NCBI RefSeq assembly: GCF_022662175.1
Contig: NZ_JAKMCR010000001.1
Span: forward strand, 62,001 to 126,000
From: Aestuariivivens marinum
GTDB lineage: Bacteria > Bacteroidota > Bacteroidia > Flavobacteriales > Flavobacteriaceae
Direction of reading: 5' to 3'
Length of the DNA stretch: 64,000 nucleotides
Within the stretch, counting starts at the first letter, position 1. Each line of letters opens with the position of its first letter. The translations under genes were made by a program, and so were the position numbers. Positions 1 through 64,000 of this stretch are shown here, in pieces. The notes under the pieces are model-generated. The model worked only from the letters and a program-made list of their open reading frames with translations, made no database searches and was not told the DNA's origin.

Positions 1-2312
1 AAAAACTTAACACCATTAATTTGAGACACTTCCCCTTTTAATTCGTTCTTTATGTTTTTGGCTTTATCCTTTAACAAAGCTTCAATCTGTTTTTTTAAAT
101 TAGCATTTTCCTCCTGCAAATTTTGTAATGCTCTTACCGGTTCTTTGGCATTGTTAAGCAAATCCTTCATTTCAAAATAAGCACGATTATTCTCATAGAA
201 AAATTCCTTAACGGCATCATTAGTTATAGCTTCAATACGACGTATACCTGCTGCTACGGCACCTTCTGAAACAATTTTAAAATGCCAGATATCTGCCGTA
301 TTTTTCACGTGGGTACCACCACATAATTCAATAGATTTTCCAAAACGAATGGTGCGAACAGTATCTCCATACTTTTCACCAAACAAACTCATGGCTCCTT
401 CAGCAAAAGCTTCTTCTTTTGGTATATTACGCTGCTCTTCCAAGGGTAATTTACCATCTATGCGTCGATTTACAAAATCTTCTACCTCACGTAATTCTTC
501 AACGGTCAATTTTGAAAAATGGGAAAAGTCAAAACGTAAGTATTTGGAATGCACTGCACTACCTTTTTGCTCCACATGTGTTCCCAAAACCTCCCGAAGG
601 GCTTGATGTAATAAATGGGTTGCAGTATGGTTACATTCTGTTCTATAGCGTTGTTTGGCATCCACTACCGCCTTAAAGGTTTCGTTGATATGTTTCGGTA
701 AGTTTTTAGCAAAGTGAATAATAACATTATTTTCCTTCTTTGTGTCTAAAATATAGACCACATCTCCATGAACATCTTCCAAATAACCCTTATCACCTAC
801 TTGCCCCCCACCTTCAGCATAAAAAGGTGTTAGATTGAATACCAATTGATACATATCCCCATCCTTTTTGGAAGTCACCTTACGGTATCTTGTAATCTTA
901 ACATTTGCCTTTAGAGCATCATAGCCTACAAACTCTTCTTCAGCATCGTCCACTAAAATGGTCCAATCGTCTGTAGACATTTCACTAGCGGCCCTTGAGC
1001 GATCTTTTTGTTTTTGTAGTTCTACTTTAAACCCCTCTTCATCCAAAGTCAAGCCTTTTTCTGAAAGGATCAAAGCCGTTAAATCCACAGGAAACCCATA
1101 GGTATCGTACAATTCAAATACTTTCTCTCCCGAAACCGTATCTCCCTTTTCCTCTTCAACAATTCGGTTTAGCAATATTAAACCTTGATCCAGAGTCCTT
1201 AAAAACGATTGTTCTTCTTCTTTAATGACATTTTCAATGAGTTGTTTTTGAGATTTTAGTTCTGGAAAAGCCACTCCCATAGTTCTACTTAACACCTCAA
1301 CCAACCTAAAAATAAAGGGGTCCTTTTGGTTTAAAAACGTAAATCCATAACGTACAGCGCGTCTCAAAATTCGCCTAATCACATACCCGGCTCCAGTATT
1401 GCTAGGCAGTTGTCCATCAGCAATTGAAAAAGCCACTGCCCTAACATGATCGGCAATTACCCGAACCGCTACATCTACTTTTCCGTCTTTACCATAATCT
1501 TTATGCGAAATGGTTTCAATCTCTTTAATAAGCGGCGTAAACACATCGGTATCGTAATTACTTTGTACACCTTGTAAAACCATACACAAGCGCTCAAAGC
1601 CCATACCCGTATCGATATGCTTTGCCGGCAAACTTTCAAGGCTACCGTTTGCCTTTCTATTGTATTGCATAAACACCAAGTTCCAGATCTCTACAACCTG
1701 AGGATGGTCTTTATTCACTAATTCCTTACCTGGTATCTTGGCTTTATCTTCTGCAGAACGAATGTCGACATGAATCTCGCTACAAGGTCCACATGGTCCT
1801 TGATCACCCATTTCCCAAAAATTGTCCTTTTTGTTACCTTTTAAAATGCGGTCTTCAGGAATATGTTGCTTCCAAAAGTTGTAAGCTTCCATATCCATAG
1901 GGATATTATCCATTCCATCACCTTCAAAAACGGTTACATACAAAATATTCTTATCTATACCGTAAACTTCAGTCAATAGCTCCCAGGCCCACGCAATGGC
2001 TTCTTTTTTAAAATAGTCGCCAAAACTCCAGTTACCAAGCATTTCAAAAAGCGTGTGGTGATAAGTATCATAACCTACTTCCTCTAAATCGTTATGCTTA
2101 CCAGAAACACGCAAACATTTTTGTGTATCTGCAATACGGTTGCTTTTAGGTTTTGCATTTCCCAAAAAATATTCCTTAAACGGGGCCATACCCGAATTGA
2201 CAAACATAAGTGTTGGGTCATTCTTAACAACCATTGGTGCCGATGGTACTATGGCGTGCTTTTTATTCTCAAAAAAACTTAAAAATTTAGAGCGAATATC
2301 CTGTGACTTCAT
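1..2312 (-). CDS. alaS: Alanyl-tRNA synthetase (3' end cut by window edge)
   Basis: Cytoplasmic class II synthetase that charges tRNA-Ala. The gene runs off the left edge, so about 770 N-terminal residues of a family usually near 870 are visible. The ATG at 2312 gives [14 protein letters not shown], the expected N-terminus. The catalytic core carries [17 protein letters not shown]. The editing domain has HTATHLLH (around residue 559) and the zinc-site CGGTH (around residue 664), so both aminoacylation and proofreading functions look intact. It is divergent from the M23 peptidase gene, with about 180 bases between the two starts. Family identity is certain from these motifs. The C-terminal domain lies outside the window. 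Confidence 0.97.
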
Positions 2313-2470
2313 TTACTTTTTGGTAATGATGGTTTTGTTTTTCATATTAATTCCAAAACAATTTTTATATTTACTCTCCTATTTTTTTAATTTATTATTA
2401 ATGGTGATAATTTTTTATTAGGTTTATCGTTTGCTTAAAAAACTAAGATAAAAATTGTTTTAATTGAATG

Positions 2471-2478
2471 CAAAAGTA
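2471..2478 (-). promoter_or_regulatory. Candidate -7 box for alaS
   Basis: On the minus strand this reads TACTTTTG, matching the Bacteroidota TAnnTTTG -7 consensus. It would give a leader of about 150 bases for alaS. No clear -33 TTG is seen, so this is weak. Confidence 0.3.
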
Positions 2479-2492
2479 CTATAATTTAGGTA

Positions 2493-3464
2493 ATGAGTAA
2501 GGTAAAATATTACTACGATCCAGAATCACTTTCATACAGAAAAATTGAACGTAAAAAAAGAACTACTTTTAAATACGCCACCATGTTTATTTTGGCTTCG
2601 GCTATTTTTGGATTTATCTTTGTCTTCCTTGCTAGCCAGTATGTAGAATCGCCTAAAGAAAGAGCCTTAAAAAGAGAGTTACAGAATATGCAGCTACAAT
2701 ATGGTATTCTGAACAAAAAAATGGAACATGCCGAAGCCGTTTTAGCCAATATTGAAGACCGGGATAATAATATTTACCGAGTATATTTTGAAGCTAACCC
2801 TATTCCAGAAGAACAACGAAAAGCTGGTTTTGGTGGTATTAACCGATACAAACAATTGGAAGGCTACGATAATTCGAAACTTATTATAGAAAGCAGTAAG
2901 CGACTGGATATCCTTCAAAAACAAATAGTTGTCCAATCCAAATCATTGGATGAGATTGCAAAATTGGCTGAAGAAAAAGAAAAATTATTGGCAGCTATTC
3001 CTGCCATACAACCTGTAAACAATAAAAATCTAACTCGTATGGCTTCAGGGTACGGTATGCGTTCTGACCCTTTCACAAAAGCCAGAAAAATGCATTGGGG
3101 CATGGACTTTACAGCGCCACGTGGAACGCCTATTTATGCTACCGGCGATGGCATAGTGGTTAGAGCCGATGCTAGAGCTACTGGATATGGAAAACACATT
3201 CGCATAGACCATGGTTATGGTTACACCAGCTTATATGCACATTTGTATAAATATAATGTTAAACGAAACCAAAAAGTGAAACGTGGAGACCTTATTGGAT
3301 TTGTAGGCAGTACGGGACGTTCGCAAGCACCTCATTTACATTATGAAATATTTAAAGACGGAAAACGTATTAACCCTATTAACTTTTACTACGGCAGTTT
3401 AACCGCTGAGGAATATGCAGAATTGTTAGAAAACGCATCATTAGAAAACCAATCTCTTGACTAA
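2493..3464 (+). CDS. Membrane-anchored M23 family metallopeptidase
   Basis: A 323-residue predicted cell-wall endopeptidase acting on peptidoglycan cross-links in the periplasm. One N-terminal membrane segment (about residues 27-48) follows a basic cytoplasmic stub. Next comes a coiled-coil-like region (about 50-170) and a C-terminal LytM/M23 domain (about 185-300). The zinc-site signatures HWGMDF and HLHYE are both present, so the enzyme looks catalytically competent rather than a degenerate EnvC/NlpD-type activator. The stop overlaps the next start (TAATG), indicating translational coupling to the MerR-type regulator. The physiological substrate and partner are not evident. The domain call is firm; a role in cell elongation or division is inference. 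Confidence 0.93.
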   Translation: MSKVKYYYDPESLSYRKIERKKRTTFKYATMFILASAIFGFIFVFLASQYVESPKERALKRELQNMQLQYGILNKKMEHAEAVLANIEDRDNNIYRVYFEANPIPEEQRKAGFGGINRYKQLEGYDNSKLIIESSKRLDILQKQIVVQSKSLDEIAKLAEEKEKLLAAIPAIQPVNNKNLTRMASGYGMRSDPFTKARKMHWGMDFTAPRGTPIYATGDGIVVRADARATGYGKHIRIDHGYGYTSLYAHLYKYNVKRNQKVKRGDLIGFVGSTGRSQAPHLHYEIFKDGKRINPINFYYGSLTAEEYAELLENASLENQSLD

Positions 3465-3793
3465 TGTATATAGATTTACCTGAAAGACGCTATTACAGTA
3501 TTGGGGAAGTAGCCAAAGCTTTTGGGGTGAACACCTCTTTAATTCGATTTTGGGAAAAAGAATTTGATGTACTAAAGCCAAAAAAAAATGCCAAGGGCAA
3601 TCGCAAGTTTACTCCTGAGGACATAAAGAATCTAAAGTTTATTTTTTATTTGGTAAAAGAGCGAGGGTTTACTTTGGAAGGCGCAAAAATACATTTAAAG
3701 GAAGAAAAAAAGGAAACGCTTAACAACTTTGAAATTATTAGTAAACTGGAAGGCATTAAAAACCAACTGATAAAAATTAAGGAGCATTTGTAA
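3464..3793 (+). CDS. MerR family transcriptional regulator
   Basis: A 109-residue DNA-binding protein. An N-terminal MerR winged helix-turn-helix (YYSIGEVAKAFGVNTSLIRFW, about residues 10-30) is followed by the wing and a short helical tail. There is no C-terminal ligand domain and no cluster of metal-binding cysteines, so it belongs to the short MerR proteins common in Bacteroidota and not to the metal or drug sensors. Its ATG overlaps the stop of the M23 peptidase gene, so the two are almost certainly co-transcribed. A link to envelope homeostasis is suggested by that neighbour and by the LemA/TPM genes downstream, but the target is unknown. Confidence 0.9.
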   Translation: MYIDLPERRYYSIGEVAKAFGVNTSLIRFWEKEFDVLKPKKNAKGNRKFTPEDIKNLKFIFYLVKERGFTLEGAKIHLKEEKKETLNNFEIISKLEGIKNQLIKIKEHL

Positions 3794-3855
3794 CGTTTTA
3801 AGTTTATTGACAACTTATTATTGGAATATTAAAAACATTAAAAAAATAATTATTT

Positions 3856-4479
3856 ATGAAAAAAGGAGTCATTGCTGGATTAGGATGTGGTGCGCTTATA
3901 GTAATTGGAATTATTGTTATTGGAATAGTAAGTGCAATTTTTGCTTATAATTTTAACAACAAAGCGATAGAACTTAACGAAAACGTTAAGGAATCATGGG
4001 GCAATGTGCAAACGGCCTACCAGCGCAGAAATGACCTTATAGGTAATTTAGTAAAAACCGTGCAAGGTGCTGCCGATTTTGAACGCAAAACGTTAACCGA
4101 AGTTATTGAAGCCCGTGCCAAAGCGACTTCCATTAGTATTGACCCCAACAATATAACCCCAGAACAATTGGCACAATACAACCAAGTTCAAGGTGGTTTG
4201 AGCGGCGCTTTAAAAAGCCTTTTAGTTACCGTTGAACGTTATCCTGATTTAAAAACCAATCAGAATTTTTTAAAACTGCAAGACGAACTCACCAGTACCG
4301 AAAACACAATCCAAACAGCCAGAACACGTTACAATGAAGCTATAAAACCCTATAATGTTCATGTTAATACATTTCCAAACACAATATTGGCAGGAATTTT
4401 AAACTTTGATGAAAAACCATATTTTGATTCTGAAGCTGGAGCTGATAAACCTGTAGATATAGAATTCGACTTTAAATAA
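3856..4479 (+). CDS. LemA family protein
   Basis: A 207-residue LemA-family membrane protein. An N-terminal hydrophobic segment (about residues 5-30) precedes a long helical domain with the family-typical region around NVKESWGNVQTAYQRRNDLI and a TVQGAADFE stretch. LemA proteins have no established enzymatic activity; in other bacteria they are tied to envelope stress. It is followed after 5 bases by a TPM-domain gene and then a second one. The LemA-TPM-TPM order recurs in Bacteroidota and suggests that the three products act together at the inner membrane. Start chosen at the ATG directly before the membrane segment. Confidence 0.93.
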   Translation: MKKGVIAGLGCGALIVIGIIVIGIVSAIFAYNFNNKAIELNENVKESWGNVQTAYQRRNDLIGNLVKTVQGAADFERKTLTEVIEARAKATSISIDPNNITPEQLAQYNQVQGGLSGALKSLLVTVERYPDLKTNQNFLKLQDELTSTENTIQTARTRYNEAIKPYNVHVNTFPNTILAGILNFDEKPYFDSEAGADKPVDIEFDFK

Positions 4480-4484
4480 AAATC

Positions 4485-4922
4485 ATGTCCAAAATAAAAG
4501 ATTTTCTTTCTGAAAAAGAAGAACAGGAAATCATAGAATCCATTAGAATAGCCGAAAAAAACACATCGGGTGAAATACGTGTACATATTGAAAAAAAAGC
4601 CAAAGGCAACACCTTTAATCGTGCCCTAGAAGTATTTCATTATTTAAAAATGGACAATACCAAAGATCAAAACGGTGTACTTATATACGTTGCCATAGAA
4701 GACAAAACCTTTGTAATCTGCGGTGACAAAGGCATAAACGATGTGGTACCCAATAATTTTTGGGATAGCACCAAAGACATAATACAAGCCCATTTTAAAC
4801 AAGGGCATTTTAAACAAGGCTTGGTTGAGGGCATTTTAAAAGCTGGACAAGAGCTAGAGAAACACTTTCCTTGGCACCATGATGACACCAATGAATTACC
4901 TAACGACATTTCAAAAGGCTAA
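4485..4922 (+). CDS. Soluble TPM domain protein
   Basis: A 145-residue protein consisting almost entirely of a TPM domain (TLP18.3/Psb32/MOLO-1 fold). It has no signal peptide or membrane segment, so it is probably cytoplasmic. The visible core runs from EEQEIIESIRIAEKNTSGEI through a GVLIYVAIEDKTFVICGDKGI strand pair to the HFKQGHFKQGLVEGI helix. An HFKQG duplication (about residues 104-113) is notable. It lies between LemA and a membrane-exported TPM protein, with 5- and 7-base gaps, so this is one operon. TPM domains are linked to repair or phosphatase-like roles in chloroplasts; the bacterial function is not established. Confidence 0.88.
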   Translation: MSKIKDFLSEKEEQEIIESIRIAEKNTSGEIRVHIEKKAKGNTFNRALEVFHYLKMDNTKDQNGVLIYVAIEDKTFVICGDKGINDVVPNNFWDSTKDIIQAHFKQGHFKQGLVEGILKAGQELEKHFPWHHDDTNELPNDISKG

Positions 4923-4929
4923 TACTTAA

Positions 4930-5781
4930 ATGGGGCATTTAAAGATAAACACTATTAAATATTTTAAGACAAGCGCTAAAGTTTTAGTCATTGCTTTTAT
5001 TTTTGGCCTATCTTCATTTAAAAGTGCTTTTGCTCAATTTGAGATTCCAGAAAAACCAGATTTTCAAACCAGTGTTTATGACTATGTTGACTTATTATCA
5101 GCCTCAGAAAGAAATAACCTGGAAAACAAATTAATTAAATATTCTGATACTACTTCTACACAAATTGTTGTTGCTATCATTTCTACAACAAAAGGCGAGA
5201 ATATTGGTTTGTTAGCACCTCGTTGGGGACATACATGGGGTGTGGGACAGGCCAAAGAAGATAATGGTATATTCATATTATTGGCAAAAGACGATAGCAA
5301 AATTTGGATCGCTCCAGGTTATGGTGTAGAGCATAAACTTACGGCAGGTATAACGGGAGAAGTAATTAGAAAGGTGATTATTCCCGAATTTAAAAAAGGT
5401 GATTATTATAATGGCCTTAACAAAGGTGCTGATGCCATTTTTCAATTACTCAATGGCGAATACAAAGGCACAAGAAAACAAAGTGAAAATAACGATGGAT
5501 TGCCTATTGGCTTTATCATGATGTTAATTATTATTTTTATCATCATCCTTATATCCATTTCAAAAAACAGACACAGTGGTGGAAAAGGTGGGAACCGTGG
5601 AGGAAAGTCTAACGGTTTAGATATCTGGGATATGATAATACTCAGTAACATGGGACGCTCTTCCAGTAAAGGAAGTAGTGGTTGGGGAGGTTCCAGTGGC
5701 GGTTGGTCTGGAGGTGGTGGCTTTGGCGGAGGTTTCGGTGGTGGCGGCTTCTCAGGAGGTGGTGCTGGTGGTAGTTGGTAA
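4930..5781 (+). CDS. Exported TPM domain protein with Gly-rich tail
   Basis: A 283-residue protein. It has a signal peptide (cleavage near AFAQ, residue 36), a TPM domain (about 40-180, including DYVDLLSASERNNLE and a GIFILLAKDDSKIWIAPGYG core), one membrane segment (about 195-212), and a glycine/serine-rich tail. The tail ends in repeated GGGF/GGG units and a terminal W. The arrangement (periplasmic TPM, one TM helix, cytoplasmic Gly-rich tail) is the usual YgcG-like layout. It is the last gene of the LemA-TPM-TPM operon and converges on the outer membrane protein gene. The tail is compositionally biased but continuous in frame, without truncation. Function is unknown beyond envelope association. 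Confidence 0.9.
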   Translation: MGHLKINTIKYFKTSAKVLVIAFIFGLSSFKSAFAQFEIPEKPDFQTSVYDYVDLLSASERNNLENKLIKYSDTTSTQIVVAIISTTKGENIGLLAPRWGHTWGVGQAKEDNGIFILLAKDDSKIWIAPGYGVEHKLTAGITGEVIRKVIIPEFKKGDYYNGLNKGADAIFQLLNGEYKGTRKQSENNDGLPIGFIMMLIIIFIIILISISKNRHSGGKGGNRGGKSNGLDIWDMIILSNMGRSSSKGSSGWGGSSGGWSGGGGFGGGFGGGGFSGGGAGGSW

Positions 5782-5814
5782 AACACTCAATAAATGCTCC
5801 TTAAAGCCTTATAT

Positions 5815-8592
5815 TTAAAACCTATGAAAACCTCTTTCACGCACCTCGCCTTTACTGCCCAAACTATTAAACTTCCAACTAAAGCTAAGCATGAAATACT
5901 GTTGCAATACCGTACTTTGTGAATCCTGTATATAGTTTTCGGTAGCAATTCTACTAGCATTGGTGTTTTGATTAAGTATATCATAAGCCTTTAAGGTTAA
6001 CATTGCTTTGTCTTTCAAGAAGCTATAACCTAAAGTCGCATTCCAAAACCAGGCACTTTTTTGAAAACCATCTGCTATATTGGGGTTATAGTTAAAACTT
6101 ATATTATTTTGCCACTCGAAATGCTTAGGTAAAAAAGTAGCCAAATTCAAATCAAGTGTGTGGCTTGTAAACTCTTGTTTTTCAAAATTATTGATACTAA
6201 AGGTGTTTCTTGTAAAAGCCATTCTGTATCTTGGGTAAAACTCTAAAACGTCTTTCCATGAAAACGTTACCATTACCGATGGGGTAATGGATTTTCTGAT
6301 GGAAGCATATTTTACATCATTATTAAAATTGACAGACCTGTTTAAGCCTGGACCAAATCCTATATTAAAACTTACAGTTTTTAAACTGTCTATCTTTACT
6401 TTTTTGCTGTATGTAATATATCCGTTTAGGTTGTAGTTTCCATTAACATTCTCGTAAGTTGTTTTTCTTATTAAGTTGTCATCAATGGTAGATTTTCTAA
6501 CCACTTGGTTGTTCCTAAAATCACTTCTTAAAAAACCGTAAAAACCTGTTCCTTTGGTAAAATCAAAAGCATTAAAATTGACATTGATATTATGGCTGTT
6601 TCCTACTTTTAAATTAGGGTTACCAACTACGGTATTCAAGGGATCCGACACATCTTCAAAGGACTGTAACTGTGATAAACTTGGTACGGTATTCCGCATT
6701 CTGTAACCTATTCCAAAAGAAGCCTTGGGGCTAAATCGATATCTAATTCTTGAAGATAGCTGCACGTTATTAAAGCCTCTCTTTATATTTAATTCCGGCC
6801 TTAAAAAATCCTGATTTTCTAATGTTCTATCCACATAATCAGCCTCAAAATTAGCAAATAGCTTGTCTTTTCTATAAGATAACTCAATGCCATATATACT
6901 ATTATCATCAATATACTTAAAGTTGGTGCTCAAATCTTTGTTAAAGGCATTGTAGTCCTGTTCGGTATCATCAAAATCAAAAGTGTTTCGTATATTTTTC
7001 TGCTTATTCCGGTTATATCGATAGTTAAAATCCAACGACAGCTCTTTGCCCATAATGGGCTGCCTGTAAGTAATTCCAGTAGACACATCGCTAGATTGGT
7101 TTTCGCCATCTGTAAATTGTTTTCTTATAATATTGTTTGGTGTTGTTCCATAAATATTAGCTTCAGAATCTAAAAAATCATCCGTTTCGGTCATGTTGTT
7201 CTGGTTATTAAAAAAGAGCCTTAAAAACGAGCCTTTATTCCCAAAACGCTTTGTTATACTAAAATCGTTGCTGAAGTTTTTTGCTGTATTCTCAACGTAA
7301 GAAGACCTTTTGGATTCATTTATTAAAACTTGATCCATATCTCTAGACGCTTCATCACTTGATAGTATATTTTTACTTTTAGAGAAGTTGAACGATGGAC
7401 GAACATTGATATATAAGGTAGAATCTATTTTAAACTCAAACTCGGTATTTGTCCTGTGACTATCGGTTGAATTTGATGAACTGGAGTTAGAATCGGTAAA
7501 ATACCTTCTATCTGGCAATATGTTTTCCCGTTGCGTTGACGATTCATTTTCAGACTCACTGCCCGAATAAAAATAACTTCCAGACACATCAGTTTCCTCA
7601 CCAATTTTATCGGCATAATTAAGCCCAGAAGTTCTTGAGGTGGTAATCCCCTGCCCACCACCAAATGAGCGACCATCAACTACAAAATTACCATTACCGT
7701 AAACGGCAATATTATTACCACCTCCAAACATTTTTCTAATCTCGCCAAAACTAAAACCAGGAGAATTTATATTATTACCACCAGACAAGACACTAATACG
7801 CTTATCGTTATTAAAATAATTAAACATTCCTGCGAATTCGTAGCGCTTATCGGTACCACCTCCAGCTGCTAAACGCCCAAAAACACCTTTATTATTCTCT
7901 TTTTTAATGGTTAGGTTAATGGTTTTGTTTTCGCCATCGCTTTCCTTACCAACAAAGGCATCTTCTTTAGATTTGGTATCGGTAATTTGAACTTTTTCTA
8001 TTATGTCTTTGGTTAAGTTTTTGGTTGTAATGGTAGGATCATTTCCAAAAAACGGCTTTCCATTAACTAAAATTTGATTAACTTCTTTACCATTCACTTT
8101 TATCCTACCATCTGTATCAACCTCTACACCAGGAAGTTGTTTCAACAAATCCTCAACACTGGCATCTTTTTTTGTTTTAAAGGATTTTACATTAAACTCC
8201 AAGGTATCTTTTTTAACCCTTATAGGTGGCGTAGATTTAATAATGACTTCATCTAAAGCATTATTGTCTATGGCCATATTTAGTTTTCCTAAAGTAATCT
8301 CTTCTTTATTTAAAACAATTTCTCTCTTAAGTATTTTATAACCAACGTAGGATATTAGCAGATTCAGCTTTTTATCATAAGTCTTTCCTTCTAAAATAAA
8401 ATCCCCATTTTTATCTGAAATAGTGTAGGTCATTAAAGTACTATCTTCTACACGTTCTAAATAAACTGTAGCGGACTCTAAGGGTAGATTATCTGTTTCT
8501 GAAAAGGTTTTACCTGAAATTTTAAATGATTTGGATTGGCCAAAAGCAAAAAAAGTACACGTGCACATTAAAAGTAAAAAAACATGCTTCAT
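5815..8592 (-). CDS. TonB-receptor-like outer membrane beta-barrel protein
   Basis: A 925-residue outer membrane protein with a signal peptide (cleaved after AFGQ). Next come a carboxypeptidase-regulatory-like Ig fold (about residues 22-105), a plug-like domain (about 115-225, with LLKQLPGVEVDTDGRIKVNG) and a C-terminal beta-barrel of the OMP_b-brl_3 type rich in aromatic/Asn strands. These proteins resemble TonB-dependent transporters, but the ligand of this one is not evident. It lacks a SusD partner and stands alone, convergent with the TPM operon and downstream of nothing obvious. It is probably a stand-alone outer membrane transporter or structural barrel. Family call is firm; substrate unknown. 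Confidence 0.9.
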   Translation of the reverse strand: MKHVFLLLMCTCTFFAFGQSKSFKISGKTFSETDNLPLESATVYLERVEDSTLMTYTISDKNGDFILEGKTYDKKLNLLISYVGYKILKREIVLNKEEITLGKLNMAIDNNALDEVIIKSTPPIRVKKDTLEFNVKSFKTKKDASVEDLLKQLPGVEVDTDGRIKVNGKEVNQILVNGKPFFGNDPTITTKNLTKDIIEKVQITDTKSKEDAFVGKESDGENKTINLTIKKENNKGVFGRLAAGGGTDKRYEFAGMFNYFNNDKRISVLSGGNNINSPGFSFGEIRKMFGGGNNIAVYGNGNFVVDGRSFGGGQGITTSRTSGLNYADKIGEETDVSGSYFYSGSESENESSTQRENILPDRRYFTDSNSSSSNSTDSHRTNTEFEFKIDSTLYINVRPSFNFSKSKNILSSDEASRDMDQVLINESKRSSYVENTAKNFSNDFSITKRFGNKGSFLRLFFNNQNNMTETDDFLDSEANIYGTTPNNIIRKQFTDGENQSSDVSTGITYRQPIMGKELSLDFNYRYNRNKQKNIRNTFDFDDTEQDYNAFNKDLSTNFKYIDDNSIYGIELSYRKDKLFANFEADYVDRTLENQDFLRPELNIKRGFNNVQLSSRIRYRFSPKASFGIGYRMRNTVPSLSQLQSFEDVSDPLNTVVGNPNLKVGNSHNINVNFNAFDFTKGTGFYGFLRSDFRNNQVVRKSTIDDNLIRKTTYENVNGNYNLNGYITYSKKVKIDSLKTVSFNIGFGPGLNRSVNFNNDVKYASIRKSITPSVMVTFSWKDVLEFYPRYRMAFTRNTFSINNFEKQEFTSHTLDLNLATFLPKHFEWQNNISFNYNPNIADGFQKSAWFWNATLGYSFLKDKAMLTLKAYDILNQNTNASRIATENYIQDSQSTVLQQYFMLSFSWKFNSLGSKGEVRERGFHRF

Positions 8593-8766
8593 TTAGAATA
8601 ATGGTTGATTGATGAAACTTCATTTCTGGAGCAAAAACTATGCCGTTAAAGATTTTAGTATCAGAAAAGGACATTGATTTGATAACCGTGCGAATTTATA
8701 GATAAAAAAAAACTACAACCAAATATTATAAATCATTTAACATAACACATGTTCATTAAAAATACA

Positions 8767-10110
8767 CTACACCAAAAAAGACAACACACAAACAGTGCCA
8801 AAACCAACCAAGGACAAGATTGTGGTCATTAGGGTCCAACTCCTAAAGGTTTGCTGCTCACTAATCCCCAAATACTTACTTACCAACCAAAAGCCACTGT
8901 CATTTACATGGGATAATATAGAAGCCCCAGAAGCAATGGCAATAACCAATAATGCCTTATCCACCTCACTTATACCAACTGTTAATAATGGTGCCGTTAA
9001 TCCTGCTGCAGTAATCATGGCCACGGTAGACGAACCTTGCAAAATGCGAACTAGAACTGCCGCAAAAAAAGCAAACAGAAAGATACTTACACCTTGTTCT
9101 GCAAAGTAATTGGCCATCATTTCACCTGCTTTGGTATTAATTAGCATTTGCTTAAACACCCCACCAGCACCTGTAAGCAAAATAATTATTCCGGCCGGGG
9201 CCATTGACTTTGTGGTAATTTTTAACAACTCTGAATTGCTAACGCCCCTGGCTACACCCAATACATACCAAGCTATCAAATTAGCAATAATTAATGCTGA
9301 AAACGGATGTCCAATCATTTTCATCCATAACCTTAAGGTTTGGGAAATATTGATATTATTAGTTAATGGACTATTCAACAATGTATTTAAGACTATCAAT
9401 ACAATGGGAATCCCTATAATGGATAAAATCAATCCTACAGCTGGATATTTCTCTTTTGGCAAAAAAACACTATCCAAAGCAGGTGCCTCTACATGGATTT
9501 TTTTAGCAATATATTTTCCAAAAACAGGCCCGCTAACTATAGCAGCGGGAAACCCTACCAATGCTCCAAAAGTAATAACCCAACCTAAATCGGCTTTTAA
9601 AATATCAGCTACTGCTACAGGTCCAGGCGTAGGTGGTATAAAAGCATGGGTAACCGCTAACCCTGCTAAAAGCGGGATACCATAGAGCAGTAAAGACTTC
9701 TTGGTTTTGCGCTGTAACGAATAAATTAAAGGTACCAAAATAATAAAGGCCACATCAAAAAAAACAGGAATAGCCACAAAAAAACCCGTCAGCATTAAAG
9801 CTGAAGACGCTCTTTTTTCTCCAAATTTTTTTAGCAAGTAGTTTGCAAGAGCTTCTGCACCTCCGCTATGCTCCAAAACAGCTCCAAACATAGCCCCCAG
9901 ACCTACTACCACAGCTACAAACCCAAGTGTATTGGCCATGCCTTCCTGCATAGTGTTAATAATAGCGTAGGGTTGCATACCAGCGATAACACCCACAACT
10001 ATACTGGCAATAAGTAAAGCTATGAAAGCCTGTAGCTTAAACCGTAAAATTAATAAAAGCAAAACTGCTATACCTACTAATACAGCTGAAAGAAGGGTAA
10101 AATCCATCAT
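8767..10110 (-). CDS. gntP: Gluconate:H+ symporter, GntP family
   Basis: An inner-membrane transporter of about 447 residues with 12 or more hydrophobic segments, matching the GntP/GntT family length. Family-like stretches include a PVFFDVAFIILVPLIYSL segment and a C-terminal SGASILSHVNDSGFWLV motif. I start at the ATG at 10110, whose ATGA overlaps the gnd stop (TGA at 10107-10109); a TTG 12 bases upstream is less likely. It is the last gene of a tightly packed gntK-gnd-gntP operon, so the substrate is almost certainly D-gluconate. No regulator of this operon is seen in the window. Confidence 0.93.
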   Translation of the reverse strand: MMDFTLLSAVLVGIAVLLLLILRFKLQAFIALLIASIVVGVIAGMQPYAIINTMQEGMANTLGFVAVVVGLGAMFGAVLEHSGGAEALANYLLKKFGEKRASSALMLTGFFVAIPVFFDVAFIILVPLIYSLQRKTKKSLLLYGIPLLAGLAVTHAFIPPTPGPVAVADILKADLGWVITFGALVGFPAAIVSGPVFGKYIAKKIHVEAPALDSVFLPKEKYPAVGLILSIIGIPIVLIVLNTLLNSPLTNNINISQTLRLWMKMIGHPFSALIIANLIAWYVLGVARGVSNSELLKITTKSMAPAGIIILLTGAGGVFKQMLINTKAGEMMANYFAEQGVSIFLFAFFAAVLVRILQGSSTVAMITAAGLTAPLLTVGISEVDKALLVIAIASGASILSHVNDSGFWLVSKYLGISEQQTFRSWTLMTTILSLVGFGTVCVLSFLV

Positions 10111-11510
10111 GATGTTTTCCAATTTGAATGAAACGACAAACCTAACGGTTTATCTGTGCGCTTATAGGTATGTGCACCAAAATAATCGCGTTGGGCCTGG
10201 ATTAAGTTGGCCGGCAATTGCGCCGTGGTCATACCTACCCAATAATTATAAGCTGTCCAAAACCCATCTAACGGTATACGGTTTGCAAGAGCATATTGCA
10301 GAGCATCTAAGCAAGAGGCTTCAGATGATTTTAATATTTCAAAAATATGCTGGTTCGACAAAAGACTGGGAGTAGTTTTGAAATATGTGGCAATATCTTC
10401 CATAAATTGTGATTTAATTATGCAACCATTAGTCCAAATTCTGGCAATTTCCGGAAAGTTTATCTGCCATCCATAATTTTCTGACGCTTCTGCAATGAGT
10501 TGAAACCCTTGATGGTGATTTATAATTCGGGCAAATCGATAGGCTCTTTCCAAAATTCCAACATCTAATTTTTGTGTTATACCTCTTTTCAAACCAAGCT
10601 GAGCTGACAACTGTACTCTTTCCTGTTTAAAAGAAGACAAGTAACGTGCAAAAACGGCAGACACCATTAGACTTGCTGGAATACCTAAATCTAGTGCCTC
10701 TTTACTGGACCAATTGCCAGTACCTTTATTACCTGCACTATCAAGTATAACATCTAAAAGATAGGACTTACCTTCCTTTTTCTTAAGAATATCTATAGTA
10801 ATTTCAATTAAATATCCCGATAGATCACCTTGGCTCCAATTAAAAAAGACTTTAGCTATAGCTTCATTGTCCATAGTCTTTGACATTAAAGCATACAGTT
10901 CGGCTAAAAGTTGCATTTCGGCATATTCTATTCCGTTATGCACCATCTTGATAAAGTGTCCTGCTCCATCATCACCTACATATACACAGCACGGCTTACC
11001 ATCATTATCTTTTGCGGCAATGGATTCTAGAATATTGGCCACTTTCTTGTAGCTTCCCATACTACCACCAGGCATAATAGATGGACCTTTTCTAGCACCT
11101 TCCTTACCTCCTGAAATACCACAACCTATAAAATGAATGTGTGCGTCTTTTAGTGCTTCGAAACGCTTTTGGGTATCCTTAAAGTATGAGTTACCACCAT
11201 CGATAATAATATCTTCTTTAGACAACAAAGGGATTAATTGTTCAATAACCCTATCCACAACATCTCCAGCTTTAACCATCAGTAGGATTTTTCTAGGTTG
11301 TTTAAGGGACATTACAAATTCTTGAAGATCTGTAAAACCTAAAATAGTATAACCCTTTTGGTTTTCTTTTATAAAATCTGAGACTACTTGAACCTCATCA
11401 CCGTCACTGCGATTATACACTGAAATCTTAAATCCCTTTTCGGCCATATTCAAGCTTAGGCTTTTACCCATAACCCCTAGTCCAACAATCCCAAATTCAG
11501 TTTTATCCAT
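10107..11510 (-). CDS. gnd: 6-phosphogluconate dehydrogenase (decarboxylating)
   Basis: A 467-residue cytoplasmic enzyme that oxidises 6-phosphogluconate to ribulose-5-phosphate and CO2 with NAD(P)H formation. The N-terminal Rossmann fold starts at GIVGLGVMGKSLSLNMA (residues 7-23). Catalytic-region motifs IIDGGNSYFKDT, GCGISGGKEGARKGPSIMPGG and KMVHNGIEY (K188) are intact. The helical domain has SAGNKGTGNWSSKEALDLG. Length matches the family (about 470). It overlaps gntK upstream by 8 bases and gntP downstream by 4. In this operon it takes gluconate carbon directly into the pentose phosphate pathway, with no Entner-Doudoroff genes alongside. Confidence 0.96.
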   Translation of the reverse strand: MDKTEFGIVGLGVMGKSLSLNMAEKGFKISVYNRSDGDEVQVVSDFIKENQKGYTILGFTDLQEFVMSLKQPRKILLMVKAGDVVDRVIEQLIPLLSKEDIIIDGGNSYFKDTQKRFEALKDAHIHFIGCGISGGKEGARKGPSIMPGGSMGSYKKVANILESIAAKDNDGKPCCVYVGDDGAGHFIKMVHNGIEYAEMQLLAELYALMSKTMDNEAIAKVFFNWSQGDLSGYLIEITIDILKKKEGKSYLLDVILDSAGNKGTGNWSSKEALDLGIPASLMVSAVFARYLSSFKQERVQLSAQLGLKRGITQKLDVGILERAYRFARIINHHQGFQLIAEASENYGWQINFPEIARIWTNGCIIKSQFMEDIATYFKTTPSLLSNQHIFEILKSSEASCLDALQYALANRIPLDGFWTAYNYWVGMTTAQLPANLIQAQRDYFGAHTYKRTDKPLGLSFHSNWKTS

Positions 11511-11985
11511 AGGCTTTCAATTTAGATATAATTTTTGAAACAAGCAGTTCTGGTGTTGCATCAATATTAATATGCAGCCCATAATTGGGTTCCTCAAGCA
11601 CTTCAAATTGCGAGTGTAACAAAGCTGAAGTCATATAGTGGCCTTCCCGCTGTTCCAATCGGGACTGTATCAATTTAAATGTCCCTTTTAAATACACCCA
11701 AGTAATATTGTTATCCAAAGACAATATCTGTCGATAAGATTCCTTTAATGCCGAACAGGACAATATCCCACCACCTTGTTCGTTCCATATTTTAATGTTT
11801 TTTGCCAAAGTTTCCAACCAAGGTTTCCTGTCTTGATCGTTAAGTGGTATGGCATTTTTCATTTTTTCAATATTCACTTGTGAGTGGAAATCATCGGCAT
11901 CATAATAGGGTAAATCCAATTGCTTGGACAAAGCCAGACCAATGGTCGTTTTTCCACAACCGCTAACTCCCATTATTATTATCAT
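11503..11985 (-). CDS. gntK: Gluconokinase
   Basis: A 160-residue kinase of the GntK type that phosphorylates D-gluconate to 6-phosphogluconate with ATP. The P-loop GVSGCGKT sits at residues 6-13. It is followed by the family-typical YYDADDFHSQVNIEKM stretch with the substrate-binding D-D-x-H, and by SCSALKESYR. Length is slightly below the usual 165-175. It is the first gene of the operon, overlapping gnd by 8 bases. Together the three genes encode uptake, phosphorylation and oxidative decarboxylation of gluconate. The ATG at 11985 is favoured; an internal Met5 would trim the first strand. Confidence 0.95.
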   Translation of the reverse strand: MIIIMGVSGCGKTTIGLALSKQLDLPYYDADDFHSQVNIEKMKNAIPLNDQDRKPWLETLAKNIKIWNEQGGGILSCSALKESYRQILSLDNNITWVYLKGTFKLIQSRLEQREGHYMTSALLHSQFEVLEEPNYGLHINIDATPELLVSKIISKLKAYG

Positions 11986-12103
11986 TGGAAAATTTATTCA
12001 GTTTTAAAAAAGCTGCTTCTTGAACTTTTGATTCAAAAAATCGTTTTATAAGCATTATAGCCAATTTTCAAATTGACTTATGTATAAAAGTATAAAAAAT
12101 CTA

Positions 12104-13408
12104 TTATTTTTTTCGCATATAAATACTAACAGGCACTCCGTTAAACCCAAAGTGTTCACGCAGTTTATTTTCCAAAAAGCGCTTATAGGGCTCTTTAATA
12201 TACTGAGGCAGGTTACAGAAAAAAGCAAACTGTGGTTGTGGGGTTGGCAATTGCATTATGTATTTAATTTTTACAAACTTGCCTTTATATGCTGGTGGTG
12301 GATAATGTTCAATTATGGGCAATAACACCTCATTAAGTTTACTTGTTTTAATTTTTTTTGAACGATTTTTATAAACATCTACTGCCGTTTCTATTGCCTT
12401 ATAAATACGTTGCTTAGTCAATGCAGAAATAAACAGGATAGGCACATCTGTAAATGGTTCTATTTGTTTTCGGATTACTTTTTCATAATCCTTAACCGAC
12501 TTATTGTCTTTTTCGACCAAATCCCATTTATTTACTAAAATAACAATGCCCTTTCGGTTGCGCTCAGCTAACCAAAAAATGTTTTGTACCTGACCATCGA
12601 AACCACGAGTAGCATCTAAAACCAACAAGCACACATCACAATGCTCAATAGCGCGTATACTGCGCATTACCGAATAAAATTCCAGATCTTCCTTTACTTT
12701 GGATTTTCTTCTAATTCCAGCGGTATCTACCAAATTGAACTCAAATCCAAAACGGTTATACTTTGTATCAATGGCATCCCTTGTGGTTCCTGCTATATCT
12801 GTTACAATATAGCGATCCTCTCCTATCAAGGCGTTGATAAAAGATGACTTTCCTGCATTGGGGCGTCCCACCACAGCAAAACGTGGCAGTTCTTCTTCCT
12901 CTTCATCCTCTTTTTCGGGCAACACTTCAACTAATGCATCCAACAATTCTCCAGTACCACTGCCATTAATACTTGCAATGGTATAATATTCTCCTAAGCC
13001 AAGGGCATAAAACTCCACAGCATCTTCAGCGCGTTTGGCATTATCGACCTTATTTACTACTAAAAAAACGGGTTTATCCACTTTACGAAGTAAATTAGCA
13101 ACATCCTCATCCATTCCCGTAACACCACTTTCAACATCTACCATAAAAATAATGGCATCGGCTTCATCGATCGCCAATTCTACCTGCTTATCGATTTCTG
13201 CTTCAAAAATATCGTCACTACCTACCACATAGCCACCGGTATCGATTAAAGAAAACTCCTTACCGTTCCAATCGCTTTTTCCATAATGACGGTCTCTAGT
13301 AACACCACTTACTGCATCAACTATAGCCTCTCGTTTTTGAATTAACCGATTAAAAAATGTTGACTTACCTACATTAGGCCTACCTACAATAGCAACTATA
13401 CGACTCAT
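12104..13408 (-). CDS. der: Ribosome biogenesis GTPase Der (EngA)
   Basis: A 434-residue protein with two tandem GTPase domains. The first has G1 GRPNVGKST (residues 8-16), DTGG and NKVD. The second has G1 GRPNAGKSS (about residue 180), DTAG and NKWD. A C-terminal KH-like domain ends in [11 protein letters not shown]. This architecture is unique to Der, which acts in 50S ribosomal subunit maturation. Length matches the family. A TACCTTTG -7 box lies just upstream. It is divergent from a small membrane protein gene, on whose other side lies the era GTPase. Confidence 0.97.
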
Positions 13409-13425
13409 ATGCTTTTAATTGTTTG

Positions 13426-13433
13426 CAAAGGTA
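13426..13433 (-). promoter_or_regulatory. Candidate -7 box for der
   Basis: Reads TACCTTTG on the minus strand, a full TAnnTTTG match, about 18 bases upstream of the der ATG. A short leader of about 13 bases is implied. An identical element on the opposite strand (13464-13471) serves the divergent gene. Confidence 0.55.
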
Positions 13434-13463
13434 ACGTTTAAAATCAAAGAAAAAACACTAATT

Positions 13464-13471
13464 TACCTTTG
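13464..13471 (+). promoter_or_regulatory. Candidate -7 box for the small membrane protein gene
   Basis: TACCTTTG, a full TAnnTTTG match, 13 bases before the ATG at 13485. It mirrors the der -7 box on the other strand, so this 50-base gap looks like a compact divergent promoter. Confidence 0.5.
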
Positions 13472-13484
13472 AAAATTTTACAAC

Positions 13485-13988
13485 ATGGAAATACCTAACG
13501 ACATTGTTTTAAGACCTCGGTTTAAATTCGAAATTCCACGCAACAATGAATCCGTTTTAAATGATTTTGAACAAGCCAAAACCACGCAATCCTATTTTGT
13601 AATTAATAGAATTGACGACCATGTTTTTATAAAATTCCCAAAACACAAACAACATTTTTGGTCTCCCCAATTGCATTTGGAAATTAATCAAGTGAATACA
13701 AACTCCTGTTTGCTTTATGGCTTATTTGGTCCTAATCCAACCGTTTGGACCCTGTTTATGTTTCTACATTTTATGGTAGCTGGTTTTTTTATTGCTTTTG
13801 GCATTTGGGCATATACCAATTGGGCTTTAAATACTAGTTATGCTATACAATTAAGCCTAATGCTCCTAATGGTGGTTATTTGGTTTGTATTGTATTTTGG
13901 AGGTAGAATAGGTAAGGATTCCAGTAAGAATGAAATGCATGAACTCCATAACTTCATGAATAGCATTTTAAAACCAAAAAATCACTAA
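13485..13988 (+). CDS. Conserved hypothetical two-TM membrane protein
   Basis: A 167-residue protein that I cannot assign to a function. A soluble N-terminal half (about residues 1-80) contains the conserved-looking stretch HVFIKFPKHKQHFWSPQLHL. Two membrane helices follow (about residues 85-110 and 118-143), and then a short polar tail. It sits between the convergently placed era (10 bases away) and the divergent der. Both encode ribosome-assembly GTPases, but there is no GTPase motif in this protein, so a GTP-binding label carried over from neighbours would be wrong. It is preceded by a good -7 box and looks like an expressed gene. Confidence 0.85.
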   Translation: MEIPNDIVLRPRFKFEIPRNNESVLNDFEQAKTTQSYFVINRIDDHVFIKFPKHKQHFWSPQLHLEINQVNTNSCLLYGLFGPNPTVWTLFMFLHFMVAGFFIAFGIWAYTNWALNTSYAIQLSLMLLMVVIWFVLYFGGRIGKDSSKNEMHELHNFMNSILKPKNH

Positions 13989-13997
13989 TCTAAAAAG

Positions 13998-14879
13998 TTA
14001 TTGATTGTACCCAAATCGCTTTAGTTGGTTTTGATTACTTCTCCAATTTTTATTGACTTTAACGTAGATCTCTAAATGGATTTGCTTACCAAAAAATTGT
14101 TCTAAGTCTTTTCTAGCCTCCACTCCAACACGCTTTAGGGCACTTCCTTTATGTCCAATAATGATCCCTTTTTGTGTGTCGCGTTCTACCATAATTACAG
14201 AGCGCACCCTAATAATCTTGTCCTCTTCTAAAAACTCCTCAGTTTCAACTTCTACAGCATAAGGTATTTCCTTTTTGTAATGTAAAAGAATTTTTTCACG
14301 AATAGTTTCATTTATAAAAAAACGCTCAGGCTTATCTGTCAACTGATCCTTTGGATAAAACGGAGGTGATTCAGGTAATAATTCAATAATCCTATCAAAC
14401 ACTTCTTTTATATGAAACCCTTCTAAAGCAGATATTGGAATAACTTCTGCATTAGGCACTTTTACAGCCCAAAGCTGTACTTGGCTCTCCAATTCCTCTT
14501 GATTGGATTTATCAATCTTATTTAGCAATAATAAAACAGGAATCTTTGAATGCTTAATTTTATTAAAAAACGCTTCATCTTTAAGCTGCTGCTCTCCTAT
14601 TTCAACCATATAGATTAGAATATCGGCATCTTCAAAAGCCGATTTCACAAAGTCCATCATAGATTCCTGCAACTCATAAGCGGGCTTAATAATCCCTGGA
14701 GTATCACTAAATACCACTTGAAAATTATCTCCATTAACAATTCCAAGAATGCGATGCCTGGTAGTCTGGGCTTTAGAAGTAATGATTGACAATTTCTCTC
14801 CTACGACAGCATTCATTAGGGTTGACTTACCCACATTTGGATTCCCAATAATATTTACAAAACCTGCTTTATGAGACAT
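13998..14879 (-). CDS. era: Ribosome-assembly GTPase Era
   Basis: A 293-residue GTPase that binds 16S rRNA and acts in 30S subunit maturation. The N-terminal GTPase domain has G1 GNPNVGKST (residues 12-20), DTPG (about 60) and NKID (about 121). The C-terminal KH domain carries GIIIGHKGSALKRVG (about residues 236-250). Length fits the family (about 300). It ends 10 bases from the stop of the convergent small membrane protein gene. A TAGTTTTG box lies about 90 bases upstream. Identity is certain from the GTPase-KH combination. Confidence 0.97.
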   Translation of the reverse strand: MSHKAGFVNIIGNPNVGKSTLMNAVVGEKLSIITSKAQTTRHRILGIVNGDNFQVVFSDTPGIIKPAYELQESMMDFVKSAFEDADILIYMVEIGEQQLKDEAFFNKIKHSKIPVLLLLNKIDKSNQEELESQVQLWAVKVPNAEVIPISALEGFHIKEVFDRIIELLPESPPFYPKDQLTDKPERFFINETIREKILLHYKKEIPYAVEVETEEFLEEDKIIRVRSVIMVERDTQKGIIIGHKGSALKRVGVEARKDLEQFFGKQIHLEIYVKVNKNWRSNQNQLKRFGYNQ

Positions 14880-14970
14880 GCTTTAAATTATTCCGTTAAA
14901 AGTTAATGGTTATTGGAGATGTATAGCTTACATTATTAACAGCAACCCTTAACTTAATTATTACTAAATG

Positions 14971-14978
14971 CAAAACTA
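14971..14978 (-). promoter_or_regulatory. Candidate -7 box for era
   Basis: Minus strand reads TAGTTTTG (TAnnTTTG). A TTTTG lies about 15 bases upstream of it, so the spacing is on the short side. Implied leader about 85 bases. Confidence 0.35.
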
Positions 14979-14994
14979 CAACCTTTTTAAATGC

Positions 14995-15025
14995 AAAAGG
15001 CAGGAAATTAAACTTCCTGCCTTTT
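14995..15025 (-). terminator. Intrinsic terminator of the FKBP gene
   Basis: A perfect 12-bp inverted repeat AAAAGGCAGGAA / TTCCTGCCTTTT with a 7-base loop, about 24 bases past the FKBP stop. The minus-strand transcript ends in a short U-run. The hairpin is symmetric and could work in both directions, but only the leftward gene ends here. Confidence 0.8.
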
Positions 15026-15048
15026 ACACTTATTTATAAGATCAATAA

Positions 15049-15777
15049 TTAATCTAATACTTGCAATAGTTCCACTTCAAAAATCAAAGCATCAAATGGC
15101 TTGATTTTTCCACCCCTTGGTGTAGCTCCATAAGCCAATTCTTGGGGAATAAAGAATTTAAATTTAGCACCTTCTTTCATTAATTGAAGTCCCTCAGTCC
15201 AACCTTTAATAACTTGGTTGACACCAAAGGTAGTTGGCTGATCTCTCTCAACCGAGCTATCGAATACTGTTCCATCAATTAAAGTTCCATGATAGTGAAC
15301 CTTTACTTTAGAAGTCTCGGTAGGTTGCTTACCTGTTCCCTCTTTCATAACAATATATTGTAAACCACTATCAGTAGTTAAAACATCTGGGTTATTGGCC
15401 ACATTATCTTCCAAAAACTTTTCACTGGCCTTTTTTACTTCAGCATATTTTTCTTCTGCTTTTTTTGCAGCTTCCTCCTGGCGTTTCTTCATTATTTTCT
15501 CTCTATTCTTCTGAAAAAAACTTTCAACTATCCCTTTAGCCATTATCTCATCTATCAATACATCTGCAGAGTCTAATGTGTTTAAATAACCTTCAATAAA
15601 CAAATCATTATTTATTTCATCAAAACTCATTTGAACATTTTTTCCCACATCCATACCAATGGCATAACTTACTGAATCTAATTCTGTTTTCAAGTCCGCT
15701 TTAGTATAAGCTTTTTTACCACAAGAAACTATTGTAGATGCAATTAATAGTACACTTAATAATTTTATAACTTTCAT
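15049..15777 (-). CDS. FKBP-type peptidyl-prolyl isomerase lipoprotein
   Basis: A 242-residue envelope lipoprotein. A signal peptide ends in lipobox IVSC (Cys about residue 19). An N-terminal helical dimerisation region of the FkpA/Mip type (about 28-120, with SYAIGMDVGKNVQ) is followed by the FKBP domain (about 140-240) with VHYHGTLIDGTVFDSS, GWTEGLQLMKEGAKFKFFIP and LAYG. It catalyses cis/trans isomerisation of Xaa-Pro bonds and assists folding of exported proteins. It is monocistronic, with a good promoter (15804-15832) and a strong terminator. All FKBP core motifs are intact. Confidence 0.94.
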   Translation of the reverse strand: MKVIKLLSVLLIASTIVSCGKKAYTKADLKTELDSVSYAIGMDVGKNVQMSFDEINNDLFIEGYLNTLDSADVLIDEIMAKGIVESFFQKNREKIMKKRQEEAAKKAEEKYAEVKKASEKFLEDNVANNPDVLTTDSGLQYIVMKEGTGKQPTETSKVKVHYHGTLIDGTVFDSSVERDQPTTFGVNQVIKGWTEGLQLMKEGAKFKFFIPQELAYGATPRGGKIKPFDALIFEVELLQVLD

Positions 15778-15803
15778 TTTATCAATATTTTTTAATTGGT
15801 AGC

Positions 15804-15832
15804 CAAAAGTAGCAAAATTTATTAATAATCAA
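15804..15832 (-). promoter_or_regulatory. Promoter of the FKBP gene
   Basis: Minus strand shows TTG, 18 bases, then TACTTTTG, the textbook Bacteroidota -33/-7 arrangement. The transcript would start about 20 bases before the ATG at 15777. It is the best promoter match I found in the window. Confidence 0.6.
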
Positions 15833-15837
15833 GGGGA

Positions 15838-16728
15838 TTACATCTTATTTATAATATTCTTAAGAAACTGTTTTAAAATAGGATTTCTATTATCCTTATT
15901 CCACACAAAAGACAATGTTGTTTTATGTGGCACTTGTTTTAATTCAATAAATTTTACCCCTTTTATATGTTCTACCTGTAAAGAACGGGGCACAATAGAC
16001 ACCCCAAAGTTATTTTCTACCAGTTTATAGATTGAGCCTGCATGTATTGTATTATGCGTAACTGTTGGTGAAAATCCGGCATCATCAAAAATGCGCATGA
16101 CCTTTTCATAATAACTTATGCTATAATTGGGATCGAATAAAATAAACGAATCATTTTCTAATTGTTTAATAGAGCTAAAGTTATTCTCCTCAATAGGATG
16201 TGCTTTGGGCAAAACCAAACAAAAATTTTCTATTAATACAGGTTTTATGGCAATACGCTCAGGTACCCTATCCAATCGCACGAAACCAACATCTATATCT
16301 TCTGCTAACAGGGCATCTATTTGCTTTTGATTGTTCATTTCGTTAAGTGAAAATACAGTATTAGGGTACACTTCCTTGAGCTTTAATAGCAAGTTTGGTA
16401 TAATTTTCTGCATTGCAGATCCTACGTACCCCATCTTTAAATTTCCTTCAACACCATCATGTAAAAGCTTAGCGTGTTCAATTATATTGTCTAAGTTTTT
16501 AAGGTTCCTCACTATTTCTGTTTTGAGATAGGCTCCAGCCTTCGTTAATTCCACCTTTCTGTTGTTTCTAGAAAACAACTGTAGTTGCAAATCCTCTTCC
16601 ATTTGCTTGATCTGCCTACTCAATCCAGGTTGCGAAATATATAGTCGTTCGGCCGCTTTTCTATAATGCAATTCTTCTGCTACAGCCAAAAAATATTTTA
16701 AATGTCGAATTTCTAATTGATTACCCAT
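15838..16728 (-). CDS. LysR family transcriptional regulator
   Basis: A 296-residue regulator. The N-terminal winged HTH (residues 1-65, with RHLKYFLAVAEELHYRKAAERL and ISQPGLSRQIKQMEEDL) is followed by a periplasmic-binding-protein-like effector domain (about 90-295). It is divergent from hutH, with 80 bases between starts that contain inverted repeats suited to a LysR tetramer. The natural inference is that it controls hutHU, with histidine or urocanate as candidate effectors. However, the hut regulators best known elsewhere are HutC (GntR) and HutP, so this would be a different scheme. Family call firm, target inferred. Confidence 0.93.
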   Translation of the reverse strand: MGNQLEIRHLKYFLAVAEELHYRKAAERLYISQPGLSRQIKQMEEDLQLQLFSRNNRKVELTKAGAYLKTEIVRNLKNLDNIIEHAKLLHDGVEGNLKMGYVGSAMQKIIPNLLLKLKEVYPNTVFSLNEMNNQKQIDALLAEDIDVGFVRLDRVPERIAIKPVLIENFCLVLPKAHPIEENNFSSIKQLENDSFILFDPNYSISYYEKVMRIFDDAGFSPTVTHNTIHAGSIYKLVENNFGVSIVPRSLQVEHIKGVKFIELKQVPHKTTLSFVWNKDNRNPILKQFLKNIINKM

Positions 16729-16785
16729 AGTTATTAATTAATAATAAAATAGTATTATTTTGAATTAAAAATACTAATAACTTTG
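16729..16785. promoter_or_regulatory. LysR/hutH intergenic operator and -7 box
   Basis: The region holds an outer inverted repeat AGTTATTA (16729-16736) / TAATAACT (16775-16782). It also holds an inner one, TAGTATT (16750-16756) / AATACTA (16770-16776), of the T-N11-A type preferred by LysR proteins. TAACTTTG at 16778-16785 fits the TAnnTTTG -7 box for hutH and is overlapped by the right arm of the outer repeat. A TTTTG 15 bases upstream may act as -33. Confidence 0.45.
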
Positions 16786-16808
16786 TAACAATCAAATTAT
16801 TTTATCAT

Positions 16809-18308
16809 ATGGCCTTTAAATACGGAATAGACACACTTACAACAAACAAAGCTATTGCCATTTGTAGTGGTAATATGATGGCATCAATAACACCTCATGC
16901 CATTGAGAAAGTTAACGGTTGTAGAAAGATGGTTGAAACCATGGCAAGCTCTAACAAAGCGGTCTATGGAATCAATACTGGCTTTGGACCTCTATGTGAC
17001 GTTCAAATAACCCCAGAGGAAACCAGTAAATTACAAGAAAATCTATTAATTACCCATGCAGTAGGTGTTGGTTCTCCTATAAAAAAGGAGCTTTCAAAAC
17101 TTATGATGATATGTAAAGTACATGCTTTATGTCAAGGTTATTCTGGTATTCGTTTGGAGGTCATAGAACGCATTGTTTATTTTATAGAGCACGATTTAAT
17201 TCCTGTAGTTCCTGAACAAGGTTCGGTAGGGGCGTCTGGTGACTTAGCTCCACTATCGCATCTATTTTTACCTCTTATTGGTGAAGGCGAATTTTGGATA
17301 GAGAACAGTATTGTATCTGCTAAACAAATACTTAAAGAACACCGTTTAAATCCTATACAACTTCAAGCCAAAGAAGGCTTAGCACTTATTAATGGTACCC
17401 AATTCATTTTAGCGCACGCCATTATGGGGCTTAATAAAATGAATTATCTATTGGATTTAGCCGATTTGGCCGGAGCCATGAGTATTGAAGGATATAAGGG
17501 TAGTGCATCACCCTTTAAGGAAGCTTTGCATAATATTCGTCCATTTAAAGGCAGTTTAAAAGTTGCCGAACGCATGCGCATGCTTTTCGAAAATTCAGAA
17601 AACATCATGTCGCACGAAAATTGCGAACGAGTACAAGATCCATATTCGATGCGGTGTATCCCCCAAGTACATGGAGCCTCTAGAAATGCGTATTACCACT
17701 TAAAGGAGCTGGCTGAAATAGAAATGAACTCGGTAACAGACAACCCGATTGTTTTAAGTGATACCGTTGCTATTTCTGGTGGAAATTTCCACGGACAACC
17801 CTTAGCCATGGCATTGGATTACACCTCAATCGCTGCATCTGAACTGGGAAATATTTCAGATAGGCGCAGCTACCTGCTTATAGAGGGCAAGTTTGGCTTA
17901 CCTAGGTTATTAACAACTGGCGGTGGTTTAAATTCAGGCTTTATGATCCCCCAATACACTACAGCCGCATTGGTAACCGAGAACAAATCGTTATGCTTTC
18001 CACCTTCAGCCGATAGCATTCCAACCTCTTTAGGCCAAGAAGACCATGTATCTATGGGTAGTATTTCGGGGCGAAAATTTAATCAGATATTGGAAAACCT
18101 AGAAAAAATATTGGCCATAGAACTTATGTACGCTACACAAGCTATGGAATTTAGAAGGCCTCTGAAATTTTCAGACATACTAGAAGCAAACTTTGACATT
18201 ATTCGTGAAAAAGTGGATAAACTAGAAGAAGATAGGCTATTAAAACATGATATCGATGCTATGATAGCACTTGTTAAGAACAAATCCCTTATCGTTTCAA
18301 AAATTTAA
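16809..18308 (+). CDS. hutH: Histidine ammonia-lyase
   Basis: A 499-residue cytoplasmic enzyme that deaminates L-histidine to trans-urocanate. The MIO cofactor is formed from the Ala142-Ser143-Gly144 triad in GSVGASGDLAPLSHL. Other family motifs present are YGINTGFG (about residue 53), NGTQF and QDPYSMRC. Length is typical (about 505). The urocanase gene follows after 3 bases. The divergent LysR gene and a -7 box at 16778 suggest regulated expression. hutI and hutG are not in this window, so the pathway is only half encoded here. Confidence 0.97.
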   Translation: MAFKYGIDTLTTNKAIAICSGNMMASITPHAIEKVNGCRKMVETMASSNKAVYGINTGFGPLCDVQITPEETSKLQENLLITHAVGVGSPIKKELSKLMMICKVHALCQGYSGIRLEVIERIVYFIEHDLIPVVPEQGSVGASGDLAPLSHLFLPLIGEGEFWIENSIVSAKQILKEHRLNPIQLQAKEGLALINGTQFILAHAIMGLNKMNYLLDLADLAGAMSIEGYKGSASPFKEALHNIRPFKGSLKVAERMRMLFENSENIMSHENCERVQDPYSMRCIPQVHGASRNAYYHLKELAEIEMNSVTDNPIVLSDTVAISGGNFHGQPLAMALDYTSIAASELGNISDRRSYLLIEGKFGLPRLLTTGGGLNSGFMIPQYTTAALVTENKSLCFPPSADSIPTSLGQEDHVSMGSISGRKFNQILENLEKILAIELMYATQAMEFRRPLKFSDILEANFDIIREKVDKLEEDRLLKHDIDAMIALVKNKSLIVSKI

Positions 18309-18311
18309 GCA

Positions 18312-20309
18312 ATGACTTTTAAAGAAATTATTTTACAGGGTATCCCCAACACCTTGCCCGAGAAAAAGCCCTATCCAAAAAACTCTAACAGGGCTCCAAA
18401 AAGAAAAGACATCCTTAGTAAAGCCGAAAAACAATTGGCTATACGTAATGCTCTGCGCTATTTTCCAGAAGCATGGCATTCTATTTTAGCCGAAGAGTTT
18501 GCCCAAGAACTCAACGATTTTGGACGCATATACATGTACCGATTCAAACCTGATTACGACATGTATGCTCGAGATATTGAAGCTTACCCAGCTAAATCTA
18601 AACAAGCAGCGTCCATTATGCTTATGATCCAAAATAATTTGGATCCAGCCGTAGCCCAACATCCCGAAGAGTTAATCACCTATGGCGGTAATGGTGCTGT
18701 ATTTCAAAATTGGGCGCAGTACTTGTTAGCCATGCAGTATTTGGCAACAATGACCAACGAACAGACTTTACACATGTATTCTGGTCATCCCATGGGATTG
18801 TTTCCCTCTTCTGAAAATGCGCCAAGAGTCGTGGTAACCAATGGCATGATGATTCCAAACTACTCCCAGCCTGATGATTGGGAAAAATTCAATGCCCTAG
18901 GAGTTACACAATATGGACAGATGACTGCTGGATCATTTATGTATATTGGCCCACAAGGAATTGTTCATGGCACCACCATTACGGTTATGAATGCCTTTAG
19001 AAAAATATTACAAAAGGATGAAAACCCTGCTGGAAAAATATTCTTAACCGCTGGATTGGGAGGTATGAGTGGCGCACAACCCAAAGCCGGTAACATAGCA
19101 GGGTGTATAACCATTTGTGCTGAAGTGAATGAAAAAGCAGCCACTAAACGATTTGAACAGGGATGGGTTGATGTTTTAGTAAACTCTATGGAGGATTTGA
19201 TTAGCAGAACCAAAGAAGCACAATCGAACAATGAAGTGGTATCTATAGCATATATAGGGAATGTGGTTGATGTTTGGGAACGGTTTTATGAAGAAGGCAT
19301 TTTTATTCATGTAGGGTCCGACCAGACTTCATTACATATTCCTTGGACAGGGGGTTACTACCCCGTTGATGTGTCTTTTGAAGAGGCTAATCGATTAATA
19401 CGTGAAGCACCACAAGAATTTAAGGAAAATGTACAGGCGTCATTAAGAAGACATGCTGCCGCCATTAACAAACACGCTGCAAGAGGCACATATTTTTTCG
19501 ATTATGGCAACGCATTTTTATTAGAGGCCTCACGTGCAGGCGCAGATGTCATGGCTGAAAACAATATTGATTTTAAATACCCTTCTTATGTTCAGGACAT
19601 CTTGGGACCTATGTGCTTCGATTATGGCTTTGGACCATTCCGCTGGGTTTGTACTTCAGGAAAGTCGGAAGATTTAGATAAAACCGATGAAATTGCAATG
19701 AACGTACTTCAAGAGATTATGGAACAGGCTCCTGAAGAAATCCAACTGCAAATGCAGGACAACATCACTTGGATAAAGAATGCAAAGCAAAACAAGATGG
19801 TTGTGGGTTCCCAAGCCAGAATTCTATATGCTGATGCTGAAGGGCGTTCAAAAATTGCTGAAGCCTTTAACAATGCTATTGCAAATGGTGAAATAGGACC
19901 TGTAGTATTGGGCAGGGACCATCATGATGTGAGTGGCACAGACTCCCCGTACAGAGAAACTTCAAACATTTATGACGGTAGTCAATTTACAGCCGATATG
20001 GCCATACAAAATGTGATAGGCGACAGCTTTAGGGGTGCAACATGGGTATCCATTCACAATGGCGGTGGTGTTGGTTGGGGTGAAGTTATCAATGGTGGTT
20101 TTGGAATGCTTTTAGATGGCACAAAGGCAGCTGAAAATCGTTTAAAAAGCATGCTCTTTTATGATGTAAACAATGGCATAGCAAGACGCAGCTGGGCGAG
20201 AAATAAAGAAGCGCTTTTTGCTATTAAACGGGAGATGCAACGCACTCCCGATTTAAAGGTAACATTACCCAACATAGTAGATGACGACCTTTTAGAAAAA
20301 TTGTTCTAA
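18312..20309 (+). CDS. hutU: Urocanate hydratase, long form
   Basis: A 665-residue NAD+-dependent urocanase that converts urocanate to 4-imidazolone-5-propionate. It carries TYGGNGAVFQNWAQYLL (about residue 121) for NAD binding and a FGPFRWVCTSG stretch with the active-site cysteine. A GGVGWGEVINGGFGM segment follows near the C-terminus. It is about 100 residues longer than the classical 560-residue enzyme, with extra sequence at the N-terminus and within the core. Long urocanases of this kind are known in Bacteroidota. It is translationally close to hutH (3-base gap) and followed by a hairpin terminator. Confidence 0.95.
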   Translation: MTFKEIILQGIPNTLPEKKPYPKNSNRAPKRKDILSKAEKQLAIRNALRYFPEAWHSILAEEFAQELNDFGRIYMYRFKPDYDMYARDIEAYPAKSKQAASIMLMIQNNLDPAVAQHPEELITYGGNGAVFQNWAQYLLAMQYLATMTNEQTLHMYSGHPMGLFPSSENAPRVVVTNGMMIPNYSQPDDWEKFNALGVTQYGQMTAGSFMYIGPQGIVHGTTITVMNAFRKILQKDENPAGKIFLTAGLGGMSGAQPKAGNIAGCITICAEVNEKAATKRFEQGWVDVLVNSMEDLISRTKEAQSNNEVVSIAYIGNVVDVWERFYEEGIFIHVGSDQTSLHIPWTGGYYPVDVSFEEANRLIREAPQEFKENVQASLRRHAAAINKHAARGTYFFDYGNAFLLEASRAGADVMAENNIDFKYPSYVQDILGPMCFDYGFGPFRWVCTSGKSEDLDKTDEIAMNVLQEIMEQAPEEIQLQMQDNITWIKNAKQNKMVVGSQARILYADAEGRSKIAEAFNNAIANGEIGPVVLGRDHHDVSGTDSPYRETSNIYDGSQFTADMAIQNVIGDSFRGATWVSIHNGGGVGWGEVINGGFGMLLDGTKAAENRLKSMLFYDVNNGIARRSWARNKEALFAIKREMQRTPDLKVTLPNIVDDDLLEKLF

Positions 20310-20325
20310 AATAGAATTAAAAAAA

Positions 20326-20353
20326 CAAAGCCTACAAAATTTTGTAGGCTTTG
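20326..20353. terminator. Bidirectional hairpin terminator between hutU and nagB
   Basis: A perfect 14+14 self-complementary hairpin with arms CAAAGCCTACAAAA and its complement. It lies 16 bases past the hutU stop and about 145 bases past the convergent nagB stop. The minus-strand side is followed by a run of seven Ts, so it should end leftward transcripts best. The plus-strand tail is only moderately T-rich. Confidence 0.8.
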
Positions 20354-20497
20354 TTGCTTAATTAATCAGTCATAAAAGCTATACCATACCGTCAAGCCCA
20401 AGTTTAGTTAAATGTTCTGTCTTAAGGAATTAATAACTTAAAATGAACCCCAATATTGTTTATTGAAAAGGTATGGCATAGCAAAACTTTAACCACA

Positions 20498-22426
20498 CTA
20501 GTAATGCCACCTAACAAAAGCCTCTATGGCTGCATAATGTGCCAATCCTAATTGATTATATAATTCTGCTGTTTCACGGTTTCTATCTTCGGCACGTTGC
20601 CAAAACTCCCTGCTATCGGTTCCTTGGAACACAACACCATCTTTTTGGGATTGGTGTTTAAAAATTCCGTGACGTTTTTGCAATACTTGGTCTGGGCTCA
20701 TTGGCACTGCCATTTCTATTTCATCAATACCCCATTCTTGCCACGCACCTCTGTAAAGCCACAACCAGCAATCATCCATAAACTTTTTAGGCTTTAATCG
20801 TTTAACAGCTTCAAAAACAGAATCCAAACAAACCTTATGTGTTCCATGAGGGTCTGCTAAATCTCCAGCGGCATAAATTTGATGTGGTTTTACTTTTTCA
20901 ATTAAGTTCATGGTAATTTTAATATCCTCCTCACCTATTGGATTTTTCTCAATGGTACCGGTCTCATAGAACGGCAATTCCATAAAGTGGATACGTTCGT
21001 CAGGTAAACCCACAAAATGTGCTGTAGCTCTAGCTTCGCCTTTTCTTATAAGTCCTTTAATATAACGCACTTCAGGAATATCTATATCGCTACTTTTCTT
21101 ATTCTTAAGAAACTCTAAAGCTTTTTCATAAATGTTCTCTGCTTCCTCACTTTTTATACCAAACTTCTCGTTATAATCTATAACAAAATTGGCAAACCTC
21201 AAAGCTTCATCATCTGCAACTGCTATATTCCCAGAGGTTTGATAAGCCACATGCACCTCATGCCCTTGCTCATGTAACCTAATAAAGGTTCCTCCCATAC
21301 TTATAATATCATCGTCTGGATGTGGACTAAAAAGCAATACACGTTTTTTAGCAGGCTCTGACCGTTCTGGTCGCTTGCTATCATCTGAGTTTGGCTTCCC
21401 TCCTGGCCAACCTGTTATGGTATGCTGAACTTGATTGAAAATCTTAATATTGATATCGTAAGCTGGGCCTGAATCTGCCAAAAGATCACTCATTCCATTT
21501 TCAATATAATCGGCATCGGTAAGCATTAAAATAGGTTTTTTCAATTTAAGCGCTAAACCCAATACCGCTTTTCTCACCATTTTATCGGTCCATTCAATTT
21601 TCTCAACTAACCACGGTGTATTAATACGTGTTAATTTTGACGAGGCTGCCTTGTCTATTACAAATACTGCATTACTATGTTCTTGCAAGTATGAGGCCGG
21701 TACTTGGCTGGATACTGGACCTTCCGCAGAAGCTTTAATAATATCCGATTTAGGTTCACCCCAAGCCATCAAAATAACTCTTTTTGCTTCCATTATTTTT
21801 TTAACACCAAGTGTAATTGCCGTTCTTGGTGTTTGGGTCAAGCCACCAAAATCTTTACTCGCAGCTACTCTAGTTATATGGTCTAGGGCTACCAGTCGTG
21901 TTTTGGAATTTTGCAAAGATCCAGATTCGTTAAAACCGATATGACCATTACCCCCTATTCCAAGAATTTGCAGATCGATACCTCCTAACGCTTCAATTTT
22001 AGCCTCGTACTCAGCACAATAGTTTGCAATATCTTCCTTAGAAAGCTGACCATCTGGGATATGATAATTTTCAGGTAAAATATCCACATGGTTAAACAAC
22101 AACTCCTCCATAAAGCGAACATAACTATTTACGGAATCTGGCTCCATCGGATAATACTCATCCAAATTGAATGAAATTACATTTTTAAAACTCAAGCCTT
22201 CTTCTTTATGTAAACGCACCAATTCTGAATACAATCCTTTTGGTGTCGATCCTGTTGCCAAGCCCAAAACACATGATTGATTGCTTTTTTGCTTTGCCTT
22301 TATTAACGTAGCAATTTCATTTGCAACCTCTACAGCTGCGGCTTTTGAATCTTCGAAAATTACCGTATTGATATTTTCAAATCGCTTTTCAAAACCTGTA
22401 GCTTTGTCTGTACTACTCTTAATCAT
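20498..22426 (-). CDS. nagB: Glucosamine-6-phosphate deaminase fused to a PIG-L deacetylase-like domain
   Basis: A 642-residue two-domain protein. Residues about 15-290 form a NagB domain (glucosamine-6-P to fructose-6-P plus ammonia) with SFNLDEYYPM (about residue 88) and GIGGNGHIGFNE (about 155). Residues about 360-640 form a PIG-L/LmbE-type domain opening with the metal-binding HPDDD (about 367). Normal NagB is near 265 residues, so the protein is more than doubled. PIG-L enzymes deacetylate N-acetylglucosaminyl groups, which raises the possibility of coupled deacetylation and deamination. It is the last gene of a four-gene operon, and no separate nagA is present. Domain calls firm; activity of the second domain is inferred. 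Confidence 0.93.
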   Translation of the reverse strand: MIKSSTDKATGFEKRFENINTVIFEDSKAAAVEVANEIATLIKAKQKSNQSCVLGLATGSTPKGLYSELVRLHKEEGLSFKNVISFNLDEYYPMEPDSVNSYVRFMEELLFNHVDILPENYHIPDGQLSKEDIANYCAEYEAKIEALGGIDLQILGIGGNGHIGFNESGSLQNSKTRLVALDHITRVAASKDFGGLTQTPRTAITLGVKKIMEAKRVILMAWGEPKSDIIKASAEGPVSSQVPASYLQEHSNAVFVIDKAASSKLTRINTPWLVEKIEWTDKMVRKAVLGLALKLKKPILMLTDADYIENGMSDLLADSGPAYDINIKIFNQVQHTITGWPGGKPNSDDSKRPERSEPAKKRVLLFSPHPDDDIISMGGTFIRLHEQGHEVHVAYQTSGNIAVADDEALRFANFVIDYNEKFGIKSEEAENIYEKALEFLKNKKSSDIDIPEVRYIKGLIRKGEARATAHFVGLPDERIHFMELPFYETGTIEKNPIGEEDIKITMNLIEKVKPHQIYAAGDLADPHGTHKVCLDSVFEAVKRLKPKKFMDDCWLWLYRGAWQEWGIDEIEMAVPMSPDQVLQKRHGIFKHQSQKDGVVFQGTDSREFWQRAEDRNRETAELYNQLGLAHYAAIEAFVRWHY

Positions 22427-22465
22427 TTTAAATGTAATTTGTGGTTCTAATTGTATTTGTTGTAT

Positions 22466-23782
22466 TTATTTTTTTGACCAACTTTTCATGTTATGCCCCC
22501 ATAAAGCAAAAAACAAAATGATTGCATAACACGGAATTAATATCCAATAACTACTCGTTGAGGCAGATGCCAAAGCCTCTGTTTCTCCAATGCCTTCTGA
22601 GATTAATGTATGCTTCCCTGCATCAACCAATTTTCCATATAATGGTGGAATAATGGCTCCACCTGCAATTGCCATAATCAATAACGCAGAAGCTGTTTTG
22701 GTAAATTTACCCAAGCCTTCTAATGTTAACGGCCATACTGCTGGCCACACCAAAGCATTGGCTATACCCAAAGCAGCTACAAAAAGTACAGATGTAAATC
22801 CTGTTGTTGTTAATATACATATACTAAAAACAATACCTAAAGCGGCACTTATTTTTAATGCGGTTTCCTGTTTCAAATACTTTGGAATTAAGAAGACTCC
22901 CAAGGCGTACATGGTAATCATTGCCGCTAAAGTAAATGGCGTAAAGAACTTAGCTTCTTCTGCTGGGAAACCAAGAGAAAGTCCATAAGCAATAATAGAG
23001 TCGCCTGCTATCACTTCTGCTCCAACGTATACAAACAAAGTCAATACTCCTAACCACAAGTGTGGAAACTGAAAGATGCTGGTTTTAGACCCACCTCCTT
23101 CTTTAGGTTCCTCAATAGGATCTGCTTCAACATGCGGAAGAGGTGCTTTTCTTATCAACAATCCAAATACAAATAATACAACAGCCATGACAATATAAGG
23201 TATCACTACACTATCTGCCATTGTATTCAACAAACTCTCCTTTTCTTCAACTGAAACAACTGCTAATTTTTCCTTAACATCACCTATTCCTGTCAATAAT
23301 AGGGAACCGAAAATAATATTTGCTATAATCCCCGCTCCTTTATTTGAAATACCCATAATGGCAATACGTTTGGCACCACTCTCAATAGGCCCTAAAATCG
23401 TGATATAGGGATTTGCAGCGGTTTGCAAAATAGTCATTCCCATACCTTGAATAAAAATAGCCAAGAGGAAAACCCAATATGTACGTGCCTCTGCCGCAGG
23501 GATAAAGACCAAAGCTCCAATAGCCATAATAATTAAACCAACTGACATGCCCTTGCGATAACCAATCTTATTTAAAAGATATGATGCTGGCAACGCCATG
23601 ACTACAAACGAGATATAGGACGCCGATGCCACAAAATAAGCTTGGGTTTCGGTGAGTTCATTCATGGTTTTCATAAATGGAATTAGCGTTCCATTAATCC
23701 AGGTTACGAAACCAAATATTCCAAATAATCCTGCTATTATCGTAATGGCTACGGTATTACTACTTTTAGGTGCTTGTGTCAT
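22466..23782 (-). CDS. MFS sugar transporter, FucP/NagP type
   Basis: A 438-residue inner-membrane protein with about 12 hydrophobic segments. FucP-family features are GIFGFVTWINGTLIPFMK in TM1 and an LQTAANPYITILGP motif in TM4. NagP transporters for N-acetylglucosamine belong to this family, and the adjoining nagB and N-acetylhexosamine-kinase-like genes make an amino sugar the likely substrate. It lies 39 bases upstream of nagB and about 100 bases downstream of the kinase gene, on the same strand. Fucose, glucose or galactose remain possible from sequence alone. Confidence 0.9.
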   Translation of the reverse strand: MTQAPKSSNTVAITIIAGLFGIFGFVTWINGTLIPFMKTMNELTETQAYFVASASYISFVVMALPASYLLNKIGYRKGMSVGLIIMAIGALVFIPAAEARTYWVFLLAIFIQGMGMTILQTAANPYITILGPIESGAKRIAIMGISNKGAGIIANIIFGSLLLTGIGDVKEKLAVVSVEEKESLLNTMADSVVIPYIVMAVVLFVFGLLIRKAPLPHVEADPIEEPKEGGGSKTSIFQFPHLWLGVLTLFVYVGAEVIAGDSIIAYGLSLGFPAEEAKFFTPFTLAAMITMYALGVFLIPKYLKQETALKISAALGIVFSICILTTTGFTSVLFVAALGIANALVWPAVWPLTLEGLGKFTKTASALLIMAIAGGAIIPPLYGKLVDAGKHTLISEGIGETEALASASTSSYWILIPCYAIILFFALWGHNMKSWSKK

Positions 23783-23888
23783 AATCTAAAGAGTTTAATT
23801 ATTAGTTAGTTAATTGTTTATCAATAATATGAAAACTTAGTGGTTTTTAGGTTTAAAAAATCAATTTTGGCATGGCTTTTAATTTTAT

Positions 23889-24953
23889 TTACACATCCAT
23901 TTGCGACACCATACTATCAATTAACTTAAATTGATTTTTGGCACGATCTAAATTATGTTCAGGATATTTGGTTTTATAATATACATCATTATTTAAAAAA
24001 TCGGTTAAAAAACGTAAGGCCATAATAAAAATCATGGTCTTAGCCGCTAATGGTAGCGTCTTAATTTCTAAAGAAGTTAAGGCCGATTCTACTTTTTCTA
24101 AAAACCCTTTTTTGTAAGCTTCATAAAATTCCACATTAAATGTAACCAAATCCAAATTGGTTTCATCTTCGGCAGCGGTATTACAAATGGTTCTTATGGC
24201 GTCTCCAAAATCATAATGCACAATCCCAGGCATTACCGTATCGGTATCAATAATACAAAGCCCTTTATTATCCTTATCGAACAAAGCGTTGGAAATTTTA
24301 GTATCGTTATGTGTGACCCTTATTTTAATTTCACCAAATTCCTTTAGGTTTTGTAGGATATGCATTTCTTCCTTAAGCTCAATAACCTTATCTAAATACA
24401 GTTTGGCTTTTTCTTTTCTTTCTTCAGAAGCATTTTTTAGAGCTTCATCAAATTGCCAAAAACGAAAAGACATATCATGAAATTTTGGAATGACCTCTGT
24501 CAAAACAGAAGCATCAAAATCACTTGTAAGGTTAAGGAAATCTCCTGATAACTTACCGCCTTCATACGCCACTTCTTTGTTGGTTACAATTTCATGAGTA
24601 ACACTCTCCTTAATGTACAGCATAACATTCCAAAAATTACCATCCTCATCCCTATAGTAGTATTCTCCATGCTTTGCTGGAATAAAGGTTAGCACACGTC
24701 TTTTAAGCGCTTCTTCAGGTAAATGTGACAGTTTATTTTTAATGTGTTTGCTTACAAGTACCTTATTTAAAATTAACCCCGGAACATCTTTAAAAACATT
24801 ATGATTAATACGTTGAAGAATATAAAAAGGCTCCTCCTTTGTTTCTATTAAAAATGTATCGTTTATATGTCCAGAGGCCAACTCTTTGTGGGATGAATAT
24901 TTTGAAGCATGGTCAAAATGATTGAATATATATATAAGCTTTTCCTGTGTCAT
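23889..24953 (-). CDS. Aminoglycoside phosphotransferase-fold kinase, NahK-like
   Basis: A kinase of about 354 residues with a choline/aminoglycoside-kinase fold. It has an N-terminal ELASGHINDTFLIET nucleotide-binding region (about residues 20-35), the catalytic VTHNDTKISNALFD loop and an IIDTDTVMPGIVHYDFGDAI metal-binding segment. It resembles N-acetylhexosamine 1-kinases. I place the start at the ATG 24953, one base after the stop of the upstream nucleotidyltransferase gene. A 9-residue longer start at 24980 would overlap that gene and does not fit the family N-terminus. With the nucleotidyltransferase it could form a sugar-1-phosphate then UDP-sugar salvage route. Database labels such as mucin-desulfating sulfatase for relatives are not supported by the sequence. 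Confidence 0.85.
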   Translation of the reverse strand: MTQEKLIYIFNHFDHASKYSSHKELASGHINDTFLIETKEEPFYILQRINHNVFKDVPGLILNKVLVSKHIKNKLSHLPEEALKRRVLTFIPAKHGEYYYRDEDGNFWNVMLYIKESVTHEIVTNKEVAYEGGKLSGDFLNLTSDFDASVLTEVIPKFHDMSFRFWQFDEALKNASEERKEKAKLYLDKVIELKEEMHILQNLKEFGEIKIRVTHNDTKISNALFDKDNKGLCIIDTDTVMPGIVHYDFGDAIRTICNTAAEDETNLDLVTFNVEFYEAYKKGFLEKVESALTSLEIKTLPLAAKTMIFIMALRFLTDFLNNDVYYKTKYPEHNLDRAKNQFKLIDSMVSQMDV

Positions 24954-24954
24954 C

Positions 24955-25857
24955 TTACCACAAATTTTTAGGATAAACATTAGCTGCTTTAAGGTCTTCT
25001 ATTGCTTTTTGAACAATAGCCTTATCTTCCTTATAGGTTACTCCAAACCATTTGGCATTAGATTTTAAAACCTCAACATTAGCGCCTCCCGACTTGAGGA
25101 TTTCGTTAACTATAGTTGGCAGATAAAACTCTGCTTTTAAATTTGACTGGTTTTTTTCCAAGAAATCTATCAGCAATTGTTCACCAAACCCAAAACATTT
25201 GGGCGTAAAACCCCAAAAATTCATAGACACTACGGTATTCTCGTCAATTGGAACCAAGTCTCCATTATCATCCTTTCGCATTAATTGACCATTAATTTTT
25301 TCAATATGGGTTCTTTCGGTCACATCTATTAAATAGCCATTTTTATCAACTTTGCATTCCCCCCTTGAAACATAACCATAGTCTGACACTGTGTTCTTCA
25401 ACAAATAAGCCATGGTCTTAAAGTTATAAGAAGTTTTATCTGTAGCTATCAATGCTTGGGCCATGGAAACAAAAGCTTCCCTGCTATAAAAATCGTCTGC
25501 ATTAATGATGGCAAAATTTTCCTGAACAGCGTCTTTTGCCATTAAAAGCGCATGACCAGTTCCCCAGGGCTTAACACGGTTTGGGTTAATATACTTTTCC
25601 GGAATATTGTCAAGCTCTTGAAATACATATGCCACCTCTGCCTTACCTTTGAGTTTTTTATTAAAGATTGACTTAAACTCTTCCTCAAAACTCTTCCTGA
25701 TGACAAACACAAACTTTCCAAATCCAGCTTGCAGGGCATCATAAAGAGAAAAATCTATAATTGTATCTCCTTCGGGAGTAAACGAATCCATTTGTTTTAA
25801 CCCTCCATAACGACTTCCCATTCCAGCCGCCAAAATCACTAGTGTTGGCTTATCCAT
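24955..25857 (-). CDS. Sugar-phosphate nucleotidyltransferase
   Basis: A 300-residue nucleotidyltransferase (GT-A-like NTP_transferase fold). The nucleotide loop LAAGMGSRYGGLKQMD (about residues 9-24), the acceptor-side KPWGTGHALLMAKDAV and the metal-site INADDFYSREAF are intact. It should transfer a nucleotidyl group to a sugar 1-phosphate. Paired with the NahK-like kinase (1-base gap), it is a candidate for making UDP-N-acetylhexosamine directly from free sugar. It is the first gene of the operon and divergent from the LacI gene. Nucleotide and sugar specificity cannot be read from sequence alone. Confidence 0.9.
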   Translation of the reverse strand: MDKPTLVILAAGMGSRYGGLKQMDSFTPEGDTIIDFSLYDALQAGFGKFVFVIRKSFEEEFKSIFNKKLKGKAEVAYVFQELDNIPEKYINPNRVKPWGTGHALLMAKDAVQENFAIINADDFYSREAFVSMAQALIATDKTSYNFKTMAYLLKNTVSDYGYVSRGECKVDKNGYLIDVTERTHIEKINGQLMRKDDNGDLVPIDENTVVSMNFWGFTPKCFGFGEQLLIDFLEKNQSNLKAEFYLPTIVNEILKSGGANVEVLKSNAKWFGVTYKEDKAIVQKAIEDLKAANVYPKNLW

Positions 25858-25927
25858 TGTTATATATCTAAAAATCTATTATAAAAATCTTACATCCCTC
25901 ATCCAACAATATTCTTTTTACGTTTTC

Positions 25928-25950
25928 AAAATATTGAAAAACAATATTTT
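25928..25950. promoter_or_regulatory. 9-bp inverted repeat upstream of the amino-sugar operon
   Basis: AAAATATTG, five A, CAATATTTT: a perfect 9+9 inverted repeat 71 bases upstream of the nucleotidyltransferase ATG. A further CAATATT lies about 20 bases nearer the gene. It is A/T-rich, so chance is possible, but the position suits an operator. Confidence 0.3.
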
Positions 25951-26028
25951 ACCCAAAACAACAACATCAACCCCTCTTAATGCAGGATACGAATCTACAT
26001 AATAAACTCGAATAAAAAAAGAAAAATC

Positions 26029-26058
26029 CTAAAATATGTGCTCGAGCACATATTTTAG
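26029..26058. promoter_or_regulatory. Perfect 30-bp palindrome, probable LacI-family operator
   Basis: The left half CTAAAATATGTGCTC is followed directly by its exact reverse complement, centred on a CG step (CTCGAG) as in LacI/GalR operators. It lies between the divergent LacI regulator (ATG 26116) and the amino-sugar operon (ATG 25857), so one site could control both. Confidence 0.75.
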
Positions 26059-26101
26059 AGTTAATTTATAAATACAACCTAATCATTACATTAAAAATTT
26101 T

Positions 26102-26109
26102 TACATTTG
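26102..26109 (+). promoter_or_regulatory. Candidate -7 box for the lacI-type gene
   Basis: TACATTTG matches TAnnTTTG and ends only 6 bases before the ATG at 26116, implying a leaderless or nearly leaderless mRNA. No -33 TTG is visible at the expected distance. Confidence 0.35.
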
Positions 26110-26115
26110 CAAGAC

Positions 26116-27162
26116 ATGAAAAAATATACCATAAAGGATATTGCAAAATTGGCAGGTGTTTCCAAAGGTACCGTAGACCGGGTTATACACAACAGGGGAA
26201 AGGTATCTGAAACGGCTTTGAAAAAAGTAAATAATATACTTAAGGAAATTGATTATCAACCCAATTTAATTGCTCAAAGTTTAAAAAACAATAAAAATTG
26301 CCATTTGTGCATCCTTATGCCAGATCCCGAAATTGATCCTTATTGGGCTCCCTGTATTGATGGTATTGAAGAGGCTCTCAATGAATTTTCACCTTTTGGA
26401 ACAACCTTAGAATATGTTTATTTTAACCCATTCAATAAAGACAGCTTTGAAAAACAAAGTCTTCTAGCCTTAAAATCAGAATTTGACGGTATTTTATTAG
26501 CACCTCTTTTTCAAAAAGAATCTATAGCCTTTATCAATGAATGTGATAAGATTAAAAAAACCTATTTTTTATTCAATAACGATTTAAAAAGTGTTGATTC
26601 CCAAAAATTTGTTGGGCAGGATCTTTTTCAAAGCGGAAGAATTGGTGCCAAATTGATTCATTCTACATTAAAGGGTAATGCCGAGGTTGCCATTATTCAC
26701 ATTGATGAAGTATTTAAAAACGCAACTCACATGCAGGAAAAGGAAAAAGGGTTTCGTAGCTATTTTAATGAACTTAAAGACAATAGCTTTTCTTTAAACA
26801 CCTATAAGCTAAAACACAGAAATGCCAACAATCTTAAGAAAACTATAAAGTACTTTATAGACACCCATCCTGAAATCAATGGTTTTTTTGTGACAAATTC
26901 TAAAATCAATTTACTAGCCGCTTTATTAAACAACAGTAAAAAAAGCACCTGTGTTGTTGGCTACGATTTATTACAGGAAAACATAAAGTATTTAAAGTCC
27001 GGAATCATTGATTATTTAATACATCAGAACCCTAAACGACAAGCTTATTTAGGCACTGTTTTTTTAGCTGATTATATTTTATTTAATAAGGTCATTCCTA
27101 ATAAAAATCTTATCCCTATTGACATTGTAAATTCTGAAAATTACATGGGCTATTTAAAATAG
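26116..27162 (+). CDS. LacI family transcriptional regulator
   Basis: A regulator of 348 residues. The N-terminal LacI HTH reads YTIKDIAKLAGVSKGTVDRV (about residues 4-23), followed by a hinge-helix region and a periplasmic-binding-protein-like effector domain (about 60-345). I start at the ATG 26116 (MKKYTIKD); an in-frame TTG at 26107 is less likely because LacI proteins begin just before the HTH. It is divergent from the amino-sugar operon, and the perfect palindrome at 26029-26058 lies in between. It is therefore the expected repressor of that operon and of itself, with an amino sugar or phospho-sugar as the likely inducer. Confidence 0.93.
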   Translation: MKKYTIKDIAKLAGVSKGTVDRVIHNRGKVSETALKKVNNILKEIDYQPNLIAQSLKNNKNCHLCILMPDPEIDPYWAPCIDGIEEALNEFSPFGTTLEYVYFNPFNKDSFEKQSLLALKSEFDGILLAPLFQKESIAFINECDKIKKTYFLFNNDLKSVDSQKFVGQDLFQSGRIGAKLIHSTLKGNAEVAIIHIDEVFKNATHMQEKEKGFRSYFNELKDNSFSLNTYKLKHRNANNLKKTIKYFIDTHPEINGFFVTNSKINLLAALLNNSKKSTCVVGYDLLQENIKYLKSGIIDYLIHQNPKRQAYLGTVFLADYILFNKVIPNKNLIPIDIVNSENYMGYLK

Positions 27163-27177
27163 GCCTGTTTTTTTAGA

Positions 27178-27813
27178 TCATTCTTCCAACTTTAGCAGGC
27201 CAAAAGACGATGCTATATGGAAATTTGGAGTTTCAGTTTTTGGATCAATCCATGTTATCCAAGTAGGCTCATAACTGCCATCCTTTTGAAGGTAGTATTT
27301 AGCCCTATAAATTCCAGTTTCGATAACATTGTCTTTTATAAGGTTAAATGCCTTTAAAGACTTTATACTTATAACACCTTCAACCGTGAAACCATAATCA
27401 TCGAAAGAGGATTTTACATCAATTTCTGCTTTGGGCCAATTCCAATTGAAGTTGAAGTTTTTGTTGGGGTGTGCTATAAAATCCATAACCCTTGGCAAAG
27501 GATCTATTTCAAAACAATAGTATGGATTAAGATTTTTGTCCTGCCTAAAAAACAACTCTACCCTATCCGAATTATTAATACTTGCTTTTGTATTATCTGT
27601 TTTATCAATGTAAACATTAGTATCTTCAACCCTAAAACAAAAAAAGAAACAATCATTATCCCATAGCGCTTTAAACTGTATTCTATCTATTGCTTTTGAA
27701 TCCCATGGCGATTTAAAATCGGTTAATACATTGGCTTTATCCCATAATGACGAATCACCTTTTCCCGTAATGTTTAAGTTTTTTGTAATTTGGTTAACCT
27801 TATATGTTTTCAT
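27178..27813 (-). CDS. CBM9-like carbohydrate-binding domain protein
   Basis: A 211-residue protein made up of one carbohydrate-binding family 9-like beta-sandwich. Features are FKALWDNDCFFFCFRVEDTN, a DRVELFF strand (about residue 85), a cluster of aromatic residues (NFNWNWPKAEIDV) and a C-terminal PNFHIASSFGLLKL. There is no signal peptide, membrane segment or catalytic domain, which is odd for a sugar-binding module. It is convergent with the LacI gene (15-base gap) and upstream of nothing on its strand. CBM9 modules normally bind reducing ends of glycans inside secreted enzymes. A cytoplasmic or non-classically exported role is open. Confidence 0.8.
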   Translation of the reverse strand: MKTYKVNQITKNLNITGKGDSSLWDKANVLTDFKSPWDSKAIDRIQFKALWDNDCFFFCFRVEDTNVYIDKTDNTKASINNSDRVELFFRQDKNLNPYYCFEIDPLPRVMDFIAHPNKNFNFNWNWPKAEIDVKSSFDDYGFTVEGVISIKSLKAFNLIKDNVIETGIYRAKYYLQKDGSYEPTWITWIDPKTETPNFHIASSFGLLKLEE

Positions 27814-27881
27814 ATTTATTCTGAAATAAATGTATTTAGTGACAACTAAAATACAATAATTAGTAAACCTTTCATTTTAAG

Positions 27882-27912
27882 CAAAAAAAATGAGCTTGAA
27901 ATACAAGCCCAT
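27882..27912 (-). terminator. Terminator of tdh-kbl
   Basis: Stem ATGaGCTTG / CAAGCcCAT (27890-27912, 5-base loop), 30 bases past the kbl stop. The leftward transcript then has a run of eight Us (27882-27889). Confidence 0.75.
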
Positions 27913-27942
27913 CTTAAAAACGTGATTATACTATTAATCAAT

Positions 27943-29136
27943 TCATATCACATTTAACTCTTTACCTACTTTAATAAAAGCGTCCACAGCTTTATCAATA
28001 TGTGCTTTGGTATGTGCAGCAGATAACTGTACCCTAATTCTTGCCTTATCTTTAGGCACCACCGGATAAAAGAACCCTATAACATAAATACCTTCTTCCA
28101 ACAACCTATTTGCCATAATTTGCGACAACTTGGCATCGTACAACATCACAGGAACTATAGCGGCATCAGCCCCAACTAGATCAAATCCGGCTGCCTCCAT
28201 TTTTGTCCTAAAATAGTTGGTGTTCTCTTCCAATTTATCTCTAAGAGAAGTGTCTTTTTCTAATATTTCAAATACTTTAAGCGAAGCCCCTACTATGGCA
28301 GGTGCCAAGGAATTTGAAAACAGATATGGTCTGGAACGCTGCCTCAGCATTTCGATAATTTCTTTTTTACCTGTTGTAAAACCGCCCATAGCACCTCCTA
28401 GGGCCTTGCCCAATGTTCCCGTAACAATATCGACACGCCCCAAAACGTTTTTTAATTCGATGGTACCTCGACCTGTTTTGCCTATAAAACCTGAGGCGTG
28501 ACATTCGTCAACCATCACTAGGGCATCATATTTATCGGCCAAGTCACAAATTTTATCCAAAGACGCTACAACGCCGTCCATGGAGAACACACCATCGGTC
28601 ACAATAATCTTGAATCTATGGTTTTGGGTATTGGCTTCTATTAATTTTGCTTCCAAATCTGCCATATCATTATTGGCATATCTATATCTGGCGGCTTTAC
28701 ACAAACGCACACCATCGATTATAGAGGCATGATTTAGAGCATCTGAAATAATTGCATCTTCACTAGTTAATAATGGTTCGAAAACACCTCCATTGGCATC
28801 AAAAGCTGCTGCATAAAGAATGGTATCCTCTCCATGGAAAAATTCAGCTATTTTAGCTTCCAATTGTTTATGGATATCTTGTGTACCACAAATAAACCGC
28901 ACAGACGACATACCAAAACCATGGGTATCCATAGTGTCCTTTGCTGCCTTAATGACCTCTTTGTTATTGGATAGCCCTAAATAATTATTCGCACAAAAAT
29001 TAATAACTTCTTCGCCGGTTGACACTCTTATAACGGCATCTTGAGACGTTGTTATAATGCGCTCTTCCTTAAATAAACCATCATTTTTAATGGTTTGTAA
29101 CTCCTCTAATAAATGGTCTTTAATCTTTCCGTACAT
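27943..29136 (-). CDS. kbl: Glycine C-acetyltransferase (2-amino-3-ketobutyrate CoA ligase)
   Basis: A 397-residue PLP enzyme that splits 2-amino-3-oxobutyrate with CoA into glycine and acetyl-CoA. It is the second step of threonine breakdown. The PLP lysine is Lys244 in [30 protein letters not shown] holds the cofactor-ring aspartate. Length equals the E. coli enzyme. It lies 11 bases downstream of the threonine dehydrogenase gene and is followed by a terminator. An alpha-oxoamine synthase of another pathway (BioF, HemA, SPT) is unlikely given the neighbour. Confidence 0.95.
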
Positions 29137-29147
29137 TATATATTATT

Positions 29148-30101
29148 TTATGCTATTACTGAATTATAATAGGCTTTTAAATTATCTATCATCACCTTAG
29201 ACATGGCATCCAAATCGTATTTTGGTTTCCAACCCCAGTCTTCTTTTGCCTTAGTATCGTCTATACTCATAGGCCAAGAATCTGCAATATTCTGTCTGAA
29301 GTCAGGATTATAACTCACTTCAAAGTTAGGATATGTTTTTTTAATGGAGTCTGCTACTTCTTTGGGACTAAAGCTCATGCCCGCAAGATTATAGGATGTT
29401 CTAATCGAAATATTTTCAGCAGGCGCATCCATAAGTTCTATAGTAGCTCTAACAGCATCTTCAATATATATCATTGGCAAGGTTGTTGTTTCCTTTAAAA
29501 AACACTCAAAATGCTCTTGCTTCACAGCTTTATGATAAATATCGACCGCATAATCTGTAGTTCCCCCGCCTGGAAGGGATTGGTATCCAATAACACCTGG
29601 ATAACGGATGGATCGCACATCTAAATCATACTTTTCAAAATAATAATTTGCCCAATTCTCTCCCGCTACTTTACTAATACCATAAACCGTTGAGGGCATT
29701 AAATTGGAGTCTTGTGGTGTGTTGACACGAGATATATTGCTACCAAAAACAGCTATTGAGCTAGGATAAAACACCTTCTTTACGCTTAACTGTCGAGATA
29801 CTTCCAAAACATTAAAAAAAGTACTCATATTAATATCCCAAGTTTTTAGCGGAAACAGCTCTCCTTTAGCCGATAAAATGGCTGCCAAATGATATATTTG
29901 GGTAATCTTATATTTAGCAACAATGGATTTCAAAGCCTCATTATCTGTCACATCCAATATTTCAAAAAGACCTTCAAAAGATTCATTTGGGCGTAAATCG
30001 GAAGCTATTACATGATTAACCCCAAACTTTTCTTGAAGAGCTTTGGTCATTACTGCTCCAAGTTGTCCACTAGCTCCTGTTATTAAAATATTTTCAGTCA
30101 T
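29148..30101 (-). CDS. tdh: L-threonine 3-dehydrogenase, SDR type
   Basis: A 317-residue extended short-chain dehydrogenase/reductase. It has the NAD-binding ITGASGQLGAVMTKAL motif (residues 7-22), the D-V-T-D pocket and catalytic Tyr140-x3-Lys144 (TVYGISK). It resembles nucleotide-sugar epimerases but pairs with kbl and has the length of the SDR-type threonine dehydrogenases known from Flavobacterium frigidimaris and others. These are unrelated to the zinc-dependent E. coli Tdh. The reaction is L-threonine to 2-amino-3-oxobutyrate with NADH. It is divergent from an Lrp/AsnC gene. The assignment rests on operon context as well as family. Confidence 0.92.
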   Translation of the reverse strand: MTENILITGASGQLGAVMTKALQEKFGVNHVIASDLRPNESFEGLFEILDVTDNEALKSIVAKYKITQIYHLAAILSAKGELFPLKTWDINMSTFFNVLEVSRQLSVKKVFYPSSIAVFGSNISRVNTPQDSNLMPSTVYGISKVAGENWANYYFEKYDLDVRSIRYPGVIGYQSLPGGGTTDYAVDIYHKAVKQEHFECFLKETTTLPMIYIEDAVRATIELMDAPAENISIRTSYNLAGMSFSPKEVADSIKKTYPNFEVSYNPDFRQNIADSWPMSIDDTKAKEDWGWKPKYDLDAMSKVMIDNLKAYYNSVIA

Positions 30102-30125
30102 TATTTATTATGATAATTATTAGTA

Positions 30126-30133
30126 CAAAATTA
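30126..30133 (-). promoter_or_regulatory. Candidate -7 box for tdh-kbl
   Basis: Minus strand reads TAATTTTG (TAnnTTTG), 25 bases before the tdh ATG. No clear -33 TTG is seen. Confidence 0.4.
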
Positions 30134-30166
30134 AGAATAAAAGCATTATTATAACTTTTTTACCTT

Positions 30167-30184
30167 TTATTTTGCTTAAAATAA
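30167..30184. promoter_or_regulatory. Inverted repeat between tdh and the Lrp gene
   Basis: TTATTTT-GCTT-AAAATAA, a perfect 7+7 inverted repeat about 35-50 bases upstream of the tdh -7 box. A/T-rich dyads like this suit an Lrp/AsnC dimer. It is a candidate operator for control of tdh-kbl and/or the Lrp gene itself. Confidence 0.4.
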
Positions 30185-30272
30185 GTATTTTTACCTTTAA
30201 ATAAACATATTTTAAGTTTTTTAATCTTTACCATGTTTCAAAAATAATCGTTTTAAGAAAAAATATCTTTAT

Positions 30273-30734
30273 ATGGACAAACTTGATACTACCGACTTAG
30301 ACATTTTAAGAATCCTTCAAAAGGACTCCAAAAAAACGACCAAAGAAATTGCCGAAACACTAAACCTCACCTCATCACCGGTTTACGAGCGCATTAGGAG
30401 ATTAGAAAAAAAAGGATATATTAAAAAGTATGTGGCCCTTCTAAATAAAAAGCTTATTAAAAAACCCATAACCGCTGTATGTATGGTATCACTGCGTTAC
30501 CATGATGAAGGTTTTATAGATAAGTTCGACAAACAAATACGAGCTCTAAGTGAAGTACAGGAATGCTACCATATGGCAGGAAAAGTTGATTTCTTCCTTA
30601 AAATTAATATTGAAAGCCTTGATGCTTACCATGAGTTTGTACGTGCAAAACTTTCAAAAATTGAAAATATTGGTGTTTTGGAAAGCTACTTCGTTCTGAA
30701 AGAGATTTTGCATACTACGGAATATTATATATAA
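30273..30734 (+). CDS. Lrp/AsnC family regulator
   Basis: A 153-residue feast/famine regulator. The N-terminal HTH (LDTTDLDILRILQKDSKKTT, then TLNLTSSPVYERIRRLEKKG) is followed by a linker strand and a RAM ligand-binding domain (about residues 67-150). It is divergent from tdh-kbl, with 171 bases between. Lrp controls tdh-kbl in E. coli, so local control by an amino acid effector (threonine, leucine or glycine) is a reasonable inference. It converges on the PhoD-like gene with only 1 base between stops. Confidence 0.93.
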   Translation: MDKLDTTDLDILRILQKDSKKTTKEIAETLNLTSSPVYERIRRLEKKGYIKKYVALLNKKLIKKPITAVCMVSLRYHDEGFIDKFDKQIRALSEVQECYHMAGKVDFFLKINIESLDAYHEFVRAKLSKIENIGVLESYFVLKEILHTTEYYI

Positions 30735-30735
30735 T

Positions 30736-33339
30736 TTAAAACACAAAGCTTAAACTATCGCTTTTAATGGTTATTCCCTTTTGCTCTTGCCATAAGTTTT
30801 CGTCTGGGTCACCAACTTTTATAATATAACTAGCTTTATCATCAAAAATTTTTGCCGCAAATACTTGGCCTTTAATCCTAATGGCATATTCCAAGTCTTT
30901 GGTTTGTTCATTAATGATTTGAATAACTGGATTTTCAACACCTTCAACCATAATCTCAGGTAAATAGCCTTCGGCCTTTTTGCCAAAGTTTTCCTCTTGA
31001 GCAACAGTTTGCGGCCAGCCTGGGTACTGGGAACCTTCTTCTAACGGATTATCAAAACGCCTAAAACATTCCGTTTTTATAGTTCTATCCTTTTTGTTAA
31101 ATGTTACAATACCATAACCTACAGCCCTATTATGTAATATAGCAGGTTCCTTATGCATATTATGGGGGTTAGCAATTGCTTTAACTGTCATTTTATTTCC
31201 AAACCCATCAATATAATTACCTGTATAAGCAGGATTTTCGTAAGTATGTTCAGAACTATCAACTGACGGCCAAAATCTACGGGGCCAAATATTGTTTAAT
31301 GCTGGCCCAGCAAAAGCATAACCACTATCTCCAAAATCATCCAAGCCGTATTGAATAAACGACCCTAAATGTTGATCGCCAGCAATATGGAAGGCAAATC
31401 CCTTACGAATAATTTCTACCGCCCTATCCCTCTTTTTAGCTGGCCAACCATTAGAATCCATGTCAACAGTTGGTTTATCTCCTTGTATATATTCGCCCAT
31501 TTCTGGAATATATAGTTTAGGTATAACTGCTCCTGTTTTGGCTTCAGCGGGTAATGTCGCCACAGTTGCAAAATTGGTTTGAGACAACACGGCTTTCATT
31601 TGGGCGCCATGGGACCAATCTTCTACCCAATATTCCAAAAAGGCCTCCTGTCTTGCACCCAATAACTCAGCTTCCAAATGCCTGTATTCTTTTATATCAA
31701 AATCGTCTGCCATTATCCAACCATTGTTAACTTTTGCCTCTTTGGGCAACACATGTGCTGGCGCCGATTTAAACTTTCTATCTTCTAAAATAGCAAAACT
31801 TATGCCGCCATAATTCCAATGTGTATAGTATACACTTATATTATTTTTAACTGGCGTAGCATCATAAGGATCTGGCAAATGGCTAGTTTGCGTAAACTGG
31901 ACCATATTAACCCAATCCGGAGTCATTTTATACCCTCCACTATCTTGTGAGGGTGCTCCATACCCATTACTGTTATCGGCTAACTTACCGCCTTCTCCCC
32001 AAATATTTCCATGATACACATCATGGTCATCTGGTATTATAGCACATGGCCTATTTCTAAACAATTCACGATACGACCATCCAAACATCATCCATTTTCT
32101 TAAATAATCGAGGCACGTTTTATCATAATCACCAGTAAATTGTACACCGTAACCACCAGTACCTTCATAGAACTGGTCTCCTAAAAACAAACAAATATCC
32201 GGATTTAATTTAGAGACACTTTCATAAATATCGGTATCTGGAAATCCATAATCGAAGTTACAGCTAAATATAGCTGCCTTTAATTGGTCCTTATCAAACG
32301 GCTCCGCTTTAATGGTCCCCAAATAATCGTATTGGTGCTTGCCTTTCCTTAATGGTATCAGCAAACGAATTCTATAAGGAACATCTTCTGTACCCTGCCA
32401 ATTAGCTACTGAAAAATTAACAGCACGCCCTTGATGCTTTACAACTTGTTCCTCTTGGGTACTCCACTTATCGCCTTTTTTAAATTGCAATACCACTTTA
32501 TGGCCTTCAATATCTTCTATCGGCGATAATTGCGCTGTTAATTTTAATTTCCCTCGGTGTGATGTATATTGCGCAAAACAAATCGGTCCAAAAATATTTT
32601 CTTCGTTAGAGTAAAGGGTTTTCGAATCTATAGACCAATCTTTAAAGCCAACTAGTGGTTGGTGGCTATTACCTCCCTTAACATCAACACTGGACAATAA
32701 TGCAAAATTTCCGGCGAGGGTTTCATTTGAAATATCAATATCACGTGTTGTATGGATAACCGTTTTAGATTCAGTGTCTATAATATGGGCAGTGAGCAAT
32801 TGGCTTTCTTCAGTCTTATTAGAAACATTAACATGTACGGTAAACTGTTGGGGCAAGGTTACCAATCTAGTTTCGAACACCTGTTCTCCAATAACCAAAT
32901 CTCCTTTCAGATTTAACCCAACATCCAAACCTTTACCAAAGACTGCTGCAGAACGGTAATCGTCAACACGCCCTTCAGCGCCTAACCTTAACCCGAAACA
33001 TCCCTGTTTTGCTCCCTCAAAATGTTTGTTCAAAATAGTTATTGTGACCTTTATCACATACTCTGCATTTCCATTTGGGTTTTGAACCGTCAGCAAATGT
33101 AGGTTTCTATTATTTCCTTTATAAGTGCATATTGCTTGACCTTTTTTTAATATCCAATCCTGCAATCTATTGCCCCAATATTGAGGGCCCACCCATTTCA
33201 TATCTTGCCATAAGTGCCACTCACTTTTAAAAGTCACTGGGTTTTCATTCGAAAAGCGATCATTTTCAAAACCATAACAGGACGTCATTGGTAAAATAGA
33301 ACCTAATAAAACTGTTTTTATATAATCTCTACGATGCAT
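30736..33339 (-). CDS. PhoD-like metallophosphoesterase with long N-terminal extension
   Basis: An 867-residue exported protein. The N-terminus (RRDYIKT then a short hydrophobic stretch and TSCYG) looks like a Tat and/or lipoprotein signal. Residues about 25-345 form an extra beta-rich region of unknown role. Residues about 350-720 form the PhoD-type phosphatase domain with CLFLGDQFYE (about 383), IIPDDHDVYHGNIWG (about 430) and FHIAGDQHLGS (about 651) as metal ligands. PhoD enzymes hydrolyse phosphodiesters using Ca/Fe. Here it is the last gene of a sulfatase-containing PUL, so a phosphorylated or phosphodiester-linked glycan is a plausible target. Activity is inferred. Confidence 0.87.
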   Translation of the reverse strand: MHRRDYIKTVLLGSILPMTSCYGFENDRFSNENPVTFKSEWHLWQDMKWVGPQYWGNRLQDWILKKGQAICTYKGNNRNLHLLTVQNPNGNAEYVIKVTITILNKHFEGAKQGCFGLRLGAEGRVDDYRSAAVFGKGLDVGLNLKGDLVIGEQVFETRLVTLPQQFTVHVNVSNKTEESQLLTAHIIDTESKTVIHTTRDIDISNETLAGNFALLSSVDVKGGNSHQPLVGFKDWSIDSKTLYSNEENIFGPICFAQYTSHRGKLKLTAQLSPIEDIEGHKVVLQFKKGDKWSTQEEQVVKHQGRAVNFSVANWQGTEDVPYRIRLLIPLRKGKHQYDYLGTIKAEPFDKDQLKAAIFSCNFDYGFPDTDIYESVSKLNPDICLFLGDQFYEGTGGYGVQFTGDYDKTCLDYLRKWMMFGWSYRELFRNRPCAIIPDDHDVYHGNIWGEGGKLADNSNGYGAPSQDSGGYKMTPDWVNMVQFTQTSHLPDPYDATPVKNNISVYYTHWNYGGISFAILEDRKFKSAPAHVLPKEAKVNNGWIMADDFDIKEYRHLEAELLGARQEAFLEYWVEDWSHGAQMKAVLSQTNFATVATLPAEAKTGAVIPKLYIPEMGEYIQGDKPTVDMDSNGWPAKKRDRAVEIIRKGFAFHIAGDQHLGSFIQYGLDDFGDSGYAFAGPALNNIWPRRFWPSVDSSEHTYENPAYTGNYIDGFGNKMTVKAIANPHNMHKEPAILHNRAVGYGIVTFNKKDRTIKTECFRRFDNPLEEGSQYPGWPQTVAQEENFGKKAEGYLPEIMVEGVENPVIQIINEQTKDLEYAIRIKGQVFAAKIFDDKASYIIKVGDPDENLWQEQKGITIKSDSLSFVF

Positions 33340-33360
33340 AGAATATAATAAAAAATAAAA

Positions 33361-34779
33361 CTAATTTAAGTTATAATTTGGATTTAATGTTGTAGGCACA
33401 GGCGCATTGGTCTTGGCTCTCCACGCCTGAAGTTCATCATATAGTTCCTTCACTTTTTCTGGGTATTCATCAAACAAATTGTTATGCTCCCTAATATCTG
33501 TTTCAAGATTATACAATTCAATTTCACCATCTTCAAAATACTCATGAAGTTTCCATTTTCCCTTTCTCATAGCGCTACCCGGCCTAGTTCTAAATAAAGA
33601 ATCTCGAGCCTGTTCCTTTTCTGGATTTACGCTTTGCAAATAAATTGGGAAATGCCAAAACAAAGATCGTTCCTTCAAAGGTTTATTTTCAGTTAGTAAA
33701 GATAATATTGAAGCACCGTCCAAGTTATAATTATTATCTTCATTAATAATATCTAAAACTGTTGGAAAAATATCCAATCCGCTTACAGCAGTACTATCAA
33801 TTCTTGCATTTTGAATTTCGTTAGGCCATCTCACCACAAATGGCACCCGAATGCCTCCTTCGTAATAAGAGCCTTTCCCAGCTCTTATGGGAAATTGAGA
33901 AGAAACGCTTGCCAAACCACCATTATCAGACGAGAATATCACCAGCGTATTATCAGAAATACCCAATTCATCGAGTTTATTTAAAAGCTTCCCAACGTTC
34001 TCATCCATAGATTCAACCATGGCTCCATATTTTGCATTGAACCTGTCATCCCCTTTTAACTTCGCTCTATATTTTTTAACCAAAGCTTCCTTTCCTTGCA
34101 ATGGTGTGTGAACCGTAAAATAAGGCAAATAAAGGAAAAATGGAGTTTCCTTATTATGACTAATAAATCGTACGGCTTCTTCAGTAAGTCTATCTGTAAG
34201 ATATTCGCCATCTTCTCCATCTTCCAAAACTGAGTTTTTATAGGGACTGAAATAGGACTTGGGATGCCCGGCATGGGATCCAGCAATATTAACATCAAAA
34301 CCTTGCGTTAACGGATTATCACTTAAATGCCATTTTCCAATTGTCCCTGTTGTGTAGCCATTATTTTTAAGTACTTCGGCTAGCGTTACAAAACTTTCAT
34401 TAAGTGTTTCTGTATTTATTGTAGGAACGAGTTTCCTATCTTTAGTTTTACCTCTTTCTGAAGATCCCACCGTATAAATACCGTGCCTCGGCGTATTCTT
34501 TCCCGTTAGAATACAAGCCCTACTTGGCGCACAGTTTGCAGCGGGCGCATAACCATTTGAAAACACAACACTCTGTATCGCTAATTTATCCAGATTAGGT
34601 GTTTCGTATACGGGACTTCCCATAAAGCCCGTATCACTCCACCCCAAATCGTCTACCAAAATAAATAATATATTAGGTTTTCTTTCATGTTTTATCTGCT
34701 TTGAAAAACATGAAAACAAAGTAGAGGCAACAACCAATAGTACCATGTACTTTATTTTATAATTAGGTGTTTGATACAT
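33361..34779 (-). CDS. S1 family sulfatase (lipoprotein)
   Basis: A 472-residue sulfatase of the formylglycine type. The signature C-A-P-S-R with modifiable Cys83 sits in NCAPSRACILTGK. Metal ligands are in LVDDLGWSDTG (D43, D44) and IFSSDNGG. The N-terminus has a lipobox-like TLFSC (Cys24), so it is probably membrane anchored. It removes sulfate esters from a glycan. The maturase (anaerobic or aerobic FGE) is not encoded here. It lies 8 bases after the DUF3472 gene and 21 before the PhoD-like gene. I cannot place it in an S1 subfamily with certainty. Confidence 0.92.
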   Translation of the reverse strand: MYQTPNYKIKYMVLLVVASTLFSCFSKQIKHERKPNILFILVDDLGWSDTGFMGSPVYETPNLDKLAIQSVVFSNGYAPAANCAPSRACILTGKNTPRHGIYTVGSSERGKTKDRKLVPTINTETLNESFVTLAEVLKNNGYTTGTIGKWHLSDNPLTQGFDVNIAGSHAGHPKSYFSPYKNSVLEDGEDGEYLTDRLTEEAVRFISHNKETPFFLYLPYFTVHTPLQGKEALVKKYRAKLKGDDRFNAKYGAMVESMDENVGKLLNKLDELGISDNTLVIFSSDNGGLASVSSQFPIRAGKGSYYEGGIRVPFVVRWPNEIQNARIDSTAVSGLDIFPTVLDIINEDNNYNLDGASILSLLTENKPLKERSLFWHFPIYLQSVNPEKEQARDSLFRTRPGSAMRKGKWKLHEYFEDGEIELYNLETDIREHNNLFDEYPEKVKELYDELQAWRAKTNAPVPTTLNPNYNLN

Positions 34780-34787
34780 CTTAAAAT

Positions 34788-36485
34788 TTAATTTGTTGTA
34801 AACTCATTGGTATTAAATGACCATGTGATTCCTTCATCGTTTATGATTTTAATTCTATAAAAATACTTGGTTTCAGGTGTTAAATTTTCTAACATAACAG
34901 TAGTCTCCCCTAAATCGATGGGGAAGGCTTTATTTTTTTCCCAAAAGGCTTCTTTTGTAAGTCCTTCGGTAACACCATAAAACAAATAGGCCCGAGCATT
35001 GGTTCCTAAATTAGAAACACTTATTTTTATTTTTGCCGTATTTTTCGAAATTTCACAAACCCCTTGATTCTCAAAGCTAGCCGGCATTTTATATAATTCT
35101 TGCACATAATCCCCTTGAAGATAATAGGGCAATTCTCCTATATCATTTAAAACTAGTGTTTCTTTTGGTTTACCTACTTCGCCCCAGCCGCCCATTTCCA
35201 TAGCAAACCTACTATCTACTATTTTCCAATCCCTAGCACTTAAATTGTTTTCAGCTGTTGTTCCTATCATTTTAGTAATGGTATGCCAATTACCAACTGT
35301 GTCCATTTGCCAGCCTCGATAATGTGATTCACAAATTTCATGGCCGCTTCTAACTTTATGGGCTCCGCCAGGCACCTCAACAAAAGCGCCTGTAGTCAAG
35401 TATTTTATTTCACCTGTTTTATTGTATTTTTTACCACAACCATACAACTTCCAATGCTCACTTATAGGGTCTAAATAATAACTCCAATAGGTGTCATAAA
35501 TCTCACCTGGTAACATACGTACAGCTATTATTTGTATGTTTCGATTAACATCTATATACGGATGTGGCCCTCTAGGCTTAACACCAGTACCCTCATGCCC
35601 ATAAGACCCAAATTCCAAATCTGGCCCCACTGCAATTAAATGGCTTTCTTGATAGAAAGGTGGCGCTGGATCATTAGCCCCATAGGACCAAAGTGAAAAA
35701 TTATAACCGCCAAAGGTCTGTGAATCCTTATTCCAAGTAGATCCTGTATAGCCGAATGGCGTGGTAATGGGTTGATAGAAACTCACATTTTTGGTAGCAA
35801 TTGTAAGTTCGTGGACGCTAATTTCAATTGGGGCATCAGATGCTTCTATACCCCATTTACAATGTACAGCTTTAGCTCGATACCGACGCATTACGTTTGT
35901 TGAGTTTTTTACCGCAGTGCCACTTAAATGCAAATTACTAAAGTGACCTACTCCCTCATTTGGTGTTAATAATGTCTTTAATTTCAATTTAATTAAATGA
36001 AATCCTACCGAAACATTTTCGAACGTAACACCTTTTTGAATAACATAAGTACTTTCCGAACCTGTAGCCGTAAGGGTTATTTCTTTACTAACATCATCTA
36101 AATATATGAGCATCTTAGACCCTACTTGATTTGAAGCTATACCCATTTCAGGCTGAATGGTTAAATCCCCTTGGGTTTTTATATCCACTCCAAAAACAAT
36201 AGTGTCAGTTAAAACGTGCCAATTATAGATGTAGTCATAATTCTCATACTTATTATATTCGTTTCCGGATGTTTTATCTTTAAGGTTGGCAGTTAATGTC
36301 CCCACGGGTGAAAAAAAACTCTCATTAGGTGTAAAAACAAGTGATTTAGACTCCGTTTCATGTTGTTCATTTAACGTATAGAATGTTTCTTTACTATTAG
36401 AACATGAGAGCAAAAAATTTAATAATAAGATGCCACAAAAGAACAATATATATTTTTTAGTTATCAATATTTTAAAATAAAACAC
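34788..36485 (-). CDS. DUF3472 lipoprotein
   Basis: A lipoprotein of up to 565 residues (lipobox LLSC, Cys about 28). After a DUF5077-like beta-sandwich (about 60-200) comes a DUF3472 domain (about 230-420) recognised by [20 protein letters not shown] and a run of W, Y and G residues. An FN3-like C-terminal domain (about 480-560) follows. The function of DUF3472 is unknown; these proteins recur in sulfatase-rich PULs. I start at the GTG 36485, since no ATG precedes the signal peptide. An internal TTG at 36467 is an alternative. It follows the FN3 lipoprotein gene after 3 bases and precedes the sulfatase gene by 8. Confidence 0.82.
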
Positions 36486-36488
36486 CTC

Positions 36489-37190
36489 TTACTCGACATT
36501 AAAGGTAAATTGTTCTGAATTTGAGGTATTGCCTAAATCATCCGTCGTCACCACATACCATTTATATTTTTTACCAGATTCTACAGACACATTTGAAACA
36601 TTTGTACCCGTTTCATCGTCTGCTAATAAACTTAATGTTTCCCCTTCACCAAAATACACATCGTAATGTGCAATATCATTATCTACATCACTTCCAGACC
36701 ATTCCAAAGTCACCGTTGTTGTAGCTGCTATGCTTTCTCCATTAGTTGGACTAACTGCAACTGCTGGAAATGGAGCATAGGACACCAATCCCTCACCTGC
36801 ATTATAAAACTTCCATGTGGCACTGGCGGCCGTATCGGAAACCGAATTGGATTTGGAGGTAACGAACCATGAATATGGGGTTGCTCGCAATAAGGTTAAA
36901 CTAATCTCCGTGTTATTGGTATTATGTGTTGTAGTTACCCCGGACAGCAAATTCTTTAAAGTCAAGACATACGAATCCGTATCATTCCCGGCATTCCATT
37001 CAAAGGTTATCGTACTTTCGGATGAGGTGACATTTGTACCTTCGGTGCATTCTGAATTCTGTTCAGGAAAGACCAAACTTGCTGCCGTAGGCTTCTTAGG
37101 CCTTACTACTTCCCTTACTTCTTCATTACTTCCCCCACTACAATTAAACAAAATCAAGCCTAAAAACATGTATATTAAATTTTTTCTCAT
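36489..37190 (-). CDS. Lipoprotein with two fibronectin type III domains
   Basis: A 233-residue surface or periplasmic lipoprotein (lipobox ILFNC, Cys about 18). It has two FN3-type beta-sandwiches (about residues 35-130 and 135-232), the second with the classical YDVYFGEGETLSLL and KYKWYVVTTDDLGN strands. No enzymatic motif is visible. It overlaps the stop of the large T9SS protein gene by 4 bases (ATGA) and is tightly coupled to the DUF3472 gene. It may be a glycan-binding partner analogous to SusE/F, but I see no direct similarity to those. Confidence 0.78.
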   Translation of the reverse strand: MRKNLIYMFLGLILFNCSGGSNEEVREVVRPKKPTAASLVFPEQNSECTEGTNVTSSESTITFEWNAGNDTDSYVLTLKNLLSGVTTTHNTNNTEISLTLLRATPYSWFVTSKSNSVSDTAASATWKFYNAGEGLVSYAPFPAVAVSPTNGESIAATTTVTLEWSGSDVDNDIAHYDVYFGEGETLSLLADDETGTNVSNVSVESGKKYKWYVVTTDDLGNTSNSEQFTFNVE

Positions 37191-40100
37191 AGTTTAATCA
37201 TTTTATGAATTTTAGATTCATCTTCACTTACAACATGAACGAGATAGGCCCCTTTTGGGAATCCTTGCAACACTATTTTTAACAATCTATCTTGTTTTGC
37301 TTCAACTTCTTTGTTGTAAACCACCCCCCCTGTTATGTTAAAAATGGATATTGTTACATTCTTACTTTTTTGAAAGGTTTCACTTAAAGCAACATTTAAT
37401 ATATTTTTGGCAGGGTTGGGATAAAAATAAGTTTCTCCTCTAAAGTCAAATACCTCTTCATAAATACCCTGACATGTTTTATCGGTAAACACCTTTAAAA
37501 CATTGAATTTCCCAGCTTCCAAATTCAAGGTCACACGACTACTTGTGGTAGACGTAATTTCACCATTTAAATAAATATTATACGTTTGTGATCCAGAAAG
37601 GTCTAATGTTACGGCATCCTTATTATCTGATACTTTTGAAAAGACATTCAAATTTTCCGGCTCATCGACCTGTACCGTAAAACACTGTTCATAATCCGGT
37701 GCATCTGCTATGGTTATACATATGGTATAGGTTCCCGCAGACAAGTTTTCTAGAACTAAGGGATTGCTCACATCAAATGTAACCGTATTATCAAAACCCG
37801 TACTCGTTATTACAGCTGTGTAAGGGTAATCTACCAAGGCCGTAATATTGACTTTGCCATTATTACTATTTCTACAGGTCTCGCTGGTAACAGAGACCGA
37901 ATAATTGTTTTGGTCTAAAATGACGTCAACAGCTTTTTTAACTAAGATATAATCTGCAACTTCTTTTGTATCGGATCCCTTTGGATTCGTTACTGTTAAA
38001 ATCACCTTGTACAATCCCTCGGTATTATAAGTGACCAATGGATCTTCCTCTGTACTGGTTGATGGTGTACCACCTTCAAAAGTCCATTCCCATTGTGTTG
38101 GTCCTTCTGTTGACACATCAGAAAAGCTAACCTGACCCCCTTCGTAAACTTCAGTAAGGTTAGCTGTAAAATCTGCCACAGGAGGTGGTTGTACAGTTAC
38201 AGCAATATAATCGGTAATTGTTTTTGTATCAGTTCCAAATTCATTGGTAACGGCCAAAGACACTTCATAAGTTCCTTCTACATTATAAGTAACTTGTGGT
38301 GACTGTTCATTACTTGATGAGGGAGATCCTCCTGTAAAAGTCCATGACCATGCTGTTGGAGAACCCAATGAGGTGTCGGTAAAAGAAACAGATTCACCAA
38401 CATATATACTGGTATTATCTGCAACAAAATTTGCAATAGGTGACATATTGGGAGCTTCATTCATAACTTCTACAATCTCCTCTAAGGTCAACGCTTTTGA
38501 ATACACCCTTATATCGTCCAATTCCCCTATCCAATCGTAACTACCATTGTAAGCTGCACTTCCAATCCTTAGATTAGTTGCCGTACTGGTGTTTATAATG
38601 GTTGCTTCAGAATTAAATGAATCGCCACTATCAGGTTGATTAGCATAATATTGCCCATCTATATACAATTTTATAGAATTCATTGTTACACCATCCGTTG
38701 CGTCATAAGTAACCGCAATATGCCTCCATATATCATTATCCAACCTTGTTACTGAACTATCGTCATTCTGCACATTACAAGAACCTCCTTCCACCCGTAT
38801 ATTACCATTCTCTACCATAACATTCCACATGTTTCCAGATATGTTTTCTCCCCAGGACACAACTGTTTTTCTGGATCCCGCCGTAGTTGTTTTTATCCAT
38901 GCTGTAACCGTTCGTTCTCCCGTTCCACCAACACCCGTATAGGTATTCTCTAAATAATGCCCTGATTGTTTCTGATAGGCACTATTAGGGTTACCAAAAT
39001 GGTCGTCAACGTAAATTGCATCACCTGTACCTTGTACAACGAGGTCTCTTTTATATGTTGAATCATCAATTAAGTTATTTTGAAAATTAAATTGTGCTTG
39101 CAAAGGTCCAGTTCCTTGATTTTCTGTGACTGTGATATAATTGGTTACTTCTTTAGTATTGGATCCAAACTGATTTGTTGCTGTTAATGTTACTTTGTAT
39201 GTTCCAATGGCATTATAAGTAACCATTGGGTTTTGTTCGGTACTTGTAGTTGGAGTACCACCTTCAAAAATCCAACTCCAAGAGGAAGGCAAATTGGTTG
39301 ATGTATCTTCAAAATTTACAAAATTACCTTGAAAAACAGTTTGGGTGTCTGCTATGAAATTCGCTACAGGTGCTATGGCTTGATTGACCGTAATATAACC
39401 TTCAACTGTTTTGGTATCCGTTCCAAAATCGTTTGTCACCATAAGTATAACCTTATAAACCCCTGGATTCATATAAGTTACACTTGGGTTTTCGTCGGTG
39501 CTTGTTGCTGGTGTCCCGCCTTCAAAAGTCCAACTCCATGAATTTGGAAATCCTATGGATTGATTTTGAAAGTTAATGGTTTCGCCTTCAAAAATAGTTT
39601 GTGCATCTGATCCAAAATTACTCGTGGGCGGTTCCTCTATACCTACCAACTCAGCACTCCACACCCCACGTCCCCAAGTAGCGGCATATAATCTTTGGGT
39701 ATTATGTTGTATTTCAAGATCATTAACTACTACATTGGGTAATCCCAATCCAAATGATTGCCATTGGGTCAAGGTGTCATCAATATAATATACTCCAATG
39801 TCTGTGGCAATATAAAGTGCATTATGACTTGTATTGTCGTAAACAATGTCTGAAGTGGTTAAATTAGGCAATCCATTAGATATGTTTGACCAAGTTGTTC
39901 CTCCATTATCTGTTTTGTAGGCCTTCTCAAATGCACCATAACCCGTAAAACAAAGTGCCACTTGGTTAGGGTCATCGTAATCGACAGCAATGCCCTTGAT
40001 TACTCGGTTTGGCAAACCCGAACTAATTTCAACCCAATTGGCACCACCATCAGTGGTTTTCCAAATCCTTGCCTTAATTGAAGCGTAAATATAATCCGGA

Positions 40101-41884
40101 TTAGAAGGTGAAATAGCCATTTCATCAATCACATCGTTTACACCTAAATTGGCAAGTGTCTCCCAACTGTTACCACGATTGTTGGACTTCCATATTTGTC
40201 CGCTACCTTCGCCTAAAAAAAGAATAGCTGAATCAGTTGGATGTTGAATTAATGGTGGTAAACTTCCTGGTTTGGTATCGCCTAAATCGACACGACCAGA
40301 GGTAAAACCTCCATTATCGGTACGTTTAAAATCGCCATTATAGAGTGATCCATAAATAATGTTATGGTCTTGGGCATCAATCATACTCGTTCCACCATCA
40401 CCGCCTTTCCAATGGTGCCAAACACCATCATACCATATACTCGTTCCATTATCCTGGACGCCTACCACGAGGGTATTATCATCAGATTGCGATACCCCCA
40501 TACCATGTTGGTAGATTTCATGGTTTCCTACGGTATAGGTCAAAACATCATAGTTCAGCCCACCATCGGTACTTTTAACCAGCCAGCCATCGGTACCCAT
40601 ATAAATAGTACCGTTAACCACTTCTATTTCCCTATTATCGGCATGTACAAAATTACCACCAACCCCAGTAGACTGAGTATAGATCCAATTAGTAACTTTG
40701 GAAAAACTTATTCCTCCATTAATAGATCTGTAGGTATCCAAACTTCCATTTATAATTAAATTCGGATCGGTATCAGAAACCGCAAAACCTCCATACTGTC
40801 CCATTGCTCCATCTGGTGAGCCTCCTGAAACAAACGTGATACCGTTATCGACCGACTTAAGACTAACATTGTCACCTGCAAAGTATACATTATTTGGAGC
40901 AGCAGGAGAAACTGCTACTTGAGGGTCTGACCCCGAAGCTGTAGTTGCGGAAAAGGCCTGCCCAGAATTTGTCGACCTATATAGGAATTTACTTGAACTA
41001 TCAGTTGCATAAACTATGCTAGCATCTCCTGGTTTAAATTCTAAGTCTGTAATATTACCAGACAATACTGTCGTATAAGTTTGAAAACCATCTGAAGACC
41101 TTAAAAGCCCCGAAGATGTTCCTGCAAAAATAATATTGGTGTTTTCAGGGCTCATCAACAACTTATGAACCCTAGTAAAAGTAGATACCACATCTAAAGC
41201 GTAACCTGTAGGGCTCCATGTATTTCCTCCATCGGTAGATTTAAAAATACCAATACTATAATTTCCACTGCCGCCTACATTGGTTGATATATAAATTTCG
41301 TTATGGTCGTTCGGATTTACCGCGATACTCCAAATACCGGTTATTCCTAAGTCGTCTGTTTTAGGCGTCCAATTATTTCCTCCATCGGTCGTTATCCAAA
41401 GCCCTCCACCACGGCAACCAATGTAAATTCTATCTTCATTATCCGGATCGACCCAAATCGCATCTACCCTGCCGTTACCATTTCGCTTATCACTAAAGGG
41501 CTCTTTTAGTTCTACAAAAGGCCCTATTTCATTCCATTGGCTTTCGGTTATAGGGTCTATAACTATTTTTCCTGCCGAACTTTTCAAACTCGCCTCTAAA
41601 TCATGCTTTGACTTTCCCAAGTAATAGGTTAACCTAGGGTCGACCTGGGTCCTGTCTCCCGATGGATAAAAAACATCCTCATTAGCAATAATCCATCGTT
41701 GGAATTGTTTATAACCAGATCCTTTTCCTTTGTCTTTACTTTCAAAATATTTGTTCCCTTCTTTAATAACATCATAAACATTATAATTGGGATCATTCAT
41801 CATTTCCTTGTATTTCTGTGCTTGTAATTGAAATGAACCTAAAAGCAAAAGCATTGTTACAATTGCCTGAATTGACTTTCTCAT
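37187..41884 (-). CDS. Giant secreted Asp-box propeller/PKD/LamG protein with T9SS sorting domain
   Basis: A protein of about 1565 residues. It has a signal peptide (ends near QLQAQ), then a VPS10/sortilin-like beta-propeller region (about 60-745) with at least nine Asp-box repeats such as STDGGNTW, TTDGGANW and TDNGGTTW. PKD1 (about 750-838), PKD2 (838-921), LamG (925-1141), PKD3 (1148-1230) and PKD4 (1233-1318) follow. A cysteine-containing Ig-like region (1318-1485) and a T9SS type A sorting domain (from FYPNPAKNILNVAL) end the protein. It should be exported through T9SS and attached or released at the cell surface. No GH74 or sialidase active site was recognised. I start at ATG 41884, the signal-peptide Met, not at 41944. 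The architecture suggests glycan or matrix binding. Confidence 0.85.
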   Translation of the reverse strand: MRKSIQAIVTMLLLLGSFQLQAQKYKEMMNDPNYNVYDVIKEGNKYFESKDKGKGSGYKQFQRWIIANEDVFYPSGDRTQVDPRLTYYLGKSKHDLEASLKSSAGKIVIDPITESQWNEIGPFVELKEPFSDKRNGNGRVDAIWVDPDNEDRIYIGCRGGGLWITTDGGNNWTPKTDDLGITGIWSIAVNPNDHNEIYISTNVGGSGNYSIGIFKSTDGGNTWSPTGYALDVVSTFTRVHKLLMSPENTNIIFAGTSSGLLRSSDGFQTYTTVLSGNITDLEFKPGDASIVYATDSSSKFLYRSTNSGQAFSATTASGSDPQVAVSPAAPNNVYFAGDNVSLKSVDNGITFVSGGSPDGAMGQYGGFAVSDTDPNLIINGSLDTYRSINGGISFSKVTNWIYTQSTGVGGNFVHADNREIEVVNGTIYMGTDGWLVKSTDGGLNYDVLTYTVGNHEIYQHGMGVSQSDDNTLVVGVQDNGTSIWYDGVWHHWKGGDGGTSMIDAQDHNIIYGSLYNGDFKRTDNGGFTSGRVDLGDTKPGSLPPLIQHPTDSAILFLGEGSGQIWKSNNRGNSWETLANLGVNDVIDEMAISPSNPDYIYASIKARIWKTTDGGANWVEISSGLPNRVIKGIAVDYDDPNQVALCFTGYGAFEKAYKTDNGGTTWSNISNGLPNLTTSDIVYDNTSHNALYIATDIGVYYIDDTLTQWQSFGLGLPNVVVNDLEIQHNTQRLYAATWGRGVWSAELVGIEEPPTSNFGSDAQTIFEGETINFQNQSIGFPNSWSWTFEGGTPATSTDENPSVTYMNPGVYKVILMVTNDFGTDTKTVEGYITVNQAIAPVANFIADTQTVFQGNFVNFEDTSTNLPSSWSWIFEGGTPTTSTEQNPMVTYNAIGTYKVTLTATNQFGSNTKEVTNYITVTENQGTGPLQAQFNFQNNLIDDSTYKRDLVVQGTGDAIYVDDHFGNPNSAYQKQSGHYLENTYTGVGGTGERTVTAWIKTTTAGSRKTVVSWGENISGNMWNVMVENGNIRVEGGSCNVQNDDSSVTRLDNDIWRHIAVTYDATDGVTMNSIKLYIDGQYYANQPDSGDSFNSEATIINTSTATNLRIGSAAYNGSYDWIGELDDIRVYSKALTLEEIVEVMNEAPNMSPIANFVADNTSIYVGESVSFTDTSLGSPTAWSWTFTGGSPSSSNEQSPQVTYNVEGTYEVSLAVTNEFGTDTKTITDYIAVTVQPPPVADFTANLTEVYEGGQVSFSDVSTEGPTQWEWTFEGGTPSTSTEEDPLVTYNTEGLYKVILTVTNPKGSDTKEVADYILVKKAVDVILDQNNYSVSVTSETCRNSNNGKVNITALVDYPYTAVITSTGFDNTVTFDVSNPLVLENLSAGTYTICITIADAPDYEQCFTVQVDEPENLNVFSKVSDNKDAVTLDLSGSQTYNIYLNGEITSTTSSRVTLNLEAGKFNVLKVFTDKTCQGIYEEVFDFRGETYFYPNPAKNILNVALSETFQKSKNVTISIFNITGGVVYNKEVEAKQDRLLKIVLQGFPKGAYLVHVVSEDESKIHKMIKL

Positions 41885-42259
41885 GTGTTTATTTTTATTG
41901 TTTTGCATGTCATTTGAACGCCTAATTACTTGGCAATTTACCAAATGACCTTGTATGTTTTGGGAGACTAAATCGGCTTTTAGGGTAGATAAAATTATTT
42001 ATCCGATTTTAATCATCTTCAACTAAAGTCTATTTTTTTATCTTTTACGAGCATTTCCTTTTAAACATAACCTTAAACAACGCAGATATTATAGACTGAC
42101 CTGATATGTTTTCTTTAACTTTAGAAGAAACGGTAAACAGAATTTATCATTTATTAAAGTGCTTTCAAAATATTCAAAAAAACCCAGTATTAATGGACAA
42201 ACCATGATACTGGATTTTTAGGAACATTGCTATTAACCATAAAACACTTTACAATAAAC
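41885..42259. other. 375-base intergenic region
   Basis: No gene. It contains the terminator at 42184-42213 and the presumed promoter of the gene at 41884, but no TAnnTTTG box is visible on the minus strand. A small dyad (GATAAA-ATTA-TTTATC, near 41990) may be regulatory. Confidence 0.5.
42184..42213 (-). terminator. Terminator of the LamG-PKD-LamG gene
   Basis: Stem CCAGTAT..ATGG / CCAT.ATACTGG with a 5-base loop, about 47 bases past the stop. The minus-strand transcript continues into a run of seven Us. A T-run on the plus side makes it symmetric. Confidence 0.7.
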
Positions 42260-44119
42260 CTATTGCTTAATTACTTTGAACGTTGAAAATTGCAACCCAG
42301 ATCTTACTTTTACTATATATAAACCTGTAGCTAGGGTAGACATATCGACTTTTACTTCATTTGAAGCAGTATGGGGAATCTTACTAACCAAACCTCCTAA
42401 CATATTATAAACCGAAACCTTTAGAGTCATGTGTGTTTTAGTTCTGACAGTTAAATATTCTGATACTTTTGTTGGAAACAAACTAATATCTTGAATTTCT
42501 AAATTTGAAGCTACAGAAAGACTTTGTCTATTATATACACTTGTAATTTCACTAGAAGTCAATGCCCGTGAATAAACACGCACATCGTCTAGAGCACCTT
42601 TAAAACTTCTAGCAGCAACATCAAAATTTTCAGTACCCACATACAGAGGTGCTTCTGCTGTAATTAAAGTGCCAAACCCTGTAGATGTTGCTATTATGGA
42701 ACCATCAACATATAATTCATTTTTTCCAGAACCATCATAAACCGAAGCTATATGATGCCAAGTGTCATCTGCTATGTCAACAGCTCCATTATGGCCTGCT
42801 CCTGATACCTCAGTGCGCAACCTTCCAGAATCGTCTATTACCACAGAATACTTTTCTCTTGTACCTGATGCTCCCATAGATACAATACCCTGATACTCAT
42901 TAAAATTTGTTTTAATCCAAGCGGTTACAGTTCTGGGAGAATTTCCTGTAACAATAAAGTTTCCTGAACTTGCCAAAGAATGCCCATCTACAGAAGGTAA
43001 TGTTATAGCCGCATTTGGATTAGACTCATTATCATTCTCGTACATGGCTGAAAATCCAGTTTCTACTAATGTACCCGTTTCACCCGAATTATCGGTTAAA
43101 TCACCATCAAAATTATATTGTGCTTTTAAATAATTAACATTCCCTGTGATGGTAATGTAATTCGTTTTGGTTAACACTCCTTCACCACTTGCATTTCTAG
43201 CTATTAAGGTAATTGTATACGTTCCTGGTGTTCCATAAGACACTACCGGGTTTTGGTCATAAGTATTTCCAGACGCATCACCTCCACCAAAGTCCCACAC
43301 CCATACAGTAGGATTATTTGTTGTTGCACTACTATCGAAAGTAATATCTTCTCCTATATTAGCAGACGTAACATCGGCCATAAAATCTACAGAAGGTGTA
43401 CCCGATAAATCTGCTTCAGCCAGAGCTGCAACTTGGGCTTGTGACAATGCCCCAGAATATATAGCCACATCATTTAATACCCCTCTATAAAAATGGGTTG
43501 TACCATAAACAGCTTCACCTATACGAACATCGTGGGTTGCTACATTAGTATTAATAATTGTAGTTGACGCATTAAAAGAGCCTCCAATGTCCTGTAATAC
43601 TCCATCAATATACATTTTACAGGATGATAATTTACCTCCATCATCAGTTGGGTCGAAGGTTACGGCTACATGGTGCCATGATCCATTAGGTATAACATGG
43701 GAGCTTAAAATACTCGAGCTACCAGCTTCAATACGAATTTTTCCTAATTCTACCATAACATTAAACATTTGCCCCGATTCATTAATGCCCCATGATGCAA
43801 TAGTTCTTCTATTTGTTCCAGCTCTTAGTTTTATCCAAGCTGCCACTGTTCTAGCACCATCACCACCAACACCTTTATAACCTGTAGCCACCAAGTATTC
43901 GCCTGTAACATCTTGGGCGTCGAAAGCACTTTCTACATTACCAAAGTTGTCTGTTGCAAAAGTTTTAAGAGTACTCCCTACTTTTGTTAGTGTTCTTCCA
44001 TTACCCGAGGCGTCTGTTAAATCTCCATTGGTAGCAAACTCATATTTTGCTTCTAGAGTTTGCCCAAATACCATTGTACCTGTAAATAAGACTAATAATA
44101 AAAGTAATTTTGTTTTCAT
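42260..44119 (-). CDS. T9SS-secreted LamG-PKD-LamG protein
   Basis: A protein of about 619 residues with a signal peptide (ends VFGQ), LamG/ConA-like domain 1 (about 25-230, with RTVAAWIKL and WHHVAVTFD), a PKD domain (about 240-320, with WVWDFGGGD), LamG domain 2 (about 330-535, with RTVTAWIKT and DDVRVYSRALT) and a T9SS type A sorting domain (about 545-619, ending TFKVIKQ). No catalytic domain is seen, so it is probably a surface glycan-binding protein. I start at ATG 44119; an in-frame TTG 9 bases upstream is rejected. It is flanked by terminators on both sides and forms its own transcription unit. Confidence 0.87.
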   Translation of the reverse strand: MKTKLLLLLVLFTGTMVFGQTLEAKYEFATNGDLTDASGNGRTLTKVGSTLKTFATDNFGNVESAFDAQDVTGEYLVATGYKGVGGDGARTVAAWIKLRAGTNRRTIASWGINESGQMFNVMVELGKIRIEAGSSSILSSHVIPNGSWHHVAVTFDPTDDGGKLSSCKMYIDGVLQDIGGSFNASTTIINTNVATHDVRIGEAVYGTTHFYRGVLNDVAIYSGALSQAQVAALAEADLSGTPSVDFMADVTSANIGEDITFDSSATTNNPTVWVWDFGGGDASGNTYDQNPVVSYGTPGTYTITLIARNASGEGVLTKTNYITITGNVNYLKAQYNFDGDLTDNSGETGTLVETGFSAMYENDNESNPNAAITLPSVDGHSLASSGNFIVTGNSPRTVTAWIKTNFNEYQGIVSMGASGTREKYSVVIDDSGRLRTEVSGAGHNGAVDIADDTWHHIASVYDGSGKNELYVDGSIIATSTGFGTLITAEAPLYVGTENFDVAARSFKGALDDVRVYSRALTSSEITSVYNRQSLSVASNLEIQDISLFPTKVSEYLTVRTKTHMTLKVSVYNMLGGLVSKIPHTASNEVKVDMSTLATGLYIVKVRSGLQFSTFKVIKQ

Positions 44120-44509
44120 ATTTCTCAATTTTAAAATCAGTTAGTTTGTTAAAATTACTGAGAGAACAGGAAAAATAGGGTTATTTTTTCGTTGAAAACA
44201 GGGGAAATATTTTCGAAAACCTTATTATACAGATAAAAAAACAAAAACAATGTATAAGAGGATGCTATATCTACTTTAATCTTTAAAGCAGGACTTCTTT
44301 TACTTTGAAAGGGATAAAAAAACGTAATAAAATGAGGAGTTTTTGGAGCAATACTTTTATGAAGGTTTATAAAAAAGTAGTATAATTATTGATTCGTCAA
44401 AATAACATTTTTTGTGAATAACATACTAAAAAAACTATTATACAAACACAAAAGCCACCATAGGGCTTAACCTATCGGGGCTTTTGTTCTTCTGGTTTTT
44501 GTTTTGAAT
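44120..44509. other. 390-base intergenic region
   Basis: No gene. It holds the terminator at 44450-44486 and the upstream region of the LamG-PKD-LamG gene. No -7 consensus was found on the minus strand. A short CTTTAA/TTAAAG dyad lies near 44277. Confidence 0.5.
44450..44486 (-). terminator. Terminator of the arylsulfatase gene
   Basis: Outer stem AAAAGC / GCTTTT and inner stem ATAGG / CCTAT, 24 bases past the sulfatase stop. Internal mismatches are present. The leftward transcript soon reaches a T-rich tract. Confidence 0.6.
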
Positions 44510-46069
44510 TTATAATTCAGATTTAGTCAACTCCTCCAGTGTGGGCATTATAAACCTTTTATTTACTGGTGTATGGTGTTCTTTTTTGATGATTTCCTTG
44601 AATTTCACGATGAGTTCTGGGTATGTTTCAGAAATATCGTTTTGCTCGGCAATATCCTCTTCCAAATTATAGAGTTCAATATGTGTATTGTTCTTTTTAA
44701 TATTCTTCCAGACCATTTTCCACTTACCCATGCGAACAGCAACTTGTCCATTATACTCTGGAAATTCCCAATACATGTAATCATGCTCTCGTTGTTTTCC
44801 TTCTTGTGTAAGCGTGTTAAGAAAACTAATACCATCAGTATTACTAGGCGTTTCTACCTGTGCCACCTCACACAATGTTGGCATCACATCCCAAAATGCC
44901 GAGATATGATCGGTTGTAGTTCCTGGCACAATACGGCCTGGCCACGAAGCAATCATTGGCACTCGTATACCACCTTCATACACAAACCCCTTGCCCCTAC
45001 CGTAAACGCTCTCAAACGGTTTGGCACTATCAAACCAAGGGGAATCGGTACCGCCATTATAGGTCGGACCATTATCACTGGAGAATATAATAAGCGTATT
45101 GTCATATTTCCCCGTTTTCTTTAAATGATCAATAAGCTTCCCTATGTTTTCATCAAAATACGATACCATCCCTGCGTAGCTTGCATGTGGATATCTCACA
45201 GGAAAATACCCTCTTTGACCTAAATAGGGTTCTTCCTCTCCAAATTTATCGACATAATAATCAACCCATCGTTTAGGTGCCTGTATGGCTGCATGGGGTA
45301 TGGGCGTTGCCCAATACATAAAGAACGGTTCGTCCTTAACGCGGTCAACAAAACCAATCATTTTTTCAAAGGATACCTCCGGAGAATAATATGGTTGATT
45401 GTATTTGGCATAAGAAGCTTCGTCATAGGGGTCGACTCCCTCATCCAATTTCGTATTAGGCGGTACGGTATCGTTGGCCAAATGATAACGCTTTTCGTTT
45501 TCGTACAGATGCAATGGGTTATAAGTATGTGCCTGACGCTGACAGTTATACCCAAAGAAATAGTCAAATCCCATTTTTGTAGGAATTGACTCAGTATGAG
45601 GCGCACCGAGTCCCCACTTGCCGAACATCCCATTGGTATAACCTGCCTTTTTAAGCAATTTTGGTAAAATGACCACATCTGCCCCCAATGGTGACTGTCC
45701 CTCCAAGGTAGAATCTTTAGCCATTTCCACATAACTCCATACATCACCTCTGCTTCCCCATTCGTCATTGCCTCTTACCGGTGAATGTCCCATATGGGTT
45801 CCTGTCATAAGCGATGCTCTAGCAGGCGCACAAACAGGTGCCCCGGTATAATGTTGGGTGAACAACATCCCAGACTTAGCCAAAGCATCAATATTGGGGG
45901 TTTCTATTTTTTCCTGCCCGTAAGCTCCAACTTCGGCATAACCCAAATCGTCCGCTAAAATGTAGATGATGTTAGGTTTAATTTCCTTTACTAATTCTTT
46001 CTTGGTTTTAGAATTGCATGAAGCCAATGCAAGACAAAACAGTAACAAATAAATACTTCTAAGATTCAT
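44510..46069 (-). CDS. S1 family arylsulfatase (lipoprotein)
   Basis: A sulfatase of about 519 residues with a lipobox-type signal (ALASC, Cys18). The formylglycine signature C-A-P-A-R has modifiable Cys80 in PVCAPARASLMTG. Metal ligands lie in LADDLGYAEVG (D40, D41) and IFSSDNGPTYNGG. It hydrolyses sulfate esters and should act at the cell surface or in the periplasm. It is clearly different from the second sulfatase of this locus, so two sulfate positions or sugars may be targeted. I start at ATG 46069 (MNLRS); a GTG 6 bases upstream is less likely. A hairpin at 46094-46123 separates it from the SusCD genes. Confidence 0.93.
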   Translation of the reverse strand: MNLRSIYLLLFCLALASCNSKTKKELVKEIKPNIIYILADDLGYAEVGAYGQEKIETPNIDALAKSGMLFTQHYTGAPVCAPARASLMTGTHMGHSPVRGNDEWGSRGDVWSYVEMAKDSTLEGQSPLGADVVILPKLLKKAGYTNGMFGKWGLGAPHTESIPTKMGFDYFFGYNCQRQAHTYNPLHLYENEKRYHLANDTVPPNTKLDEGVDPYDEASYAKYNQPYYSPEVSFEKMIGFVDRVKDEPFFMYWATPIPHAAIQAPKRWVDYYVDKFGEEEPYLGQRGYFPVRYPHASYAGMVSYFDENIGKLIDHLKKTGKYDNTLIIFSSDNGPTYNGGTDSPWFDSAKPFESVYGRGKGFVYEGGIRVPMIASWPGRIVPGTTTDHISAFWDVMPTLCEVAQVETPSNTDGISFLNTLTQEGKQREHDYMYWEFPEYNGQVAVRMGKWKMVWKNIKKNNTHIELYNLEEDIAEQNDISETYPELIVKFKEIIKKEHHTPVNKRFIMPTLEELTKSEL

Positions 46070-46093
46070 AATCACAACATAAATATTAAAAAA

Positions 46094-46123
46094 TATAAGG
46101 GTCCCTATTACAGAACCCTTATA
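46094..46123 (-). terminator. Hairpin between the PKD-LamG lipoprotein and arylsulfatase genes
   Basis: TATAAGGGT / ACCCTTATA, a perfect 9-bp stem with a 12-base loop, followed on the minus strand by six Ts. It lies 57 bases after the upstream stop and 25 before the sulfatase ATG, so it may attenuate read-through from the SusCD operon. Confidence 0.65.
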
Positions 46124-46179
46124 GACTATTTTAAAATAAAAATATATTTTTAAAACTCACAACAAAAACATTAAGTATA

Positions 46180-47763
46180 CTAAAATTGTTGACTCAAAGC
46201 GTTTATTGCAGCAGCACTCAAGGCCGATTCATATACTCGAACATCGTCCATACTACCATCAAAAATATTGCCTCCTAATTGTGAACCAATCTCTAAATCG
46301 GTCTCTCCAGCAACTCCTGTATTTATAATACCTGTTGTCCAACTGGCATCCTCAACACCATCTACATACATTTTTACTGTATCTACGCCATCAAATACAT
46401 GGGCTACATGGTGCCATTGTCCATCGTTAACAGCTGTTGCTCCATTAATACCACCTCCAGCGACTTCAAAACGTATAGTACCATTACCATTCATTACAAA
46501 AGAGGCTCTACTTCCAATACCTTGTGCTCCCCAATGTGTTATGGTTTCACGAGTGGTACTTGAGGTTTTTACCCATGCCGTTACAGTTCTTGGGTTACTT
46601 CCGTTTACACCCTTATATTGGTTTACCGTTAAGGCATTACCACCATCAAAGGTATAGGATTGGCCATTCACTCTTCCAGTACCAAAAGCCTGAGTTCCTG
46701 CTGAGATCACATCTTCACCTTTATCTCCTTCATTAAACAATCCACTTTCAAAGTTTAATTTTACTGCCAATTTATCGGCATTGGCAATGGATTCTATATC
46801 ACCATCACTTAAAGCAACATCATAAATACGGACATCATCCATACTACCATCAAATACATTGCCTCCAAGTTGTGAACCAATTTCCACAACAGTTTCTCCG
46901 CCAACTCCGGTGTTTATAATACCTGTTGTCCAAATAGCATCTTGAACACCGTCTACATACATTCTTACAGTATCCACACCATCAAACACATGTGCCACAT
47001 GGTGCCATTGACCATCGTTTACAGCAGTAACCCCATTTATGCCTCCGCCTGCTACTTCAAAGCGTATGGTTCCGTTACCATTCATAACAAAAGAAGCTCT
47101 ACTACCTGTAGCCTGAGCACCCCAGTGCGTTATGGTTTCACGGGTTGTACTTGTGGTCTTTACCCAAGCAGTTACAGCTCTTGGGTTGCTTCCATTTACA
47201 CCATTGTAAGCAGGAATGGTAAGCGCATTGCTTCCATCAAATGTAAAAGCAAAACCATTTACTATTCCAGCCTCGAAGGCAATAGCTCCAGTTGTTTCGG
47301 CATCAGTATCTACTGAACCTTCATTACCCAAATTTTCTTCAAAATTCAATCTTACTGTAACAGCTGGATGTTGCGGCTGCTTTTGAATTGGCACCTTTTC
47401 GACCACTATATAACCTTCCCTAACTATTTCTTGGGCTCCATACTCATTTCTAACTTTTAATGTTACGGCAAACGCACCTGTAGTAAAATAAGTCACCTCT
47501 GGGTTAGCCTCATGACTTTCTGACGGATTACCTTCCTCAAAACTCCACAAATAAAGCAATCCTTCTCCTGCTGTAGTATTTGAAAATGTTACCGATTCGC
47601 CTTGAAATATTGTAGTAGAGCTAGCAGTAAAGTCTACAGTTGGCAATAAACTACTATTTACCGAACCTTCATCTTTGCGCAAACCATTATCATTCGGTGA
47701 ACAAGCAAAAACTAAAGCTAAGAGTAAAAGTGGTATTAATGATTTTATTTTAATATGATTCAT
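46180..47763 (-). CDS. Lipoprotein with one PKD and two near-identical LamG domains
   Basis: A protein of about 527 residues. It has a lipobox signal (LVFAC, Cys about 21), a PKD domain (about 41-121), LamG A (about 134-321) and LamG B (about 331-525). The two LamG copies share long identical stretches, including ASFVMNGNGTIRFEVAGGG and NDGQWHHVAHVFDGVDTV, so they stem from an internal duplication. No catalytic motif is visible. In third place after SusC and SusD it occupies the position of the surface glycan-binding protein in many PULs. I start at ATG 47763, 32 bases after the SusD stop, rather than a GTG 39 bases earlier that overlaps susD. Confidence 0.88.
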   Translation of the reverse strand: MNHIKIKSLIPLLLLALVFACSPNDNGLRKDEGSVNSSLLPTVDFTASSTTIFQGESVTFSNTTAGEGLLYLWSFEEGNPSESHEANPEVTYFTTGAFAVTLKVRNEYGAQEIVREGYIVVEKVPIQKQPQHPAVTVRLNFEENLGNEGSVDTDAETTGAIAFEAGIVNGFAFTFDGSNALTIPAYNGVNGSNPRAVTAWVKTTSTTRETITHWGAQATGSRASFVMNGNGTIRFEVAGGGINGVTAVNDGQWHHVAHVFDGVDTVRMYVDGVQDAIWTTGIINTGVGGETVVEIGSQLGGNVFDGSMDDVRIYDVALSDGDIESIANADKLAVKLNFESGLFNEGDKGEDVISAGTQAFGTGRVNGQSYTFDGGNALTVNQYKGVNGSNPRTVTAWVKTSSTTRETITHWGAQGIGSRASFVMNGNGTIRFEVAGGGINGATAVNDGQWHHVAHVFDGVDTVKMYVDGVEDASWTTGIINTGVAGETDLEIGSQLGGNIFDGSMDDVRVYESALSAAAINALSQQF

Positions 47764-47795
47764 TGTCTTTTCATTTTTAAAATTAATTGATTTTA

Positions 47796-49574
47796 CTACC
47801 ACCCTGGGTTTTGATCTAAATTAGGGTTAATTACTAATTCCTCTGAAGGCAAAGGATATAGGTAATAATATTCTGGAAAAGCCCCTGGTATATCATCTAA
47901 AAATTGCACGTATCCCTCAGGAGCATTATCTTGAATTTTTACAGTTGGATAATCAGACTTTTTAATCCAACGTCCCAATTTCACCTCGGTGGCATAATCC
48001 ATCTTCTTCCAACGCCTTAAATCTTCACGTCTGAAACCATCGCCCATAAGTTCAATGGCTCGTTCTCTACGAATTTCCCACAACACTGGGTCTACTGACG
48101 CATCCCTCATAGGATCAAAATCTGAATTAATTGCTCCTAAATCCATAGGTACAATTCCACCTCTCGCTCTTAATTTATTAATTGTAGCTGCTGCCACAGT
48201 CTGATTAAACTGACCCATTTCAAAAGTCGCTTCGGCATAATTCAACATCACCTCGCCCATCCTAAACAAAGGCATATCACTAATATCTGCAGAAGATGTC
48301 TTATAATTATGTTCGTTCCAAACTTTCCAAAAACGGTATCCGTTATTTGTTTGCGTTGGAACCAATCTGGTGAAATTAGGGACTTCCCCTGTTACACGAC
48401 CAGACCAGTTTCTATCAGGTAAATTTTTATATGGAAATCCTCCTGTGATTGCTTCTAAAATGGGGAAATATTCCCTACTTGGATCTGACGGGTTTGATGA
48501 TAAATATCCGAAATTTTGAGATCCGTCTCCAGAAACCCTATAGGGTGGAGGTGTCATGATAAGCAACCGGTCATCTCTGTTTTTAAACTCATCATTAGGA
48601 TTTTTATCCCCTAAAAACTGCGTGTTTCCTGAATTATAAATAGGCAATCCGTTTTTAGTTAAAAATTTATCAATTCCCTTTCTGGTTATATCATACTTGT
48701 TGTTTGTAGATCTTGTATTGGTTGAAACCCAATGGGTTAGCTCGTCTATCACATAATGTTTATATAATAAAATACCTGGCTGATCTGCTAAATCCATACT
48801 ATTAAAGACCCTATCATAATTTGCCATTATTGTGGTGTATTTATCCACTAAGGCCTTAGATGCCGTAATACAAGCGGATAGAAACTTGTCTGAATTACTT
48901 AAACCATGGTATTTACGCCAAGTACCTTCAAATAACCCAAATCTTGACAATAAGGCTCTAGCTACATCGGCATTGATAGTGTTATCGCCATCACCATTAG
49001 GTTTAATGTTATCTACAGCAAACAATAAGTCTCTTAAAATATTATCTGCAACAACATCGCGACTATCTCTAGGACCATATAGAATATCGGTATCCTGATC
49101 GGTTAACTCATTTTCGACCCAAGTTACCCCTCCAAAAGTAGAGAGCAATTTAAAATACTCGTGAGATCTAAAGAATAAGCCAACACCACGCCAATGGTTA
49201 CGTTCTTCTTCTGTAATCTCTGCCCTATATAGATTATCGAGCATGATGTTAACCTTTCTTATATTGGAATATGACCTGGTGTATCTGCCATCTGTAGATG
49301 GCACATTATATTCTCCATAAATATACGAACGTCTTCCTCCAAGCATTAAATCACCATCCAGATCATTAGTGGCTGACCAGCTTGTGCTTCTTCCATAAGT
49401 ATCAAAAAAATCATAGAAACCCCAAGAATAGGTTTTTATATTATTGTAGGTACTAAAGATTGTAGCTACAGAAAGTTCATCTTTTGGTGCTTGCTCCAAA
49501 AACTTATCACTCTCACAAGCGGTTAAAAGTAAACCACTCATGACATATATTAAGATATATTTTATTTTTTTCAT
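47796..49574 (-). CDS. susD: SusD/RagB family outer membrane lipoprotein
   Basis: A 592-residue surface glycan-binding lipoprotein of the SusD type (lipobox LLTAC, Cys20). The N-terminal TPR-like helices start at ATIFSTYNNIKTYSWGFYDF, and the C-terminal region contains the family-typical RRERAIELMGDGFRREDLRRW. It acts as the lid of the partner SusC barrel and delivers oligosaccharide. It lies 11 bases downstream of susC, a hallmark pairing of Bacteroidota polysaccharide loci. Length is typical. Ligand unknown. Confidence 0.95.
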   Translation of the reverse strand: MKKIKYILIYVMSGLLLTACESDKFLEQAPKDELSVATIFSTYNNIKTYSWGFYDFFDTYGRSTSWSATNDLDGDLMLGGRRSYIYGEYNVPSTDGRYTRSYSNIRKVNIMLDNLYRAEITEEERNHWRGVGLFFRSHEYFKLLSTFGGVTWVENELTDQDTDILYGPRDSRDVVADNILRDLLFAVDNIKPNGDGDNTINADVARALLSRFGLFEGTWRKYHGLSNSDKFLSACITASKALVDKYTTIMANYDRVFNSMDLADQPGILLYKHYVIDELTHWVSTNTRSTNNKYDITRKGIDKFLTKNGLPIYNSGNTQFLGDKNPNDEFKNRDDRLLIMTPPPYRVSGDGSQNFGYLSSNPSDPSREYFPILEAITGGFPYKNLPDRNWSGRVTGEVPNFTRLVPTQTNNGYRFWKVWNEHNYKTSSADISDMPLFRMGEVMLNYAEATFEMGQFNQTVAAATINKLRARGGIVPMDLGAINSDFDPMRDASVDPVLWEIRRERAIELMGDGFRREDLRRWKKMDYATEVKLGRWIKKSDYPTVKIQDNAPEGYVQFLDDIPGAFPEYYYLYPLPSEELVINPNLDQNPGW

Positions 49575-49585
49575 AATGCTATTTT

Positions 49586-52500
49586 TTAGAATGATAGATT
49601 AAGTCCTAAAGAATATTGTGTCATTATAGGATATACACCATTAGATCCTTGGTCGGGCTCTAATCCTTTAGGGAGCCTATCAAAAGTATGAATGTTATTT
49701 CCAGAAATAAATATTCTAAATTTATTAACTTTTATTTTTTGTAAAAACTTACTATCTAAACTATAACCAAAAGTTATATTTTGAATACGTAAATAACTCT
49801 CATCACTTAAATATTTCGTTTGGTCCCTGCGGCTTCTGCCATAATTACTACCTGTATTACCATTATTTGGGTCTCCATAAATTCTAGGATAGAATGCGTC
49901 TTGGTTATCCGGTGTCCAATAATCTAATTGGTGTTTGTAAATATTATCGAATACTGAAGGATATGGCCATATTAGATCTGAATTCCTATTAAGATCTTGT
50001 TTTCCAACACCACTTAGTACAAAAGAAAAATCAAAACCTTTATATGATGCCGATCCATTAACCCCAAATTGGTAACGTTTTCTAAGATTACCAATAACTT
50101 TTCTATCTCCAGGACCAGTAGTTATCACACCATCTGCATTCTTTATTGGCTCTCCATTACTATCAAACTCTGTTATTAAAGTATTATTCCCCGATGAAAT
50201 GAATCCATCTCCATCTAAATCTTTAAATTTAACATCTCCAGGATAAGGTGTTTCTCCAATAAATGTTGGCACTCCTGGTTTTAATTCTCTACTAGCTCCT
50301 GATAAATCGGCATTTAATGTTCCTTCAACAAAATCATCAACAGTATAATAGCCATCGGTAACATAGCCGTAAATATCACCCAGTCTCTGTCCTTCCCTAA
50401 AATCTGAAAGCAAAAGCCCTGGATTATTAAACTTAGTGATCTCTGCAATATTGTCGAAAACATTTATATTAATATTATAGGTGAAATCCTTACCTATTCT
50501 ATCTTTCCAACTCAAGGTCGCTTCCCATCCGGTAGTCTCTAGATCGGCTACGTTTTGGAATGGTGCACTGGTACCTAATATCCCAGGCAAAGGCTCTCCT
50601 TCTCTTAACATTCCTTTGGTTTCTCTTCTATAAACCTCAAAACTTGCATCAAGACGATTACTAAACATAGTCACATCTAAACCTAAGTTCGTAGAAATAA
50701 TTTGTTCCCATGTTAGGCCTGCACTAATTAGCTGTGCTGGTTCGAAGGTTAAATACCTTAAATCACTTCCTAAATTAATCCAGCTGGCAAAGAAAGACTC
50801 ATAACCTGGATTAAATGGATAGTAATCCCTGGCACCCCCAATTTTTCTGGCTATTTGGTTACCTATTTCTCCCCAAGAGAACCTTGGCTTTAACATTGAA
50901 ATAAAGTCAACATTCTTCATGAATGGTTCTTTTGCAATATTCCAAGCCAAAGAGAAAGATGGCAAGTCCACAAAACGATCGCCTTTTGCAAATATGGACG
51001 ACCCATCTCGCCTAAAATTGGCCTCTGCAAAATAACGCTCTTTGAAATTGTAATTGAATCGACCAAAATATCCTATGATAGACCAATCGTAAAATGCTTC
51101 GCTTATATCCCAGTTTTCCCCTTCGGCCAATTCAAAAGTAGGTGTTGTTACATCTATCAAACCATTTCTGAATGCTGAAAAAGATTCAAAATTCTCTTCC
51201 TCTTTATTTAATCCTGCTAAAAGGTTAAAATTGTGCCCTCCCAAACTAAAATTATATTTTGCATAAAGATTTAAAGCATTGTAAACTGTTTGGCTTTTTG
51301 ATCTCGACAATGAACTGTTCCTAATTTCATCCTCGGCAGTTCCATTAACGGCATATAAATGCGCTCTAGCAAAGCGGCGCCCATTGTTCAAGGAATAATT
51401 GCTTACCAAATCCTTTTCATAAGTGTATTCACCCGTTAGCTCTAAATTTTTAAACGGTTCCCATTTTAATTGTTGATACAATCTCGTGTTGTCTACATAG
51501 CCTTTTGTCGGTTCTCTGTACCGTACTAGATTCCCGGGAGTATCAACAGGGAACGCTTCTCCATCAATATCGAGAAACCCAGTTGGATCGAACATACGTA
51601 ACTGAATTGCGCTAGCGTAGTCTGCTCTAGGTCTTGTTTGAACACTCGATCTATAAAAAATATTTGTAGTAGACTCTAAATTGTGTGCAACATCAGCATT
51701 AACTAACGCATTGATATTATATTTTTTAAAATTATCTTGATTGGTTATCATAATACCATCTTCATAGGTATAACCAGAACTTAAACGATAAGCCACGCTT
51801 TCTCCACCGCCGCTTACTGTAAAGTTATGAATTGATGAATACCCGAAGTTATTTAAAAACTCATCAATGAGATCTGAATCTGCCAAAGGATAGTATTGCG
51901 ATCCGTTTGTATCAAAATGGATTGGATAAGTTGTTCCATTAATTGGGTCGATTATCAAATTTAACTGGCTGGGATCTGAGTCGAATTGATCTAAATAACC
52001 TAACCACCTTTCAACATTCTGGCCTGCAAAATAATCCCTTACACCCCAATCGTTTAAAGCTTCAACAAACTCTCTAGTCGTAGCTTTTTCAGGCAAATCT
52101 GTAGTTGTAGAGACACTTGTAGTATTGTCATAAGTAAACCTAGGTTTCTGGTTGCGTTTTGCTTTTTTAGTTGTAATAAGCACAACACCAAATGCAGCCC
52201 TTGCACCATAAATCGAACTAGCTGCAGCATCTTTTAATATGGAAACAGATTCGATATCTCTTGGGTTTAAATCTTCAATACTCCCTTCAACGTTATTAAT
52301 CAATATTAATGGGGAACCTCCGTTTAAAGAAGTAAAACCACGAATATTAATTCCTACACTATTAGCACCAGGCTGTCCAGATGTATTGGTAACTTGCAAA
52401 CCAGCTGCAACCCCTTGAAGAGCCTCTGCGGCATTGACTATAGGTCTATCTGCAATAATCTCATCCATTTTCACAAACGAAGTAGCTCCAGAAACATTTT

Positions 52501-52846
52501 CTTTTTTCTGCGTACCAAAACCAACAACCACAACTTCGTCAAGCTGTGAAACATCTTCCTGCAAGGTAACATTTATAATGGTTTTTCCAGCGACTGAAAC
52601 CTCTTGAGTGATATATCCTACGTAGGACACTACAAGTATTGCATTTTCATTAACGGTTAACGAATACTTACCGTCAAAGTCTGCAGAAACTCCTGTATTT
52701 GTTCCTTTTACAGCTATCGTTGCACCTGATAATGGCAACCCCGATTCGTCTGCTACCGAACCTCCAACGACCTTCTGTTGTGCCTGCATAGAACATGTAA
52801 GCACCAACAAAATTCCTAAAAGTTTTAAAGTTAGTAGTTTTCTCAT
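49586..52846 (-). CDS. susC: SusC/RagA family TonB-dependent receptor
   Basis: A 1086-residue outer membrane transporter. It has a signal peptide (ends SMQAQ), a carboxypeptidase-regulatory-like domain (about 23-105), a TonB-box-like LDEVVVVGFGTQ (about 103-114), a plug domain with the SusC signature LNPRDIESVSILKDAAASS (about 193-211) and a C-terminal beta-barrel ending in LGLNLSF. It imports oligosaccharides into the periplasm using TonB energy. It is coupled to susD (11-base gap) and preceded by the GH109-like gene (50-base gap). Substrate is inferred from neighbours to be a sulfated glycan. Confidence 0.96.
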   Translation of the reverse strand: MRKLLTLKLLGILLVLTCSMQAQQKVVGGSVADESGLPLSGATIAVKGTNTGVSADFDGKYSLTVNENAILVVSYVGYITQEVSVAGKTIINVTLQEDVSQLDEVVVVGFGTQKKENVSGATSFVKMDEIIADRPIVNAAEALQGVAAGLQVTNTSGQPGANSVGINIRGFTSLNGGSPLILINNVEGSIEDLNPRDIESVSILKDAAASSIYGARAAFGVVLITTKKAKRNQKPRFTYDNTTSVSTTTDLPEKATTREFVEALNDWGVRDYFAGQNVERWLGYLDQFDSDPSQLNLIIDPINGTTYPIHFDTNGSQYYPLADSDLIDEFLNNFGYSSIHNFTVSGGGESVAYRLSSGYTYEDGIMITNQDNFKKYNINALVNADVAHNLESTTNIFYRSSVQTRPRADYASAIQLRMFDPTGFLDIDGEAFPVDTPGNLVRYREPTKGYVDNTRLYQQLKWEPFKNLELTGEYTYEKDLVSNYSLNNGRRFARAHLYAVNGTAEDEIRNSSLSRSKSQTVYNALNLYAKYNFSLGGHNFNLLAGLNKEEENFESFSAFRNGLIDVTTPTFELAEGENWDISEAFYDWSIIGYFGRFNYNFKERYFAEANFRRDGSSIFAKGDRFVDLPSFSLAWNIAKEPFMKNVDFISMLKPRFSWGEIGNQIARKIGGARDYYPFNPGYESFFASWINLGSDLRYLTFEPAQLISAGLTWEQIISTNLGLDVTMFSNRLDASFEVYRRETKGMLREGEPLPGILGTSAPFQNVADLETTGWEATLSWKDRIGKDFTYNININVFDNIAEITKFNNPGLLLSDFREGQRLGDIYGYVTDGYYTVDDFVEGTLNADLSGASRELKPGVPTFIGETPYPGDVKFKDLDGDGFISSGNNTLITEFDSNGEPIKNADGVITTGPGDRKVIGNLRKRYQFGVNGSASYKGFDFSFVLSGVGKQDLNRNSDLIWPYPSVFDNIYKHQLDYWTPDNQDAFYPRIYGDPNNGNTGSNYGRSRRDQTKYLSDESYLRIQNITFGYSLDSKFLQKIKVNKFRIFISGNNIHTFDRLPKGLEPDQGSNGVYPIMTQYSLGLNLSF

Positions 52847-52896
52847 AATTTAAAGATTGATTTAATTTTCATATTGAATTTAGTTATTTAGTTTAT

Positions 52897-54258
52897 TTAA
52901 TAGCTGTCTTTAATCCATTTATAAGGCTTCTTCTTTACCCATATGCCTCTTGTAAAATCTGGAAAATCCTGTGGCTCTCCATTATTTTCTATGGATAGTT
53001 CTGATAATGGTGTAATCGCACTCCAAGCGGCGGCATCGTAAGCATCCATTGGAGGCACAATATTTTGCTTAGCAGATTCTACAAAAGCATGCAACACAAA
53101 GAAATCCATACCGCCATGACCTGAACCCGTTGCATGTTCGCCGTATTTTTTCCATAGCGGATGATCATACTTTCGCAACCATTCCTTTGAGTCATCCCAA
53201 CGGTGTGGTTTTTCCGATTGTCCTTCTATATAGATCCTGTCACCGTCCTTTTCCCATAAGCCCTTAGTTCCCTGAACCCTAAAGCCCAATGAATATGGCC
53301 TTGGTAAGTGTACATCATGAGTAACAATAATGGTTTCCCCATTAGCCGTTTCAATGGTTGACGTAATAACATCTCCCATTTTAAAGTTCACTTTTGCATT
53401 TGGGTGATTTCTACCACCATTTTCTATTATATAATTATGCATCCCCCTACTTTTTGTGGCATGGGAAGTTAGTGATACAAATCTATTGCCCCTATTGATG
53501 TCGCACATAGCGGCTATAGGACCCACACCATGTGTTGGATACACATCCGCATTTCTTAATACCGAGTGCTGTGTTCTCCAAACAGATTCTGATATTCCTT
53601 TATCACCAAACTCCACGCCTTTACCATAGGCTGTTTTACCATCATTCAGCATAACAAAACGCAAATCATGCTGGTAGCCACATCTAAAATGCACCATTTC
53701 TCCAAAAACATTTTGCTTCACCATATTGAGTACAGCCAAAACATCCCGACGATAATTCACATTTTCTAAAAGCATCAAGTGGGTTCCAGTTTGTTCATGT
53801 GTATTGACTAAATCCCAACACTCTTCTATTGTATTGGCTGCCGAAACTTCCAAGCCAGTATATTTTCCTGCAAGCATGGCGTCCTTGGCCATGCGGGTAT
53901 GCCACAGCCATGGTGTTGAAATTATTACAGCGTCCACATCTTTCAACTCTAAAAGATTTTTATAGTCATTATCATCGCTACCAAAAATCATTGGCTTTTT
54001 TCTACCCTTTTTTGATATCTTTTCTAAAGCTATGGATATTCTGTTTGGATCTATATCGCAAATAGCGGTAATTACAACATCTTTCCTTTGCAAAGCATTA
54101 TCAAGATGGTTTGTTCCCCTAAGACCTACACCAATAAACCCCAGCTTTAATTTTTCTTCTAGCCTAAAATTTGAAATACCAAAAGTAACATTGGGTAATG
54201 TTGCGAGGCCAACTCCAGCAATAGCAGATTTCTTTATAAAACTTCTTCTTGTACTCAT
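52897..54258 (-). CDS. GH109-like Gfo/Idh/MocA glycosidase, Tat-exported
   Basis: A 453-residue NAD-dependent protein with a Tat signal (STRRSFIKKSAIAG). The Rossmann fold begins at LGFIGVGLRGTNH (about 37-49). The TPWLWH motif (about 115-120) and the GH109-typical block YPTHGVGPIAAMCDINRGNR (about 241-260) place it in the GH109 branch of the Gfo/Idh/MocA family. GH109 enzymes are alpha-N-acetylgalactosaminidases that use a transient NAD+ oxidation mechanism. It is the first gene of the SusCD operon and is the only recognisable glycosidase of the locus. Substrate specificity is inferred from the family. Confidence 0.85.
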   Translation of the reverse strand: MSTRRSFIKKSAIAGVGLATLPNVTFGISNFRLEEKLKLGFIGVGLRGTNHLDNALQRKDVVITAICDIDPNRISIALEKISKKGRKKPMIFGSDDNDYKNLLELKDVDAVIISTPWLWHTRMAKDAMLAGKYTGLEVSAANTIEECWDLVNTHEQTGTHLMLLENVNYRRDVLAVLNMVKQNVFGEMVHFRCGYQHDLRFVMLNDGKTAYGKGVEFGDKGISESVWRTQHSVLRNADVYPTHGVGPIAAMCDINRGNRFVSLTSHATKSRGMHNYIIENGGRNHPNAKVNFKMGDVITSTIETANGETIIVTHDVHLPRPYSLGFRVQGTKGLWEKDGDRIYIEGQSEKPHRWDDSKEWLRKYDHPLWKKYGEHATGSGHGGMDFFVLHAFVESAKQNIVPPMDAYDAAAWSAITPLSELSIENNGEPQDFPDFTRGIWVKKKPYKWIKDSY

Positions 54259-54584
54259 TAAAATATTATTTTCAATTAGACTTTCTTCCCTTTAAAAGTT
54301 AATAGATATTAAGACTATCTTACAAATTTGCTAATCTTTTAAGACTATTACTGTAGTTTTTTTTACCTAAAACAGAGGATATTTTACTCAATAATAAAAT
54401 ATTGAACAAAAAAACTACCTTTTTTGATTAATTTACCGCCCATCTTGTTTTTTGTGTTCAAACACTTTATACTTAAAGATTTAAGGTTTTTATAATTCTA
54501 TTAATTCAAATAGCTTTTCTTTTTTATGAATTTGAAATCCATTAAATTTGATTCAAAATCGCAATTAGAATCATTCGCCAATTA
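54259..54584. promoter_or_regulatory. Divergent control region of the PUL and its HTCS
   Basis: A 326-base gap between the GH109-like gene (leftward) and the HTCS gene (rightward). It contains a 10-base direct repeat TTAAGACTAT at 54309-54318 and 54339-54348, exactly 30 bases apart (about three helical turns). This is a candidate binding site for a dimeric response-regulator output domain. No TAnnTTTG box was found on either strand. Confidence 0.45.
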
Positions 54585-57500
54585 ATGAGAAAGTATATAA
54601 AGCCATTTTACTTTTTATTTCTATTCAATTTTTTTTCTGTAATCTATGCACAAGTTGAATCGAACTTTATCAAGCTAGATAATACCTTTGGTGGAAATAT
54701 ACAATTTGCCGAAGATCACCTAGGCTACATGGTTTTTATAGGTAATAACCGAATACACAAATACAATGGCTATGACTTTATACGAAAACCTTTAACCAGT
54801 GTTTTTGGAAATGATTTTACGAGAGACCAGAATTTCATTTTAGCCAAAGACAGTCGCAGGAACCTTTGGATTTCTTCTTTTAAAGGTGAGCTTTTGAAAC
54901 TATCTACAACTGGTGAAAAAACCTCGTTTAAAGAATTTATAAAAAAAAATGACAGCTACACTCAAATTACTTCCATAACTCCAATAGATGACACTGTTTG
55001 GTTTGGTTCAGTGAATGGTAATCTTTTTAAATACACCTTCAATAGTAATACCATAGAATCCATATTTACTTTACCTCAAATTAATGATACCAAACAAACT
55101 ATAAATACTATTGCTTTAACAAGCCCCGACAAATTATGGGTAAGTACACAAACAGGAAATATCTATAATTATTCAACTATAACCCATACTCTTGAACTAT
55201 ATGAAGGACTTGAAACCAGAAACCAGCAGAATGTTTACATTACTAATGACAAGTTGGGGCGTTTATGGATTGCCACTGAACTGGAAGGTCTTTTTTGTTA
55301 TGATCCTAAAATAGATATGTTAAAACAATACGATGTTGAAATAAATAACGGAGCATCGAAACACCACATGTTTATTTCTATTTTTTGTGATAGTTCTGGT
55401 GTTATATGGGCAGGGACTGATGGAGATGGCCTCTACAGTATTAACACAAATAATGATAAACTTTCGGTTTATAAACATCAAGAGAATGATAGATTTTCAA
55501 TAAGTGACAATACCATTACTAACATTACTGAAGATTCAAAAAATAACATTTGGGCTATTGCAAAGCAAGGTGTTATTAATATCCTGCCAAAGAATACAAA
55601 CAAAATAAAATACTATAATGGATTAAAAAATGAAGGTTCTACAAAGGTTTTATCGGTTTTAAAAGCTTCTAATGGAATAATTTATATTGGTACGGATGGA
55701 AAAGGCCTCAATAAAGTTCTTCCTAGCGGTCATAAAATTCAATATAAGCCTTCCAACAAGAATAATAATTTTTTTGAAGGGCGTTACATTCAATCCATGG
55801 CCGAAGACCAAAACGGTAACATTTGGCTTGGAACCTACCAAAATGGATTATGGGTATACAACCCTTCCTTAAATAGTTTCAAAAAAATAGAACCAAATAA
55901 CACCTCTTCTCCAGATGTACAGACTGTTTTTAAAGATTCAAAAAATAGAATTTGGGCAGCTTTTGGAGGGGCTTTCAATGTGTTCAATGACAAGCATGAA
56001 TTATTAGCTTCTTTTAATTATAATGACAAAGGTTTATTTGGAACCACCTGTATGGGGATTAACGAAGATGAACATGGTAATATTTGGTTAGGTTTAAACC
56101 CTAATAAACTTTATAAACTTAATGAAGATGCACAGGATTTAAAAGAGTCCTATTTTACTAAACACAACTATTTCATAGCCAATCCAGAAGATTTAAGAAA
56201 TTACAACATACATTCCTTAAAACCTGATTTTAATGGTCATTTATGGATTTTAGCCGCATCTGGAATACTTATCAAGTATAACATAAACAGTAATACTTTT
56301 GAATCTTTCGCCAATAACAGCTATTTGAATGGCATTTTTATTTCATCGGTTTTAATAGAGGATTCAAACAATTTATGGTTAAGCAGTACAAATGGAGTGC
56401 ACCATTTTAACTTAAAATCAAATGAGCTTAAATCTTTTTATCAGATTGATGGCTTTCACAATACCACTTTTTCAAGAAGGAGTGACTTTAAAGATAATGA
56501 TGGTTTTTTATATTTTGGTGGTGATCATGGCGTTAATGCCTTCTTGCCCTCAGAAATTAAAAAAAATGACACGGAAGCCAAGCTTTATTTAAACGATATT
56601 GAAATTCTTAATAAACCTGCCAACAATATTATACCTGAGCAAGTCCATTATGGTGTTGAATATGTTAAAGATCTTAAATTAAATTATAACCAATCTTCTT
56701 TTTCATTTCAATTTTCAGCCTTGGGGAACTTAATAAATACCGATTATCATTATGCCTATAGGCTAAACGGGTTTGACAACGAATGGATTACTCCAAGAGA
56801 AGAACGAACAGCAACCTACACAAACATCCCCTATGGAAATTATACCTTCCAGGTGAAAGCAGGAACTAAAAAGGACGAATGGAACATTGAGCCCATATCA
56901 TTAAATATTTCAATAAAACCACCTTGGTGGTACACTTCATGGGCATACCTTCTATATTTTTTAATTGGCCTATTACTAATTTACGGCTTTTGGGTATGGT
57001 TTCGTTTAAAAAGTAGGCTGATTAAAGAAACCTGGCAAAACAATAAAGAAAAGGAACTATATGCGCTTAAAATGAATTTTTTCGCAAAGATGTCGCACGA
57101 AATACAAACACCATTGACCCTTATTTTAGGCCCCATTTCGGATATGTTGAAAAGGGCTAGCGATAATGGTAATAAACTTTTATACAAAAGGCTATTAATG
57201 ATCGACAATAACGCCAATAGATTGTCGCGAATAGCCATGGAGTTAATGACTGTTAGGAATAAAGAGCTTGGCAAGCTACGTATCTATGCCTCAAAAAACA
57301 ATTTAATTAAAGATTTAAAAAGAATTGCCCTATCATTTAACGAACAAGCCCGATTTAAAGACATCCATTTTATCCAACAATACCCAGAAACTGATATTAA
57401 TATTTGGTACGATAGTGACAAAATTGAACATGTCATTTACAATTTACTATCCAATGCCTTTAAGTTTACCCCAAAAGAAGGAACAATTTCCCTTAAAGTG

Positions 57501-58679
57501 AGTTTAGATGAAACTAAGGAGTCGGTCAATATTTCGGTTAGGGATTCTGGTCCTGGCATTCCTAAGGAAGAACTTCAGGATATTTTTAAACTTTTTTATC
57601 AATCGGACTTAGGAAAACACAGCAAGGGTATTGGTATTGGGCTTGCGCTTACTAAAGAACTTATCACATTACATAAAGGTGAGATAGATGTGAAATCATC
57701 ACCAGAAAACGGTACTTGTTTTTCTGTTAAGCTTTCAACCAAAGAGAACATCTTTACCGAAGATGAAAAGATATTTGTTGAAAATTCGAACATTATTTCC
57801 GATTCTATTGAGGAGGAATTTGAAGACTTAGAGACAAATTTCAACATAAAAACAAATGTTGAAACTGATAAAAAATATACATTGCTAATCGTAGAAGACA
57901 ACATTGAAATGCAAATGTTTTTGCGAGATGTTTTATCTAATGCTTATCACTTGCTTATTGCTGCAAATGGCAAAGAAGGCATCGAATTGGCAGAAAAACA
58001 CATTCCAGACTTAATCATTAGTGACATTATGATGCCTGTTATTGATGGTCTAGAAATGTGCAAACTACTTCAAAAGAAAAAAGTGACCGCCCATATTCCA
58101 ATCATTATTTTAACTGCTAAAAATTCGGCTACAAATAAGATAAAGGGCTTACAAACTGGTGCAGTAGAATACATAAAAAAACCGTTCAACTTTTATGAGC
58201 TCCAATTAAAAGTAACCAATATACTTAAAGCAAAAGAAAAAGCAATCTCTAAATACAAAATGGATTTAATTAGCAGTCCAGAACATATTGCAAAACCCTC
58301 AAAAGGTGATATATTCTTGGAGAAACTGGTAAACGAAATCAATAAACAATTAGAGAACCCCGACTTTAAACTGGAAGATTTAACCAAGATATTTAACATG
58401 AGTTATTCTGTTATCTATAGAAAATATCAAGAGATTACAGGCAAAACGCTAATCGATTTGGTAAAATCCTTAAGATTAAGAAAAGCCGCTCTGTTAATAA
58501 GTCAAAATGGATACAATATTTCTGAAGCGGCCTATATGGTAGGTTATAAAGATGCTAAATATTTCACCAAAAGTTTTAAAGAAGAATTTGGTATTCCCCC
58601 TGCCACTTTTAAACGCGAAAGCAAAAATACCGACTGGAACAAGTTAGCTGAAAAGTATAACATCCAATATCACAACTAA
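54585..58679 (+). CDS. Hybrid two-component system regulator (HTCS)
   Basis: A 1364-residue one-protein signalling system. It has a signal peptide (ends IYAQ) and a periplasmic two-propeller sensor with Reg_prop repeats such as NLWISS and GVIWAGTDGDG (about 25-690). A Y_Y_Y domain (about 695-780), a membrane helix (about 784-806), a histidine kinase (His838 in MSHEIQTPL) and an ATPase domain (NLLSNAFKFTP, DSGPGIP) follow. A receiver (E1104, D1105, phosphoacceptor D1147) and a C-terminal AraC-type HTH (about 1250-1350) complete it. HTCSs sense an oligosaccharide and activate the adjacent PUL. The H-box has Gln in place of the usual Arg (SHEIQTP). It is divergent from the GH109-SusCD operon. 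Confidence 0.96.
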   Translation: MRKYIKPFYFLFLFNFFSVIYAQVESNFIKLDNTFGGNIQFAEDHLGYMVFIGNNRIHKYNGYDFIRKPLTSVFGNDFTRDQNFILAKDSRRNLWISSFKGELLKLSTTGEKTSFKEFIKKNDSYTQITSITPIDDTVWFGSVNGNLFKYTFNSNTIESIFTLPQINDTKQTINTIALTSPDKLWVSTQTGNIYNYSTITHTLELYEGLETRNQQNVYITNDKLGRLWIATELEGLFCYDPKIDMLKQYDVEINNGASKHHMFISIFCDSSGVIWAGTDGDGLYSINTNNDKLSVYKHQENDRFSISDNTITNITEDSKNNIWAIAKQGVINILPKNTNKIKYYNGLKNEGSTKVLSVLKASNGIIYIGTDGKGLNKVLPSGHKIQYKPSNKNNNFFEGRYIQSMAEDQNGNIWLGTYQNGLWVYNPSLNSFKKIEPNNTSSPDVQTVFKDSKNRIWAAFGGAFNVFNDKHELLASFNYNDKGLFGTTCMGINEDEHGNIWLGLNPNKLYKLNEDAQDLKESYFTKHNYFIANPEDLRNYNIHSLKPDFNGHLWILAASGILIKYNINSNTFESFANNSYLNGIFISSVLIEDSNNLWLSSTNGVHHFNLKSNELKSFYQIDGFHNTTFSRRSDFKDNDGFLYFGGDHGVNAFLPSEIKKNDTEAKLYLNDIEILNKPANNIIPEQVHYGVEYVKDLKLNYNQSSFSFQFSALGNLINTDYHYAYRLNGFDNEWITPREERTATYTNIPYGNYTFQVKAGTKKDEWNIEPISLNISIKPPWWYTSWAYLLYFLIGLLLIYGFWVWFRLKSRLIKETWQNNKEKELYALKMNFFAKMSHEIQTPLTLILGPISDMLKRASDNGNKLLYKRLLMIDNNANRLSRIAMELMTVRNKELGKLRIYASKNNLIKDLKRIALSFNEQARFKDIHFIQQYPETDINIWYDSDKIEHVIYNLLSNAFKFTPKEGTISLKVSLDETKESVNISVRDSGPGIPKEELQDIFKLFYQSDLGKHSKGIGIGLALTKELITLHKGEIDVKSSPENGTCFSVKLSTKENIFTEDEKIFVENSNIISDSIEEEFEDLETNFNIKTNVETDKKYTLLIVEDNIEMQMFLRDVLSNAYHLLIAANGKEGIELAEKHIPDLIISDIMMPVIDGLEMCKLLQKKKVTAHIPIIILTAKNSATNKIKGLQTGAVEYIKKPFNFYELQLKVTNILKAKEKAISKYKMDLISSPEHIAKPSKGDIFLEKLVNEINKQLENPDFKLEDLTKIFNMSYSVIYRKYQEITGKTLIDLVKSLRLRKAALLISQNGYNISEAAYMVGYKDAKYFTKSFKEEFGIPPATFKRESKNTDWNKLAEKYNIQYHN

Positions 58680-58696
58680 CTCGTTTGTTTTAAAAC

Positions 58697-59911
58697 CTAA
58701 ATACCAAAAGGGTTATTAATTGTATGTGCTGGCCCTGTAAACCACTGCGGTCCCTCTTCTGTCATGTAGATATGATCCTCTAATCGAATACCAAAGCCAT
58801 TGGGAACACAAATCATGGGTTCGTTACTAAAGCACATGCCCGATTTTAAAACCTCATTATTATCTTTAACAATATAGGGGTATTCATGAATATCCAAACC
58901 AATACCATGGCCTGTTCTATGTGGTAATCCTGGTAGTTCATAATTAGGCCCTAAGCCGTATGAGCTTATTATTTCTCTTGCAGCTTTATCGACTGCACCA
59001 CAAGTATTACCCAATTGTGCACTATTAAACGCCGCCAATTGTGCTTCTTTTTCAATATTCCAAATTTTTATCTGCTCTTTCGTTGGATTACCAAATGTAT
59101 AGGTTCGGGTAATATCTGAAATATAACCCTCTAGCACACACCCAGTATCAACTAAAATAATATCATTTGCTTCAAGGGGCTTAGGCGACCTAACACCATG
59201 CGGAAAAGACGTATCTGCTCCAAACAAAACAATACAAAAATAAGAACCAGATACTATACCATAACGTTTATGGGCTTCATGTATAAAATCTACAACCTCT
59301 TTTTGGGTTATTCCAACACGCATAATTCTGGCTGCAGCTTTATGGACTTCAAGGGTAATATCCATTGCCAATTGCATAATGGCTATTTCAGCCTTAGACT
59401 TTTGCATGCGGCACGGTTCTACAATGGCTCTAGCATTAATTAATCTATAGGATGTCGTTATTTCTAAAATACCATTGGTTATAAAAAAAGGGGTGGTTTC
59501 ATCTACATAAATTTCTCCATTATTAATATTCTTTAATGTTAAAACAGTTGTAAATAAATGATAAGGATTCTCATGTTCTTCCCAACAGTGAACTTCGCCT
59601 TCTACAACCATAAAGTCTAAAATAGTTCCCTTTTCAAACTTTGGAGCAATATAATGTACAGAGCCATCTAAAAAAATTAGAGCTCCAACCATACGTTCAC
59701 TTGGACTCCATGTTGTACCTGTAAAATAGGTTAAATTGGTTCCTGCATTCACATATAATGCAGGCACATGATTAGTCCTCATTAATCCAACCACCTTTTT
59801 AATACGAGACAGATACTCCTCTTTTTGAATTGGAGATACAAACTGGGATTTAGGTGATATTTTATTTAATTCCTCCTCTATAGTTGAACCTCCAATACCG
59901 TAGGTTTGCAT
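58697..59911 (-). CDS. M24 family Xaa-Pro peptidase
   Basis: A 404-residue metallopeptidase of the prolidase/aminopeptidase P type (pita-bread fold). Its N-terminal creatinase-like domain (about 30-165) precedes the catalytic domain with metal ligands in LVDTGCVLEGYISDITRT (two Asp), HRTGHGIGLDIHEYP (His) and SNEPMICVP and RLEDHIY (two Glu). There is no signal peptide, so it is cytoplasmic. It is last in the hydroxyproline operon (27 bases after the D-hydroxyproline dehydrogenase gene). It would therefore release proline or hydroxyproline from imported X-Pro/X-Hyp peptides. Creatinase activity is not excluded by motifs alone. Confidence 0.88.
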   Translation of the reverse strand: MQTYGIGGSTIEEELNKISPKSQFVSPIQKEEYLSRIKKVVGLMRTNHVPALYVNAGTNLTYFTGTTWSPSERMVGALIFLDGSVHYIAPKFEKGTILDFMVVEGEVHCWEEHENPYHLFTTVLTLKNINNGEIYVDETTPFFITNGILEITTSYRLINARAIVEPCRMQKSKAEIAIMQLAMDITLEVHKAAARIMRVGITQKEVVDFIHEAHKRYGIVSGSYFCIVLFGADTSFPHGVRSPKPLEANDIILVDTGCVLEGYISDITRTYTFGNPTKEQIKIWNIEKEAQLAAFNSAQLGNTCGAVDKAAREIISSYGLGPNYELPGLPHRTGHGIGLDIHEYPYIVKDNNEVLKSGMCFSNEPMICVPNGFGIRLEDHIYMTEEGPQWFTGPAHTINNPFGI

Positions 59912-59938
59912 ATTTAATTAAGTTAATTAGTCGTTTCC

Positions 59939-61186
59939 TTAAAATTTTCTATCTGGACTAAAGGGTTGTATTTTTAGAGTCAACTTTTTATCTAAAATTA
60001 CTTCAGAAACCAGTTTTCCTGTAGCAGGACCTAGACTCCATCCCATCATGGCATGACCTGCAGCAATGGTTAAATTACTACATCTTGATGATTTACCAAT
60101 ATAAGGCAATCCATCTGGTGTACAAGGTCTCAAGCCACATTGAGCTGCATTTTTATCTTCATTACTAATATTTAAACCCCTATAATAACTTTGAACTGCT
60201 TTAGCAATGGCTTCAACGCGCTTTGGGTTAATATCATGATTAATTCCACTAAGCTCCATGGTACCCGCAAAACGGGTAAATCCCTCCATTGGTGTTACTG
60301 CCGCCCTAGCTTCACATAAAATTGCAGGATAGCATATTCCCGTTTTCTTTTCAACATCAATTCTATACCCCTTTCCTGCCTGTAAAGGTATATTTAACCC
60401 AAGTTTTTTGGTCATTAAGGAACTCCAACTACCAGCTGCCAAAACAACCTCATCTGCTTTTAAGTTCTGTTTATCTGTTATTACACTTTTAATAACGCTA
60501 TTAGAAACTTCAATATCCTTTACTTTTTCATTTTTAAAAAATGTCACACCCTTAGTTTTCAAATGCAACATCATTTCTTGCATAAAATTGTTTGGGGTCA
60601 TATGTGCATCACAGTCGTAATACACAGCTCCTTTTATATCCATATTGACATGAGGCTCAAGAACATCTACTTCCTGTTTAGATAAGTGCTTAACTCCAAA
60701 ACCTTCCTGTATACCACGTTTGCCAACTTCCCATTCCTCTTCTCCAACTTTATCGGTTTTATAACACATTAATAACCCTTTTCGTTCGAAATGAAATTTA
60801 AATGTATCCGACTGCTTTAAATCTTTATATAAATCTCTACTTAATAAACTAAAATCCCTTAAAATGGGAATAGAAGCTTCTACTTTTTCTTTAGTAGCAG
60901 ATCTTTTAAAATTTAAAGCCCATTTAAAGAATTCTAAATCCAGTCTTGGTTTTACATAAAGTGGACTGGCAGAATTAAACATCCATTTAATGCCTTTGGT
61001 AATGATTCCAGGAGCAGCAAGCGAAATAAAATGACTTGGGGTTATATACCCAGCATTAACATGTGATGCTCCCGAGTCCATATTGGTTTGGTCGACAACC
61101 GTTACGTCACACCCTTCTTGATTCAGGTAATAGGCCGAACACAGCCCTATAATACCTCCTCCTATAACAAGAACCTTTTTACTCAT
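59939..61186 (-). CDS. FAD-dependent D-amino acid dehydrogenase (probable D-hydroxyproline dehydrogenase)
   Basis: A 415-residue DadA-family flavoprotein. It has the FAD-binding VLVIGGGIIGLCSAYYL (about residues 5-21) and a second Rossmann strand at VTVVD. A C-terminal CGLRPCTPDGLPYIG and AAGHAMMGWSLGPATG complete the FAD site. The hydroxyproline-pathway members oxidise cis-4-hydroxy-D-proline to 1-pyrroline-4-hydroxy-2-carboxylate. The gene lies 11 bases after the epimerase gene that would supply this substrate. General D-amino acid oxidation is an alternative, but the operon context favours hydroxyproline. Confidence 0.88.
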   Translation of the reverse strand: MSKKVLVIGGGIIGLCSAYYLNQEGCDVTVVDQTNMDSGASHVNAGYITPSHFISLAAPGIITKGIKWMFNSASPLYVKPRLDLEFFKWALNFKRSATKEKVEASIPILRDFSLLSRDLYKDLKQSDTFKFHFERKGLLMCYKTDKVGEEEWEVGKRGIQEGFGVKHLSKQEVDVLEPHVNMDIKGAVYYDCDAHMTPNNFMQEMMLHLKTKGVTFFKNEKVKDIEVSNSVIKSVITDKQNLKADEVVLAAGSWSSLMTKKLGLNIPLQAGKGYRIDVEKKTGICYPAILCEARAAVTPMEGFTRFAGTMELSGINHDINPKRVEAIAKAVQSYYRGLNISNEDKNAAQCGLRPCTPDGLPYIGKSSRCSNLTIAAGHAMMGWSLGPATGKLVSEVILDKKLTLKIQPFSPDRKF

Positions 61187-61197
61187 AAATTCATAGA

Positions 61198-62208
61198 TTA
61201 AATGACTTGAAATCCGAAAGCGTAAGGATCGTCTTCGCTATCTATGGTAATCGTATTATGTCCATAAATTTTAGCCCAACCTTTAATACTTGGTACAATG
61301 GCTGGTTTGCCATCTAAGGTAGTTTCTTCTTCAATACAACCAATAAACTTGCTACCTATAAAACTTTCATGGATAAATGGCTCACCTTGTTTTAACAGTC
61401 CTTTAGCGTGCAATTGTGCTAATCTTGCTGATGTACCCGTACCACACGGGCTTCTGTCGATAGCCTTATCCCCATAAAAAACTGCATTTCTACCAGAGGA
61501 CATTGGGTCTATTGGGTTTCCAGTCCATAGCATGTGGCTTACATCACGAATCGTTTCATTTTCAGGATGAATGAACAAATTAGGATATTTTTCATTTATA
61601 CGCTGTCTAACAATTTGAGAATACTGAATGATTTTTGAAGCCGAAAACGCATGAACACCTTCAAAATTTTCTTGTGGTTCAACTATAGCGTAATAGTTCC
61701 CACCATAAGACACATCGAAAACTATTTCACCTAACTTTGGGCATTCAACGGTTAAACCTTCAGCAGCCAAAAAACTCTTAACATTTATCAGTTTTACCCA
61801 ATCTACTTTACCTCCTGTTTGTTGATATTCAACCTCTATCAAACCAGCTGGGGCTTCCATTTTAATTTTACCAGGTGTTTTTGGGTTTATCAAACCTTCT
61901 TCAACAGCAATAGTAACAGATCCTATGGCACCATGACCACACATAGGCAAGCAACCCGATGTTTCAATAAAAAGGATGGCAAAATCGTTCTCTGGATTAT
62001 GCGGTGGATATAAAATACTGCCACTCATCATATCATGACCTCGGGGCTCAAACATTAATCCTTTGCGAATCCAATCGTATTCCCTTAAAAAGTGTTGACG
62101 CTTTTCGCTCATGGTTTTACCTATAAGCAATGGCCCTCCTTCCTTTATAAGTCTAACAGGGTTACCACAGGTATGGGCATCTATACAAACAAACGTACTT
62201 TTACTCAT
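61198..62208 (-). CDS. 4-hydroxyproline 2-epimerase (proline racemase family)
   Basis: A 336-residue proline-racemase-fold enzyme. Both catalytic cysteines are present: Cys90 in LPMCGHG and Cys255 in RSPCGTGTS. That fits an epimerase or racemase, since the trans-3-hydroxyproline dehydratases replace one of them. It should interconvert trans-4-hydroxy-L-proline and cis-4-hydroxy-D-proline. Operon context (D-amino acid dehydrogenase downstream, semialdehyde dehydrogenase upstream) favours 4-hydroxyproline over free proline as substrate. It lies 10 bases after the aldehyde dehydrogenase gene. Confidence 0.92.
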   Translation of the reverse strand: MSKSTFVCIDAHTCGNPVRLIKEGGPLLIGKTMSEKRQHFLREYDWIRKGLMFEPRGHDMMSGSILYPPHNPENDFAILFIETSGCLPMCGHGAIGSVTIAVEEGLINPKTPGKIKMEAPAGLIEVEYQQTGGKVDWVKLINVKSFLAAEGLTVECPKLGEIVFDVSYGGNYYAIVEPQENFEGVHAFSASKIIQYSQIVRQRINEKYPNLFIHPENETIRDVSHMLWTGNPIDPMSSGRNAVFYGDKAIDRSPCGTGTSARLAQLHAKGLLKQGEPFIHESFIGSKFIGCIEEETTLDGKPAIVPSIKGWAKIYGHNTITIDSEDDPYAFGFQVI

Positions 62209-62218
62209 TTATAAATCA

Positions 62219-63742
62219 TTACTGTAATGCCAATGGCAATAGCTCTTTTGGAAAAGATTGATAACTAACAGGCCTAACCCATCGTTTAATGGCATTCGTT
62301 CCTACTGCAGTAAATCTGGAATCGGTCGATGCTGGATATGGTCCGCCGTGCTGCATTGATGGACAAACTTCTACACCTGTAGGCACACCATTAAAAATAA
62401 TTCTTCCTACCCTATTTTCAAGCGCATCTACCAAATCGTGTAAATCCCCATATTCCTCTTCCTCTGCTATTATCGTCGCTGTTAATTGACCTTCAAGACC
62501 ATCAATAACCTCTAATAACTCTGCTTCATTCTTACATCGAACCACTAAGGAGAAAGGTCCAAAAACTTCCTGACTCGTCCTTGGGTTTGCTAAAAAATTG
62601 GCGCCTGAAACGGTAGCTACCAATGTTGCAGCATAATTAGGTTCTAAATCACCTTTCAATTGTCCAACCACTTCAACTCCTGGTTGGGAAGTTACACTAT
62701 TTCCATTTTCAATAAAGGCTTTTTTAATGTTAGGATGCAACATACATTGTGCTTCAATGGCAATAGTTTTTTCTGCCAGAACCTTTATAAACTCTTGTGT
62801 TTTTTCGCTTTCAATAGTTAGAATCAATCCTGGATTGGTACAAAATTGACCCGTTCCTAAAGTAATGGAAGCCGCATAGTTGTTAGCTATTTCAGCTAAT
62901 CTTTTATTGATTGCTTTTGAAGTAACAACCACTGGGTTAATACTTCCCATTTCTGCAAATACAGGAATGGGTTCTTCCCGTTGTGATGCTAGATCGAATA
63001 AAGCACGACCACCTGAAATACTTCCTGTAAAGCCAACAGCTTTAATTTTTGGATGTTTTACTAAAGCCGTACCAACGGTTCTACCACGCCCCATAATGTT
63101 TGAAAACACGCCATTGGGCATACCTGTTTTTTCCGCAGCCTTAATAATAGCCGATGCTACCAGCTCTGCTGTACCCGAGTGCATCGCATGAGCCTTTACT
63201 ATTACCGGACATCCAGCCGCCAAAGCACTGGCCGTATCACCTCCTGCTGTTGAATAGGCCAGAGGAAAATTACTGGCCGCAAACACAACTACAGGACCTA
63301 AAGGGATTAAAGTTCTTCGCAAATCTTCTTTAGGCAGTGGCTGCCTATCTGGAATGGCTTCATCTATAGTATTTTCCCTCCAGTCTTCATTAGACACTAA
63401 ATTGGCAAAAGAACGTAATTGAAATACTGTTCTTGCACGTTCTCCAATGGCACGCCCTTCGGGCAAACCAGATTCCGATGTATAAACATTAATCAACCCT
63501 TGGTCCAACGCTAAAATTTCATCGGCTATAGTATTTAAAAACGCCGCCCTACAAACACCAGGAATTTTTCTGTATACCTTAAACGCATCCCAAGCTAATG
63601 CAACTGCTTTGTCAAGTTCTTTACCTGTAGCTTCAAAAAAAGGTGTTGAATTTTCTATATCGAGCTTTGGATTTATAGTGCGATGGGTAATATTGCCCTC
63701 TGCCGAAAGCTTATTTCCTATATAATTTTTTCCTGTTATCAT
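62219..63742 (-). CDS. 2-oxoglutarate semialdehyde dehydrogenase
   Basis: A 507-residue NAD(P)+-dependent aldehyde dehydrogenase. Catalytic Cys301 (TGQFCTNPG) and Glu264 (FAEMGSINP) are in place, along with the cofactor-binding GFTGSISGGRALFD. It belongs to the branch of ALDHs that oxidise 2,5-dioxopentanoate to 2-oxoglutarate in hydroxyproline and pentose catabolism. It is the last chemical step of the pathway encoded in this operon, so carbon enters the TCA cycle. It is separated from the upstream DHDPS-family gene by about 160 bases that contain inverted repeats. Confidence 0.92.
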   Translation of the reverse strand: MITGKNYIGNKLSAEGNITHRTINPKLDIENSTPFFEATGKELDKAVALAWDAFKVYRKIPGVCRAAFLNTIADEILALDQGLINVYTSESGLPEGRAIGERARTVFQLRSFANLVSNEDWRENTIDEAIPDRQPLPKEDLRRTLIPLGPVVVFAASNFPLAYSTAGGDTASALAAGCPVIVKAHAMHSGTAELVASAIIKAAEKTGMPNGVFSNIMGRGRTVGTALVKHPKIKAVGFTGSISGGRALFDLASQREEPIPVFAEMGSINPVVVTSKAINKRLAEIANNYAASITLGTGQFCTNPGLILTIESEKTQEFIKVLAEKTIAIEAQCMLHPNIKKAFIENGNSVTSQPGVEVVGQLKGDLEPNYAATLVATVSGANFLANPRTSQEVFGPFSLVVRCKNEAELLEVIDGLEGQLTATIIAEEEEYGDLHDLVDALENRVGRIIFNGVPTGVEVCPSMQHGGPYPASTDSRFTAVGTNAIKRWVRPVSYQSFPKELLPLALQ

Positions 63743-63821
63743 CTTTTATTTTTTTTAGGAATTGAGACCTTTTAACAAGGCTTAACTCAGTCTAATATTT
63801 GAGTTCTTTATGTTCTTTTAA

Positions 63822-63849
63822 ATGGTTAAAATATACTCAAAATAACCAT
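63822..63849. promoter_or_regulatory. Inverted repeat upstream of the aldehyde dehydrogenase gene
   Basis: ATGGTTA and TAACCAT with a 14-base spacer, in the 161-base gap between the DHDPS-family gene and the ALDH gene. A second dyad (AACTCA / TGAGTT) lies at about 63784-63803. It could be an operator or an intra-operon processing site. Confidence 0.3.
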
Positions 63850-63903
63850 CTTGAACAAAAAAATCGAGTTACTTAAGCCAGGTCATGTGTGACGTGTTAC
63901 CCC

Positions 63904-64000
63904 CTAATTATTTATACTTTTATAATCTGGTAAAATTGGTCTCACCGAAATAGCATCTTCAATAATTTTGATAATATCCTTGCGTTCCTGACCAGACAGC
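63904..64000 (-). CDS. DHDPS/NAL family protein, C-terminal fragment (probable pyrroline-4-hydroxy-2-carboxylate deaminase)
   Basis: Only the last 31 residues are in the window (LSGQERKDIIKIIEDAISV, then RPILPDYKSINN), cut by the right edge. The LSGQER...I..I..A.....LP pattern fits the C-terminus of DapA/DHDPS-family enzymes. In hydroxyproline operons a DHDPS-family deaminase converts 1-pyrroline-4-hydroxy-2-carboxylate to 2-oxoglutarate semialdehyde, which is the one step otherwise missing here. The identification rests on a short fragment plus context. Confidence 0.6.
   Translation of the reverse strand, partial: LSGQERKDIIKIIEDAISVRPILPDYKSINN

Follow-up and report, generated by a model that had tools for sequence, protein, structure and literature searches.

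A predicted DUF3472 mucinase in a two-sulfatase PUL of Aestuariivivens marinum that may target sulfated mucin-type O-glycoproteins

Introduction

How would a PUL with no evident polymer-degrading enzyme open its polymer? The question is raised by a gene cluster of Aestuariivivens marinum, which we analyzed within a stretch of 64,000 nucleotides (contig NZ_JAKMCR010000001.1, positions 62,001 to 126,000), referred to here as the window. A first-pass annotation described eleven co-directional genes plus an HTCS as a full uptake and regulation system, encoding two sulfatases, a GH109-like enzyme, a metallophosphoesterase, a DUF3472 protein and several LamG/PKD proteins, with no lyase or classical GH. 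Open reading frames and Pfam matches bear this description out. Here we propose that a polymer-degrading enzyme only seems to be absent because the DUF3472 protein, which is unstudied, looks like a mucinase.

Results

The PUL consists of eleven minus-strand genes (30736-54258), separated by -7 to 381 bp and running in the order of Table 1 from the PhoD-like gene to GH109, and of a divergent plus-strand HTCS gene (54585-58679) that lies 326 bp from GH109. By Pfam, a SusC/SusD pair, a linked regulator and enzymes are all present, which is what defines a PUL, and among the twelve proteins no lyase or GH family other than GH109 was found.

Table 1. Features of the PUL and its neighbors in the window
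Feature	Position	Strand	Basis
Amino-sugar block: NagB-like deaminase, NagP-like MFS transporter, PF01636 kinase, nucleotidyltransferase	20498..25857	-	linked
LacI-type regulator and CBM9-domain protein	26107..27813	+ (regulator), - (CBM9)	
Kbl, short-chain dehydrogenase, Lrp-type regulator (threonine catabolism); possible satellite	27943..30734		
PhoD-like metallophosphoesterase, 867 aa	30736..33339	-	Pfam PhoD (PF09423) 35.7 bits, cut-off 27
Sulfatase A, 472 aa, S1_16-like, lipoprotein by eye	33361..34779	-	best PDB match 9fo1, 370 bits
DUF3472 lipoprotein, 565 aa, predicted di-glutamate mucinase	34788..36485	-	Pfam 94.6 bits, cut-off 24.8
Small fn3-like lipoprotein, 233 aa	36489..37190	-	fn3/Big matches weak, below cut-off
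Surface protein, 1585 aa: tandem beta-propeller, PKD x4, LamG, T9SS sorting domain	37187..41944	-	Pfam
LamG-PKD-LamG with T9SS sorting domain, 622 aa	42260..44128	-	Pfam
Sulfatase B, 521 aa, S1_20-like, lipoprotein by eye	44510..46075	-	PDB 7ana/7anb, 623 bits
LamG-PKD lipoprotein, 540 aa, internal LamG duplication	46180..47802	-	Pfam
SusD-like lipoprotein	47796..49574	-	Pfam SusD_RagB 147.5 bits
SusC-like TonB-dependent transporter	49586..52846	-	Pfam
GH109, putative alpha-N-acetylgalactosaminidase, TAT signal	52897..54258	-	Pfam GH109_C (PF21252) 295 bits
HTCS regulator	54585..58679	+	Pfam Reg_prop, Y_Y_Y, HATPase_c, Response_reg, HTH_18; HisKA below cut-off

A core of SusC, SusD, a small LamG protein, DUF3472 and sulfatases A and B is common to the window and nine other genomes (nine of 13 loci). 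A tenth locus, on a contig of just 4.4 kb, has part of SusD, sulfatase B and DUF3472, and the remaining three have DUF3472 without such a cluster. This recurrence argues that the gene grouping is more than chance. Most cluster ORFs of the nine other copies match window proteins by BLAST, and the unmatched ORFs that were run through Pfam are peptidases, sulfatases and one EEP protein; in one copy (L019), a GH31 gene and an FG-GAP/ASPIC gene adjoin on the opposite strand. The PhoD-like gene is present in all seven flavobacterial copies, the window's included. Neither it nor GH109 was seen in the stretches read of three Marinilabiliaceae copies, which suggests that the core may work without them; GH109-like genes of 37-69% identity lie elsewhere in those genomes.

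Based on profile and model comparisons, we propose that the DUF3472 protein is probably the depolymerase that the PUL seemed to lack, acting as a di-glutamate mucinase like HC7 of Bacillus cereus K8. The only mucins on which HC7 acts efficiently are those bearing Tn or T (PMC13003899). The window protein comprises a CBM35/6-like domain (residues 45-191), the DUF3472 domain (202-467) and an fn3 domain (467-565). The DUF3472 profile matches HC7 (8pmu, E 5.5e-11; 8pn5, 2e-10; 8pn3, 2.2e-10), whose entries carry the PDB name 'DUF3472 domain-containing protein', and also 4qhw, which is BACCAC_02064 of Bacteroides caccae. An AF2 model of the window protein aligns with HC7 chain 8pn3_B at Z 15.8 (rmsd 4.2 over 219 residues), and its Foldseek/VIA matches are 4qhw and HC7, with VIA-align rows that leave room for other folds. 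Window E370 aligns with Glu200 of HC7, which the structure titles give as the residue mutated in 8pn3 and 8pn5, and window E298 with the Glu of a GGEGTG motif (HC7 index 131); both positions, which fall within the DUF3472 domain, are Glu in 35 of 35 DUF3472 domains. We infer that E298 would be catalytic.

The resemblance has its limits. Identity between the window protein and HC7 is only ~12%, a profile built from the window protein's close relatives (A4) retrieves 4qhw and misses HC7, and the AF2 model is of middling quality (pLDDT 70.8, with residues 259-306, including E298, below 50). HC7 shares the domain, the fold and both aligned glutamates with the window protein but carries a CBM5, whereas the window protein has its CBM35/6-like N-terminal domain and C-terminal fn3. 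BACCAC_02064 has both the N-terminal and the DUF3472 domain (Z 21.9), but its 401-residue chain stops where the window protein has fn3. The suggestion of the first-pass annotation that depolymerising activity could hide in an uncharacterised protein stands as a prediction, given the likeness to HC7 in sequence and structure with both aligned glutamates.

Of 296 genomes sampled from the phylum, 27, including that of the window, carry DUF3472. Among 20 of its 28 matches whose loci were sampled (L122-L141, with L134 and L135 shortened by contig ends), GH109 lies nearby in five (L122, L124, L126, L131 and L134; 34-81% identity). A chance estimate for this proximity, at a guessed 2% per locus (1-5 GH109-like genes per genome), is 4e-5, a value that is too small because three of the five loci belong to one genus.

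We find it very improbable that the tandem propeller is instead the endo-acting enzyme, with DUF3472 as a binding protein or accessory hydrolase. The propeller protein (Pfam Sortilin-Vps10, PKD, LamG and Por_Secre_tail) bears a T9SS sorting domain, and its model most resembles GH74 endo-xyloglucanases (Z 29.1; Foldseek E 1.2e-31). Generic seven-bladed propellers, however, reach Z 26-27, and L019 and L023 lack the gene, while all ten copies have DUF3472. The propeller is therefore the weaker candidate, and we rejected it as the depolymerase; the structure-based search proposed earlier for this region does return a GH74-like fold, but one barely above generic propellers. Among the other proteins, the small fn3-like lipoprotein is conserved in L020, L021, L022 and L027, and the LamG copies within the 540-aa lipoprotein are identical at 144 of 193 residues.

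The Cys-x-Pro-x-Arg motif is intact in both sulfatases (A, C83; B, C82, as CAPAR). Sulfatase A is predicted from sequence to act on 4-O-sulfo Gal/GalNAc; it has six Trp as candidates for the one at subsite 0 of 4S-Gal/GalNAc enzymes. Its nearest solved relative, 9fo1, is labelled 'k-carrageenan sulfatase S1_16', but the window locus has no carrageenan-degrading GH. Sulfatase B scores higher against 7ana/7anb than against 7an1 (BT1636, 377 bits). At the sites of the Glu and Arg that we take to read O2 in BT1636, it has Y339/N340 and G359, where BT1622 has F/N and C, and no aligned O2-reading Glu/Arg pair, as expected for the BT1622 subgroup. We predict that sulfatase B is of the BT1622 type, with 3-O-sulfo-GalNAc as substrate.

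BT1622 (S1_20; 3S-GalNAc/Gal; 7ANA, 7ANB) is the closest solved sequence, 7ANA being identified as BT1622 in PMC10154620, and it too lacks the Glu/Arg pair. It differs in having a catalytic Ser where sulfatase B has Cys, and sulfatase B shares one operon with GH109 and DUF3472. BT1622 is reported to prefer 3S-GalNAc, and a review proposes O3-sulfated Tn as a possible target; a ~14-fold preference for beta- over alpha-3S-GalNAc is also reported, so Tn is not favored. Of the other S1_20 copies (L062-L065), three stand next to no recognisable PUL, one of them (L064) with a SusC-like ORF 8 kb away; the fourth (L065) lies among GH92 and GH29 genes. Three genes of the genome carry an FGE-sulfatase domain above cut-off, one of which presumably resembles GldJ, and sulfatase maturation in this genome is plausible.

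The GH109 protein also matches an NAD-binding fold (PF01408, 38.7 bits), and its best PDB match is the alpha-N-acetylgalactosaminidase 2ixa (515 bits). The GH109 enzyme BT4243 releases GalNAc from Tn (GalNAc-Ser), according to PMC11992087.

The PhoD-like protein has an RR motif near its N-terminus and a possible lipobox; its N-terminal part has no Pfam match, and a search of PDB sequences at E<=0.01 gave nothing for the protein. It is 73% and 72% identical to proteins of two relatives, and the motifs GDQFY, DDHD and GDQH, which we take to be the PhoD metal-binding motifs, are invariant in all three sequences. Across 13 of its 31 non-own matches (L075-L087), a sulfatase lies within ~10 kb in five, GH109 in one (54%) and neither in seven; the GH109-like matches of L087, at only 22-26%, were left out of the count. 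These mixed neighbors indicate that PhoD does not go with any single glycan. Of the seven loci with neither neighbor, one (L076) has GH95 and GH127 genes and another (L085) an agarase-CBM protein.

Outside the operon, the amino-sugar block lies 5 kb from the PUL end and ~28 kb from GH109; its PF01636 kinase (23889-24980, 46.3 bits) has no NCBIfam match. In G683 (L055), these four genes recur at ~7-12 kb from the HTCS; there, a GH20 gene and an additional sulfatase gene, 2-6 kb past the HTCS, hint at a larger glycan. BLAST relatives of the LacI-type regulator and CBM9 protein adjoin DUF3472-GH109 clusters in L122 and L131. The threonine block, whose short-chain dehydrogenase is presumably TDH, adjoins the PUL at its PhoD end in the window, L052 and L054, and stands elsewhere in L056 and L057; Wocania (L061) has only a 51% homologue, in Flagellimonas a homologue (59%) lies on a contig other than the PUL's, and no homologue was found at E<=1e-30 in the three Marinilabiliaceae genomes. 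Its membership in the system is suggestive only. A hydroxyproline operon was rejected as a part: orthologues of its racemase (75-85%) in six of six flavobacterial relatives are each on a contig other than the PUL's, and adjacency in the window may therefore be chance. Linkage of the Thr and Hyp catabolic neighbors is thus partial (three genomes and one genome, respectively).

Discussion

From the computed gene content, conservation, family assignments, HC7 relationship and conserved Glu pair, we infer activities, cellular locations, step order and natural substrate. We think it fairly likely that the PUL serves a mucin-type O-glycoprotein bearing sulfate, with alpha-GalNAc on Ser/Thr, which a mucinase opens before it is trimmed to GalNAc. 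LamG/PKD/propeller proteins and SusD would hold the glycoprotein at the surface, where the DUF3472 lipoprotein would cleave the glycosylated protein backbone, and glycopeptides would be imported via SusC/SusD. GalNAc (or Gal) would then lose 3-O-sulfate through sulfatase B and 4-O-sulfate through sulfatase A, a phosphate- or phosphonate-linked substituent might be taken off by the PhoD-like enzyme, and GH109 would release GalNAc from Ser/Thr. Uptake and phosphorylation of GalNAc could proceed through the neighboring MFS-kinase-nucleotidyltransferase block, and the HTCS would sense a released fragment. With a glycoprotein as target, no lyase or endo-GH is needed. The sulfated, GalNAc-containing target proposed in the first-pass annotation survives as a prediction, sulfatase B being of the 3S-GalNAc type; its polymer is likely a glycoprotein and not a polysaccharide.

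Should DUF3472 be an endo-glycosidase and not a peptidase, the target could be a sulfated polysaccharide, either a red-algal galactan or a sulfated GalNAc glycan, which we regard as unlikely. Reg_prop HTCS regulators and LamG proteins are frequent in polysaccharide PULs, and the window PUL has both. The kinship of sulfatase A with 9fo1, the title of 4qhw (putative sugar hydrolase) and a paper title that presents the di-Glu family as bridging glycan hydrolases and peptidases point the same way. Set against these are the absence by Pfam of GH16, any other endo-GH or a lyase from the window's twelve proteins, the similar content of the nine other copies, with L019's GH31 the one GH among the unmatched ORFs that were Pfam-tested, the GalNAc-preferring type of sulfatase B, and the occurrence in related PULs of GH109, M60 peptidases (L024, L026) and HExxH+F5/8C proteins (L019, L077, L088, L090).

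That the target is a glycosaminoglycan of the chondroitin or holothurian type, first cut by lyases from other loci and then trimmed by this PUL, strikes us as most improbable. 4-O-sulfo-GalNAc is typical of chondroitin, and a publication about a chondroitin PUL of Bacteroides caccae mentions GH109 and sulfatases. The cluster, however, has no lyase, GH88 or uronate genes by Pfam, the alpha-GalNAc activity of GH109 is at odds with the beta-linked GalNAc of chondroitin, and the peptidases of relatives fit poorly. A protein-free polymer such as chondroitin is thus the less likely substrate.

The nearest parallel to the proposed glycoprotein pathway is BT4240-50 of Bacteroides thetaiotaomicron, which serves mucin O-glycoprotein and GalNAc metabolism (PMC11992087) and shares SusC/SusD, GH109, a PF01636 kinase (BT4240, as in the window's block) and an MFS transporter. 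BT4244 is an M60 peptidase, of the kind carried by two relatives of the window PUL. The window PUL lacks M60 and GH2, and has instead DUF3472, two sulfatases, PhoD, HTCS regulation and T9SS surface proteins. We considered M60 as mucin opener in the window's own genome and found no match to PF13402; the PUL would therefore work like BT4240-50 without being a member of that type.

The PUL also lacks the sialidases, fucosidases and galactosidases needed for a mucin with longer glycans. A narrower and more doubtful reading is that it serves one-sugar 'charged Tn' mucins, in which alpha-GalNAc bears O3/O4 sulfate and a phospho- or phosphono-ester, through a new DUF3472 mucinase subfamily: DUF3472 would open the protein, PhoD strip the phosph(on)ate, the two sulfatases act and GH109 finish. 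Aminoethylphosphonate is present on jellyfish mucin O-glycans. If true, this reading would tell what BT1622-type 3S-GalNAc sulfatases act on in nature and give PhoD a role on glycans.

More broadly, our proposal recasts what looked like a 'PUL without a depolymerase' as a glycoprotein pathway that can be tested. A likely role would fall to DUF3472, so far a domain without an assigned function, and a natural setting is offered for the 3S-GalNAc sulfatase type, whose substrate PMC10154612 calls unidentified. If the proposal is true, environmental Bacteroidota would eat sulfated animal mucins protease-first, in parallel to the strategy of the gut.

Layout and conservation of the PUL

ORFs and Pfam domains bear out the first-pass annotation's eleven co-directional genes and divergent HTCS. 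By eye, the N-termini of the DUF3472 protein, both sulfatases, the fn3 protein, the LamG-PKD lipoprotein and SusD are lipoprotein-like. Both sulfatases carry a Cys-type active-site motif. The genome, with 13 sulfatase matches, holds three FGE-sulfatase-domain genes above cut-off, one of which we take to be GldJ-like, and because of these genes it is plausible that the host can mature both sulfatases.

Features of the PUL and its surroundings in the window
Feature	Position	Strand	Content
Amino-acid lyase-family and urocanase genes	16809-20309		aromatic amino acid lyase-family gene (histidine ammonia-lyase by context), urocanase; adjoin amino-sugar block
Amino-sugar block	20498-25857		NagB-like deaminase, NagP-like MFS transporter, PF01636 kinase, nucleotidyltransferase
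LacI and CBM9 genes	26107-27813		
Threonine breakdown	27943-30734		Kbl, TDH-like dehydrogenase, Lrp regulator; adjoin PhoD end of PUL
PhoD-like	30736-33339	-	
Sulfatase A	33361-34779	-	S1_16-like
DUF3472 protein	34788-36485	-	
fn3 protein	36489-37190	-	
Two surface proteins	37187-44128	-	C-terminal T9SS sorting domains (Pfam)
Sulfatase B	44510-46075	-	S1_20-like
LamG-PKD lipoprotein	46180-47802	-	internally duplicated
GH109	52897-54258	-	TAT signal
HTCS	54585-58679	+	
4-Hydroxyproline operon	58697-63742		4-hydroxyproline epimerase, D-amino acid dehydrogenase-like, ALDH, M24 Xaa-Pro peptidase-like; adjoins HTCS

The DUF3472 protein occurs in 4 of 299 genomes of the family, the window's own counted. 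A contig scan of genomes returned 13 loci, nine of which (L019-L027; Flagellimonas pacifica, Wocania arenilitoris, two Flaviramulus, a Flavobacteriaceae MAG, two Carboxylicivirga, a Marinilabiliaceae MAG and Gaetbulibacter) combine SusC, SusD, the small LamG protein, DUF3472 and sulfatases B and A; L028 is a fragmentary copy, and in L029-L031 DUF3472 stands apart from any such cluster. All seven flavobacterial copies (window counted; some truncated by contig or locus ends) include GH109 and PhoD, and six the HTCS, the contig of the seventh ending before its position. Over the extent read, neither GH109 nor PhoD was seen in the three Marinilabiliaceae copies, whose genomes hold GH109-like genes elsewhere. 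A GH20 and another sulfatase lie past the HTCS in genome G683 (L055), and an opposite-strand GH31, itself adjoining a second SusC/SusD set, flanks the Flagellimonas copy; no glycosidases of this kind were found inside the window's own cluster.

One Flaviramulus PUL (L022/L052) has a much more divergent PhoD in its slot (just 45% identical to the window's) and a propeller protein unusually close to the window's (75%). The duplication in the window's LamG lipoprotein (300-nt copies 81% identical; 144/193 residues identical) is missing from the 330-aa versions of Wocania and Flaviramulus.

A predicted mucinase

The model of the DUF3472 protein, built from 15 sequences (pLDDT 70.8, with several loops below 50, including the E298 stretch), comprises a CBM35/CBM6-like domain (45-191), the DUF3472 domain (202-467) and then an fn3 domain. 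It matches 4qhw, BACCAC_02064 of Bacteroides caccae, across both domains (Z 21.9), and its DUF3472 domain matches HC7, the di-glutamate mucinase of Bacillus cereus K8 (8pn3_B; Z 15.8, 4.2 Å, 219 residues), which the PDB itself names 'DUF3472 domain-containing protein'. A profile of 15 close relatives reached 4qhw at E 3.1e-14 and did not recover HC7 at E<=1; a wider profile of 35 DUF3472 domains reached HC7 at E 5.5e-11. In the 35-domain alignment, HC7 Glu200, replaced by Ala in the glycopeptide-bound structures 8pn3 and 8pn5, aligns with E370 of the window protein. The Glu of HC7 GGEGTG aligns with E298 of GHEGTG. Both positions are Glu in 35/35 sequences, and Arg200 and His208 are likewise invariant. 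Because identity to HC7 is low (about 12%), the mucinase function that we transfer from it by alignment and model is a prediction.

Related PULs place peptidases in a similar setting. L024 and L026 include an M60 peptidase within the same PUL (HEVGH motif in L024; F5/8C matches of both under cut-off), and L019 a HELAH protein with F5/8C; in the clusters of the window, Wocania, Flaviramulus, Gaetbulibacter and L023, no peptidase besides DUF3472 was recognized. Four further loci (L088-L091) have a GH109 74-75% identical to the window's, an HTCS and SusC/SusD, and two of them (L088, L090) a HELGH peptidase. At L077, in another family, two HELGH peptidases, PhoD (52%) and GH109 (54%) adjoin SusC/SusD, and GH109 is close by in 5 of 20 other DUF3472 loci. 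Such associations point to alpha-GalNAc on protein.

L088, L090 and L091 form a sister PUL type with HTCS, GH109 (about 75%), SusC/SusD and an FG-GAP/ASPIC protein (matched by Pfam in L088 and L091). The strong DUF3472 match of L088 (351.6 bits) has a DUF5077-DUF3472-F5/8C architecture; a DUF5077 protein similar to L088's starts at the end of the stretch read in L091.

Predicted exo-acting enzymes and possible substituents

Sulfatase B scores 623 bits to 7ana/7anb versus 377 bits to 7an1, and has N340 and G359 at the alignment positions that we take to be the O2-reading Glu and Arg of BT1636. 7ANA/7ANB is BT1622 and 7AN1/7OQD is BT1636 (PMC10154620). PMC10154612 describes BT1622 as being without the Glu and Arg that BT1636 uses to read O2 and as preferring 3S-GalNAc; it suggests O3-sulfated Tn (GalNAc-Ser/Thr) as target, the natural substrate being unidentified there. 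BT1622's approximately 14-fold preference for beta- over alpha-3S-GalNAc (PMC13383068) counts somewhat against Tn. The nearest match of sulfatase A is an enzyme labelled S1_16, and the S1_16 enzymes BT3057 and BT3796 take 4-O-sulfate off Gal and GalNAc. GH109 BT4243 frees GalNAc from Tn, not from T antigen (PMC11992087).

Counting the window's genome, 30 of 395 carry PhoD homologues; among 13 PhoD loci read, sulfatases are nearby in five and GH109 plus peptidases in one. In a Marinilabiliaceae MAG (L066), an S1_20-like (BT1622-like) sulfatase is flanked by an EEP-domain gene on one side and a LamG-EEP gene on the other; a calcineurin-type phosphoesterase that carries a PQQ-type propeller is adjacent. 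L023 has an extra EEP-domain protein after PhoD. Given these neighborhoods, a substrate with a phosph(on)ate substituent is plausible. In jellyfish mucin, aminoethylphosphonate may be located on GalNAc O6. PMC6994554 reports aminoethylphosphonate on jellyfish O-glycans and sulfated core-1-based O-glycans in a marine snail, and places phosphonates mostly on mannose or GlcNAc; this bias counts against placement on GalNAc O6.

Possible fate of the products

The window's PF01636 kinase lies in the amino-sugar block; BT4240, a GalNAc kinase in the B. theta mucin PUL, likewise belongs to PF01636 (PMC11992087). In G683, ~7-12 kb separate the same block from the HTCS; it was not found in the ~40 kb read around the Wocania copy and one Flaviramulus copy. 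In Flagellimonas (L068), PhoD and a LacI regulator precede a GHMP/galactokinase-like kinase and a nucleotidyltransferase-like gene. Relatives of the window's LacI and CBM9 genes lie near DUF3472-GH109-SusCD at two other loci (L122, L131), L122 additionally having galactokinase-like and nucleotidyltransferase-like genes.

The surroundings of the PUL hold several genes for amino-acid breakdown. The Kbl/TDH/Lrp adjacency recurs in two relatives (L052, L054), not in others, and at L056 and L057 these genes lie beside a different SusC-like system. The 4-hydroxyproline epimerase is above its NCBIfam cut-off; in six flavobacterial relatives the racemase of this operon is on a contig other than the PUL's. 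Mucin repeats typically contain Thr and Pro, but as evidence for a mucin target the catabolic linkage is weak.

Conclusions

We regard the window PUL as an established kind of system, a mucin/O-glycoprotein PUL like BT4240-50 of Bacteroides thetaiotaomicron, in a new combination. This would unite a predicted DUF3472 di-glutamate mucinase with BT1622-type and S1_16 sulfatases, PhoD, an HTCS and T9SS surface proteins. Literature searches, mostly outside subscription journals, found no prior description: the papers on DUF3472 dealt with centipede venoms and Drosophila DNA viruses, those on jellyfish, mucin and PULs did not concern such a PUL judging by title or opening of the abstract, and there were none on marine mucin-degrading Flavobacteriaceae and GH109. 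DUF3472 proteins that derive from bacteria are present in centipede venoms (PMC7864903). Should the domain prove to be a mucinase, these venom proteins may target glycoproteins.
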